A stretch of DNA of 64,000 nucleotides from Dioscorea cayenensis subsp. rotundata (Eukaryota > Streptophyta > Magnoliopsida > Dioscoreales > Dioscoreaceae). Location: NCBI RefSeq assembly GCF_009730915.1, contig NC_052484.1, positions 2,068,326 through 2,132,325 of the forward strand, read 5' to 3'. This document shows, piece after piece, positions 1-64,000 of the stretch. Made by a program: the position numbers and the translations under genes. Below the pieces are notes generated by a model. The model had not been told where the DNA came from, did not search any database, and saw only the letters and a program-made list of their open reading frames with translations. Position 1 is the stretch's first letter. Each line of letters begins with the position of its first letter.

Positions 1-39
1 TGTGTATAAATTGAGTCTTCTTGATTAAATTGGAAACAG

Positions 40-164
40 GAAGTTGAGTGAGCTATGTATTGAAGAAAACCCCAACATCAGAAAATGATGGCAGTTTCCT
101 TGTGATTGAATTTTTACTGAAAGACTGTTCTTCTGGTTCTGAATTAGACATCATGCATTTGAAG
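40..164 (+). CDS. Possible upstream SHOC1 exon, with apparent 1-bp frameshift
   Basis: This is a candidate coding exon just upstream of the large SHOC1 exon. An acceptor AG lies at 38-39 and a donor GT at 165-166. From 41 the frame reads KLSELCIEE, then runs into a stop. One base later the frame reads SENDGSFLVIEFLLKDC and on to MHLK at 164. Removing one base from the run at 62-73 joins both halves, and the exon then ends in phase 0, matching the next exon at 630. A simpler alternative is a shorter exon starting at 53, after the AG at 51-52, which needs no frameshift. I cannot confirm homology of this short piece to SHOC1, so the assignment rests on position, phase and openness. Confidence 0.4.
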
Positions 165-629
165 GTGGGATGCAATGAAAATTCACTATAATAAAAGAAC
201 ACATGTAAGAATATTATGTCATCAAAACAAACAGGGCATATGGAGTTCTGTCGAGATGAGTGATGACAATAACAGATGTAGCCTATGGGCTGATGTAAGT
301 AGTCCTGATGACTCTCAATGCTAATCAAAGTTATAGAGGTCTGAGACAAACAAAAGAAAAGAGAACCCTCACACAGTGGAGGATAGCACTGAGAAGGATT
401 TTGACATAGTCTTTGAAACAACTACAGATATACAGCCAGATTGTGATTGCTTGGGGGAAGAAATAAGGGATAGAACACCCTGACACCAGCCTGACACTTG
501 CTTGAGGGGAAAAAAATAGCATAATTTTTCACCCTATATCATCATATAATTGTATAAGTGAGAGAGAGTTGGACAGTTTATTTCATTTGGTTTAGTTGTT
601 GCTTTTATAAAGGACATTTTTTACTGCAG

Positions 630-3600
630 GTGATGGTCAATGCCGGAGTAATCCAAGCGGCAATAAGAATCACATACCCTCATGGGGTTGCAAAGTCAAT
701 TTTTTCAGTGGAAGAAATGCCGGTTACATCCAATGCTGATGAGGATCCTAATGCTCTCAAAGATGGCAGTTCTTTACTATATGGTATGGTGAAACATCCT
801 ATCAAATTACCATGCTTTGAAGTCAATGAGTTTGATTTGGAGCTAAAAGCAAGCTTATCTATGGAAGAAACTCTCAGTATTATGCTTCCCAAATTTGAAC
901 ACTGGCAAGGGACCCATGGGGATGAGTTGGTGCTTAATGCAAAGGAATTTTTGGGTTCCACTAATATGGACACTTTGGGACATCTTTCAGGGTACACTCC
1001 TCTTGAACAATGTGTTGAAGAGGAACCTATAATATTTGATCCTATTTTAGATATGGATCTGTTAAACTTCTTTGGCAACATTCTCCTTGAGAAAGGTCCT
1101 GCTATCTTCCCAATCACATCAGATGGAGATCATTATTCTAATTTGCCTTGCTCAGTGCATTTCCAGGAAGTTCAGATCCTTGATTCTTCCCATACATTGC
1201 AAATCTTTGGCAGCTTGCCAACAGCTAAAGTCTTTGAAATGTCTGAGCCCATGTTCAAAGATGACATGGAACCTCTGCAGAGTGTATATGAATCCATTGT
1301 CAGCTCTGAACTTGCTCTGGTGGATGATACATTTAGGTCATTACCTGAACCTATTCTGTGTGATTTGAAATTAATGAAGTCATTGATTGTGATTATTGGA
1401 GATCTTTTATGTGCCCTGAAGCCACATTCATTTACTTTTGGTGATGGGATCTACTTAGATTGGCATCCTTTGCTAGAAGGCACTTGCAACCAGGAAATTT
1501 GCTTAACTCATATGAACGCACTAGAGGAGGTTCTTAGTCTTGGAGAAGTTTCTGAGTTCCAACCTTCTGATGGGCTGGCAATACCTATTGACTTTGATCT
1601 GTTGGATGACTCACCAGAAAACTTAATTAAGTTTCAGAGAGAGAAAATACACAATGAACATCAGCACATTGCCTGTGAGTTGACTGATGCTAAACCTGCT
1701 AGCACTCAGAAACTGAAAGATCAGTTTAACAGGAACAAGACCAAAGACCAGATTTCAAAACCAAATAGAGATAAAGTTTCTCTCTTATTTGAAAATATGC
1801 CACAACACAGTGATCTCAACTATTTCTTGGATGTTCGAAGAGGCACTGCAATTAGTGAGGATAAAATCATGAAAAGAGAGCCGAGTAGCAAGGACTCACC
1901 ACCCGTAGTTATCTTTGAAAACCCATCTGCAACAAATACTTCATCTAAGACAAATCTTCAACAGTGGGTAACTGAGGTTCATCAGATTAGCCTATCAGAC
2001 CATATTTTGGGCCTTCTAGATTATATCAGGCAAATCTATCTAACTGTTTTCGAGGAGAACACAGCTATAAGGAATAAAATCTCCCTTCTAATTGGGAGTG
2101 ATTTTGAACATTTGAGCCTTTCTCAGAAGAAGCTAGTGGAGCTTATTAGGAACACAACTGCGAGTGAGTCTAGTTCAGACCATAAAGATGAAACTATCAC
2201 AACATGCGTTGTACTTTATGCAATCAAACATTTGGCCTATCTTCTGTGCTTCTTTGGTGTACATCCTGCTCATCTATATCTGAACCATTTAATGAAAAAT
2301 ATTGGTAGTCCAAATGCAGCTTTAAGATCTGTAAAGAGTGTTATTGACAACGCATGGTGGAAAGTCGAGAAAGAACTAACTGAATCTCATCCATCATTGT
2401 CTTTCATTGAAGGAATTGTGAGGTCAAATACATTGCAGAATGGTAATAAGATATTGATTGTAGCTGATAGATTGTTTTGGTTCTCACTCAATCGAAAGCT
2501 GGCATCCACGAAGATAAAATGTCATGAAATCAAAGAAGGGCAAATACTGATGAGTCAACTGGATTACTTAAATGATGGTGAATTTACTCTAGCAGCCTTG
2601 GAAGCATTGCAGCATTCGCATTGTTTGCTAATTTCTCATGAGTAAGTTCCTGACACTATTGTTACTTGCAATTTGAGTCTTAATTGCTATAAACTGCTCA
2701 TCAAAGTCATCATATATTCTTGGTCTCTGGTCATTCCGGATTATGAAGTGTTACATATTCTCCCTGGAAATTCTGTACATTATGTAAATTATCCCTAAGA
2801 ATATTGTCTAATCTTCTATATTTTTGTCATCATCTACCTCTTTTTAATCTGGTCCAATGGCATACACATGTAATGTTGACATATGACCCGCTTATTATCT
2901 AATTATAGTTTCCTTGATAGCTATAGAAGCATTCATTTATTTTTCCAGAGTGTTGCATTTGGTTTCATGCTACCATAATGTTGATAATCGATGGTTCAAC
3001 ACTCTGCAATTTTATGTGGTAAAACTTTATTTTACAGCTTATGCTGTTCATTTTCAATTTGCAAGGAATATTTCGACATCATTCCCTTTCAACAAGTTCA
3101 GCATCATATTGGAGTATGGTGGCCCATCCACTTCATCTAAAATATCCTCCATGTCTCCCACCATGGATGAGTTACCTCAACTGCACTTCCTTGAAGTTAA
3201 AGTTGATAATCAAGTGTTTCCTATGGAATTTTATGAAGGGTATGATGTAACTCTTCATCTCAAATCCAAGATGGTAATTTCTTGCTTATCTTATAGCTGG
3301 ATTCTGGCATATTTATCCAACTATATTACCAAATTTGCTGCCTTTCATCTTCTTCTTTCCTTTTAATTTCACATAGGAGGGTCAATACTGTGTGGGGTTG
3401 AAACTTATAACCTTCTATGGTCTATGGTCTATGGTTTGGAGTCAGCAGATCTTTAATGTGCCACTTCCACTAGCTTCTTAGAAAATTGAGATGGAAGAAC
3501 ATGCTATCTTTTTGACATATTTGTGGGAATGGTGTATTAAACTGATGACCATGCTGGTGTCTTTGATGTCAATTAAGAAAACTAGTTATACTAAATTACT

Positions 3601-6600
3601 TAATCTTTCTGATGCATTTTCTGCTTGTAAGAAAGTCAACCAATGAATGCTATTCAGAATATTATATCCATTGTAGGTTCTCAAGAATCTTGAAACTTGT
3701 CTAATGCTGTCTATAACTTAGAAATAAGGATTCTTTGTTGGTGTGTTAATTGTTGCCCCTCTCATTTGTAGATATGGAATATATTAAATCTTGTGCCTTG
3801 TAAATGTAGCAGAATACCTCTATTGCTTCTTGCTTCAGAGATCAACATATTCTATTAAGGTTAACCTTAATATTTTTTTTCAATAGCTCATGGAATGTTG
3901 AGCTATGAGGGGCAGAAAACTTTTGGTCAGCTTTATCTACAACATATAAAAAAATGAATACATTATTGCCCTTATTCATTGTTTGCTATGGCAAAATGCC
4001 AGGCCTTTGTACTCATAAAACTTATAGGATAATTTGTCTTACTTATTATCTTCATGACCCATGATCGATAATATGATTTAGCAATTGTTTTTTAAAAGCA
4101 AAATAATGCAGAAAAAGTTGCAGAGGCCACATTTTCATGAGAATAATGAAGTGTAGTTTAATGAGATGGACATGACCCCTTGCACTACTGAGTGATTCTT
4201 CTTAATAGTGCCCCTATTTTTAATTTCATTCCATAATTCATGAATTTTTTGGTGATTTCAACTTTTGACTGTAAATTATTTTCCTTAGAACGTATGCTGT
4301 CTCTATAATTTTCTTTTCCTATTCCTCTTGTAAATAACAAAATTATGGTTAGCAATGCATAAATTTGCCTTCAATAGAGGTTGACTCGTGGGTTTCAATA
4401 GGAAGGTGTCTCACATACCATGCCCAGCACACAGGGTAGTTCAAACAATCAGCATATTTTAGAAATGCTAAATTTTGTGCCTATTGAGGAGAAGAATGGA
4501 TGCAGATCTTCTGATTCTGCAAATCAAGTAGTTCCTTCTCATGAAAATGGCTTGACTAAGAGCATGAATACTGCAAAACCTAAGACTTCAAACTCAAGTA
4601 CGCCTGTCCCTGATGTAGTCATTATTGTGAATACTCAGAGTTTTAATAAGAAAATGCTCATCTCTCGAAGAAGTTCATATCAGAAAATCCTGGTGATGGA
4701 AAAAGTAGGTGCTCAAGTCATTGAGCGAGACATTAATCTTCCCTTGGATCTTATCTTCAGTGCTGCAGTTTGTGTGGTATGGTATGAGGCCAGGAATTTT
4801 GCAGACAACCAAGAAACTGCTGAAGGACTATCATCTATACCAAATTTCATGGAAAATATCGCAACAAGCATACTGATGTCACTCAGTTTTGCTTTCAGTG
4901 GCTGCATTATGGTAACTTCTTTCTCTATTTCCTTAAAAGCTTTTATAGATGATAAACACAAGTTATTTGTCCAAGATTTTCTAGAAGTCGTTTTTATGCC
5001 ACTAGCTCCCAACATGGTAATAGAAGTTCTGTGGTCAGCTTTGTTGATAGACATCAGGCTACAGTTTGACTTGTCATGTGAATAGTAAGGATGGGCTTCT
5101 CATTCTGTTGGCCTCCTCTCACAAGCTGAGACAGCCAAAGATATGTATAAGTATTTGTACAATAGATACAGTTTTGGAGCACCGGAGATGAGAAGCTATT
5201 TGGATTTTAAGAATGTGGCAGTGAAGATATGGTCTCTGTAGCGCCAGCCAAAAATGACTTGTACTTCTTTCCACTATAGGGAAGTTTCTTTTATCATCAG
5301 TGTCCCCATATGTAGACAGTAGTGGTTGCTTCCCTTTGTTCTCTTGAATTTTTTCTGTGCTCTGGATTTGGTGTAACACCCAATGTCTTGCACAATCACA
5401 GCGAAGTCTTCTTAAACTTTTGCAGCCTGAACATTCCTGAATGGATGATTTTCACTTCAATGATAACTGTATCAAAGAATGAATTTATGTAGCTGAGTCG
5501 CTCCATTTAGAACTTTTATAACACAAATATATATTTATCTTCCACTAACATTCCTTCCTTCTCTCAAGACTGACCTTTCTTTTCTTTTCAGTTACATATC
5601 TTACAGCAATTCATTAGTTTTATAATGAGAAGCTTGTGCATGTCTGTTTTTGTGTCCAGATCTTTGAGGGAGAAATTAGCTTTCTTGCTGCTATAATGGA
5701 CTCATCAGATGCACTTTATGCAGCAGCTGCTAGTCTGGACATGAATTTACAGCTATTTTGCTCATATACATCAGAAACCACCGATGAAATAATTCTGAGC
5801 TCCATTAGGAATGCCACAAAGCTAAATAGAAGCATTTATCCTGCAATGCCTGAATCTGAAACAATAGGAGAATCATTTTTTACCAAGTTTCCTTCTATAA
5901 ATCCACTCTCAGCTCATGCAATACTTTCCTCGGGTGGAATGCTTGTTGAATTTTTGGAATGGTCACATGAACGCAGAATTCGGGCTATTGGCAAGTATCA
6001 TATCCCTGAACATTGTATGTCCTTGTTCAGTTCTGTATGCAGATATGGGGAGTTGGGGGAATCTAAGTCTGTGATGACTGAATGTTCCTCCATTGATTCA
6101 GATAGCAGCAGTGGAAAATTTCAGTCAGACAGAAAAAGGCATAAAATGGCAATTGATTCCCGTACTTGCAGTATGTCATTTGACAAGTGCATTGAAACAT
6201 TAAATCAATTGACTGATGACAGTGCAGAAAAGGCTCAAACATCCCATCCGTATCAGCCTAGGTATTTCTGCATGAGTAGAGTTCAAGGTAACAATTGCAG
6301 AGTTCAACCGCCCATGTTTGGTAGCCTTGTACATGACATTGAAGGACATGACTACATTAATGAAAATTCAGTTGCTGAAGTAATTGACCAAAATTCCTCA
6401 TTTTTCGGTGAGCAATTCTCCAAAAATCCTGAAATTGGCACCTTCTTGAGCAAACAACAAGCAAGAAATGAAGCAGCTGCTGAAAGCTCTCAGCCTCACA
6501 GATCAATGTTTGGTGCCACTGTTCATCCGACATTTCCTACTGCTGCGGAGATAAATAAATGGGATATCTTAAAGGTTCAGAATCAAGACTTGAAAGACAA

Positions 6601-7398
6601 AGTCTGTGATAGGTCGTCCTTGGGCTTCAAGAAAGATTTCACTGTAGAAGACCAAGGACATTATCAGAATGACAATCTATTGCCAAGACATGTCTTCAGA
6701 TCATCTGTAAATGTAAATATTAAACCACCTTACAGCGGGAGTTCATGCCTAAATACTATCCATTCACAGAGAGCAGATAAAGGATCAAATTGGACTCTGG
6801 AGCTCCTGAATAGAGTCAAAGAGAAGAGAAGAATGCATCAGCAAAGCCTTCAGTGCAACAAAAGTCCCAATCTCATTTCAGTTTTGAACAATAAAGAGAA
6901 GCACCCCATAAGTCGAAGTCCATCCATTATTGATAGCTACAAAAGTAAAGCCTCTATAAAACGAAGTCCATCTATTATTGACAGCTACAGGTTCCAAGGA
7001 AGCAACAAGGCAAAGAATGTAGCCAAGCAGAAGTGTAACAAAGGAACTAAAACACACCTGTTTAATTCTGAAGAAAAGAATGATGCTCTTCTCATTACTC
7101 CCACATGGACACCCGTAGACAAAAGAGCAAGACAGGTACTTTATGGAATAAAACCTGGCTTTCTTTTTGGTATTAGTCTTGCTTCTTGCCTATAATAATG
7201 CTAAGTACTATGTAAATCACATTAGCTTTAGTATGTTTTATTTATATGATTTTAGGAGATCTTATTTGAAAGGAAACTTTGCAGAATCTTTCATTCACAA
7301 GGAATGGGAATGAAAAGCAAAGCAAACTGGTCTGGAGAAGCAGAAACAGCCCTAACATAGGTTATAATGTGAGAAAAAGATATCGAGATGAAGGTTAG
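630..7398 (+). CDS. SHOC1: SHOC1/ZIP2-like XPF-family meiotic crossover protein (5' partial)
   Basis: Exons are 630-2641, 3066-3273, 4402-4911, 5660-7135 and 7285-7398, giving 1439 residues; all junctions are GT-AG and keep phase. The Arabidopsis protein is roughly 1.6k residues, so the N-terminus is missing (off-window and possibly 40-164). SHOC1 (rice ZIP2) is a ZMM protein that acts with PTD in meiotic prophase nuclei to stabilise class I crossover intermediates. Recognition rests on the XPF-like core around VIIVNTQSFNKKM and LIFSAAVCVVWYE, the block IFEGEISFLAAIMDSSDALY, the helix-hairpin-helix-like SAHAILSSGGMLVEFLEWS, and the conserved tail KRARQNLSFTRNG...SKLVWRSRNSPN. I see no ERKxxxD nuclease signature, as expected for this non-catalytic branch. 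The last acceptor was placed at 7285, not 7256, because only that frame gives the conserved tail. Residues 200-600 are poorly conserved and were not matched. Confidence 0.88.
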
Positions 7399-7965
7399 GG
7401 GTGCATGTTTGCTATAGATGCAGTTATTTCAAGTTTTGCTATAGGTCTATGTTTAGAGCCCTTCATTGCTTTCTCTTATTGCATAGATATATGATTGGGC
7501 TGTGACATTATGCCTAAGGCTTCCTTTGATCTGCTTTGGCACGCCAATCTTTTATTAACAAAAGGAAGCAAGTTTCACAGAGTTATCCTCTCTTTTTTAT
7601 ATGGACTTTTGTTTCTATCACAAATGTCATCAGAAAGCATGCCCATCAAGCATTATATACTCTTAAAAACAACCGGTTCTGAATGATGGTGAAAATACAA
7701 TGAAATATACTTTTATTTGAAACCTTATAACATGTGTAAGGATCTGTGTGGGCCATTTTAGGTATTACAATCAAAAGTTCTACACACAAAAAAGCAAATG
7801 GCATCACTTCTGGTAAAAGAATATTTATATATATATAGTAATATGCTTCTTCTTTTTCTTTTTGCGGTCATGAAGGCTCAATGACCTTCCAAGCCCGGGA
7901 TCTGCTGCCTAGAATGTCCAATTGTCTGCCTATACAGAAGCCTTTTTCCTATCATATCAAAAGAA
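7399..7965. other. Convergent intergenic spacer
   Basis: This is the 3' ends of two convergent genes (SHOC1 on + and the NT-C2 coiled-coil gene on -). It presumably holds both 3' UTRs. A short open frame at 7495-7686 has no recognisable features and was not called. Confidence 0.6.
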
Positions 7966-10900
7966 CTAACCCTTTGAGCCATTTTTAAGACCACGGATGG
8001 TCATTACAAGCTGTTGTCTTTCACCCTCTACTTCTGCAAATTTGAGACTTATCGCTGAATATCTTTGCTGCATTTCCTTCAGCTCAGCTTCCATAGCCTT
8101 GTTGTGTTCTTTCAGAACTGCTACTTCACTCAAAATTTCAGCAATATAGCCCCGATCACAGGTACCTGCTACGAAGCTTTCTTCTCTCTCTGAGCCATCT
8201 TTAGTAATGCTGCATAATGTTGAATATTCTGCAGATTAATACTTTATGAATTTACTGAGAATTTAGTACTAGCCAATTCTAAAAGAGTATTGTTACTGTA
8301 CATAAATTGCAACAAACATCATGTCATGTTTGGAAAAGAATTCTGGTTGACAAAATAGGATGACAAAAAATTACCTCATGTATAGCAGCCTATTGAATGT
8401 GCTCGGACTAAGCATGAATGCTTTATCTCCTAACCTCGGTATTAGTAGATCTCCACCCATGTGTTTAACTTCACTGTTGTTAACAGTATTGATATTCTTG
8501 CCATCAATGTTGACATCTTCTACCTGATAATTTATTCCACTGTCAGTAACTGGGAAATTGTAAGTTTGTGATACCATAAATCCGTGTGAATGACCAAAAG
8601 TAGAGGTAGCATTCATCGAGAACACTAAGAACCCGGGGTTCTCTATCCTAAATTTCTGTCTGCTATGCTTTAAAGTAAAATTTTGAGCTTAATCTTAGAT
8701 ATGAATCCTTTTGACAACTGGACAATTTCCACAATCAGTTGTCTGAGCATTTGCTATGAAATGAATGATGTCAAAAGGAAGCAAACATGGAAGTAATGGT
8801 TGCTTTTCATACTAGATTTTTCAGTGTCATGTAATCAGATAAGTAGTTTCTGATAAGGAAACTAATTTAATTATCTTTCCCTTGCCAGAAAAATAAATAT
8901 TTCAATTGATTTACCTTATCACCCGTGTCTTTACAACAAACCATCTTCTCTTGGCTGCCTGCATCATTGATGTCCTCCATTTCCAAAAATGAATAGTGTG
9001 TATCCTCTATCTTGGTATCCTTCAACTCTATTTCTTGCTGCCAAACAAGTAAATAAACATTGTCATGAAGCATGCGACAACTTTCATTTGTTAATGTACT
9101 TATTATATTAGTTCTTGCTTGTTATTTCATTTCTTTTTGTACTTCAAGTAAGTGGGTACTACAATGCTATATAATATCTTATTAGGAGAGTTTACCTCAA
9201 GAAGTCTGCATTTCTCCTGCAATGCACCAACTTCCTTGGTGTTGTGAGGTGGTAATCCAGATTTAACATTCTTTTTCTCCACAATTGTCTTTGTAGCTCC
9301 ATCAAAAACGGCAATTCTTGTGTCACTATCCTCAAGTTTTTTAGTTATTAAACCATCCATGTTCTCCACATTTTGAAGTTCACCCATTAGATAGAGCACT
9401 TCGTTCCTTGAGTTCTCTTTTTCTACCTCAGAATTTAGGTTATTGATCATCGTTTCCTCTTCATCTCCTAAATGGCTTGAATCCTTTAGCTCCAAAGATT
9501 TATTTGTTTCTTCCGTTATGGAAATGATTTCTTGCTCCAGCAGACCTCCATCGATGTTTCTATTATGTGCCATCATTTCACTGTCTTCCAATGCTGATTT
9601 CAGTTGTTTCATCTTACCTATCAGCTTTTCTCTCTGCTGTACCAGTTCAGAGTGATGAATTTTCTCTTTTTCAAGTCTTTCAACGTCAACTCTAAGCGCA
9701 AGCAATTCCTCTAAGAAAGCCCTTTTTAATGCTTCATTATATTTCCTCTGATTATCCAATGCTGCACTCTTGCTTTCAACTTCTTGAAACAATTTACTTG
9801 TTTCTTTTGTCTTCATGTCAAAAAGATTTGATAGCTGCTGAAGTTTCACATGGTATTGATCTTTCACCAGCATAAGCTCTTCATTAGATTTCCACAGCAG
9901 TTCCTCTAAATTGAATTTTTCCAAACGCAGGTCATTAGCTTCAGTCATTGCTTTCATGGCCAACTTCTCATTTGCATAAAACGTAGATGACACCTGTGCA
10001 GACAACCTTTTGAAGTCCTCTTGAAGCTTTTCAGCAGTATTAGCATTACTCCTCCTTGAGTTCCTCAATGCGTCTTCTGCTCGTATAGCCCTTTGCTCTT
10101 GCTCAACCTTCGCACGGGTTACAGTTTCCAAATCAGCTTCAAATGCCTCTGCCTGCTCTTCAAGGTTTTTCTCTAAGCCTTCAATGTTGAATTCAAGGTC
10201 ATTAATAATTGATAAATGCGCTGAACATTCATACTGCATTCGTAGTTGTTCTCTCAATTGGATCTGTTCAAGCTTAGATGAGATTTCATGGTTTTCCTGT
10301 TTTAGAATTTCATAGTCAAGAGCGAGCTGTTCCATTTGCATTTCTAGTTCTTCACGGTCCTTCTGGTAGAGATCTACCTCACTTTTCAGACTTATGATCT
10401 GCTGTTCAAGTGAATGTTTAACTCCGACATCATGCTCCTTCACTAGAACTTCCAGCGCATACTGCTCGTCATCATGGTGTTGCACCATGGTTTCTAAGAA
10501 TTCTTGATTGTGTTTACAACTTCTCAAATGTGGAGAATTATTCCCATTATCTTGGTAATTCTCATATATTTTCCGAGCCACTTTTGTATCATCAGCACTA
10601 GAGATTTCCCTATTTTTCTGTTCCAACAGTTCATCCAGATCTCTCACAGCCAGAATCAACTCAGAGTTGGATTCTTTTGTCTTTTGTAGTTGCAATTGAA
10701 GATTTGCATTCAAATTTTTCTCATGGCTTAATTCTTCTTTAATTTCTTCAAGCATGGACCTCAAATCTTCACCATCAAAACACATCTTTTGCGACTCATT
10801 CAAATTGTTAGTTCTCTTCTGCACATTTTTAAGTTCTTCACATTCTCTTCGCAATGTGTCTCTCTCCTCCTTTAAGCTACTGATTTCCCTTAAGTGATCT

Positions 10901-12742
10901 TGCCCTCGCTTGCTTTCCTTCACAACTTGCTTTCGAAGAGTTTGCAACTCCAATTCTGATATGTCTAACCGTCTTACTAGTGTAATTGCATCACTTCTGA
11001 GCTTCTCAAGACTAATGTCAGGATCATACAGTCTTTCTCTCAACCCAGCTTCCCCTGAACTGGTAATTGACTCATCCATCTTTCCATCAGGACCTGAAGT
11101 AGCAGACCATTCTATTGAACTGGCAATTGCATTTCGAGGAGTGTCACTATTGCATAGGGGTGAGAGTAGAGTAACGGAGTCCTGTTGAGAGTTGCTATTG
11201 AAAACTCCATTCAGTTTTGGGCTATATTGTCCTGAACTGCTATCCGAGCAGGACCTTGATATAGCATCAGAGCCATCAGATTTTTTGAAGTCAGAATGGT
11301 AAACCATATTCCTGCTAGACTGGAATTTCTTTTCTGCCGGACTATCAATAAACAAGCTTTCCTGCTAAAAAATTGTAGTTGATCAGCCATGATAGTATAA
11401 CTGGATGATTTACATACTAAGACATCTTGATGCACAATTCGTACTTCAGGTCACACGCAATGGTAACAACATTAACAAGTTTCATATGCTTTATCTAGTG
11501 AATTTCTCATTCTAGTTTGCTCACTAAAGATATACTTGATTTCATGCTTTTATTATTATGAGAAGTTTTCAAATGACTAGTAAAATTGCACTGACAGTAT
11601 CAACAGGTTTCTTCTTTGATAGATTTTCTTCCTCTATTTACTCAATGCTTGCCAGAAATGAGTTCATATGAATCCAAGCACGCCGGAAGCACAAGCAGCC
11701 TTACCTTGGGAGAATTTATGACATCTACATCACAGGCAAGTTTCCCGATCTCATCTTTCTCATTGCTTAGCTGGCTTTGCAATGTTTTGCGTTGATGCCC
11801 GACAATCATAGCTCCATGTTCATCAGTTACTCTGAAGAATTAGATGAATTATCATAACTGATACTCTTATAACCAAAACCATACACCATACACCAAATCT
11901 TCAAGATGTCAATTTCTATAAAGTCATATATTTACCTTCTCTCTTCATCACCTTGCATTCTCTGTATGTTAACCTGACAAAAGCATTCTGATAGTCAGGA
12001 AAATTCTGAAGTATCAATCACATGAACTGTCTCAAATAAACATGAGGAACAAATGCTTGATTTCTGGGTACATTTTGCTCTACAGGTCAAACACATGAAT
12101 ATGCATACTATGAATTCGAAATGCAATAACCGTGCTCACGTGTAGGATCGCAGCCGTGTTCGATCCCTTGAGTGGCAGAGAAACAGAGGAAGGCTTGAAA
12201 ACATCGGCATAATCCGCAAGGTTAATAGTCGTCTCCCCCAAATATCCATATTTTGTTGATCCCTGAATAGAAACTTGATCAATCACACTGAAATGAAAAT
12301 AATGTGTTATTGATAAATCAGGATGAGTTCTACTCACAGCAGCTGAAACAAGAAATTGGTAAGCTTTTTCATTGATCTTTCCAGACTTTGGATCCTGAAT
12401 GAATTTCACTGTTTCCCAGATCGGTTTACTCCAATGACAAACTCCATTAACCACTTCACCCTTTTCTGATCTCAGAGTTGGTCTTCCAACATCCACAGGA
12501 ACTAAAGATACAACCATGGCTTCCCATCCCAACTCCGGCACCTGAATGAGTTTATCATCAATCAGGTATACAAGATCATACCTTTCTTCTTCATTCTTGC
12601 ATTCATATTCAAATAAGTTCTATTTTAGAAAAAAAATAGCAAAATGGGGATGGATGATGATCACCTGGGTAGCATGAAACTGGAACTTGAAAACAGCTTT
12701 GATCTTGTTCTTCTCACTCCTCCATCTTCCAGCCTTGAACAT
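7966..12742 (-). CDS. NT-C2 domain plus long coiled-coil protein (myosin-heavy-chain-like family)
   Basis: Nine exons on the minus strand: 12665-12742, 12338-12541, 12140-12262, 11936-11973, 11705-11831, 9196-11361, 8915-9037, 8375-8655 and 7966-8209. Together they encode 1127 residues. The start MFKAGRWRSEKNKIKAVFKF is the family's typical N-terminus. Residues 1 to about 137 form an NT-C2 domain (as in EEIG1/EHBP1), with hallmarks KYGYLGETTINLADYADV and VSLPLKG. A Ser-rich linker follows, then a heptad-rich coiled coil encoded mainly by the 2.2-kb exon (about residues 190-900). The C-terminal block ELKEMQQRYSAISLKFAEVE followed by GERQQLVMT is strongly conserved in plant members annotated as 'myosin heavy chain-related' (for example At1g63300 and At5g41140). 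It probably binds membrane through NT-C2 and acts as a scaffold or tether; the exact function is not established. The last acceptor (8209) was chosen because it is the only nearby AG that keeps phase into the conserved tail. Confidence 0.88.
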
Positions 12743-15700
12743 CTTTGATTCCTTTCACCCTCTTCAATTGATCATCATTCCAAGGGATGTTTCTATGCAT
12801 TCATCCCTTTCACTTTCCCCCAACCACATTTGGACATAAAAACAGGAGTTTTCAGACAGCCAAGACAAACAGGTTTTAGAGAGAGAAAGAGGGGGTTAAT
12901 GTGGTGTGTGAGAGTTGAAGTATAGAAGAGAACAAGGTTGCAGATCTCAGCACTTTTAGTGGGTGTGTAAGAGATTATTAAAAATAAACATATAAAATTA
13001 AGAAGCTTCTGATGTAATAATATAAGAAAATTTGATGTCTAATTTGATTTTAAAAGAAAATTTAGAAAAGAGCCAAAGTTTAAAGTGGTGTGTGTTGCGT
13101 GCTGCTCACACCCATAGAAATTTGGGACGTTGGTCACTGTAGCTATCCTTTTCTTTGTTGTTTTGACAAATGTGTCCTCTTACTTTTTTTTTTTTTGGAA
13201 AATTTATCTTTTAGATTTGATTTGGATTAAAAAAATTAATCTTTATTTCTAAATTTGTTCTAGTATATATTCTTCTTCTGTTTTTCTATGATACTGTCCT
13301 GTGATGTCCATATGGACTGTCCAAAACGGGAAAGGGGTTAAATTATGACCATGGAATCTAGCAAAGGTAAAATCTTTAAAATTATATTTTTAAAATTTTA
13401 ATAAATAAAAAATTAATTTATATTTTAATAAAATTTAAAAGAGGGGAATAAAGTCATAAACTACTAATGGTTCTTGTTGTAAAAGCAAGCTGTGATAAAA
13501 TTGAAATTTTCTCATATCAAATTATAGTATTAAAAAAATAATTTTAAAATATTATCATTCATGTATAATCAAGGAATTTAGTGACACTTTTAATTTTTGT
13601 AAGTCAAATCAAGAAAGGAAACATGTCTGATAGGAAACTCCCCAACATAATCTGGCTTTAATTTTGTTTGTGATTATCTTAATCAAACATATCTATTAAA
13701 ACCATTTGTTGGTGACATTTTCTCCTTGAAATTGTTATGATTTTATATTCAATTATGTTTCATTTACCGCTATGACGTTTTTTATGCATTAGATAATGAG
13801 TTGTGTTATTTATCTTGAAATAGTGTCATGAATGTAACCCTTAAATCTCACCTCAGGGATTATATTTTTTTTAATCCCATATCCGGGATTTCATTTGGGA
13901 TATTATTTTGGTTTAAATATTCTTTGATAATAGTAATTCCCTTTTTCTAACATTGAGATTCTTACACACTTACCAATAGTAGAGGACCATGTTAATAGTT
14001 TCTCCCAACAATGTATCATGGTACTGACTTATCACTGGCCAACCGCATGTAATTTAGATGCTATATTTATGAGCATCAAACTCAAAGCAGAAAGGACCAT
14101 ATCTTTAGATATCGATGTCTCTCCAGGTGATGTCTGTACAGTGGACCAAAATGTTTTAAGCATAACTTAAAAAGAATGTTAGGGTTTCTCTTGTAAAAAA
14201 GTAATTTTCTTTGTACTTTTATATATACCTTCATAAAAATTGAATTCTTTCTACAATTGATATTGTAAAATGTAAATTAATTAAAAAAATATAGATTTTT
14301 AGTAGCTTAAATTCATTTTTGGTGTTGTGTTAAATACAGAATACTTTAATTTTATATTTTAAATAGATATTAAAAATGAATTTATGTCTTCTTATTTTTC
14401 TCTTTTTTTTTAACTTTTTTAATATTTTACAATAATATTTTAAAATAATATTTTAATTAACAAATATGGGTTCATGATAGTGGTAAAGAATCTGATTTTT
14501 ATAGAAATAAAAAAAATATTTTTTAATAAAATATGAAAAGTTAATCATTTTTCATAAACATAGATAAGCCCCAAGATAGTGATAGATGCATCATATTAAA
14601 ATTAATTATTAAAGGTATATTTTTGGGTATGATACAATATCAAATATATAATATAACTGATTTTCAATTACCTCGAGAAAAAAAATTAATGACTAAAAAT
14701 TAATAACTACTAAGTGATTGATAGCCTAGTAGTACAAGCTCCATTGCAAAAAACACATCCAAAAAATACTTATTGTCTAAAATTGAAGCACACCGATCGT
14801 AAGTAAATGGGTGTCAAAAGTTCTCAAATGTGGATGTGAGCTTGTTGTTCAATTTATGAGTGGGCACATATTGTCTAATGTGTGCAAGTCACTAAGTAGT
14901 TGGTACTTGTTGCTCCCTTAAAAAAAATAATAATAATAAGTAAAATAAAATAATTGACTATCAATACATTGAAAATCTATCCTACGAATATATTGGTTTT
15001 GATATGAGACATTTGTTAATATCTTTGTTTTCACCTATGCTATGATAGATCTAGGAGACATCTATTAATATTTTTTGTTTTTTTTTTATCTATGATATGA
15101 TAGATCTTCCATGACTTTGACAGAAAAAGTTGATAACTGTGAAATTGAAAATCTATTTTATAAATCTATTAATATTCATAATAGACATCTATTAGTATTA
15201 TGGAAATTTAACTATTATGTCATAGATCTTTACAATGAATGAAAAACTAATGTAAATGAATAAATTAAAAAATCTTGGAGTATTTTTTTTTTTTGTTTTA
15301 TAATATGATAAATCTTCAATGGTGTCAAAATAACAAGTTAATAACAATCAATACATTGAAAATCTATTATACAAATCAAGTTATAGAGATGGCATTTTTC
15401 TAATGTATGATACTTTTTTTATTTCTTTTTACTTGTCACATTTTGGAGTTCTTTTTTATTTTTTTACTTGTCACATTAGAAATTTTGTACAGTATTAAAT
15501 AATTTTAAAAAATTTTAATAAATCACAATTAATTAAGTATTAAATCATATATTTTATTTAGTGAGTTTTAAATAGACATAGTTTTAGAAAATAATAATTT
15601 TTTTCATAAAATATAAATAAATAATTATTTTTAATTATTTTTTAAATTAATGTGAATTAAATACATGTGACAAGTAAAAAACAAAGAGAAGAAGTGTATT

Positions 15701-16080
15701 AAAGATATTCATTAACTCTCACTGTTTAAGAATTACACAGCATTGACAACACACTTTAGTCTCACTATCATCCCTTGCTCCCCCACAAGCACATGTCCTT
15801 GTTTTTTACAAGACCACTTAGTATGCACTTATCTCTATGTCTCTATGAATGGTCAATTGTGTTTGTGCTCCCCTGCTTGTAGTGCATCCAGTGCCAGCCA
15901 ACACTAGTTACAAATATGAAAAACAGAGCAACGTGTGTACTCTGTCCCTTGGACCACACCCAAACCCACTAGGTTGTCTTATCATTACACCATGTAAACC
16001 CTTCCTCTCAGTTTGATTTTTAGTGGGTTGAGAAGGTTAGTTCTATTTATTTAAATCTGTCTCAAAAAACATTGCATGAA
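12743..16080. other. Gene-free AT-rich DNA
   Basis: Upstream region of the NT-C2 gene followed by AT-rich intergenic DNA. 14950-15390 holds a diverged repeat: the phrase 'caatacattgaaaatctat' occurs near 14961 and again near 15349, each followed by related sequence. No coding frame with recognisable content was found. The Stowaway-type element at 15411-15699 is listed separately. Confidence 0.5.
15411..15699. mobile_element. Stowaway-type MITE, copy 1
   Basis: The ends are inverted repeats: the left end reads ...tttctttttacttgtcaca and the right end ...tgtgacaagtaaaaaacaaag. The interior is AT-rich and shares order and wording with the copy at 41999-42290 (acttgtca, then aaattttg, then gagttttaaatag, then ttcataaaatat). 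Terminal sequence of the cttttta-cttgtca type is typical of plant Stowaway/Mariner MITEs, which use TA target sites. No coding capacity. Confidence 0.7.
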
Positions 16081-16110
16081 GATTCATCGTATTATATATA
16101 TATATATATA

Positions 16111-16327
16111 GAGGCAAAACATCCCTTATAGATGTTCAATTATCAATCATTGGATCACAATTCAATGGCTGACATTAGTGAACAGTAAAATTGTGCGATG
16201 TAATATTCTAAACAGTAATTACTGTATTATTTACTGGTTATTAATGTTGTTAAATTGAGATTCAACTGCTGATAATGAATATTTATATATTTTTTATCTA
16301 TAGACGTCCATAAATAAATTGATTCTC

Positions 16328-16328
<1 letters not shown>
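16111..16328. mobile_element. MITE-like fold-back between (TA)n tracts, family A copy 1
   Basis: A roughly 215-bp element bounded by (TA)n on both sides (about 16093-16110 and 16330-16360). It opens with gaggcaaaacatccctta and closes with a related inverted segment around tctatagacgtcca. The middle (gacattagtgaacagtaa ... gctgataatgaat) is clearly the same family as 45116-45348. Non-coding. Confidence 0.6.

Positions 16329-16329
<1 letters not shown>

Positions 16330-16360
<31 letters not shown>
16330..16360. repeat. (AT)n microsatellite
   Basis: An uninterrupted alternating AT tract of about 31 bp, forming the right border of the element at 16111-16328. Confidence 0.9.
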
Positions 16361-16362
<2 letters not shown>

Positions 16363-17384
16363 CTAACATTATAATTTTCTCACATTTAAGTGGTTTCATA
16401 AAATTTTAATTTTATCATTTGAATTTTGTAGTTTTAGATTTATTGCAACTTGAAATTTATCTATTTTTATTAATAGAACTATATGTTTTAGAATTTATTA
16501 CAATCTAAAATGTATTTATGATTTCTTTTTTCACAATGCTGACAAATCACTAGTCATTCACTTTATTTTTGTCTCAATCATGTATTGAAAAGTATTGAAT
16601 TTTTAATTTTCAATATAAGAATCAAATATCTTAATTGTTCACCCACTGTGATATTATGAAAATGTCTTGTGGATACCCAATCTATTCATTAAAACCACTG
16701 GATAAACATGAGAAGAAATTGAAAACATACAGGAATATTTGATGCAGAATCTGATGCATTAGTTAAAATTTTTCTCATTGCCAGGCAGTGAATAGTAAAT
16801 AATAATAGAATTACTGTGGCTCATGCTTATATAAATTTTAGTTTATAACCCTTGAAGGGTTCTCCAAAAGGCTTGGAGTTATGTACTACTTTGTGTTTTT
16901 AGGGGTACTTTTGTCATTAAAAAAGGTTGAGTGCATTAAGGTAATTTCATTCTCCTTTAGATCATCCAACCAACTCTCACTGGCAGATCTGCTATGTCTA
17001 ACGGCATGCATAGTGACAGACTTGTTTGTTGCCTTTAATTATTCCATTTTTTTGTATTTTTATTTCTCTTATAAAATGACCTTTTACCAGCAAATAGAGA
17101 CATGTTTCCTTATCTTGAATTAATTAGTTTATGAACTTTATAATGCTAACTAGTACTAGTTTTTAATATTTTTGTTCTTTTAATATTTTTGCATTAGTAT
17201 TAGTTAATGAGTATTTATCAAGTTAACCATAATGACCACATTTTGGCTCTACTAATATTAATGTCCTTTTCTCTTCTTTTTTTTTTTTTTTACACTGCCT
17301 GGGTTTTATTTATTTATTTATTTATTTAGTAGAAATTTTTCATTCAAAAAGTGAGGGAAAATTTAATGATATATCCAGTATTGG

Positions 17385-17462
17385 TATAGCCTAACGATAA
17401 AGCACAAAAATTTCATACAAGAGATCAAGAGTTTAAATTCCTTGCTATTATGGTGCATAGTA
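17385..17462. mobile_element. SINE-like fragment, family 2 (tagcctaacga)
   Basis: A short tRNA-like head: tatagcctaacgataaagc resembles a pol III A box, and about 45 bp later agagtttaaattcc resembles a diverged B box. The same opening phrase occurs at 62497 in another copy. Confidence 0.4.
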
Positions 17463-17516
17463 TATATAGTGGTAAATAAATATGGTTTAAATGATGGTAT
17501 GAAGTTTATAGGTAAA

Positions 17517-17695
17517 AGCCAACGGCCTCTTAGCCTATTGATATCAAGTTTATATAGAGTGCTCGTTTTGGAGAGAATCTGAGATCGAATCTTATAACTC
17601 ATGCAATGTAAGGGTTTATTGAGCTTGTTCCACGTCTGTGCACATTTTGATTTCTCGTAAATGAGATGCACTTGTCATCTATTTCTAAAAATATT
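17517..17695. mobile_element. tRNA-derived SINE, family 1 copy (diverged)
   Basis: It starts agccaacggcctcttagcc; A box TAGCCTATTGA at 17531-17541, B box GATCGAATC at 17583-17591. It is colinear with the better-preserved copy at 50068-50247 (same start ccaacg, same tagagtg-tcgtt segment between the boxes, same late element with a g-cac-ttgtc phrase before an A-rich end). Confidence 0.65.
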
Positions 17696-17765
17696 AAAAC
17701 TGTTTAGTGGTAAAATTTTGTAAATTATTACTGTTGTTTCTAATTGAAAAGAAAGTTTGGAGATT

Positions 17766-18507
17766 AGGGGGTTGTTGGTTCACGGTAATGATATATTATT
17801 ACGGTAAGGAGATTACCATGGTAATGAAGTCGGGAATGTTATATATCCAAAAATATTGTGGTAATGTGATATTACTATGTTTGGTTGAAAACTTATATTA
17901 CTGGTAGTTTTTCATTACCATATTTGATAGTCATGGTAATTACCTCAGTAATATGTCAAATTTACCTAACTACTCCTGCATATAAAATTTTGGAAATTTT
18001 AATTTAAAGTATTTAAATAAATAATTAAGTTATAATATCAAAAATTATTTTTTTCACATATTTTTAAAATACCTTAGTATATAAAATGAGCAAATTTAAT
18101 TTAATTTCAATAACCATTCTTTTTGAAATCATTGTAGCAAATTTAAAGTTATTGTGGTACGGGGTCATGACGACGCGGATGGTGATGACTCTGGATGATG
18201 TCGGCCAAAAATAATTGATAGAGAAAAAAAAAAAAGTAAGATTTTGATGAGTATAGTAAGATATTAGATTAAATGAGTGGAGGCATGGTTGAAAAAAAAT
18301 ATTACAGATTATCACTAATCTAGTAATCTGGATTAACGTTTATTATGGTGATAATCGAATTATCATTTTATTTGATAATATTTTATAATTGGTAATTTTA
18401 CATTATCCTTAACATCATCACTATTACGATAACCAAATATGGTAATATATTTAGATTACTGTTAAATTCTTGGTGATGTTTTACGTTACCGTGAACCAAA
18501 CACAGTC
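17766..18507. mobile_element. Large MITE / non-autonomous DNA transposon with inverted ends
   Basis: The left end (gggggttgttggttcacggtaa) matches the reverse complement of the right end (gactgtgtttggttcacggtaa), giving about 20 bp of terminal inverted repeat. Internally, motifs such as ttaccatggtaat and attacggtaa recur in both orientations, so much of the roughly 740-bp element can fold. The tgtttggttcacgg ends resemble hAT or PIF/Harbinger MITEs. No transposase frame is present; the superfamily is undecided because I cannot define the target-site duplication. Confidence 0.6.
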
Positions 18508-18630
18508 TAGATATTTATATGATTTGGGTCTCTGCACAGTATGGACTAAGATAAAACATGTCTCAATCTCATCAACAAATATATTAGGCTGAAATAAATG
18601 ATTTATATGAAATATAAATTTAAAATAAAA

Positions 18631-18655
18631 TATATATATATATATATATATATAT
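18631..18655. repeat. (TA)n microsatellite
   Basis: An uninterrupted TA alternation of about 25 bp in intergenic DNA. Confidence 0.9.
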
Positions 18656-21386
18656 TTTTTAATTTAATAATAAAAGAGAGCACTGGCACTAGCCCCTCCC
18701 ATCATGGACTTGGAGGGACCCTACAGTGTTGGCCTTATTAAAGACATTAAAATAAATTTTTAAAAAAGAAAAGTAAAACAATATTTTGGTAAACATTTAT
18801 GACTGACCACAACCACATTGATGGCTTGTACTATGGGTCTTTATTAATAACACACTAGGCACTTGTGCAAGCAGTGATTGACCACCAAGTTCATATCCCT
18901 TCTTTCAAGATTATGCCCCCCTTTTATAGGTTCTTTTTTTTTTTTCAATTTTCTTAGGCTATTTTTCCTCGGTTGTTTCTTTCTTTTGTCAATTTAAACT
19001 TTTTCCTCATTTATGGTTTGTTTACAGAGTTGATTTCACTGGTGGCCACGAATATTTGTATTTTATTATATTATAATAATAATTTTTTTTAATTAAAAAA
19101 TTATTTAATTTTTCTCCTATTACACATCAGGCTATAATGATTTATTTTGAGGTTATTTTTTACGAATTACTGATGTGGAGGTGGTAAGTCAATGCCACAT
19201 CAATAAACTCATCGGAAACTGCCTCAAAACATACTATTATGGTCTCACATGCAACCGAAGAGAAGTCAAGTAGTTTTTGTTTTTTTAAAATAAAAAAAAA
19301 TTATATAGCCACAGTGTTATAAAGTGCAAATATTTGTGGTCATGAGTGAAATGAAACCATCGTTTATATTTTTCACCCTAATGTGCTGAGAATTTAAAAC
19401 TTTAATCCCATAATATTGTTTATGCATTGTCCACTATAGTCCAGTATTGATCATCAGTACTGTTTGTTGGTAAGATGGATTTATCTCTAGAGGCGTTAAG
19501 CTATAATAATTAGTACACCCTCATATATGCGTACCTTTTTTAATGGTGTTTATTGTCTTTATAAAAAAAAAAAATAGACGTTTTTATTATGATATTATTT
19601 ATTGGTAACTCGATGTCAATAAAGCAAAACATCATTGGGTATATTTATTGACATTGTGTATTTATTTGGTATATGATTAATGATCCTTTTTGGAGACCTA
19701 GTTTTAGTGATAGTGATATTTATTGCACCGGTTTTTTAGATCTACAATTAGAGTTACAGTATGTGCTGCAAGAGCTAATTGTATAGAATCAATATAATTA
19801 CAAAATTGATTCCTAAAGTATATCCTAACATTCATATTGATCTTTAAACAACATGGAAATATTTATTTTGATTTTTTTTCATCTTACATTATTAATATGT
19901 ATGCTAGTTTGTTTGCAAAAAAAAATAATTTTAGTTTTTAGTCAATGAAGTATTATTAGAAATACCAAAGTGAACAAGTTTGTGTAGTTCCAATGCTAAA
20001 ACAAATATATTTGTATTATTAATTGAGAAAATAAACTTAGGAAATATATGCAATGTGTGGACTCATAGAATTATATGTTGCTTCAAAATTTTTAATTGAA
20101 CATGAGGATTAAGTTTAAATTGAAAAGACAAAATTGTTTTTATATTACTAACATTTAAATACTATTAAATAATTTGAGTGTGTTTAAGTTTTTAATAGAT
20201 CTTAATGATGGATTAGGGATTACTTTTTAAGTAGGAAATAAACAGGAACAAGAATCAAACAAGATCAAGGGTCCTTTTTTTTTTTTAAAGTAAATTAAAG
20301 TACAACAAAATATGATTCTTGTTATTAAATTGGTGACCATCCCAAATCTATTTAAACTTTTTGTAGAGGCAAACACATGATCAAAAAGAAAGAAAGGAAA
20401 AAGGTTTTATAGGAAACAGAGTTTGAGAATTGGATTAGCGCAAACACTTATCTAAAGTCATTGATTTTGTTGCCCCACTTTCAAAAGCTAGTTCAACAAA
20501 AGCATCATCAAAGTGTGGCAATTGAGATCTTCTCATGGTACTCCAACCAAACAATATTATTATTGATGGGTCTTTTGCATTTCCCTACATGAGATTTTAC
20601 AATTTTTTTTTTTTTCGTTTTATGAATATGGATAAGTCATTTATGAATATGGATAAGTCACAGATAACATTCTTGACTTTACAATTGGAAAAGAAATGAA
20701 ATACTAATTTTTTTTATTGCAGGAGTAGTCGAGATTTTTTTTTTTATTTACAAGTAACTTTTGTTTTTTTTCTTTTAACTCTCTTTTATAAAAATATGAT
20801 TGTTATCAATTTATCAAATTTTATTTTTATAAGATTCAATTTGTTATTATTTCTTTTATTTCTTAAATTGATGATGCTTTTTGTGGTTGAAATTGTTACC
20901 ATGTTTTGAACCAAGATTTTAGAAAATTATCAGATGTATGGAAAACTTCTGAAATAGTTGATTTATATTAATTGATATTAAAATGCAATTAATCAATGAT
21001 TGATTGGTTAATCTTAAACTAATGTCTTTTGGTCATTTTAGTCACTATATTTAAATGAGTCATTTATATTATTCAACTTAGCTAATGATGTACTTCTAGT
21101 TAGCACACATGAAACTTTATATTATTTTCATTGGTATAAAGTGGAGTTTTCAAGGCATTTACAATTTTCTAGTTTAATTTAACAAATAAATGAAATATAT
21201 CATTTTGATGAATTCTTTGCACTTTTCCACATTATAATGTTCATGTAAGACTACTTTCATTTTCAATTTATTAATCAACACAAAGTCCCATGATTAGTTC
21301 ACTACAACATATGTTAATTCAAGATGCATACAAGATCTGTTTCTTTACAATTAAATTAAGTTCACTTTGATTGTTTGACTTATAAG

Positions 21387-21425
<39 letters not shown>

Positions 21426-24150
21426 TGGAATAATTTGACATTGAGATATGTTTGATGTCCATTGTTAATATATAATTAAATTCAAATTTTGAAAGAAATT
21501 GGGTTGGGCTTATTAGAAACTAAAAGCCCATGCAATAACATGACTTGAGATTCAAGTAATGAAAGCCCAATCCAATTCCAACTCTGAATTTTTGTTTTTC
21601 ATTATTCTTTTCAAGGATTTAGTTTTTCTCTTTTCTCATGGTTATATATATCTTCTATCTTTGTGACTTTATTTTTTTTTTTCCTTTGTTTTCAAATAGC
21701 TTTAACTCATTACTTAGTCTTTAGGGCCCATTTCAAGTGTCATGAAAAGATGCTTGAATAGCCAATGATGCTCATCCTCCAATTGTGATAAAAAGTTTGT
21801 TAAACAAGTATTCTTTTTTATTAATCATATACAAAAGTTTTTTCCTTTTCTTTCTTTTTTTTAAGCATATTACCTCAAAATATATAATTATATACGAAAA
21901 TATAACTAATTGTGTACCTCTCTAAAACTAATTTTTTTAAAAATAAAATTCTACATTTGTATGTATATATATAATGAAAAGTCATAAGTTCATACATACA
22001 TACTTTATAAGTTTAGGGATTGATTTCTCCATAATACAAGATGAGGATATGTGTTATATTTAAATAGTTCACGAGTAAAAATTAAAAATCGACTTCTTTT
22101 GTAACTTATGGTATATTAAAATACTCCATGTTTTGACATAATTTATCTACTTTATAATAAAGAAATAAATAAATAAATAAATAATAAAGTTGAGCATAGT
22201 GCATTGTCATAAATGATTATTAATCTATGCCATCTCATCTTAAGAACTTTCTCGTCTTTCCATGATATTTGGTTAGAAGAATCCAATGCTTTGTGAGCAA
22301 TGTCTTGACCCTACCTAAGTCTATAATCTATATTATCAAAATGTAATGATTTGCTTGTAAGAAACCAACCTTAAAAAAAAACTAAATGCTACAAAAATAT
22401 AATTGTATTTATCCTACCAAACTTCTTAAATAAAAAAGAAAAAAAGGAAAAGTATGCTTTTTTTCACACACATATATATACCTCTACAAAAAAAAAATTT
22501 AAATCATTTGTGTGCACCCATGTATTTGTAAAATTCAGTGTTTTTTCATATTAAAATTTAAACTCAAAATCACTTACTTAAACGAATCCAAACTAGTATC
22601 ACTTAAATCAACTTTATTAACATATAAATATATATAATTTTTTTTTTATATAATACTATGAATGTTCTCCTATGTTCATATAAAGAGCATAAAAAAAAAT
22701 TTCACCACTCTTTTTAACTATTATAAAAAACTAATACTTAGTTAACTATGGTTCAAGATATATAAATATTTAATAATTTCAATTTTTGAGGAATATATAT
22801 ATATATATATATAATGTTAGGTTTTAGGTTAAAAAAAGGGAAAGAAATGCTAAAAAAGAGGAGAGTTATATTTATTTATCATCATGATCTTTGCATTAGT
22901 TGTAAAGTGATCACCAAAGAGTACAACTTTGGCCAACCTATTCAAAAGAGTAAAAAACATTTCTTCATTAAACAAAGTTTTTAAGATATACTTTTTACAA
23001 TATTTGTTTGAAATGGAGGTTTAAGCAATCTTAATTAAGTTAATCCAAATATTTAATTAGTCTTGTTTAGCTAAGCACATCTTAAAAGATACTATTAAAT
23101 AGTGATTATGGAATTCTTCCTATGCTTTTCAATCATTACAATGTTGTTGTTGGTTATCTTCACATTATTTTTAATTCTCTTGTTAAATTAATTAATTAAT
23201 TAATTATGTTGCTTGTTAATTACTCCTTATCTTTTTGTTAATTAATATATATATTTTTTATTTCATTTAATGTAAATCCTAATATAGATAGATCTTGTTC
23301 TTGTATTAAATGTCACATTTATTTATAATCATTTGCTTTAATTCTAAGGTTTGATAAGTGCAAATTAATGATTGGTCCAAAATGATCAACTTGTCAATAT
23401 GTACCTCATATTTAAGGAAACTACAAAACACTAGAATCTAAGATATGAAAAAATGGACTTCCCAAACTATGAATGCCACCCTTTTACTTAAATTAAATAA
23501 TTATCATCATTTAATTGAATTATGACAGCGAATATATATATATATATATATAAAGCTCAAGTTCCTCTCAAAATTTTAAATATAAATGAAGAAGATTAGA
23601 CAAAGAGAAAGGACATAAGAAATAACAAATTGCATGATGAGGGACCAAAAGAGAAAGTGAGTTGTTCTTAGACCCCACTCTGTGTTCTTTGCTCTATACT
23701 TATATATGCATGTGTGTGTGTTTGTATATTTATGCATGCAAGTATATATAAATATGAATAATTAATATATATTTTCAATCAAATTTATTATGTCTATGCA
23801 TTTCTAAAATATTCATTATGTATTTTATATTTATTTATTTTTTTTTTTTTTTGGTTTTTAGCTTATCTGTTTTTTAGGGTTACTGTTTTTAAATTAGTCA
23901 TAAACGAAACATTTGAAGTCTTTTATGTAGATCTAGCTCGAAAAATATTTTTTATACATAAAAAACAAATTTAAAATCATTTCCATAAGTGAGATAATTC
24001 TCTACCACTTTAAACAATTATTATTGGCTATATATTTATTACTATAAAAGTGATTTTTGGTAATGACTTAATATATGATCAGAAAATATGATTATAAATA
24101 AAAATAAAGCAAGTATATGAATGTGAAGAACATTTTAAAAGTACACTTGG

Positions 24151-24183
<33 letters not shown>

Positions 24184-25060
24184 CCCTAACAATTACATTA
24201 TTTAGTAAGAATTACATAATTTTGACCTTATCATGCCTAAAAATTCAAATGAATCATATATAACATTAAGAACCAAATTAATAATAAGCATTCTCATGGA
24301 TGCCACTTTAATTAGTCTTTCACTTTGATCAATCAAGCAAATTATGATTTTATAATTAAATGGATTAATGCTTTGGTTAATGCCCTTTTCATTCTTTTGT
24401 CTCACAAGTTACGCAATTATCTTTGTTTGCATTCAATGCAAGCCGAACTATATAATAATAATAATAATAATATATTCATATAAAATTACATATATACCCT
24501 TAAAAATAGCTAGTTGGATGTCTATATTCCTATGAATCATCCATTTGTATATGAGTGACAGAGTAAGGAGTAAAAAAGTATGTTTATATTTATTTATTTA
24601 TATAATAATACAAATTTTATATTTATATGTATAAAATAGTCAATGCTTACATATATTCTTCAAATTGAAACTTTATTATAAAAGATTTAAGAGCTATATT
24701 TTTCTTTTCTATTCATACTTCTCTTTCTCCTTTCCAATTTTTTTTTACCTATTTATTTTTTAAATATTCCAAAGAATATAAATACGTGAGATGATTCTTC
24801 TCAATGATTATTTCCCAAATACTATTACCCCATTTATTTATGGGCTCGCTTTTATAATTTGTAATATCTATCATCACATATGGATTTAATGACTTTCCTG
24901 TATTGGTAGTCTATTAGTATTGACTGTTTTATTTATATAATCTTATATTACTCTATATGGTTGTATTTGGTTTTTTTTTTGTTACTCAAGAAAATTATAA
25001 TTTATTTATTTATATTAAAAAAATAAGAGTTGAAAAATGCAAACAAAATCACTTGAACTA
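18656..25060. other. AT-rich gene desert
   Basis: More than 6 kb with dense homopolymers and microsatellites ((ATT)n at 21386-21425, (AAT)n near 24152-24182, TA tracts near 22797 and 23532). The open frame at 24202-24405 has no recognisable motif. I see no gene here. Confidence 0.55.
21386..21425. repeat. (ATT)n microsatellite
   Basis: About 13 uninterrupted ATT units. Confidence 0.9.
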
Positions 25061-25074
25061 GATCATTGAGACTT

Positions 25075-25165
25075 ATAACACCCCTACATGAGGGATCCGA
25101 CGCTCGATAGACTCAAAATGGTCGTTGGGCCTCCCACGCTGTCGTTTTTGGGTCCCGTGACATCG
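25075..25165. mobile_element. Possible LTR-retrotransposon end fragment
   Basis: A compact GC-richer patch in very AT-rich DNA. Its reverse complement begins tgtcacgggacccaaaaacg, the kind of TGTCAC opening seen on many plant Gypsy LTRs. It is too short (about 90 bp) to carry coding domains, and no partner LTR is visible. Confidence 0.3.
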
Positions 25166-26580
25166 CGATTTAAAAATAACATGCTATATTTTAATAAAAA
25201 ATATAAAAAAATAAATAATAAATAATGTTTATGTTTATTTTGTCATAATTTTTTTTATTAATTTAGTTTCTCTATAAATAACTATTAAAATATATATGTA
25301 ATAATCTTGGGTTTAGAAAGGTATACAAGCAATTAAAACCTTGTATGCCTTTTTTTTTCTTTTCTTTTTTTAATTATGACTAATAAATTATTTAACGAGC
25401 TATCAATAAATATATATATATATATATATACATACATACATGATACATTCAAACTAATAACTTCTTAATTAGCAACATATTTTATATAGATCAGATCAAA
25501 ATATAAATAAAATACAACATTTTAACAGTGACATTTTCCTAACCATTGGTGAAAGTTTGGTAAACTAAATACCTACTTTATTGACTATATAACAATGCTT
25601 AAATCTTGGACCGTCCGATCATAATCAAACGGTTGGATCTCAGATGATCAATGAATCCAAATCCCAAGAAAACCCATCTTTTAAGATAAGACCACACTAT
25701 TCTAAGTTGCTAACCTACCAGCATGTGGGCCCTTCTCTTTCTCAAATTTCTCACTTTTTCAAGGTCTTTTCTGAAAATTTTTCACTTTATGTTAATCAAT
25801 TACTAATTTACTATTTTATAATTAAATTTATTATACCTTTTTTAGTTTTTAATTGCATTTAGGGACATTTGCTTTTGCATCCCTAAAAATATTAGTATTT
25901 CTCTTCACTCTAAAGAATCTTTTTTCTTAAAAAAAAAAAGTATATTAATTTTTTTCAAATATTTGTACCACACTACCAAGAGGACTCATTGATGCATAAA
26001 CTAATATTTTGGAGGGTACATTCATAATATTTGAAACACGTGTATTTGTGTGTGTATGTATATTGACAACAATAAACACGGTTAAAAGGATAAGTATATA
26101 CTGAAATACATCATTTACGGTGAATTAATATTTTTTTAAAAAATAATTTTTTTAGTTATACAATTATAAAAAAATAAATAAATATTGTTCTTTCTATATG
26201 AGAACTCGCACCATAACTAATAAATAATACTAAATATGAAGAGTATTAATAAACAGTATTATGGGGAAAAAATTTCATACTCTCACCCTCTTGCATATTT
26301 TGTGATGAGTTACCACTAGACTGTCAATAACTTCTGACATAGTTGTTTATATAACAGAGATAAATGCAATGGTATTTTGGTGTATTTTTGAGAATTATTT
26401 AATTAATTTATAAAAAAAAAGCATGATTTTTGTACGATATATACTACCAATTATTTTTTCCATAGGGGTATATATGAGAAAAAAAATTATATATATATAT
26501 ATAAATAATAAAAAGAAATATCTTCAAGTATGAGCTGTCTCATATCTGAGACCACCGCTGTTAATAAGGGACCACTAACA
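25166..26580. other. AT-rich upstream region of the remorin gene
   Basis: AT-rich DNA with (TA)n near 25411-25431. A palindrome-like patch near 25606-25640 (ggaccgtccgatc ... aaacggttggatct) may be regulatory. No gene is seen; the open frame at 25644-25862 has no recognisable content. Confidence 0.45.
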
Positions 26581-26583
26581 ACA

Positions 26584-26610
26584 AATGGGCCCACATCAAG
26601 TGGGCCCAAT
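26584..26610. promoter_or_regulatory. Paired GGGCCC (site II-like) elements
   Basis: Two GGGCCC cores at 26587-26592 and 26602-26607 form an imperfect inverted repeat (aatgggcccac ... gtgggcccaat) about 350 bp upstream of the remorin start codon. TGGGCC motifs are known TCP-factor sites in plant promoters. Confidence 0.5.
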
Positions 26611-26686
26611 CTCAATGCAAAGATAAACGGTTGATATTACTTTCTGCCGGCTCATCATCCAGATTAGCTATTTGCTACGATTCCGC

Positions 26687-26755
26687 CACGTGTCATCACA
26701 TAACCTCTCTACCGTTCATCCCACTCCAACCCCAAAACCCGTTTCCCTTTAAATA
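26687..26755 (+). promoter_or_regulatory. Remorin promoter: G-box/ABRE and TATA box
   Basis: CACGTGTC at 26687 is a G-box/ABRE core of the type bound by bZIP factors in ABA and stress responses. TTTAAATA at 26748-26755 is a plausible TATA box about 190 bp upstream of the ATG. The region between TATA and ATG is pyrimidine-rich. Confidence 0.55.
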
Positions 26756-26856
26756 CCCATTCGGAAACGCATCTCAGAAACTCGTTTCCCTTTCCCCTTC
26801 TTCAACGGCTATATTTCCTCTTCCTCTTCTTCTCCTTCTTCTCTTCATCTTCTTCT

Positions 26857-26865
26857 CACTCTCTC

Positions 26866-26907
<42 letters not shown>

Positions 26908-26912
26908 TCTCT
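26857..26912 (+). repeat. (CT)n tract in the remorin 5' UTR
   Basis: A long CT microsatellite followed by TTTCTC units on the sense strand, ending about 30 bp before the ATG. It lies in the presumed 5' UTR. Confidence 0.85.
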
Positions 26913-26944
26913 TTGTGGAAGGGTTTTTGGAGCTTGGAAGAGCC

Positions 26945-29135
26945 ATGGGAGAGGATGAGAGGAGGAACTTGGCTTCAGAGTTAGCAAAGGATGTGGCAGA
27001 GGAGAAGGGAGTGTTACCTCCACCAGCTGAGCAAAAGCCTGATGATTCTAAAGCTCTTACTATTGTTGAGAGTGAGATCTCTTCTTCTTCTTCTTCTTTT
27101 CAGTTCTTCTCTTCTTTTTTTGTTTTTTTTTTTGTTTTTGCCCTTTGTTTTGTTGTTTATAGTTCAATTTATTCTCTTGTTTTGAGAAATTTTGTGAAAG
27201 TTGTGGTTTTTTTCAGTGGGATTTCTTGATTTGTTCTTAAATTTTTTTTCTAGGGTTTGGTGAGGATGGAGAGATAATTTTTTTTATAAAAAAATAGATA
27301 AATAAATATGAAAATAAAAATCAAAAAGGAAAAGTGGCTTTGGTTGGGATCCTATGATGTGTTTGTGCAGGAAAAAGCTGAGAACTTTGGTGGACCACAA
27401 CCTTTGCAAATTCCAAGTTCACAGTTTCAGAGAAATTCTCTTCTGTTTTTTAAAAGATTTAATTTTTTTTTTTTTACAACTTGTTATTATTAATTTGTTT
27501 AATTAATTCTTGGTTAATGTTCATGATTTGTACATCTTGCAAGTACTCTTTTTGACTGGTCTTTTGAACTTTTTCACAGCAAGCACAATCATTCTTTCTG
27601 CTACTTTATTGCACCACTTCATCATCATTTTATATATATGTTTAGATCCTTAATTTATTGTGTTAATTGTTGTCTAATTTTGAATTTTAATTCTTGTTTT
27701 GTTTTTTTGTAGAGGTTGCAGATCCACCAGCTGAGAAAATTGCTGACAGAGGTGAACTATTTGTTTTATTTATTTATTTTACATGGATTGTCTTGTTTTA
27801 TAACATGTTTGTGTGATTTATGAACTACTTGTATTTATTATTATTATTATTTATTTTAGAGCATGAATTCTTAAGTTTAAAACATGTTGAAATGAGAGTT
27901 GAGGTTCATGTGAATTATGATATTGAAATTTCAGATGCTATTCTTGCTCGAGTGGAAACTGAAAAGAGAATGTCTTTGATCCGAGCTTGGGAAGACAGTG
28001 TAAAAAAACTAAAGCTGAAAAACAGGTAAAATCTTCAATTTATTGTTCTGATATTTCAAGCCTATCATTTTTTATTAACATAAAACTGTTATGTTTTTAA
28101 CCAATCATGCTATGCTTTTTCATGGTATTTTATTTCATGTTAATCTCAAGCATATGATTTTCATTACATATGGAAACTGCTCTTCTTTACATCTGTGATC
28201 ATATGCTACTTCTCTTGGTGTTAAACTCAAGCATACCATTTTTTTCATTACATATAAAACCTTTTTTTTTTTTGTTTTACGTTGATGATCATAGACTAGT
28301 CATGCTATTCTTTCGATGCTATTTAACTTCATGTTGATAATCTCATGAGTATCATTTTCCATTACAAATAAAACCATCTTCAACTCTGCAATGTTTGTCA
28401 TGCTATTTTCCTTGATGTTAATGTTAAGCATATCATATATATATTTTTTTTATGTATATTTTCATAAACCACTCATGGCTGTTTAATTCATGTTAATCAC
28501 AAGCATATCGTTTCTCATTACATACAAATCCCACTTCCTTTGACAGTGATGATCATAGGCCGACCATGCTCTGTTTTTCATGTTATTAAACTTCTTCGTG
28601 TTAGTATATGATTATGCTATTTCACTTCATGTTAATCTCAAGCATATCATTTTTCACTAAGCATAAAACCTCTGTTGTTTTTTTCATCTATGATCATATT
28701 CTAACCATGCTATGCTTTTCATGCTATATATTTAACTTCTTGTTAATCTCAAACAGAGCTATTAAGAAGATGTCGGCGATTACTTCATGGGAGAACACAA
28801 AGAAGGCATCTATAGAAGCTCAACTAAAGAAGATCGAGGTAACAAAATTTATTTCATCTCTCTTATCGACCTTTATCATTGCACATGATCAATATATCGA
28901 ATATAAAGGATAATTTGGATGAATGCATGAGCAGGAGGATTTAGAAAAGAAGAAGGCAGAGTACGCGGAGAAAATGAAAAACAAGGTGGCAATGGTTCAC
29001 AAGGCCGCGGAAGAGAAGAGAGCATTCACCGAGGCGAAGCGAGGAGAGGATATCTTGAAGGCTGAGGAGGTAGCTGCAAAGTACCGTGCCTCCGGCCTTT
29101 CTCCAATAAAGCTTTTCGGATGTTTCGGTGCTTAG
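26945..29135 (+). CDS. Group-1 remorin, plasma-membrane nanodomain protein
   Basis: Exons 26945-27071, 27713-27751, 27935-28025, 28757-28838 and 28935-29135 encode 179 residues; all junctions are GT-AG and in phase. Remorins coat the inner leaflet of the plasma membrane in nanodomains and affect plasmodesmata and responses to pathogens and symbionts. The N-terminus is short, acidic and Pro-containing (KGVLPPPAEQKPDD); the Remorin_C coiled coil spans about residues 55-175 (DAILARVETEKR, ITSWENTKKASIEAQLKKIE, EDLEKKKAEYAEKMKNK, EAKRGEDILKAEEVAAKYR). The C-terminal anchor ends in SPIKLFGCFGA, whose Cys is a likely S-acylation site. At residues 76-81 the usual T-K-A-E core is replaced by L-K-L-K through apparent compensating indels (see findings). 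Sense-strand CT repeats and a G-box precede it. Confidence 0.95.
28080..28756 (+). repeat. Diverged tandem array in remorin intron 3
   Basis: About six to seven degraded copies of a 75-140 bp unit with the core tt(c)atgttaatctcaagcat, followed by atcatttttcattacat. Cores start near 28139, 28219, 28335, 28416, 28491, 28630 and 28740. The last copy reads gttaatctcaaacag and contains the functional acceptor, so the real 3' splice site is one member of the array. Confidence 0.75.
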
Positions 29136-29691
29136 AATTCGATCAAAACATAAAGGAAAAATATCGAAATCTCATTGAAGGTTCTCTACTTGTTTTAACT
29201 TGTGTACCACTCTCTGATCTATATTATATTGAGTTTGTTGTTGGAATTGGTTTGTTGTAGGTTGTGAAACTGATGAAATTTGTAATGTTTATGTTTGTTA
29301 ATTATTGTGTGTAAAAGTGTGATGTTATATTGTTGTTGTTGTTGTTGTTGATGTTGTATAGTTGTAGTTTTTGAACACAAGGGGGTTTGATGTTGTATTT
29401 TTATTATTCTTTAGTTTGACAACTAAAATTATAACTTTTAATAAATCACTTTTATTATTAACCAATAATTATATTTATTTAATAAACTAAATTTTGCATA
29501 TTAAAAAAAAAACATGTTTGATATGTTTAAAACATGTTTACTTTTAATCTGTCATATTGTAAAGGTATCACAGTAAAAATAAATGTTGTTACAGAGGTAA
29601 GCAATAAATTTCTCTTAATCGTTAAGTACCAAAAAAATTAAAGGAGAAATTTAATGGGTACAAATAGCAATGATGATATATATATATATAT

Positions 29692-29882
29692 GGAAAAAAT
29701 AATTTAGATATGCTAGTAGATTTGTTTAAAGATGTTTAATTACAGCTATGTTATTGTGCAACACTATGGAACACATTTTAAACCGTTCATGATGATCATA
29801 ATCGTCATATTATCATCTAATGGTTACTATAAATATCTCTAAATTTTAGATGGGCCATACTTAAATTACTCACCCTTATATT
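29692..29882. mobile_element. MITE-like fold-back between (TA)n tracts
   Basis: It lies between (TA)n runs at about 29676-29691 and 29883-29902. The left side (aatttagatatgc...aaagatgtt) and the right side (aaatatctctaaatt...aaattactc) are imperfect inverted repeats. Non-coding, about 190 bp. Confidence 0.45.
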
Positions 29883-30018
29883 TATATATATATATATATA
29901 TATGGTTTTTTATTATAAATAAAAAGTAATTACTATATTGCACAATTAAAAGTGGAATAAACAATACTCAGATTATTGTACTTATAAATAATATACAGTA
30001 AAAAAATAAAATACATAA

Positions 30019-30256
30019 TATTTTAATCTAAACAGTTCAATTTATTGTTTGTATAATAATCAAATAAATCACAACCATGAAACTCTTTTTCTATTTCGTT
30101 TAAAAACATACAAATCAAACCTAATTATTACTACCAGTATTTTAATCTAAACTATTCAATTTATTGTTTGTATAATAATCAAATAAATCATAACTGTGAA
30201 TCTCTTTTTCTATTCCGTTTAAAAACATACAAATCAAACTTAATTGTTATTACCGG
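30019..30256. repeat. Two-copy tandem duplication, 119-bp period
   Basis: tattttaatctaaac at 30019 recurs at 30138. The two copies match closely throughout (ttcaatttattgtttgtata, aataatcaaataaatca, cgtttaaaaacatacaaat). Confidence 0.9.
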
Positions 30257-30699
30257 TGAACATCTACGGACGTCCTCGGAAACCCTTTTCGTGGTATATA
30301 AACCATTCATTAAGGGGGAAAACGTACAAATGAAATAGAACTATGAAGAAAAGAAACAGTAAAAAGTAAAAAAGTTACTTCACCCTTCACTGATACAGTG
30401 ATACTTAAACAAGTGTAAATCAGAACAGTACTAGTCATAGTCAATGAGAAGATAATGGTCCAAAGTGAAGTAAATGAAGAGTGAGAAACACCAAACTATA
30501 TAATATAATATATAATATATATAATTTTATAATAATATAAATATAAATATAAATATAAAGAGAGAGATATCTTGTCATCTTATCTCATGTGTGTGTAATT
30601 TTTATGTATGTAAATAGACTCAAAGGCTAAGACAGGACAAGAGAGGACTTGGGATGATGCATTTAATGTTTTTCAGAATGATAATGAATGCAAGCAATT

Positions 30700-30733
30700 G
30701 TGAGTGTGAGTGTGTGTGTGTGTGTGTGTGTGC
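30700..30733. repeat. (GT)n microsatellite
   Basis: gtgtgagtgtgagtgtgtgt... runs into a perfect GT alternation. Confidence 0.9.
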
Positions 30734-31804
30734 ATATGTAAAACATTTACTTGCAAAAGTACTATTATTACTTGTATTGTGCTATTTATTTTATTTGAGT
30801 ATCATATATGCATTGCATGCACCACATTAAACTTTCAAAATTTATCACACGTGTGCTCTAATGGGTTAGTTAGGGTAAATATAGTTAGTTTGTAGAATAT
30901 AATATCATAATTAACACTTATAGAATTTCTAAAATTGATAATTAATTTGATTAAAAAAAAATTAAAGTGACAATAATTTAAACCTGATATAGTATTATTT
31001 AATATGAATAAACGGTAAACTTGACAAATTAAGCATGTACCCATTTAACTTTTGAATTTACTCATAAAATTAGAGATAAAATAATTTAATATTTGTTTTT
31101 TTTTAAATAAATATAGACAATTATCAAATCATCAACTTTTCAGTTAGGAGGAAAATAAGAATAGTGAACTAGTATTTTTTTTTTCAAATATTCAAAAGTT
31201 GGCATTATATATATATATATATATATTAGATGGCAAATATGAACATTCAAATGTTATTTATTATTTAAGCCGGCTTATCTTAATTTTATCTGTTAGTGTT
31301 TGTATGGTGAAGATTTATTTGTAAGCATAGGTAAACCTTTGAAATCTTCCACCAATGTCAAAAAAGTACATAAATTAAAAGCAAGCATGTATTTGAAAAT
31401 AAAGTTTTAATTTTTTTCAAAAGAAACTATTTTTTAGGGGCGTTATTCATGATATAAAGTATAATCAGTAATTCTGAGCATCACTTTTATAAATAACAAC
31501 TGTTAAATAATAATCTAATAATTATCGTCAAACATTCTATGTTTTTAAAATCAAGACATACGTAAAAAATTTATTTTAATATATGTATATTTTCCTTTAA
31601 TAATATTGATATTTTATTATTATTTTTTATCTAAAACAATTATGACTATCATTTTTGGATGTGTACGTCGACTCAATTTTCATTTTCATCAATGTACTTC
31701 ACAATTTTGCTAGACAAAAATCATTTATGGCATATGATACTAAATCAAAATTATGAAAAATAAGGAAAAAAAATTATTATATTTTTTTAAAAAAGATTTT
31801 TTTT

Positions 31805-31975
31805 AAAAGCGACAATCTAGGAAGCTCGAGGCGTCGTATGTGAGGAGCAAACTTAGCACCGACCCACGTCCGCCTCACTGCGCAAAAGCAGTGATATTTT
31901 TATCCCGGGATCGCTTCAGCGAAGCAGGCGTTCTAGCGATGGGACCAGGATCTGCAATTGACCCAGCTGTTTGGT
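31805..31975. other. GC-rich structured island of unknown origin
   Basis: About 170 bp of GC-rich sequence in AT-rich surroundings. It contains short perfect hairpins: cactgc-gcaaaa-gcagtg near 31876-31893 and gcttc-agc-gaagc near 31913-31925. There is no open reading frame of note. It may be a fragment of a retroelement; I do not recognise it. Confidence 0.4.
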
Positions 31976-32637
31976 AAAAAAATTGCCACTCCTTTTCTCT
32001 CACAATGATATAACATATAAAACTCCATAATAACAATAACAATTATAATAAACACAAGATTTGATAAACACATGCCCCAAAAATAAATAAATAAAAATAA
32101 CTGAAGACACAAACATAATAAGTAACTAGAAGATAACCAAAACACTCATGGTTTAATAGCAATTGAACTTATTACTCAAAAAAAATAAAATTAAATAAGA
32201 CAACCAAAAGATCTCAAATTCAAAACCTATTAAAAATAATAATGATAAATAATCATCAGTTATAAATACAGACTCGTAGGCTCGTAGCCCAATCTCTCAT
32301 TCCAGTTATAAATACAGACGATTAACTCTTGACTAAGAGTATATGAATTGAATGATTATCACATGCGCACACACCAGTCACTTGTTTTTTTTAAAAAAAA
32401 AATTAAAAAAAAAGCCAGAATATATATTTATAAATTCCAAATTTAAAATCCACAAAAAATATAATACACAAAAAAAAAAACCCTCCATTTTTAATTACTA
32501 CATATCATCATCATCATCAACATCATCCCACCAAACAAATAATACAATACAAACCCTTCAAAAGCTGGAAACTCAAGTACTCCAGCTCCTCAAAAAACCA
32601 CCACCAAAAGCACAAACCCTTTTCACACTGAACACTT

Positions 32638-34354
32638 TCATTTCATTTCAGGACTAAGTTCAAGATCACTACTTTCAAACAAAGAAGTGAAATTCCCGAA
32701 CTGCCCCTGAAAAAAGCTCATATTTAAATCATCACCCGCAGAGGAGGCGGCGGCGGCGGCGGTGGCGCCGCCGGAGCCGGAGAAGTCTAAGTAGAGCTCG
32801 TAGGTGTCATCGTCGTCGTCGTCTTCATCGTCTTCGGCGTCGCCGTTGGAGCTCGAAGCGTAGCTCTTGCCCTCGTCGAGAGGTGGTGTCGCAGTGACAG
32901 GGCGGCGGAAGGCGTCGCCGATGTCGGAGTTCCACATCCGGAGGAAATAATCGGGTTCCGGTCGTGCTGCGATGAGGTCGGAGCTGGAGGCGGAGAGAGT
33001 TGGGGTTGGGGCAGTGGACGAGGAGGAAGACGAGAAGAGAAGGGATTCGCGAGATAGACGAGCTTCGGCTTCAAGTCTGGCGCTTTCCCACTGCGCCATG
33101 TGACGCGCGGAGGAGGATGAGGAGGAGTTGGTCGACGACGATGGGGATGATGATGGGGCGTAGGTGTCAGGGTTGAGGCCCATTCGGAGTAGACGCTTCT
33201 TCAGGTGAGTGTTCCAGTAGTTCTTGATCTCGTTGTCGGTTCTTCCGGGGAGTTGTGCTGCTATCGTCGACCACCTGTTTGATGGAATTCCACTGAGAAT
33301 TTGAGCTCTCTTGTAGACTAAGAAATGGCAATGCTTGCATGCCTGGTAAGTGTTTGATGGAATTCCTTTGAGAAGTTTAGTGAATGTGGGATTGCAGGAG
33401 AGGTGTTTGATGAAAAGTTTCAGAGAAGTAGAAGTGCAAGAATGGTGTTTGATGGAATTCCTTTGAGAAGTTTAGTGATTTTGGGAATGCAGGAGAGGTG
33501 TTTGATGAAATGTTTGAAAGAAGTAGAAGTGCAAGAATGGTGTTTGATGGAATTCCTTTGAGAAGTTTAGTGCTTGTGGGAATGCAGGAGAGGTGTTTGA
33601 TGAAAGGTTTCAGAGAAGTAGAAGTGAAAGAAAGGTGTTTGATGGAATCCCTTTGAGAAGTTTAGTGCTTGTGGGAAAATGCAGGAGAGGTGTTTGATGA
33701 AATGTTTGAAAGAAGTAGAAGTGCAAGAAAGGTGTTTGATGGAAGTCTATTGAGAACTCTCTTCACTTCAAAGTAGGAATGCAGGAGAGATGTTTGATAA
33801 AAAGGTGTAGTAAGAACTAGAAATACAAGAAAGGTTCTTGATGGAAGTGTCTACATAGAGAACTTCACTTCAAAGGATGAATGAAAGAGAGATGTTTGAT
33901 AAAAAGGTCTACAAAGAATTAGGAATGCAAGAAAGGTGTTTGATGGAAAGTTTACTAAGAACTTCACTTCAAAGTAGAACTACAAATGCAGGAAAAAGAA
34001 AGATGAGAGCATACTTGTTACCAACAATGCCATGAAGCTGAATAATGGACTTTTGTTCTTCAGGAGTGAAAGGGCCACGCTTGATATCTGGCCGGAGATA
34101 GTTTGTCCACCTCAACCTGCAACTCTTACCACACCTCAGCAGACCTGCCAAACCAAAAACAAACAACCAATGAAAAACAGTAGTGAGTATTCAACAGTTG
34201 ATGAAATTAATGAATGCATGCCTGCAAGTTTGGGAAGTGATCTCCAACTTCCATGACCATTGGCTTGAATGAAGTCAATTAAAATCTTATCTTCTTCAGG
34301 CGTCCATGGACCTTTTTTCAAGCCTTGTTTATCACAACAAGGAGCTCTTCCCAT
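32638..34354 (-). CDS. R2R3-MYB transcription factor, MIXTA/MYB41-like C-terminal motif
   Basis: Exons 34222-34354, 34015-34144 and 32638-33274 encode 299 residues. The first junction is GC-AG (exon ...CTTGCAG, intron gcatgc), the second GT-AG; both introns sit at the classic R2R3-MYB positions (phases 1 and 2). The R2 repeat has Trp at residues 21, 41 and 60, beginning [18 protein letters not shown]3 shows the F/W/W pattern ([42 protein letters not shown]). A bHLH-interaction signature is not apparent. After a Ser-rich linker comes [20 protein letters not shown], a motif shared with the MIXTA-like (MYB16/106) and related MYBs active in epidermal, cuticle and suberin programmes. An acidic run ([15 protein letters not shown]) near residue 245 is a likely activation region. 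Exon 3 is GC-rich. The subgroup call is inference. Confidence 0.93.
33275..34012 (-). repeat. Tandem array filling MYB intron 2
   Basis: Seven to eight copies of a 95-102 bp unit (plus-strand core tgtttgatggaattcctttg, later gaggtgtttgatgaaa and agaagtagaagtgcaag). Unit starts are near 33276, 33351, 33446, 33541, 33636, 33733, 33835 and 33937. Each unit also carries a half-length internal echo (gtgtttgatg). The first copy, at 33275, contains the real acceptor, read on the minus strand as ggaattccatcaaacag. The array runs almost to the donor. Confidence 0.92.
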
Positions 34355-36595
34355 TGTTCACAACAGTGTGTATAAGAAACAAGCAAGAAAAGAGTGTTTG
34401 TTGTGATGATGTTGGTGGTGGTGCATTGGAGGGTGAGGAGGAGGAGGAGGGATGTTGGTATAAATGCTGGGATTTCACACCTGCAAAAGAAAAATAAGCA
34501 GGTGAGAGAGCAGGAGAAGGTGGCAGAGTAGGAGGAGTAAATGAGGTGAGGGAGAGGGTGATGGTGTGGGGTATGAGAAAAGTACATGCAGAGATTGCTT
34601 CAAAATTGAAACACAGAAACAAAGAGAGAGAAAAAAAGAGGGAAGGAAAGGGAGTTAATGTGTGGAGGAGTTAATGAGGTAGTGGTGTATTGAAAGCACT
34701 GAACTTGGGGTTCACTTTGGCTGCGGATTATTTAATGCATGTCAATGATTTTTTTTATTTTTTATTTTAGGGTGTGAAAGTGTTAATTTTTGTCTTTTTG
34801 AGAATTCCATGTAATTGTGTATTTTAATTTTTTTTTTAATAAGTATAATTAAGTGTTTATATTTTATCGAATTAGATTGTTCTAGTTTATGGTAATATTT
34901 TTATATATAATTTATTTTTATAATATTTTTTGTAAAATATTTGGTCATTTATGCTGTAAATTTCTGATCTAATTTTATTAAATATGAAGATTTAATTATA
35001 TTTAAAAAATTATAAAAAATAAAAAGGTAAAAAATACACAATCACATGGACCTTCAATTGAACCGTGTATATGATCATATTTTCTAGCTTTTTGTACTTT
35101 GAGAAAATTTGTTATTTGTTATTTATTTTTCTTATTTAGTGTAAGGATAAAGTTTGGACTCTGGTATTGTACATTTGATTGATTTGATTGATTGATTGGT
35201 TTATTTATTTATCTATATTTGTTTTGCATTTTCTTTTGTTAGTGAAGGAGGAAAATTGGTGGAATTGGTCAAGTTCAGGTAAACAAGGGAAAGGTTTTGA
35301 CTGAGGATTTGGTGAAAGACCATCATTTTTCACTGGTTCTGTTTGTGCTGCTCTGAGATCTTGCCTCAGCTATATTTGTGCATGCATTGAGTAGGGTTTT
35401 TAAAATTTTGGAAACTATAAATTTTTGACTGGACATATACTGAAGCTCCTCAGGTACAAGTTATGTTTAAACTTTTCTCCATTAATGTTATATATATATA
35501 TATATATATTTGTGTTTTTAATAGGAGTCTGAAATAGTAAAAGTTTACTTGTTTGAAATTGATTTCAAAAGAAGAAAAAAATAAACATTCACCTGAAAAT
35601 TACCAAATTTCAACTCCATAACTCCTTAAATCATTAATATATTATATACATTCTAGGGTACAAATGTTCATACTTGAATGATTTGTTGAAAAATTTTTTT
35701 ATCATTGTCGTCGAGCTCGATTAATGTTGTTTAAACAAGCTAAATTCCTCGAGTAAATGCCAAAGTTCAACATAACTCAATCAGGAAGTTTATTTAAAAG
35801 GCCTAACTTGTGCAAATGCATTGATGCTTTCCATAAACTTCGACAATTAAAACATAACCTTCGGATAAATAGAATACGGCTTTTCATTCGTACTCGATAT
35901 TCTATTTACCTCGAAACAAAAATGAGCATCATCAGAAGGTTATCTGCCAACCATTTTGTAAAATGTGACACAATGTTAATGTTCCCAACTTGAAGCCCTA
36001 ATTAGAGAATGAAATCAGATACACTGAAAAAATCAAAAGGAATTCACGCTTAAACACATCCAATGGCTTAAGCAAACATCAGAAGGTATCTTGGATAGAA
36101 AAAGCACCTCACAATTAAAGATGTTGATTCAGTACAAACAATTCCTTGGCTGGAAAAAGCATTAAAACAGTCTTAAGCTAAAGATTCCCTACGTCGAATA
36201 TGAAGAAAGACATCTAATATCAGACTTAAGGGAAAGCCGACAGCATAAATCGACATTTAAAGGGTCCACATAACGAGTTGCATGTTGTACCTTGTTTGAT
36301 CAAATGCCCCGGGGCAACATGATTGCGACAACCTGGTGAAGATGGCAAAATATTAAATCAATGGCCACAAAAGGTATGTGTTGTATAGTTTCCAAGTATT
36401 TTATAAGATAGATTGTAAAAGCATAGAATAATTAGTGTATGGTGTCATGCAATTATGCAAAAGCACAGAATGGTTCATTTTATGGCGGAAATTTTGAGTA
36501 ATAAATGAAAAAAAAATCTTGGTACATACCCGATAAACAGATATTTACAGGTAGGAAGGTCCTCGAATTTATTCATGATGCTATTACCGAATGTA
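34355..36595. other. MYB upstream region and helicase downstream region
   Basis: The first few hundred bases hold the MYB promoter/5' UTR (GA/CT-rich). Then AT-rich DNA with a (TA)n tract at 35488-35509. The helicase 3' UTR probably occupies the right end. Open frames here (for example 35757-35993) have no recognisable content. Confidence 0.5.
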
Positions 36596-41605
<5,010 letters not shown>

Positions 41606-41998
41606 CAATGCAACCTCTCTCAAACTCCAACAAAACCAACAAAAAACCGAAAAACTACTTCCGATCCCGAAAACCTAAGCTGAATTAGAGAGCACAGAGA
41701 CCAATACGAGCTAAATCGAAGAGATCCGAGGGTTTTCGAACCCTAATTTGGGGAAATCGAGGGATCGGAGATCGCCATGACGCGCTGGATTTGAACGTTT
41801 CGGTGGGGGCATCGCATGATATGTTTTTTTTTTTGGGGGAAAATCGAGAAGATGCGATTAGGGCATCCGAGATTTAGACAGGGTGTTAAATGACACATAT
41901 GCCCTCCTCATTTTCTTTATTTACATATCATTTTTAAAAAAATTTAATCAAAATTACATTTTTTTTTCATAAAATAAATAATATACTAAAAATTATTA

Positions 41999-42290
41999 CT
42001 CTCTCAGTTCCTTTTTACTTGTCATGTTTTGAATTTTTTTTATTTTACTTGTTATATTAAAAATTTTGCGCAGCATTAAGTAATTTTTTTTCTAAATTTA
42101 TCTTTTAATTTAATGTACTTGTACAATTTTCAATAAATTACAATCAATTTAGTGGAGTTTTAAATAGGGGTAGTTTTAAAAAGTAATAGAATTTTTTTAT
42201 AAAATATAGGTAATTAATTAACTATAACTAATTTTTTTAATCAGTGTAAATTAAATAAATATGACAAATAAAAAACAACAACGGAATATT
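41999..42290. mobile_element. Stowaway-type MITE, copy 2
   Basis: It begins ctctctcagttcctttttac right after TA (41997-41998). The right end, in reverse complement, reads taatattccgttgttgtttt followed by ttatttgtcat. The ctc-c-gttcc-cttttta-cttgtc terminus is characteristic of plant Stowaway elements, and the interior aligns with the copy at 15411-15699. Confidence 0.75.
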
Positions 42291-42690
42291 ATTTTATATA
42301 TATATATATATATAATGGGGTGTGGTTGTTCATATTATCCACATCAATTATCACATCATTGCCACAAAATGATAAAAAAAAATAAATATTTATATATTAA
42401 AATTCAACAATAGTCTTGAAGGAATGCTCATTTTCAATTATAAACATTTCATGATATATATATGGGAAAATTATTTTTAGCCTCTGAAAGTTTCAAAAAC
42501 ATCCCGATGAACCGCTCGACATTTGAATTCTACGGGACAGTCCCTCCTTTTTTTAACGGTTCTTTTTCAATCTCGATAGTTTACTTTTCAATTAATGCGA
42601 CTTCTCAGTTAATTTATTCTATTTTTACAAATGACGTACTTCCCGCTTAAAAATATATAGTTTTCATTTAACATAGCGTGTTTTTGTTTT

Positions 42691-42900
42691 AATCACATAA
42701 GTTTTCACTTAATACATAACACATTTTGCGTTTAAAAATTTGACTTTTTCCGCTTAAAATTATGGGTTTCTGCTAAAAGTTGGTGTTTTTCGACTAATCA
42801 CATAAGTTTTCACTTAACATATAAGCACTTTGCGTTTAAAAATTTGACTTTTCCAGCTTAAAATTATGGGTTTTCGCTTAAAAATTTGTTGTTTTGCTTA
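42691..42900. repeat. Two-copy tandem duplication, 105-bp period
   Basis: aatcacataagttttcactt at 42691 recurs at 42796. Both copies continue with ttgcgtttaaaaatttgact and cttaaaattatgggttt. Confidence 0.85.
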
Positions 42901-43295
42901 AAAATGGAGAGTCGCTCGGGTTAACATCCATACTTTTATGTCAACATCAATCACCTTTATGTGCGGGCACGTATGCGAAAAATAACACGTCGAGAAAAAA
43001 GAAGGGACGCTTTTAATCTTTCCAAAGTCAGTGGGATTTTTTTGTGAATACCTGAACTTTGGAGGGACTTTTTTTTATTTATTTCAGGTATATATATATA
43101 TATATATATCATAAAGTTAATATATAGCATTTTACAGGGTATAAAAAAGCAAAACAAAACTTATTAATTCATATTGCAATCCGTTAAAATAAAAAATGTC
43201 TATGATACTAAAATAGTACAACCATTTATTACTTAAAGTGATTTTTTTTCCAGAAATACCTCATTAAACTCTATAATGCAGAGAACATAGGTATA

Positions 43296-43480
43296 GTCCA
43301 CCAGTGCTCACTGGTTCTCATGTGCTTTATATTTAGATGTTCGAGTCTTTCACAAATACACATTTGGGACATCTTGTAATAACAACACTAATTACTTATA
43401 TTCCTCTCCTGGAGTTATATAGCTTTAACTCGTAAATATACATTTTAGACCCCTATGGGAACAATAGTTCCACATGTTTT
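43296..43480. repeat. Dispersed repeat, member 1
   Basis: Contains ctggttctcatgtgctttat, then ttcgagtcttt, acaaatacacatttgggac and ctcctggagttatat. These phrases recur in the same order at 50516-50640. Non-coding; class unknown. Confidence 0.6.
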
Positions 43481-44235
43481 TCCCCAGGTTGTATAGCGTA
43501 TTACTAATAACTTAAGAGAAAATCAATTAAAATGATATTAATAATTAAAAATGATATCAATATGTCGACTGATTTATCTAGTCTTTTTTCTTCTTACTAA
43601 AGAAAAGTAGAATGAAAAAATTCATATGGCCCACCCAAATAGTTAGACTAATGATTTTTTGTTGTAATATATCAAGTAAATATAAAATATTTTATTGGGC
43701 GGTAAAAAGGTAAAAAAAAAAAAAAACAATTGATTGATGTTGGAATACATTTTTTATAAAGAAAGATGTGCATGATGTGAACATATCCTTTTATTTGGTA
43801 AGAGATTAGCTTGAATGTTAAAAAAACATAATGGATCATTCACCATCATAGATCTTATATATTATTATATTATTAGATTCCAATTTGGGCTAAGATGGTG
43901 GAAAAGTTCCTTTTTTTCCATTTATGTTAATTAATGACCATGTTGTCTAAATAATTTGAATATATTTTGTAGTTTAATATCAAGTAGGAACTTTTGCATA
44001 TAATTATATTATATACTACATTTATATGAAATAAATAAATAAAACTTGGCTTATTTTTGTCTTCCTTATTCATTTCAGAGATATTATCTCTTTGTATTAA
44101 TCACAAATAAAAATATTTCTATACGGGTATTTTCAATATAATATACATAATTATATATATATATATATATCATAGTATTAGCTATTTATCCAAATAGATA
44201 ATTATCCAAATAAATAATATTATTTAGGGAGTTTT

Positions 44236-44588
44236 GCAGGTGTACCCCTAAATAATTTTAAAATTGCATATTTGCCTCTAAATAATACATATAATTGCGT
44301 ATATACCCTTTGGATCCGTTAACCAATAGCAGATCTATAAAATGACCATTATACCTTTTGCATGCATACCTTTGAAAAAAAAAATTTATTGTTATGCTTA
44401 AGATGTACAAAGGTTATTTTAGACCTTTTGTATATCTTAATCCAAATTATAATTATAGTTAATAAAATTTGATTAACTTCTGTTAACGAAATCTACCGTA
44501 ATTACATATATTGTTCAAGGGTATATACAATTATGTTTTTTCTGAGGGTAAATATGCAATTATAGAATTTTTGAGGGGTTTATAACCA
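44236..44588. mobile_element. Fold-back (MITE-like) element with nested hairpin
   Basis: The left arm (gcaggtgtacccctaaataa ... attgcatatttgcctc ... ataattgcgtatataccctt) matches the reverse complement of the right arm (aagggtatatacaattatg ... gagggtaaatatgcaatta). Arms are roughly 90 bp. The centre has its own hairpin near 44398-44437 (aagatgtacaaagg / ccttttgtatatctt). Confidence 0.65.
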
Positions 44589-45115
44589 ATTTTAACTATT
44601 ATATTTATTGTACTTTTGAAATTACATATAAACCACAAGATCATATTATATTTGGCTTTTAACCCAATAAAAATATTATATGTATGAACATTTTTATGGT
44701 GTAATTAAAAAAAGGTACAATCATCATTCATGATTATATTTCTCATATAAATAAAATATATGAAATGTACATATATATATATATATATATTAAATATGGT
44801 AAGAGAATGAGCATCATCCATCTAATCCATCATCTTTTGAAAACTCTAGAATATAAGCATCACCCAATGACAACCAGCAATCAAGGAAAGCAAACCCTAA
44901 AAAAGCTCCAAGTCATTCATGGTGGGGTGGCCATACCACCATCAATAACAATGTAAAATAAAAATTAAAATTACTTATATACCCTTAAAAATAAATAATA
45001 CCTCTTTACATACCTTTAAAAAAACTCAGTCTAAAATTCTATTAAAAAAATACATAAATTTCTGAAAAAAGAAAACAAACAATTCATTTAGTCTTTTATG
45101 AAATATATATATAGC

Positions 45116-45348
45116 AAAACATCCTTTGTGGACATCCATAGATAAGAAATGGACGTTCAATTATCAACCGTTTGATCGACATTGATGAACATTAGTATTG
45201 TGTGTTGTACTGTTCCGAACAATAATTATCGTACATATTACTGTATTAACTACTATTCATCAATGTTAGTCGTTGAATCAAAATCTAACGGCTAATAATG
45301 AATGACCATAAATTTCTTATCTATAAACGTCCACGGAATGGTCCTCTA
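45116..45348. mobile_element. MITE-like fold-back between TA tracts, family A copy 2
   Basis: Terminal arms are inverted repeats: catagataagaaatggacgt near the left end against acgtccacgg / tttcttatctataaacgt at the right end. The middle shares phrases with 16111-16328 (tgatgaacattagtattgtg; gctaataatgaatga). Bordered by TA runs. Confidence 0.65.
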
Positions 45349-45538
45349 TATATATATCTCTCTCTCTATAAACATATGCATTTACAAGGGTATATTGGTA
45401 ATTACCTATTGTTTCAGGGTGTGCAAGCAAAAGACACTTCCTTTGTCTCACCTTTTTGAATTGAGTGGCAAACCACAACAAATTCTCTCCCATTCCTTCC
45501 TGACATGACCTTACTTTTCTCCATTTCATTGAATTGCA

Positions 45539-45996
45539 TTGAATTCCTTCTCTTCTTCTTCTTCTTCATCATCATCACTGGCTTCAGGGAAGAAGAACAA
45601 ATGCACCTCATTGGTGTGTTCTTGTTATGCACCAGCACCTAAAAACAACATAGAAAGCAAAGAAGTGAGCAGTAATGGCTACTTTAATGAGCCATGCCTT
45701 CAAACAAAACAACCTCTCAAGAGCAACATCAAGAAGGCAACAACAGCAATAGTAACCAAAGAAGAGGAGCAGCAGAAACAGAGGAAGGTTACTTGGCCTG
45801 ATGCTCATGGCATGAACCTTGCTCATGTTCATGAGTTTCAATCAAGGTAACAGAATTGATCACAGGTGGATTTATGCATTTGAATAAAGCTTGGTTTTTG
45901 AATTTTGTTTTCTTGTGGATTTTGTTTTCCATCAGTGTGATTGAAGAGGTGGAGCTTCAAGGAGTGAGAAATTCCTGTGTTTGTGCCATTCAGTGA
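45539..45996 (+). CDS. Small plant-specific protein with WPDAHG motif and C-terminal CaaX box
   Basis: Two exons: 45539(?)-45846 and 45936-45996, GT-AG, in phase, about 122 residues. A Ser-rich start is followed by a Cys-rich patch (KCTSLVCSCYAPAP), then KVTWPDAHGMNLAHVHEFQS, which I recognise as the core of a family of short uncharacterised plant proteins. Exon 2 adds VIEEVELQGVRNSCVCAIQ and a stop. The final four residues, CAIQ, fit a CaaX prenylation signal, with a second Cys two residues upstream. No in-frame ATG precedes the conserved part: the frame opens at a TTG (45539) just after a stop, so the true start is either a lost ATG or lies on an upstream exon I cannot place. Function unknown. 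Confidence 0.65.
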
Positions 45997-46969
45997 TAAC
46001 TTATCTGCAGATCATACATATGAACAACAAGGTAACTTAAATTGATGACAATTGGATGTGTAAATGTGAAGATAGTTTAGCTTTTGAGTGTGTTTTCTTG
46101 TGCATTTTTTTTTTATTTCAAATTTTCTTGTGTTTCTGTTATTTAATGAAAGGTCTATAAAGATCAGAAATATGAACAACAGTTGAACATTTCAGTTTAG
46201 TTATTCATTGCAAGTTCTTTCACTAATTATCTGAGTGATTTTATATTTGAAAACTAGAATAATAATTCATCTATTTGAGTGTTTGAAGTGCTAGAAATGA
46301 TTTAGTTATCATTTTGGAATAATGAATTCAAAGGAAAGAGAAGAACCTGGAGTACAAGATCATCAGCTATTTAAGACATAGGATTGCCATTGCCGAGCTT
46401 TTTCAATGCTCCAGATGATTCAGTTGATAAGAGAACATCTCTAATTCTCCTGCAAGTAATACAATGAGAAAAATTGCTCTCAGGCTTTCTGATTTACAGA
46501 AAAGAAAATCTTGGATAACTATAAAAGGTAATCAAGTAGACTTTACCAGAGATCAAATTTGGGCATGATGAAGAACACTTAGCCAGATTGTAATGAAAAA
46601 ATTAACATCAGAGTACTATATGACCAATTTCAAGTCATTCCTGCAACCAGTACTATTACGGTGATTATGTGATAAAGATAAACAACTAACAACATTAGCA
46701 TAGCACTGAGGATAAGTTCAGCTGAGGTGCAAAATGTTACACCGATGTATTGTGTAAGAAACAGCAAGATGTAGTGTTCAATCAACAATGGTTTCTTCAA
46801 ATTTTCATAGCAACAAATAATCACTGTTATTTACAAACTTTGGACAAGCTTTTATATGACTGCAATTTCACAGATGGAAAACAAGATACAGAGAAATGGG
46901 AAATGTTAAGGTCCAAAGCACTTGAAGAAAGCTTGTGAAAGAGAGACAATGGATTGCTAGTTGATTCTT
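45997..46969. other. Spacer between the CaaX gene and the Aux/IAA gene
   Basis: 3' UTR of the small gene, then about 700 bp with no recognised gene. A 79-bp minus-strand open segment at 46371-46449, preceded by an AG, is discussed in the findings. The small frame at 46750-46938 is not convincing. Confidence 0.45.
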
Positions 46970-49324
46970 CTATTTATCTTTGCATGCCATGAGGGACAAT
47001 CTTGTATTGAAGTCAAGCTGGTATAATTCTTGGCCTGACAGACTTGCAGAATTGAGACCTCGGTGATCCGGCTAGTGATAACACAGAAAATATTAAAAAA
47101 TAAAATATAATAAAATAAAAGAGCAATTCTTGATGAACAGTAAACAACACTGAACTGAATACAAAATTGTGAGCATGCCAAATGAACAGTCCCATAAATA
47201 TATGGGCAATAGGAATTGGATTTAGTCTTACCAAGACCAATAGCATCAGAGGTTCTCATGATTCTGAGTCTTTTCACAGTGATCAGGAACATTCTGATTA
47301 GATATACTTCACAGTTAGAGAAATAGCCTAGTAGTATATTTACTGATATCATATATGAGAAGCATGCATACCCCCATGGAACATCACCAACCAGCATCCA
47401 GTCCCCATCCCTGTCTTCATAAGTGAGACTGAACCCTGAAGAGCCATCAAGCATTTGCGAGGCCTTCAAGCCATCTACTAAAATAAGTAGCAATCAATCA
47501 AATAGTACCCAGAATCGATTCTTCTTTTGTCTGTAATTCCATGGATATCAAGGAGAAAATACAAAAGTGAACTCACAGGTGAATGTATCATGATCATTGT
47601 TGGATTTGCAGAACATGTCCTCTAGTGCAAGCGCAAGGGTCTCGTAGGAATTATGGGCATTGAGATCCACTTTCCTCCCAATGGGATCTCCATCCATGTT
47701 CACCTTAACAAAATGCGTACTTACTGTACACCTTATATATTTTTCTTGATTGTTACTGTCCGTATCCTCCTTAACAACAATTTTGTCAATTTTCTTTTGA
47801 ACAGAAGTTTCTGCTTCTGATGTACAATCTTTCGAGTGGATAGCCAAGCTGTTCATTCTGCAAATCTTTATAGGAGGCCATCCTCTCGCCATTTGACTGT
47901 TCCCAGAAGCATAATGCATATTTTTAAGTGAAAACACAAAAGAAAAAGACCTAAAGAAAAGAAGCATAAGCATATGCATAGAGTCTCCACTAAGACTTGG
48001 TAATTGATATTGTTACTTAAAATTCAATGCAATTTGTATGTAACAATGATCAGTGCAAACATCCAAAGAATTTTCACTCTAACCAAAGAAAACTCAAGCA
48101 GGGCATATTGGATTACTACCCTAACATTGTTGTTAGTTGCCTGCCTCTTCTCCGTGAAAACCATACTACTTTGACATCATTCCTATTTAATCATTTTCAG
48201 TAGAAACATGAAGCTGCCCTCATTCTCCGCTAAGAGCAAAATGAGCATGAGAAATCAAGAGCGTCCCCTCAAATCACTGAACATTTACAGTATCATCGCA
48301 AATTGCATGCAACCCCATCAACTACAACATCCATGTGATACATGAAATTGTCAATGGTTGAGCAAGATGATGTTATCATGCACAAAAATTGGCGGCTAAG
48401 CATCTTTTCCCTAGTATAAATTCACTTAATTTCATGCTTATCTTCTTTCGAATTTTGGGTGAAAGAATCTCAATAATTGCTTGTTTTATCAGCAAAAAAC
48501 CTAAAACTTTTCCATCAAAATCAGTATCAACATCAACAGCTATGGTTCCTCTTTCTTATCCTATTGATTTCGATGCAGTATTCCTGCAAGATATCTCTCT
48601 AGAAACATAAAAATTGACAAACAATCCTCTTGATCTTAATCACACCATACACTTGAATAACCATCAACACTTCACCACCTCAAAAGAAATAAAAATTCCA
48701 GTTTGAACTTCCCAAATCCATGGAATTCACTTCTCCAAATCATTACTCAATCCATTGGTACTAATCCCACTCATCACAACTTCTTACTATGAAAAAACCA
48801 CAAATTTCCCCCTTTTTCACAATAAAAAACCTACAAAATCATGTAATTTTAGATAACTAAGTTTCACAATCAAACAAAAAATCAGAATTCATAGATGCAA
48901 AAATCAAAATGAAGAACAATTCCAACACTTGAATCACAAGTTCTAAGGCTGGAAAATCATGTAATTTTAGATTAACTAAAGTTCTTAATCAGAATTCATA
49001 GAATCAGAAATCAGAAGAACAGGTATAAACTCAGGCTCACCCGTGACAGTGAGAGGGTGGCGTCCTCCCACCGGCGCCGGCGGGAGAAGGAGCAGACGAA
49101 GAGGAGGAGACGGAGGAGGACGAAGAGATTGGGGATCGAGAACCCAAATCCTCAGCAGTGAGGATCCGGCACGCCATCCTACTACCTCTGATGAGCTTGC
49201 TCGTCCTTAGTGTCAGCCCGAGGTCCAGCTCCGCCGCACTGGCTACCTCCTCCGCCCCAGTGGAGCTTAGCTCGGACGGCACAACGGCGGCAGCGGCGGC
49301 GGAGCAATCGTCGACATCGGCCAT
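46970..49324 (-). CDS. Aux/IAA auxin-response repressor (IAA11/12/13-like)
   Basis: Five exons (49041-49324, 47577-47896, 47372-47477, 47232-47293, 46970-47034) encode 278 residues; phases agree. Aux/IAA proteins bind ARFs in the nucleus and recruit TOPLESS until TIR1/AFB-auxin triggers their degradation. Domain I is LDLGLTL (33-39), an EAR motif; a Ser-rich stretch follows [11 protein letters not shown]; domain II is ARGWPPIK (98-105), followed by ICRMNSL. The RMNSL after the degron resembles the IAA11/12/13 branch. The PB1 domain follows: [17 protein letters not shown] with the basic face, and [16 protein letters not shown] with the acidic OPCA face, ending [19 protein letters not shown]. 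The residue before GWPP is Arg instead of the usual Val. The last small exon (QELYQLDFN...) is supported by phase only. Exon 1 is GC-rich. The start is the first in-frame ATG. Confidence 0.93.
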
Positions 49325-50026
49325 GGATTCTCTGGGATCAGAGTTCTGTGGATTTTGAGGGAGTTGATTGTAAAATGGATTTTTTTGTGGGTCCAAATGA
49401 AAACATTATTTAATAAAATAAATATATAAATAAATAAGGAAGAGTGACATGGTATTTAATTTTATTTTTTTTCAGGGGCTTTAATGTATAAAACCCATAT
49501 TATTTGTATTTTTTTGAGATATAATTAAAACTGATTAAAAAATGTATTGCTTATTGGAATTCTCAAAGAAATTAATTTTAAATTTATTTTTCTAAAACTT
49601 AACAGATTTATTTTTATTTCATAAATATATATATATAGGATAATAAATTAAAATAAATGAAGTAAAGTTAAAAATATACATATTATTAATACAATTTTGT
49701 TTTGCTTTTTTTTTTAATGGTTTGGTGTGGTGGTTCATCAAATGAATAAATTATAAATTTGTTTCCTTGATATCTTAACAGAAATAACCTAATAAAATGG
49801 ACCCATAACCACCAAGTCCACCTAACTCATTTAAAAAATACATGAAAACATCAACAATTTTGTAGAATTTTTTATTGCAATTTTACTAAATTTATATTGT
49901 AATGTTTTTCTTTTTTAATGAATGTGGATAAGCTAGATGATGATAATACCAACTCTCATATATAAGGAATGATTTTTATTACAATGTTTTGTTAAATAAA
50001 AAATATACTCTATATACATGTATTTA

Positions 50027-50066
50027 TATATATATATATATATATATAACTTGTTTATATATATAT
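50027..50066. repeat. (TA)n microsatellite flanking the SINE
   Basis: TA-rich tracts around 50023-50048 and 50056-50066 immediately precede the SINE. Confidence 0.8.
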
Positions 50067-50067
50067 A

Positions 50068-50247
50068 GCCAACGACCATTTGGTCTATTGGCATCGGGTC
50101 CCTTACGTAGAGTGTTCGTTTCGAGTGTCGAGCGTGGCTCCCCGAGTTCGATCCCCATCTCGCGCAAGGTGAGGGCACGGTTCGGTGGTGAGCGTTGCTC
50201 TCCCACGTGTTCGTCCCTGGGTTCTGGCGCTTGTCGCCTTTCTCAAA
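50068..50247 (+). mobile_element. tRNA-derived SINE, family 1 (best copy)
   Basis: About 180 bp. A box TGGTCTATTGG at 50081-50091 and a perfect B-box core GTTCGATCC at 50146-50154, a normal pol III internal-promoter spacing. It starts gccaacgacc and ends ggcgcttgtcgcctttctc before an A-rich/(AT)n tail at 50246-50272. It is much more GC-rich than the flanks and colinear with 17517-17695, so this copy looks young. Confidence 0.75.
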
Positions 50248-50515
50248 AATATATATATATATATATATATATACAAGGAGTGAGATTACTATCTAAACAC
50301 ACCTGTATTCTTACCTGATGTGAGTTGAGATTCAAACTGACCTTTTTCAAAGAGATACGAACATCATTCACAGGGGATCCAATGTCCACAGATCAAAAAA
50401 TCATTGGCTATATATATATATATATATTTGTATCAATGGACATCCTCAGAGCCGTTAGATTAACCTATGAAGTAAAATTATTATCATTTAACTGGACTAT
50501 GGACGCATAACTCAT

Positions 50516-50640
50516 TGGTTCTCATGTATTTTACATTTAGTGGTAACTTGAATCAGAATCTTTTAACTCGCAAATGCACATTTGAGTCCTTTGTAGGAAG
50601 AATAGTGATTCCTCCCCTCTAAAGTTATATATTATGCGAG
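50516..50640. repeat. Dispersed repeat, member 2
   Basis: Shares attggttctcatgtatttta, ttttaactcgcaaatgcaca, tttgagtc and ctctaaagttatat with 43296-43480 in the same order. Confidence 0.6.
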
Positions 50641-52118
50641 ATTTTTCATTGAGATTTTTTAAGCCACTGTAATTAGTGTATTTTTGTGCATGCATGTTAT
50701 ATGACAATCCCGTGAGTAAAAAAACGCTTGTCATTTATTCATGTAAATAAAAACTATCATCATATTTATCCATGATTTGATGGAATGCAATATATTTTGA
50801 TGAGATTGGTTTAAAAAATAACTTTATTTTGTAACTAAACACCATATTATTATTATTATTATTTTACAATGTGGATAAATTACCCAACAACGTGAATAAG
50901 CCACCTTAGACAACACACAGTTTCTGTTATTATGCCTCATTTTTTATTAAATTATATAATTTAAATAAACATATTAATATTAATAACCACATTTTATTAA
51001 TTACAAGTAAAACAAAATCCACAGAATTATTGAAGAAAATAGTGGTCATCCCAAACCATAGTATGGTCCACCTCATGGCATTGTTGGAGGAATTAGAGAA
51101 TGGCAACATGGGGACACTTTGGAGAAACATTTTGCAGACAATGTTTGGTCCCATTGGACTTCTCATAAATTATATCAGCCACTCATCTAAATCTTGTTTC
51201 TTGTTGGATATATATACATCATTAAAAATATCATTAATTCCTCCAAAAAAAATAAAAATAAAAATAGTACAAGAAAAAGTATGTTTTAAGATCTGTCCCT
51301 AGAAGAGAAGATAGATTCAACAAGAGAGACACAAACAGGTCCACAAACTGTTGTTTGTCTCAATGGTTTCTCATTTTTTGGTATTTTACATTTTATTTTT
51401 ATGTGTATATAAAATTATCAAAACCAAGATTTATTAGTAATAAATTAGATAGGTATAATATCCGAATTGATTTTTCTATTTTTCTCTCTTTCTTATTGGT
51501 CTCTCTTTAATAAAAAAGATTTTTTCATTTTTTAGTCTTTCAATTTAAAAATGCTCTCGACTAATTCCTCTACTTTTAAAAATAAGACCACTCAATCTTT
51601 TTTACTCTTGAAAATAAATCAACTATTATTTATATTTTCAAAAGTAAAGGAATAAATTAAAAAAAGACTAAATGAATCTATTTTTAAGTTTACTTCAAAA
51701 ATCTATTTTTTTAAGAGCAGAAAAGACTAATTTGGGAGCTTTTTCTTAGTAGAAAAATTAAAAAAAATAAAAAAAATAGAGGGACCAATTTAAATATTAC
51801 ATCAATTATATATGCAAAATATAGTGATTTTCTTTTGCTTGGAATAATAAAAATATGCATCTGTTACAACCATAACATGCATCAGTATCACTGAATATTG
51901 CCATAATAATACTGAGAAAGGGATAAAGAAACAAAGATAGAAAGAGATCACACCATATAAAGATAAAAAAGAAGAAAAAAAAAAGAGTAATAAAAGGATC
52001 AGCAACGCTACCACATCAGCTCCACACACAAAGTTACAGTGGAAGCAGAGGGAGGTTGATCAAAATGGAGTATGTGTAACAAACTCAAATATCAAATGCC
52101 AAACAATATGCATCATCA

Positions 52119-55100
52119 TCAGCATCGATTGCCGCTGCGGCAAGTGAGCACGCCTGCGCCGGAAGTGATCGAACCGACCATTGATGATGACTTAGCTCCG
52201 AGACTTGAAGCCCGGGAATAGCTCGCTGAAGCCCCGGCCCCAGATGGAGTGAAGTAAGCGCCGTTGAGGAGTAAATCACCTTCCGATCGCCAATTCCAGC
52301 TCTTCCATGCCCCGGCATTAGTGTCTACTCTTTTCGTAACCTGTCACGAGGTTTATAAATTTCAATTGCAAGTTCGAAGCAGTTTATTCAATGGAGTTAA
52401 TGTAAATGTTATGTTATGGTATACCTCTTTTGCGAAAGGATTCATCGGTGCAAGATATCGGTTGCCTTGACTGTTTATAGTCGGATCGGCACTGCCACCG
52501 ATCGCATACATTTCCCAGTGAGTGTAGTCATTGTTGACAACATGGAAGTAACCATGCCTGCATCTTGGCATCCTCTGAATTAGACCTTCGCCGAAATGGT
52601 TAAATGCAATGGTGACTTGCATGGCTTTGTCCCTGGCATAAGAATCACTGTGACCCAAAAGCATGACTTCATTGTGATGAGTGAAGTAGTTGTTTGAAAT
52701 TGTGATGGCTGTTGAGCCTATGACAGCATCTATAAGTCCATCAGCGCAATTGGAGAGTGAGCAATGATCAACCCAAATATGGCTTGAGCCGAAGATGGAA
52801 ACGCCATCACCGTCAGCCATTGTTCTCCAGCCATAGTGAGAAGGTGAACTGCGGACCATGGCATTGCCAGTGGGCTTGCAGTCATGGATGTGGAGACCAT
52901 GGATGATGATGTTCGTGACGAATTGAATTGTTAAACAGGCACCGTTGGCAATGTGGACATTGACACCGCGGCCATCGATTGTCTTGAAGCTGTTCATTAT
53001 CAGCTCTTCCTTAAGTGTGATAACCATGTCTCGCTTGAAGACTATCCAGAGAGGTTCATCTTGAATGACAGCATGGCGGATAGTGCCTGGGCGGGGATTA
53101 ACTGGATCGTCATCACCTGGGTCACTGACAACGTAGTAGCGCCCATCACGGCCGCCAATGGCATTGCGGCCAAAGCCAATGCCACAGTCTGCAAGTCTCT
53201 TACGGTGAAGATGCCAGTCAGGATCACAACGCCAGCAATCATCGATGGGGTTGCCTGTGCCACATGATAAGTAACCAAGAGCACGGCGAGCTGTGTGATT
53301 GTTGATTGTCCTGTTCAACATCATGATCCTAATTAGCATTCTCATCACAAATGATAAATTCCTATTCATAAAATCATTGAATAATATCCTAATTGACATT
53401 CAAATCACAAAAAGAGAAGGTAAAAATCAGAGCTAACTGATGAATTCGCATTTCATATAATTATTGTCCCGTTCAGCATCAATATTCTAAATTCTAATTC
53501 TAATCACAAATGATAAATTAGTAGTTCATTTATCATTGTGCACTTCAACTTCATGATCATAATTAACATTCTAATCACAAATAGAGACTGTAATTCATAA
53601 AGTCACTGTCCTGTCCAACATCATATCCTAATTAACACTCTAATCACAAAGGGCGAGAGTAAAAATCAGAGCTACATGATAAATTTGTATTTCATAAAAT
53701 CATTATCATGTTCAACATCATGTTTCAAATTAACATTCTAATCACAAATAACGAATTCGTAGTTCATTATATCCTTGTCCAGTTCAACTTCACAATCTGC
53801 ATTAGACTCTAATCACAAACAGAGACAGTAAAAATCAGAGCTTTATGAAGTAATTATCTTTCATAGAATCATATGAATCTCAATGAAATGAAGTCCATAT
53901 TACTCTTCCATCCTTCATAAATTGGTGTACTATTTAATTTCATTTATATCTAACAAAGAAGAGCATTCAAAACTTCCCAAAGCATGTGTTTTTTGGGTGG
54001 TTGTTGAAGAAATATTCTGACTATTTTAGAAGGGGAAAGCAAATTGCATCCCATATTAGAAGGGAGCAGCAGAGCATGTGAGGAGGAATTAATGAAGGGA
54101 AAAGAAGAGATTGGTGGCAAAAGCAAATAAAGTCTGGTGGCTTGGAAAAACAAGAACTGACACTGAACTAGCACTGCGGAGACTAGAGACAGGACAAGAG
54201 GCTGGTAGCAAAGAACACAAGCAGAGAACGTGGGCTCTGCTCACTGGCCATTCAATGCTTGGATTGTGGTCAATAGTACACCGGCGTGTGCCTTTCTTAA
54301 AGAATTATTTACTAATAACTAGCAATAATGAATCTTCTTCACCTAAAACAGGCAGCTAACTCATTCATAGCTTAACTACTTTCCAAGATATAAATTTAAA
54401 AAAAAAAAATATTTTTATAATTCTAAACATATTTATATATATCAATAATTTAAAATCTTTAATATTAATTTACTTCTTCTCTATTTTACTAATAATGTTT
54501 GTAAAAAAAATAGCTATTAAAAAAAATGAAAATTTTAACAACTCTTTAATACATTGATACTAATCAAGGCATGAAATTGATGTAAAATTGTTTAAAAAAA
54601 TCAGATAACTTTATTGAAAAATAAAAGATAAAAAATTTATCACTTACATATGGACTTCAGTGGCAACCATCTCCGGGTCATCTACCGCACCATGCACTGG
54701 TTCATGTTCAAACCTGAAAAATTTAAAAAAATAAATAAATATATAACATTTTTTTTAAAAAGTGTTAAATTACCAAATTGCCCTGCAATAAATAACACTA
54801 AATAATGAAATCTCGTAAAAAAATCGAGATCAAGGACGCATTATCTCCGCTATAAACCCGGTGCAGCTCGTCACGAGAAACGAGAAATTGGTTACTACTC
54901 GGGAGAAGTACACGGCTCGAGGTGGTCGGTGCCTTCATTATATCGAAAGAAGGCGGGAGAACCGAGAGGGGTCAAAAGGAGATTCTAGTAAATTGACCCC
55001 CTTTTATTTTTTCCTATGAGACTGAAATGACAGTATTACCCCTCTAATTTTTCTTTTTCTTTTCTTTATTTTAAATTTTTTAATATAAATATTTCAGTGC

Positions 55101-55345
55101 TGAAATAACAAACAACACTAGCACCGTCACGAAGACTGCGATTTAATTCCTTTTTTTAATATAAGTTAAATTGCAATATTACCCCTATTCTTAAAGTAAT
55201 TCATCTTTAAAAAAGGGGTTCAAAAAGAGATTCTCGTAATTGAACCTAGTCTAATGTCAATGAAATGACAACCTTACCCTCTATTTTTTCCCTTATTTTT
55301 TATATTTTTTAAATAAATATTTCAGTCTTGGAACAACAGTCCAGT

Positions 55346-55376
<31 letters not shown>

Positions 55377-56024
55377 TAAAGAATAAATTATATAAAATTA
55401 ATCCTCAAAAAAGAAGGGTAAAAAAGTATTCTAGAAAGTGACCAATGTCTATGTGACTGAAATGACAAAACTACCCTCTAATTTTTTCCCCCATTTTTTA
55501 AATAAATTTCAATAAATTAAATAACCGCAGCACCGGCCACAACTGCCATTCCATTTTCATACATTTTCTATAAATTAAAAAAATATATTTATATATTTAA
55601 TATAATTATTATTCTAAAAAAAAAACACCGCGCAAGACTGAGCTACATCCGACGGTCCAGATCAAATCGAGAACAAAACCAACGGCGAAGATCCAACAAA
55701 AAAAAAACACAAACGCTAACCTGAAAGCCTTGGGATCAGAACTCTCATTCCCTTCGCTTCCTCTCAAACTCCTCCTCGCCATCGTTGCAGCGCTGCAAAG
55801 AGAAATCAAGGATCGAAATCTAGGGTTAAACAAACCCTCACTGAAATCTCCATCCCAAACCCTAAATAATCAAACCCCGCATGAAATCCAGCAAAAATCA
55901 AGTATAAAAAGACAATGTACCTCGAATCCGCGATCATCCCGGGTCCAAACCATCCCATCCCTCCGGCGAGAAGCACAAGAAGCCCTAGCGCCATTAATGG
56001 CATCCATCTCGGCACCATCGCCAT
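52119..56024 (-). CDS. Secreted pectate lyase (polysaccharide lyase family 1)
   Basis: Five exons (55921-56024, 55721-55792, 54648-54713, 52425-53310, 52119-52340) encode 449 residues with consistent phases. It cleaves de-esterified homogalacturonan by Ca-dependent beta-elimination in the cell wall. Residues 1 to about 32 ([20 protein letters not shown]) form a signal peptide. A pectate-lyase N-terminal segment follows ([20 protein letters not shown]), then [17 protein letters not shown]. The parallel beta-helix core includes [33 protein letters not shown] (Ca ligands), [13 protein letters not shown], and [20 protein letters not shown] with the catalytic Arg. [20 protein letters not shown] is the usual family motif. 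The C-terminal tail is Ser-rich and ends in CRSGNRC. Length is normal for plant PL1. The start is the first ATG of the signal peptide. Confidence 0.95.
53311..53890 (-). repeat. Tandem array at the 3' end of pectate lyase intron 3
   Basis: Five to seven copies of a 70-100 bp unit. The plus-strand core is gttcaacatcatgatcctaattaacattctaatcacaaat, with variable spacers such as gtaaaaatcagagct and ttcataaaatcattgtc. Cores begin near 53311, 53470, 53541, 53611, 53708 and 53780. The 53311 copy contains the functional acceptor (minus strand ttgaacag). Confidence 0.8.
54968..55540 (-). repeat. Three diverged repeats in pectate lyase intron 2
   Basis: Phrases such as gaccccctttta / gactgaaatgacagtattac / ccctctaattttt / aaatatttcagt recur near 54968, 55213 and 55417, spaced about 205-245 bp. 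A (TA)n tract lies at 55346-55370 between the second and third copies. Confidence 0.6.
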
Positions 56025-56061
56025 TCCCAATCTCGATCAAATGGAGACAAAGCGAAGCAAA

Positions 56062-56067
<6 letters not shown>

Positions 56068-56094
<27 letters not shown>
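56068..56094 (-). repeat. (CT)n tract in the pectate lyase 5' UTR
   Basis: A perfect GA run on the plus strand, so CT on the coding strand, about 45-70 bp upstream of the ATG. Confidence 0.9.
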
Positions 56095-56098
<4 letters not shown>

Positions 56099-56135
56099 GT
56101 GGGAGGGGGTCCAAAAGCGGTGGAAAGGAAACGGG

Positions 56136-56143
56136 TTTATATA
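56136..56143 (-). promoter_or_regulatory. TATA box of the pectate lyase gene
   Basis: The coding strand reads TATATAAA about 112 bp upstream of the ATG. Just upstream (56200-56340) are two ACGTG cores (gcacgtgc and tcacgtgc). Confidence 0.6.
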
Positions 56144-56630
56144 GGGTGAGGAGTTAACTAGGGTTAGGGTTTGGGGGGGTTTAAGTTGGGTTAAGTTAAC
56201 TAGAGGTGAGTTTAGAGGAGTTAACGGAATGACTAACCGTGAGAAAACGGGGGACCATGACGGCGTTAGTGAGCACCGACGACGGCGTTTTTTGGCACGT
56301 GCTAACGGTGTCGGTTTCACGTGCGAGGGCAATGTTACTACCGTTTGATTTTTGTCTCTTGCTTTGATGACGTGTGATAACTATTTTTTTTTTTTACGCT
56401 TTTTATTTTTTAATTTTTACCTGTGGGTCCCATGGAGTGGGTGGGGCCCGCTTTGTGACACGTTGGATATTTTTAATTATTTAATTGGTTTTTTTATTTG
56501 TTTTGTGAATAAGCGTATGTTATGGAGTTATATGATTTTAGTTCCTGGTTTAGTGTTTTGTGTTATTTCTTAATTTTATTTAAAAAAAAAAAAAGAATTA
56601 CTAGATAGCCCAAATGATACCTCACTCTTG

Positions 56631-57034
56631 GATGGTAGACTGTGCAGGATTGATGAATACTGTAAAAGTATTATTTATTTAATGTTTAAAAGGATTGATG
56701 AATACCATTAAAATACTATTTATTTACTATTTAACAGATTTTATTCATATTTTTCAATCTTGATATTATCATGGGTCTTATTTAGTCTCACAAAATAAAT
56801 TTCTGGAGACTATTAAACTACTGTAATTGATGGTAGATTGTGTAGGATTGATGAATATTGTGAAAGTACTATTTATTTAATGTTTAACAGGATTGATGAA
56901 TACCATTAAAATACTATTTATTTAATGTTTAATAGATTTTATTCATATTTTTCAAGCTTGATATTTATATTATCATGGGTCTTATTACGTCTCTCATAAA
57001 AAATTTCTGGAGACTATTAAATTACTGTAATTGA
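56631..57034. repeat. Two-copy tandem duplication, 198-bp period
   Basis: gatggtagactgtgcagga at 56631 recurs as gatggtagattgtgtagga at 56829. Each copy contains two internal aggattgatgaata units and ends ggagactattaa...tactgtaattgatg. Confidence 0.9.
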
Positions 57035-57699
57035 TGCATCATTATATATATTTGTTTCATAAACACCTCTGATGGATGAGATGTTTATTGTTTTTATAAA
57101 AAAATAATTTCTTTTTTGTTTTTTATATTTTGAAATATGTTCCTACGGTCCTACTAATTCTTGTTAAAATATTATTTTTATTTACTCTTGGTATTTGTTT
57201 TTCTTTAGGCTTTGCAGAATATTAAAATTCAGTATAATTCTCTAAATAATTCTTTTTTTTTAAACGTATCATTTTGATTCTTTTAGTTTTTTATTCTTTA
57301 AGTTTAAATTATAATTTTTTAATCACTTTATTATTTTGATTAAGCAATACTAATTTCCTTAAACCCTGGCCTAACCTTAAAAAAAGGGACTTTACTCAAT
57401 TAAAATACAAAATAAATTAAAAATAATAATAATTTAAAACAAAAAGAATAGAAGGGTAAATTTAAAACTTATCATAAATTTTAATTTATTGGTGATTTTG
57501 AAAATTTGAATGGTGTTTTGGTTGCATGAAAGTTTGGCATAAACACTTTTAAAAGAAATAATAATAATAAATCTAAATTTTGCCGAAAGAGATGGAATAA
57601 GATGCATTAATAATAACAATAATAATAACAATAATAATAATAAGGGTAATAATGGCAAAAAAAAAAAACTTTGCTTTTCCGGGGCAACGATAATGCAGC

Positions 57700-57718
57700 C
57701 ATGCATGCAAGTCATGCA
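57700..57718. promoter_or_regulatory. RY-element pair
   Basis: CATGCATG at 57700-57707 and CATGCA at 57713-57718. RY motifs are B3-factor (ABI3/FUS3) sites, but no gene start is nearby, so function is uncertain. Confidence 0.35.
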
Positions 57719-57920
57719 AAGCGCTCATCACGTCCATCTCACGCGCGTTACGTGCTCGTCTTTCACGCCCTTCTTTGCTCCCTTGATTACCACCTTATTT
57801 ATTTATTTATTTCATTGGATTCATGGCCTTAATTTTTGCTTGTTTTTCAAGCCACGTTAGTATGAAAACATGCACGTCTTTACGCACAAAAATAAATAAA
57901 TAAATATATATATATATATA

Positions 57921-58177
57921 TGAGGACCCATCATCTAGGGCCATCTTTAGATTTCAAATCTAGGGATATCCATAGTAGCTATCGGATGATAATCTGACGG
58001 CTCTTATCTTTATGAACAGTAGAAACCGCGTTCTACAGTGTTCTACAGTGATCATAATCAGTAAAAAAGTATATAGTGTTTATATAAACAATCAACCATC
58101 GGATGATGATCCAACGACTTAGATTTAAAACATCCCTAGATTTGAAATCTAGGGACTTATCTAGATGATCTTTTTCC
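57921..58177. mobile_element. MITE-like fold-back between (TA)n tracts, family B
   Basis: The left arm agatttcaaatctagggata matches the right arm ccctagatttgaaatctagg in inverted orientation. Outer parts (catctaggg / atctagatgat) and inner parts (atcggatgataatctgacgg / ccatcggatgatgatccaac) also pair. (TA)n at 57905-57920 and 58178-58202. Confidence 0.7.
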
Positions 58178-58952
58178 TATATATATATATATATATATAT
58201 ATAAACAAAGTTTTCGGCTTATCACCCCTGAAAAATAGCAAAATTACTTATCATGTTCACTTTTCAAAAATAATCCTCAACCCTCTTGTTTTATTTTATT
58301 TTCTTTTATCACTGCATTGTTAGATAATTTCGGAGGTTTGGATTTAAAACCTAGTAATATATTTAATATGTTATAAAGGATGTTTTATCTGTTAGAAAAA
58401 AATATCCAAAATCAAGAATTGCTTTTATAGAACAAGTAAAGTAAAAATTAAAAAGAGGGTGGCAAGAGAAAAACATTAGTTTTATCTTCTCATTTATTTC
58501 ATGTTTATAAATTTTTCCATATTTTCATGCTATCTTGATTAGTATGAAAACATGCATGAATTAATGTGGAAAAAATTTAAGGGAGAAAAAAAAATGAGAA
58601 CATTGTTTTTAATTAATAAAACAATCCCATGTTCATGTTTGTTGCACAAGATATGTACACATGGGTTGTTTGTATTCTAACACTAATTATTCAAATTAGA
58701 GCCTTCTAAACTATATCTCCATTTTGTTTTATTATTGAATACTTTATTTGTAGGTCCCTTAAGCACATGTTCATATATATATATAAGTTATGGTGAACAT
58801 GACTACATGAGTCAACATTGTTGTTATTATTATTGTTATTGGAGTAATTATTGATCAATTAGATTTATAAAAGATTTTTTTGTCAAAAAAAAGCCAAATA
58901 GTTCTTTGTCCATAATTGTTTATCAGTATTTAAAACCTATAAAATATAAAAG

Positions 58953-59203
58953 AGAATTTTACTTGAATATACCCATATAACATTGAGAATTTACTTGTAT
59001 ACCTTTATAAAAAAATGATCGTTTATATACTCCCGTGATAACTATTTGAAAATTTTTATATAAAACAAAGTATAATTTATTCTTTTTTTATAAAGTGTAA
59101 GTTGGTTTTCATCCATAAAGAGTATAAGTAAATATTATTTTTTTTATGAAGGTAAGTTAGTAATTATCCACATTTATAGGGAGTATACAAGCAATTTCTC
59201 CAT
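58953..59203. mobile_element. Fold-back (MITE-like) element
   Basis: The left arm (ttacttgtatacctttataa) pairs with the right arm (tagggagtatacaagcaat), and inner segments (atactcccgtg / taaagagtataagt) add partial pairing. Non-coding. Confidence 0.45.
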
Positions 59204-60655
59204 TATAATAATATGAAGGATAAAACGGAATAATGTAATTTTAAATTTTAAAAAAAAAACTTAATAAGGTTTGATGAACAAAATACAAGTCAACTTAAAA
59301 TATAAAAAAATGATGTTTTTAGTCATATTTAAGGTCAAAGTGTAAGACTTTTTTAATAATAAGTTGACATCACCTTATGAAATTTACACAAGCTTTTCAT
59401 ATTCTAATATTAATTAATATAAAAATTTTCATTTTTACTATTTGAATAAAAATTATTTTAAAAAAATAAAAAATTATTATTATTGGCAGTTGTTATATCA
59501 TTTTTGTAATTAAAAAATTTAAAAGTTATTTAATGCAAGCATTAATTGTGATTAAATTAGCTAATTAATATTAGTAAAATCAAATAAATTAAATTTATAA
59601 TTAAAAAAAAAAAAAAATAAGTGACTCACATGGCACCCACCCACTCACCGCTCATCAAGGCCCTGATGACGCGTTTCTCTCAACTTTCAATCCTGACCGT
59701 CAATCCTGTTAGTGCTACCCACGTGGTACGGTGCAACTCCCTCCGCAACCTCACTAACATGTCCCCACTTTCTTTGCTGACGTGGCATGTTTCTATTGGT
59801 TTAATGACAGAACTAGCTACTAGAATTCCGGCTCTGGAAGATATTGCTAATTTATAATAAAATAATAAATTGAAATTTTATGGTCTTAAAATATTTTAAA
59901 TAGGCTACAATTATGATAATACAAAATTTATTTTACAAAATAAATAAAAATTAACCTACCACATATCTTAATATATTAGTACTGCATTTTCTGTGTAAAA
60001 TATTTCTGACCTCCTCAAAAACGATTTTAAACTTCAAACCTCAGCAGCTCACCAAAGTTGAAAGCATAGATGTAATAAGATAATAACTTCATATTATGCA
60101 TGCCCTGACATATCATTTGTCTACGTTTTGCCAAAATAAAAAAAAATAAAAAAATAATCCTAAATATGATATTAACAAAGACATGTACAAAGATATCGTG
60201 AATCTCACCTCTCTACTTACTACGACTCATATCTTCTAACTTACATCAAACCAAACAAATTAAAAAGTAATGCAAAGATTTTTCAGATACAAGAAACCAA
60301 ACAAAGATGATGTAAATAGAAATCGCAAAGATTTTCACTTACACTGTAATTTCACTTACATGTAATTTCATTTACAGACAACCAAATAGCCCCTAAAAAA
60401 AATAATGTTTTCTTCGTAACACTTACAATATGATATTAATAACCTATATACATATATATATGTAATTATGAGGTGTTAGAGGGGTATAAATGGAAAAGAA
60501 AGAAAGTAATACAATTGTAAACAAAATATTGTACCATATTTGAGGAACCAAAAAAAATATATTTTTTTCATAAGGTTTGGTCAGTGATATAATTGACCAT
60601 ATTCCTTTTTTTTTTTCAGAGAATCCAATCTCTTATTCACAGTACTATATCATAA

Positions 60656-60700
<45 letters not shown>
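60656..60700. repeat. (ATT)n microsatellite
   Basis: About 15 uninterrupted ATT units. Confidence 0.9.
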
Positions 60701-61224
60701 GTGATTTTTTTTATGTCTGTGATTGAGATTGGGTCTGAAATTCCAATCTTGATTGACAGAAAGTGCTGAACCACTCAATCTGTTTCTATTTGGACTCAAA
60801 TCTTTTGGTCAAACATTTATCTTTAAAGATTCTATCTGGAATTATTATATAACTATTATGTTAAACAAATTCATTACTTAATTATATTTATTTAATAATA
60901 AGAATAATGATGATGATGTTATTATTTATAGGATTATATAAAAACTATAAATGATATTTGAATTACTTTAAATATGTTTTATAAAAAATAAATTTATATT
61001 TCTCATGCAAGCCAAATGAATATAGCAACCTTTGTTTTAGCCCATTTATCTACGTTTTAGTTATATATATATATATATATATATCATTAAACATCATCTG
61101 TTGATGTATATTTACGTATATTCGTAGATGATAATAAATATGAGAGAGAACACGCGTGTTATAAGGACAGATAGAGTTAGGATTTAGAGCGAGAAAGCAC
61201 AAAGAGATACGTGTTCTTCAAATG

Positions 61225-61380
61225 ACCTTTTAATTTATTAACACCAAGTCTTCTACATAGAGTATTGTGCCTGCAAAATAGCTAAGTTCAAAACCTCAAC
61301 TTACGTAAGGTGATGACATATGTGTATAAGATACTAACTCCATGTCTGTGTATGCAGCGTGGCTTATCTATATTTCATAA
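61225..61380. mobile_element. SINE-like fragment (family 1, diverged)
   Basis: Resembles the SINE at 17517 (tctacatagagtattgtgcc against tatatagagtgctcg), with a degraded B box near aagttcaaaacctc. An (AAT)n tail follows at 61381-61422. Confidence 0.4.

Positions 61381-61422
<42 letters not shown>
61381..61422. repeat. (AAT)n microsatellite
   Basis: About 14 AAT units forming a tail to the SINE-like fragment. Confidence 0.9.
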
Positions 61423-62494
61423 CTATACATACTATTAAAGTAGATGTATAATCTACTCCGAGAGCATTTAAGAAATAATTTCAATTATTTTATAACATTT
61501 ATGTTTTTATTTATATTACTTATAATATTAATAATTAAAAAACATTAATTACACCTAATTATTTATACAATAAATGTCCATAAGACTTTTGCAATTCAAG
61601 GTATAAAATAGTTTGTATGGTAGGAGTTATTTAATTGTATTTTTTATATATGATATTATATCAAAACTCCTCATAAAATTTCAAAAACTCCGAGGCCGGG
61701 GAGAATGCCTAGTAATAATAATAATAATGATAATAAGGTGCAAATCAATTTTTTTAATTATTATAATTAAGTATTTCGTATTCACACAAATATGATTTTT
61801 ATGAGGATGTACACTTCTCTATGTATAAAGGAATATATATATATATATATATATGAGTATAATATTTTGATGTGCATGCATTAAACAATAAAAAAACAAA
61901 TTTCCAAATATTTGAAGTTCTAAATTTGACCATTTTTATCACTTGAGCATGGAAAATGACAATGACAGTTTCTCTTTCAGCTTAGCAAAATAAATATTCA
62001 TAGTTTTTTTTTAAGTTTAATTATTTATGTATATTTTTTTAGGAGTTTAACATATAATTAAATTAAACAAAATGTTAAAATGTGGAGCTTTAATGGAACA
62101 GATATGAACGGAAGGAGTCTCTATTTAATGAAGGATTTGGTTGTCTTTTAATCAATGTGAGCATTAGTGAGAGAGAAAGAGACCATATGTCATAAAAGAG
62201 AAAGGTCATTGTTGGATTTCCAAATTTATAAAACTGTTTGAAACCCTAATATTGGGTTCTTATCATATATTAAAAAAAAAATTAATTCATAATTAATCCT
62301 TATTTTTTTTAACGAAAATATTTATTTTGGTTGCAGTATTTTCAAAATATTTAATATGATATTTGTGTTTAGATAAACATTATATATTATTGTCTTTGTT
62401 ACTATTAAACGTCCTGTTACATATCATATATATATATATATATATTAAAATTTTTCCTTTGATTTTTGAATTAAAAAAATACATGAAACAAAAG

Positions 62495-62715
62495 GGTTTA
62501 TAGCCTAACGATATTTGGTTTTACTGTGGAAAATGAGGGTGAAACAATCAAAAGTATCAAGCTCAAAACTCGCTGAAAACAATAATGGTAACAGATCATC
62601 GGTTGCGGATGCGGACTCACAGCCCAAACCCTTTCTCTCCGGTTGAGGGTAAACTGGTTGGATGACTAATTTTTAGCCCGTGTGCACACTTTTGATGTAT
62701 ATATCGCTTGTCGAT
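62495..62715. mobile_element. SINE-like element, family 2
   Basis: Starts tatagcctaacgatatttgg (A-box-like, shared with 17385) and has caagctcaaaactcgc as a weak B box. It ends cgcttgtcg before an A run, an ending resembling that of family 1. Confidence 0.45.
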
Positions 62716-62822
62716 TTAAAAAAAATCCATATGAACTATGAAAATAAGTTTTTTTAATTAAAAAAAAACCTGTAAACTAAAATGAATATGTGTTATTTTT
62801 ATGAAGGTATAATTGGCATGCA

Positions 62823-63278
62823 GGTCCCAGTAATTGTGTATTTTTTGCCTTTTTAGTCCTTGTAATACTTTTAGATACATTTAAATCTTCATATTTGATC
62901 GAGTTGGGACTTTCTAGTCAGAGGCATAGATGCCGTTATCTTCGCCGTTTCTTTTGAGCTGGCATGGCTTAAATATTCGTTGTTAGGTACAATTAAGTCC
63001 TTACATTTGATTGAGTTGGGACTTTTTAGTTCTCCTATTTCGTAATAAAAAAGTCACATTCGTTGTTAGGTACAATTAAGTCCTTATATTTAATCTATTT
63101 GGAACTTTTTAGTCCCCAAATTTCGTAATAAAAAAAGTCACGTTGGCGCAAAAGAAACGACTTAACGCCATCTATGCCGCGGACTAGAAAGTCCCAACTT
63201 AATCAAATATGAGTACTTAAATGTACCTAAAAGTATTATAAGGACTAAAAGGGCAGAAAATACACAATTATAGGGACC
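62823..63278. mobile_element. Long-TIR fold-back element (possibly Mutator-like MITE)
   Basis: Arms of about 135 bp are inverted repeats: left ggtcccagtaattgtgtatt ... agttgggactttctagtc ... ggcatagatg; right, in reverse complement, ggtccctataattgtgtatt ... agttgggactttctagtc ... ggcatagatgg. The interior holds a direct duplication (attcgttgttaggtacaatt at about 62975 and 63058). No coding capacity. Long arms suggest a Mutator-like origin, but no target duplication was identified. Confidence 0.7.
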
Positions 63279-63687
63279 TATACATCAATTAAACCTTTTA
63301 TGAACTATAATGAATTTTCTAATAATGTTCAAAAGAGAATTTTGATTTAATTATCTACTAAAATTCCATCTGTTTCCATTCGAACAAAAATATCATTTGA
63401 TCGAATCTAACCATATTAGACAAACCATTAAAGTGTATGATGTGAACGTTTCTTTCTATTTTATATTTAAAGTTAAAAAATTGGTTTATTTTTCAAATAT
63501 ATATAAAATTTACCATGATTAGTTGGTGATAGTTACACTTTGTCTTTATATTTCATTTTCATGCGTTTTTCCATTTGAAGTTTTACATGAAGCATATGCT
63601 ATGAAAATGGAAGAATTTCTTTTTTTTTATATGTTTTGATGTTGATGTTGATTTGAGAGTTCCTCAATCACAGCACATGCACTCAAA

Positions 63688-64000
63688 AGATTCTTCCAAT
63701 GTCTCATTTCTGGGTCCAATGGAATTCATAGGTATAGGAAGAAGCCCCATCAAATAGAGATTTTTTCTTTCGACCATCTTTCGATTGTTAATACGAGATA
63801 TAAGGACCGCTACTACAAGCAGTACTACACCTTTGATCGTGAAATATCGATTGCTTGTTGAACCCTGTGAATCACGTGAAAGTAGGATACTCCCAATTCG
63901 GGGGGTCAAAGAGTTTCATAAAACGTTCTTGGTGGAAAAATGTGAGTGAAAAATCCCACTGAATCGAATTTGATCCATGAATCTAAGAAATAGTGAGAAT
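63688..64000 (-). pseudogene. ycf2: Plastid ycf2 fragment inserted in nuclear DNA (NUPT), frameshifted
   Basis: Minus-strand translation gives [54 protein letters not shown] and, in another frame towards the window end, YFLDSW. These are the N-terminal region of chloroplast Ycf2. The coding frame is broken: one frame ends at a stop near 63909 and coding resumes after a six-C run in a different frame, with a shortened T run just upstream. At 63688 the match stops abruptly (...LEESF, then unrelated residues), marking the insertion junction. The fragment continues beyond the window. It could instead have come via a mitochondrial copy of plastid DNA. Not expected to be functional. Confidence 0.88.

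Follow-up and report, generated by a model that had tools for sequence, protein, structure and literature searches.

Boundary duplications in described systems

Tandem duplications that take in a splice junction have been described in several organisms. In the amphioxus 'mirage' minisatellites, known from BflGb6, BflGb9 and Adh3, the tandem units are copies of the intron's 3' terminus together with the start of the exon, with unit lengths of 150-160 bp in BflGb6 and 10-72 bp in Adh3 (PMC3087553). Many mirage copies carry potential splice signals, regular splicing being reportedly undisturbed (PMC3087553). A tandem duplication across an intron-exon boundary has also been described for the potato RdRp gene, where one duplication created a new intron (PMC4974935). 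The AGGT model of intron gain, with cases in Drosophila, likewise relies on local tandem duplication involving splice-site sequence, an exonic proto-splice site being duplicated to give a new intron (PMC2891723). Multi-copy arrays at plant acceptors were not noticed among the literature matches listed, a coverage that leaves out many journals and thus leaves absence unproven; in the main text of PMC3902484 no minisatellite passage was found.

The window analysed here is a stretch of 64,000 nucleotides from Dioscorea cayenensis subsp. rotundata (NC_052484.1, positions 2,068,326 to 2,132,325), in which introns of a remorin, an R2R3-MYB and a pectate lyase (PL) gene carry tandem arrays. PL intron 3 is like the amphioxus mirages (PMC3087553), its tandem units spanning the intron 3' end and the exon start. 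BflGb6 units are 81-100% identical and vary in number between haplotypes, whereas the PL units, read in one haplotype, are more decayed; BflGb9 also duplicates a 3' exon boundary, but PL takes in only 6 exon nt, and in a plant. The remorin and MYB arrays are unlike mirages in that no exon is included. With potato RdRp, PL intron 3 shares the duplication across the boundary, but it holds several copies inside an existing intron and no new exon; unlike the AGGT case, existing introns have here been lengthened. PL intron 3 may add a plant case to the boundary duplications already described, and the process seems to be a familiar, for the most part ordinary one, not new machinery.

Tandem arrays in three introns

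The three host introns are GT-AG introns across which the reading frame is continuous. That of the remorin gene lies at 28026..28756 (+ strand; acceptor CTCAAACAG/AGCTATTAAG, the slash marking the junction); it is the fourth in our count and intron 3 in the sequence-only reading. The 136-aa spliced product, whose reading was begun at the exon following intron 2, matches Remorin_C (Pfam, 3.4e-31). R2R3-MYB intron 2 occupies 33275..34014 (- strand), with the acceptor CCATCAAACAG/GTGGTCG at 33275 and a product matching Myb_DNA-binding (Pfam, 1.4e-35), and PL intron 3 occupies 53311..54647 (- strand), with the acceptor GTTGAACAG/GACAATCAAC at 53311 and a match to Pectate_lyase_4 (Pfam, 3.9e-21). 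The spliced products use one intron per site and retain their family matches, and all three genes presumably splice to the last acceptor. The intron positions are, we assume, of great age.

The arrays are real and not a product of chance: self-similarity segments of at least 32 bits number 44 in the window, against a mean of 0 in 12 Markov-simulated windows. In each of the three introns the last copy extends to the acceptor, with a score that was reached by 0 of 300 shuffles in every case. The proposal, made from the sequence alone, that these introns hold tandem arrays with the acceptor inside the exon-proximal copy is thus borne out by simulation, shuffles, reading frames and Pfam matches.

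Two of the arrays span the whole intron. The degenerate remorin array, traced by self-similarity at 28034..28756 (+), begins about 8 nt past the donor and runs to the acceptor, with clear copies spaced 75-197 nt and pairwise identities of 67-89% (six copies, over 60 nt); the remorin counts omit two out-of-register rows of a loose motif search and two more decayed copies. The MYB array, likewise defined by self-similarity (33275..33984, -), starts 30-35 nt past the donor and is built of a 95-bp unit that consists of two related subunits of 42 and 53 bp. Its four acceptor-side units share 92-97% identity, similarity on the donor side is modest (its score of 39 equals the 99% point of the shuffles; p 0.003 in a separate intron-end test), and homology ends at the penultimate base of the intron. 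Neither array shows exon homology past its decoys, as the upstream counterparts of the acceptor are called here: 13/30 positions match in remorin (five copies), a value reached by 12/116 shifted registers, and 15/72 in MYB, where the test took 12 of 14 upstream matches and 54/116 registers did as well.

The PL array (53305..53872, -) crosses the acceptor and takes in the first 6 exon nt (53305-53310). Its copies lie 70-97 nt apart, the last interval being 158 nt and containing a copy with the site deleted, and are 67-83% identical. The units reach into the exon as GACAAT, with 26/30 positions matching past five decoys and none of 116 shifted registers equalling that value, and the homology breaks at +7 (five copies). 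The site-deleted sixth copy was left out of the identity comparison and the exon-overlap test, all six upstream copies having been aligned separately. As judged from these alignments, what has been tandemly duplicated in PL intron 3 is an intron-exon boundary. The overlap itself is short.

Origin of the arrays

We consider it probable that these are ordinary intronic minisatellite-like arrays, produced by repeated local tandem duplication at separate times in unrelated introns, covering the whole intron in remorin and MYB and crossing the boundary in PL. The mechanism and the order of events we infer as follows. Slippage, end joining with duplication, or unequal exchange would have caused repeated local tandem duplication; the remorin and MYB introns would each have been short at first and have been duplicated over nearly their full length, giving an array that extends from shortly after the donor up to the acceptor. 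In PL intron 3 the duplicated segment would have passed the acceptor and stopped 6 nt inside the exon, so that GACAAT and the acceptor region would be present in the intronic copies; the coding exon would now be joined by the last copy alone, the upstream copies having decayed. Divergence differs from array to array (identities of 92-97% in MYB, 67-83% in PL and 67-89% in remorin), as expected of separate events.

An unlikely alternative has the arrays arising anywhere in the intron, later short-homology deletions at CA having fused, in remorin and MYB, one of the internal units with the final base of the acceptor; the upstream units of these two genes would then never have held an acceptor. 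Homology in both genes does run out at CA, level with the final base of the intron or immediately upstream of it, and a non-AG state is common, in register, to the upstream MYB copies and the five clear remorin copies. The five clearest upstream remorin copies read AAGCAT in the acceptor register, and the upstream MYB matches to TCAANCA read CAAACAC or CAAACAT in 14 of 14 cases. The deletions would be an extra event required in two genes, and they misfit PL, whose homology enters the exon.

Decoy acceptors

The sequence-only reading held that a specific process, such as template switching or slippage at acceptors, expands introns of this genome from their 3' end, with decoys silenced under selection, a combination that we regard as improbable. 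As to silencing, an acceptor is read in register in 0/5 clear remorin copies and 0/14 MYB matches, and five of the six PL copies are disrupted by lesions of various kinds. In remorin and MYB, however, these upstream copies have one non-acceptor state in common, for which a single event, or a duplication ending immediately before the final G, suffices as explanation. The near-miss acceptors described in upstream copies are therefore found in the five clearest remorin copies, in all 14 MYB matches and in 5/6 PL copies, but one PL decoy is intact. The PL decoy sites read TG, AT, AG, TG and GG, with the site deleted in the sixth copy, so that the lesions differ from copy to copy; the intact one (GTTGGACAG/GACAGT, AG at 53611..53612, -) lies 300 nt upstream of the real acceptor, scores as strongly by weight matrix (6.5 vs 6.4) and, if used, is predicted to bring an in-frame stop within a few codons. 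Retention of AG in 1/6 PL decoys is not a significant loss, since 10/44 other adjacent base pairs are kept as poorly.

AGs also remain in or beside further decoys. Within the remorin AAGCAT one lies 3 nt upstream of where the acceptor would fall in register, with a score of -1.1 compared with -0.7 at the real site, and another copy, more decayed, holds an AG that is shifted by a single base from the register (offset -407, score -0.6). In MYB an alternative acceptor AG (33293..33294, -) stands 18 nt upstream of the assumed one, with a score of 2.6 vs 1.0, and its use would be predicted to insert six codons in frame (GNNGIPSNRW). The weight matrix, built from 20 other acceptors, is small and not decisive, because AGs elsewhere in all three introns outscore the real acceptor: one in remorin reaches 6.1 at -210 (real site -0.7), one in MYB 8.3 at -542 (assumed site 1.0) and one in PL 8.8 at -863 (real site 6.4). 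Across the introns AG depletion shows no common trend, the counts being 14 vs 21 expected in remorin, 29 vs 18 in MYB and 75 vs 68 in PL. With PL loss ordinary, one decoy intact and these AGs retained, selective silencing was not borne out.

Weak acceptors were also considered as a cause. The remorin (-0.7) and MYB (1.0) sites fall below the 20 training sites (3.7-14.2, each site included in its own matrix), yet the idea was dropped because the leave-one-out range of those sites spans -1.8 to 11.3.

Placement of arrays within introns

The case for expansion from the 3' end is that, of the five intronic arrays, three either come to within 0-1 nt of the acceptor or extend across it; the combined placement test gives p 0.006-0.008 for acceptors and 0.54-0.55 for donors, the acceptor-contact hypothesis having been drawn from the same data. 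The remorin and MYB arrays fill almost the whole intron, which makes acceptor contact nearly forced and little informative, and the excess rests on PL intron 3, since p rises to 0.17-0.24 without that intron. In the intron-end test, which covered the 15 of 23 introns of at least 150 nt (8 introns below 150 nt being left out), repeat homology is as common at the donor end (4/15, one of the four being AT-rich low complexity) as at the acceptor end (3/15).

Two arrays that the sequence-only reading did not mention are counter-examples to acceptor contact. A two-copy duplication in AUX/IAA intron 1 (48826..49016, -; self-similarity covers 48880-49016, the limit at 48826 being a visual estimate) lies 24 nt from the donor and more than 900 nt from the acceptor of an intron at 47897-49040, and a degenerate array in PL intron 2 (54968..55489, -; lags of about 200-250 nt) sits mid-intron (54714-55720). 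What stands of the proposed expansion is that the last copies touch the acceptor and that local duplication took in the acceptor region; its 3'-specificity does not, with two arrays filling their intron, two lying elsewhere and homology at 4/15 donor ends. A genuine asymmetry between donor and acceptor sites may exist, because the combined test favours acceptors and the first six intron bases never recur exactly within remorin, MYB or PL intron 3. A broader conjecture, which we hold to be rather unlikely, is that the acceptor region is a recurrent start of tandem duplication in this plant lineage and that introns grow stepwise through duplicated boundaries, as a plant counterpart of the amphioxus mirages, splicing being tolerant since the last acceptor alone leads into an open reading frame or has sufficient strength.

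Relationships of the units

Insertion of mobile elements or satellites into the introns is very improbable, although the PL intron 2 units resemble dispersed AT-rich repeats on reading and the window has further arrays outside introns. The lowest shuffle p in 20 cross-comparisons among the five arrays, in both orientations, was 0.21, which agrees with the earlier view that units are unrelated between genes, and the arrays are therefore not one transposon. Beyond the introns from which they come, blastn of the units found only three matches in the window, 22-39 nt long, and the PL intron 3 unit includes exon sequence of its own gene. Neither related units in several genes nor dispersed copies, as introners or transposon-derived repeats would provide, were found within the window. 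False expansion of a short intron by the assembly is hardly credible, given the many substitutions and indels between copies (67-97% identity), and nothing in its favour was found.

At present the window offers one clear boundary-crossing case and two predicted alternative splice sites. Were such arrays common in the genome, they would lengthen introns by a route that can be measured and would supply decoy acceptors, and the amphioxus mirage phenomenon would extend to plants. Of the 23 introns of the window, 9 are short, measuring 77-160 nt, and by our own estimate remorin and MYB introns of a single unit, at about 120 nt, would be near these in length.

Tandem arrays in introns

Ungapped self-comparison of the window at lags 35-259 recovered 44 segments of at least 32 bits, whereas 12 Markov simulations averaged 0; the intronic tandem arrays are real. 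Segments of at least 30 bits form 13 clusters, five intronic, two coding, one TC-rich (at the remorin start) and five intergenic or unclassified. The intronic clusters lie in remorin intron 4 (28026-28756, +), MYB intron 2 (33275-34014, -), pectate lyase (PL) intron 3 (53311-54647, -), AUX/IAA intron 1 (47897-49040, -) and PL intron 2 (54714-55720, -); the sequence-only reading had listed the first three, all of which were found, and had passed over the last two. As it had also held, units are unrelated between genes (20 comparisons among the five arrays, lowest p 0.21), and blastn of array units within the window gave three matches outside their own introns, of 22-39 nt. Unit identity is 92-97% in MYB, 67-83% in PL and 67-89% in remorin; judged by divergence alone, the three arrays are probably of different ages. 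Other tandem duplications, intergenic or unclassified and with lags of about 83-208 bp, occupy 30019-30257, 42651-42882, 62871-63135 and 14968-15345. At 56631-57036, upstream of the PL gene, a 198-bp unit is present in two tandem copies and contains a 45-bp duplication of its own.

Contact with splice sites

The six exon bases directly after the AG of the PL intron 3 acceptor (53311) are GACAAT; the corresponding bases of five upstream copies (GACAAG, GATAAT, GACAGT, CACAAT, GACAAT) give 26/30 matches to them, a figure reached by 0/116 common register shifts (mean 8.1, maximum 17). Agreement then breaks (+7, 0/5; +8, 5/5, an A; +9 and +10, 0/5; then 2, 2, 1 and 0), so that the duplicated PL unit extends approximately six nucleotides across the intron-exon boundary; one single alignment runs to +13, with mismatches, and a sixth copy, with its site deleted, keeps CAAT beyond. 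No exon sequence common to the array copies was found in remorin (12/116 shifts equal) or MYB (54/116).

Among the 15 of 23 introns of at least 150 nt, each compared with 300 shuffles, acceptor-end homology (0/300) was found in three, remorin intron 4, MYB intron 2 and PL intron 3, and donor-end homology (p ≤0.003) in four, remorin intron 4 (starting at +8), MYB intron 2 (+35, or +30 in the best alignment), AUX/IAA intron 1 (+19) and remorin intron 3, where it is AT-rich low complexity; repeats therefore approach the two kinds of splice site with about equal frequency. What sets acceptors apart is the precision of contact: in the three introns with acceptor-end homology the acceptor is reached to the exact base or crossed, whereas the first six bases show no exact recurrence within these introns.

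When an array of the observed length was set randomly in its own intron, using three settings of array limits entered by hand (those of AUX/IAA partly by eye), the chance of an acceptor gap as small as observed was 0.11 for remorin, 0.05-0.10 for MYB (varying with the array start), 0.0013 for PL intron 3, 0.97-0.98 for AUX/IAA and 0.52 for PL intron 2. The combined p for the five arrays was 0.006-0.008 at acceptors and 0.54-0.55 at donors. Since the acceptor value becomes 0.17-0.24 without PL intron 3, and the acceptor-contact hypothesis came from the same data, the case for a 3' bias across the genome is weak.

Decoy acceptors

The upstream array copies of the acceptor had been described as near-misses silenced by mutation. 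The near-miss state is general in MYB (CAAACAC or CAAACAT in 14/14 upstream matches) and in the clear upstream copies of remorin (AAGCAT in 5/5), and in PL five of six are broken and one is intact. Selective silencing is not demonstrated: the single common state in MYB and in remorin indicates that either one event took place or the duplication stopped short of the final G, rather than silencing copy by copy. PL lesions do vary among copies (TG, AT, TG, GG, a deletion), but the AG is kept in 1/6 and 10/44 other adjacent base pairs are retained equally or less, so that no faster AG decay is demonstrated. With a weight matrix that ranks sites loosely, being built from only 20 acceptors and giving unrelated AGs of these introns scores as high as 8.8, remorin AAGCAT holds an AG 3 nt upstream of register at -1.1 and a more decayed copy one at -407, a base off register, at -0.6 (real site -0.7); the intact PL decoy (53611-53612, -) scores 6.5 against 6.4, and its use would bring an early stop in translation; a MYB AG 18 nt upstream of the acceptor scores 2.6 against 1.0, and its use would add six codons in frame. 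In the AUX/IAA intron 1 duplication (48826-49016, -) each copy has an acceptor-like site at its end, TTTTCCAG in the first and TTTTGTAG, followed by GT, in the second; both sites score 8.6 against 6.9 for the real acceptor.

Relation to known systems

Amphioxus mirages are minisatellites whose tandem units copy an intron's 3' end along with the beginning of the exon, and regular splicing is seemingly undisturbed by them according to the authors (PMC3087553). In a potato RdRp gene a single tandem duplication across an intron-exon boundary created a new intron (PMC4974935). PL intron 3 resembles a decayed mirage, whereas remorin and MYB, tested as mirages, fail; the latter are plain whole-intron arrays. 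The sequence-only reading was thus mostly right in observation and only partly so in interpretation: PL intron 3 provides a single good case of boundary duplication in a plant, and the other arrays are ordinary intronic tandem repeats.

Gene models

The genes mark the window, of 23-42% G+C (2-kb steps), as plant DNA. Junctions were checked by translation and Pfam in the remorin (+), R2R3-MYB (-), DEAD-box helicase (-), AUX/IAA (-) and PL (-) genes, the check in remorin starting at the exon that follows intron 2. Of their 23 introns, 21 are backed by a continuous reading frame; the others are remorin intron 1 (GT-AG, donor without frame confirmation) and intron 2 (donor end approximate). MYB intron 1 (34145-34221, -) has the sole GC donor among the 23 (GCAG|GCATGC) instead of GT, a known minor splice-site class. 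Two further genes, taken as whole spans, lie at 558-7192 (+) and 9130-12619 (-); one may resemble a SHOC1/ZIP2-like meiotic protein, its only Pfam match being a sub-threshold one to EF-hand_13, and one has an NT-C2 domain (4.4e-14). In their region (0.5-13 kb) no intronic array scored, and the single repeat cluster lies within a long reading frame. At 6904-6989 a duplication of 48-bp lag in a long open reading frame repeats RSPSIIDSY in translation.
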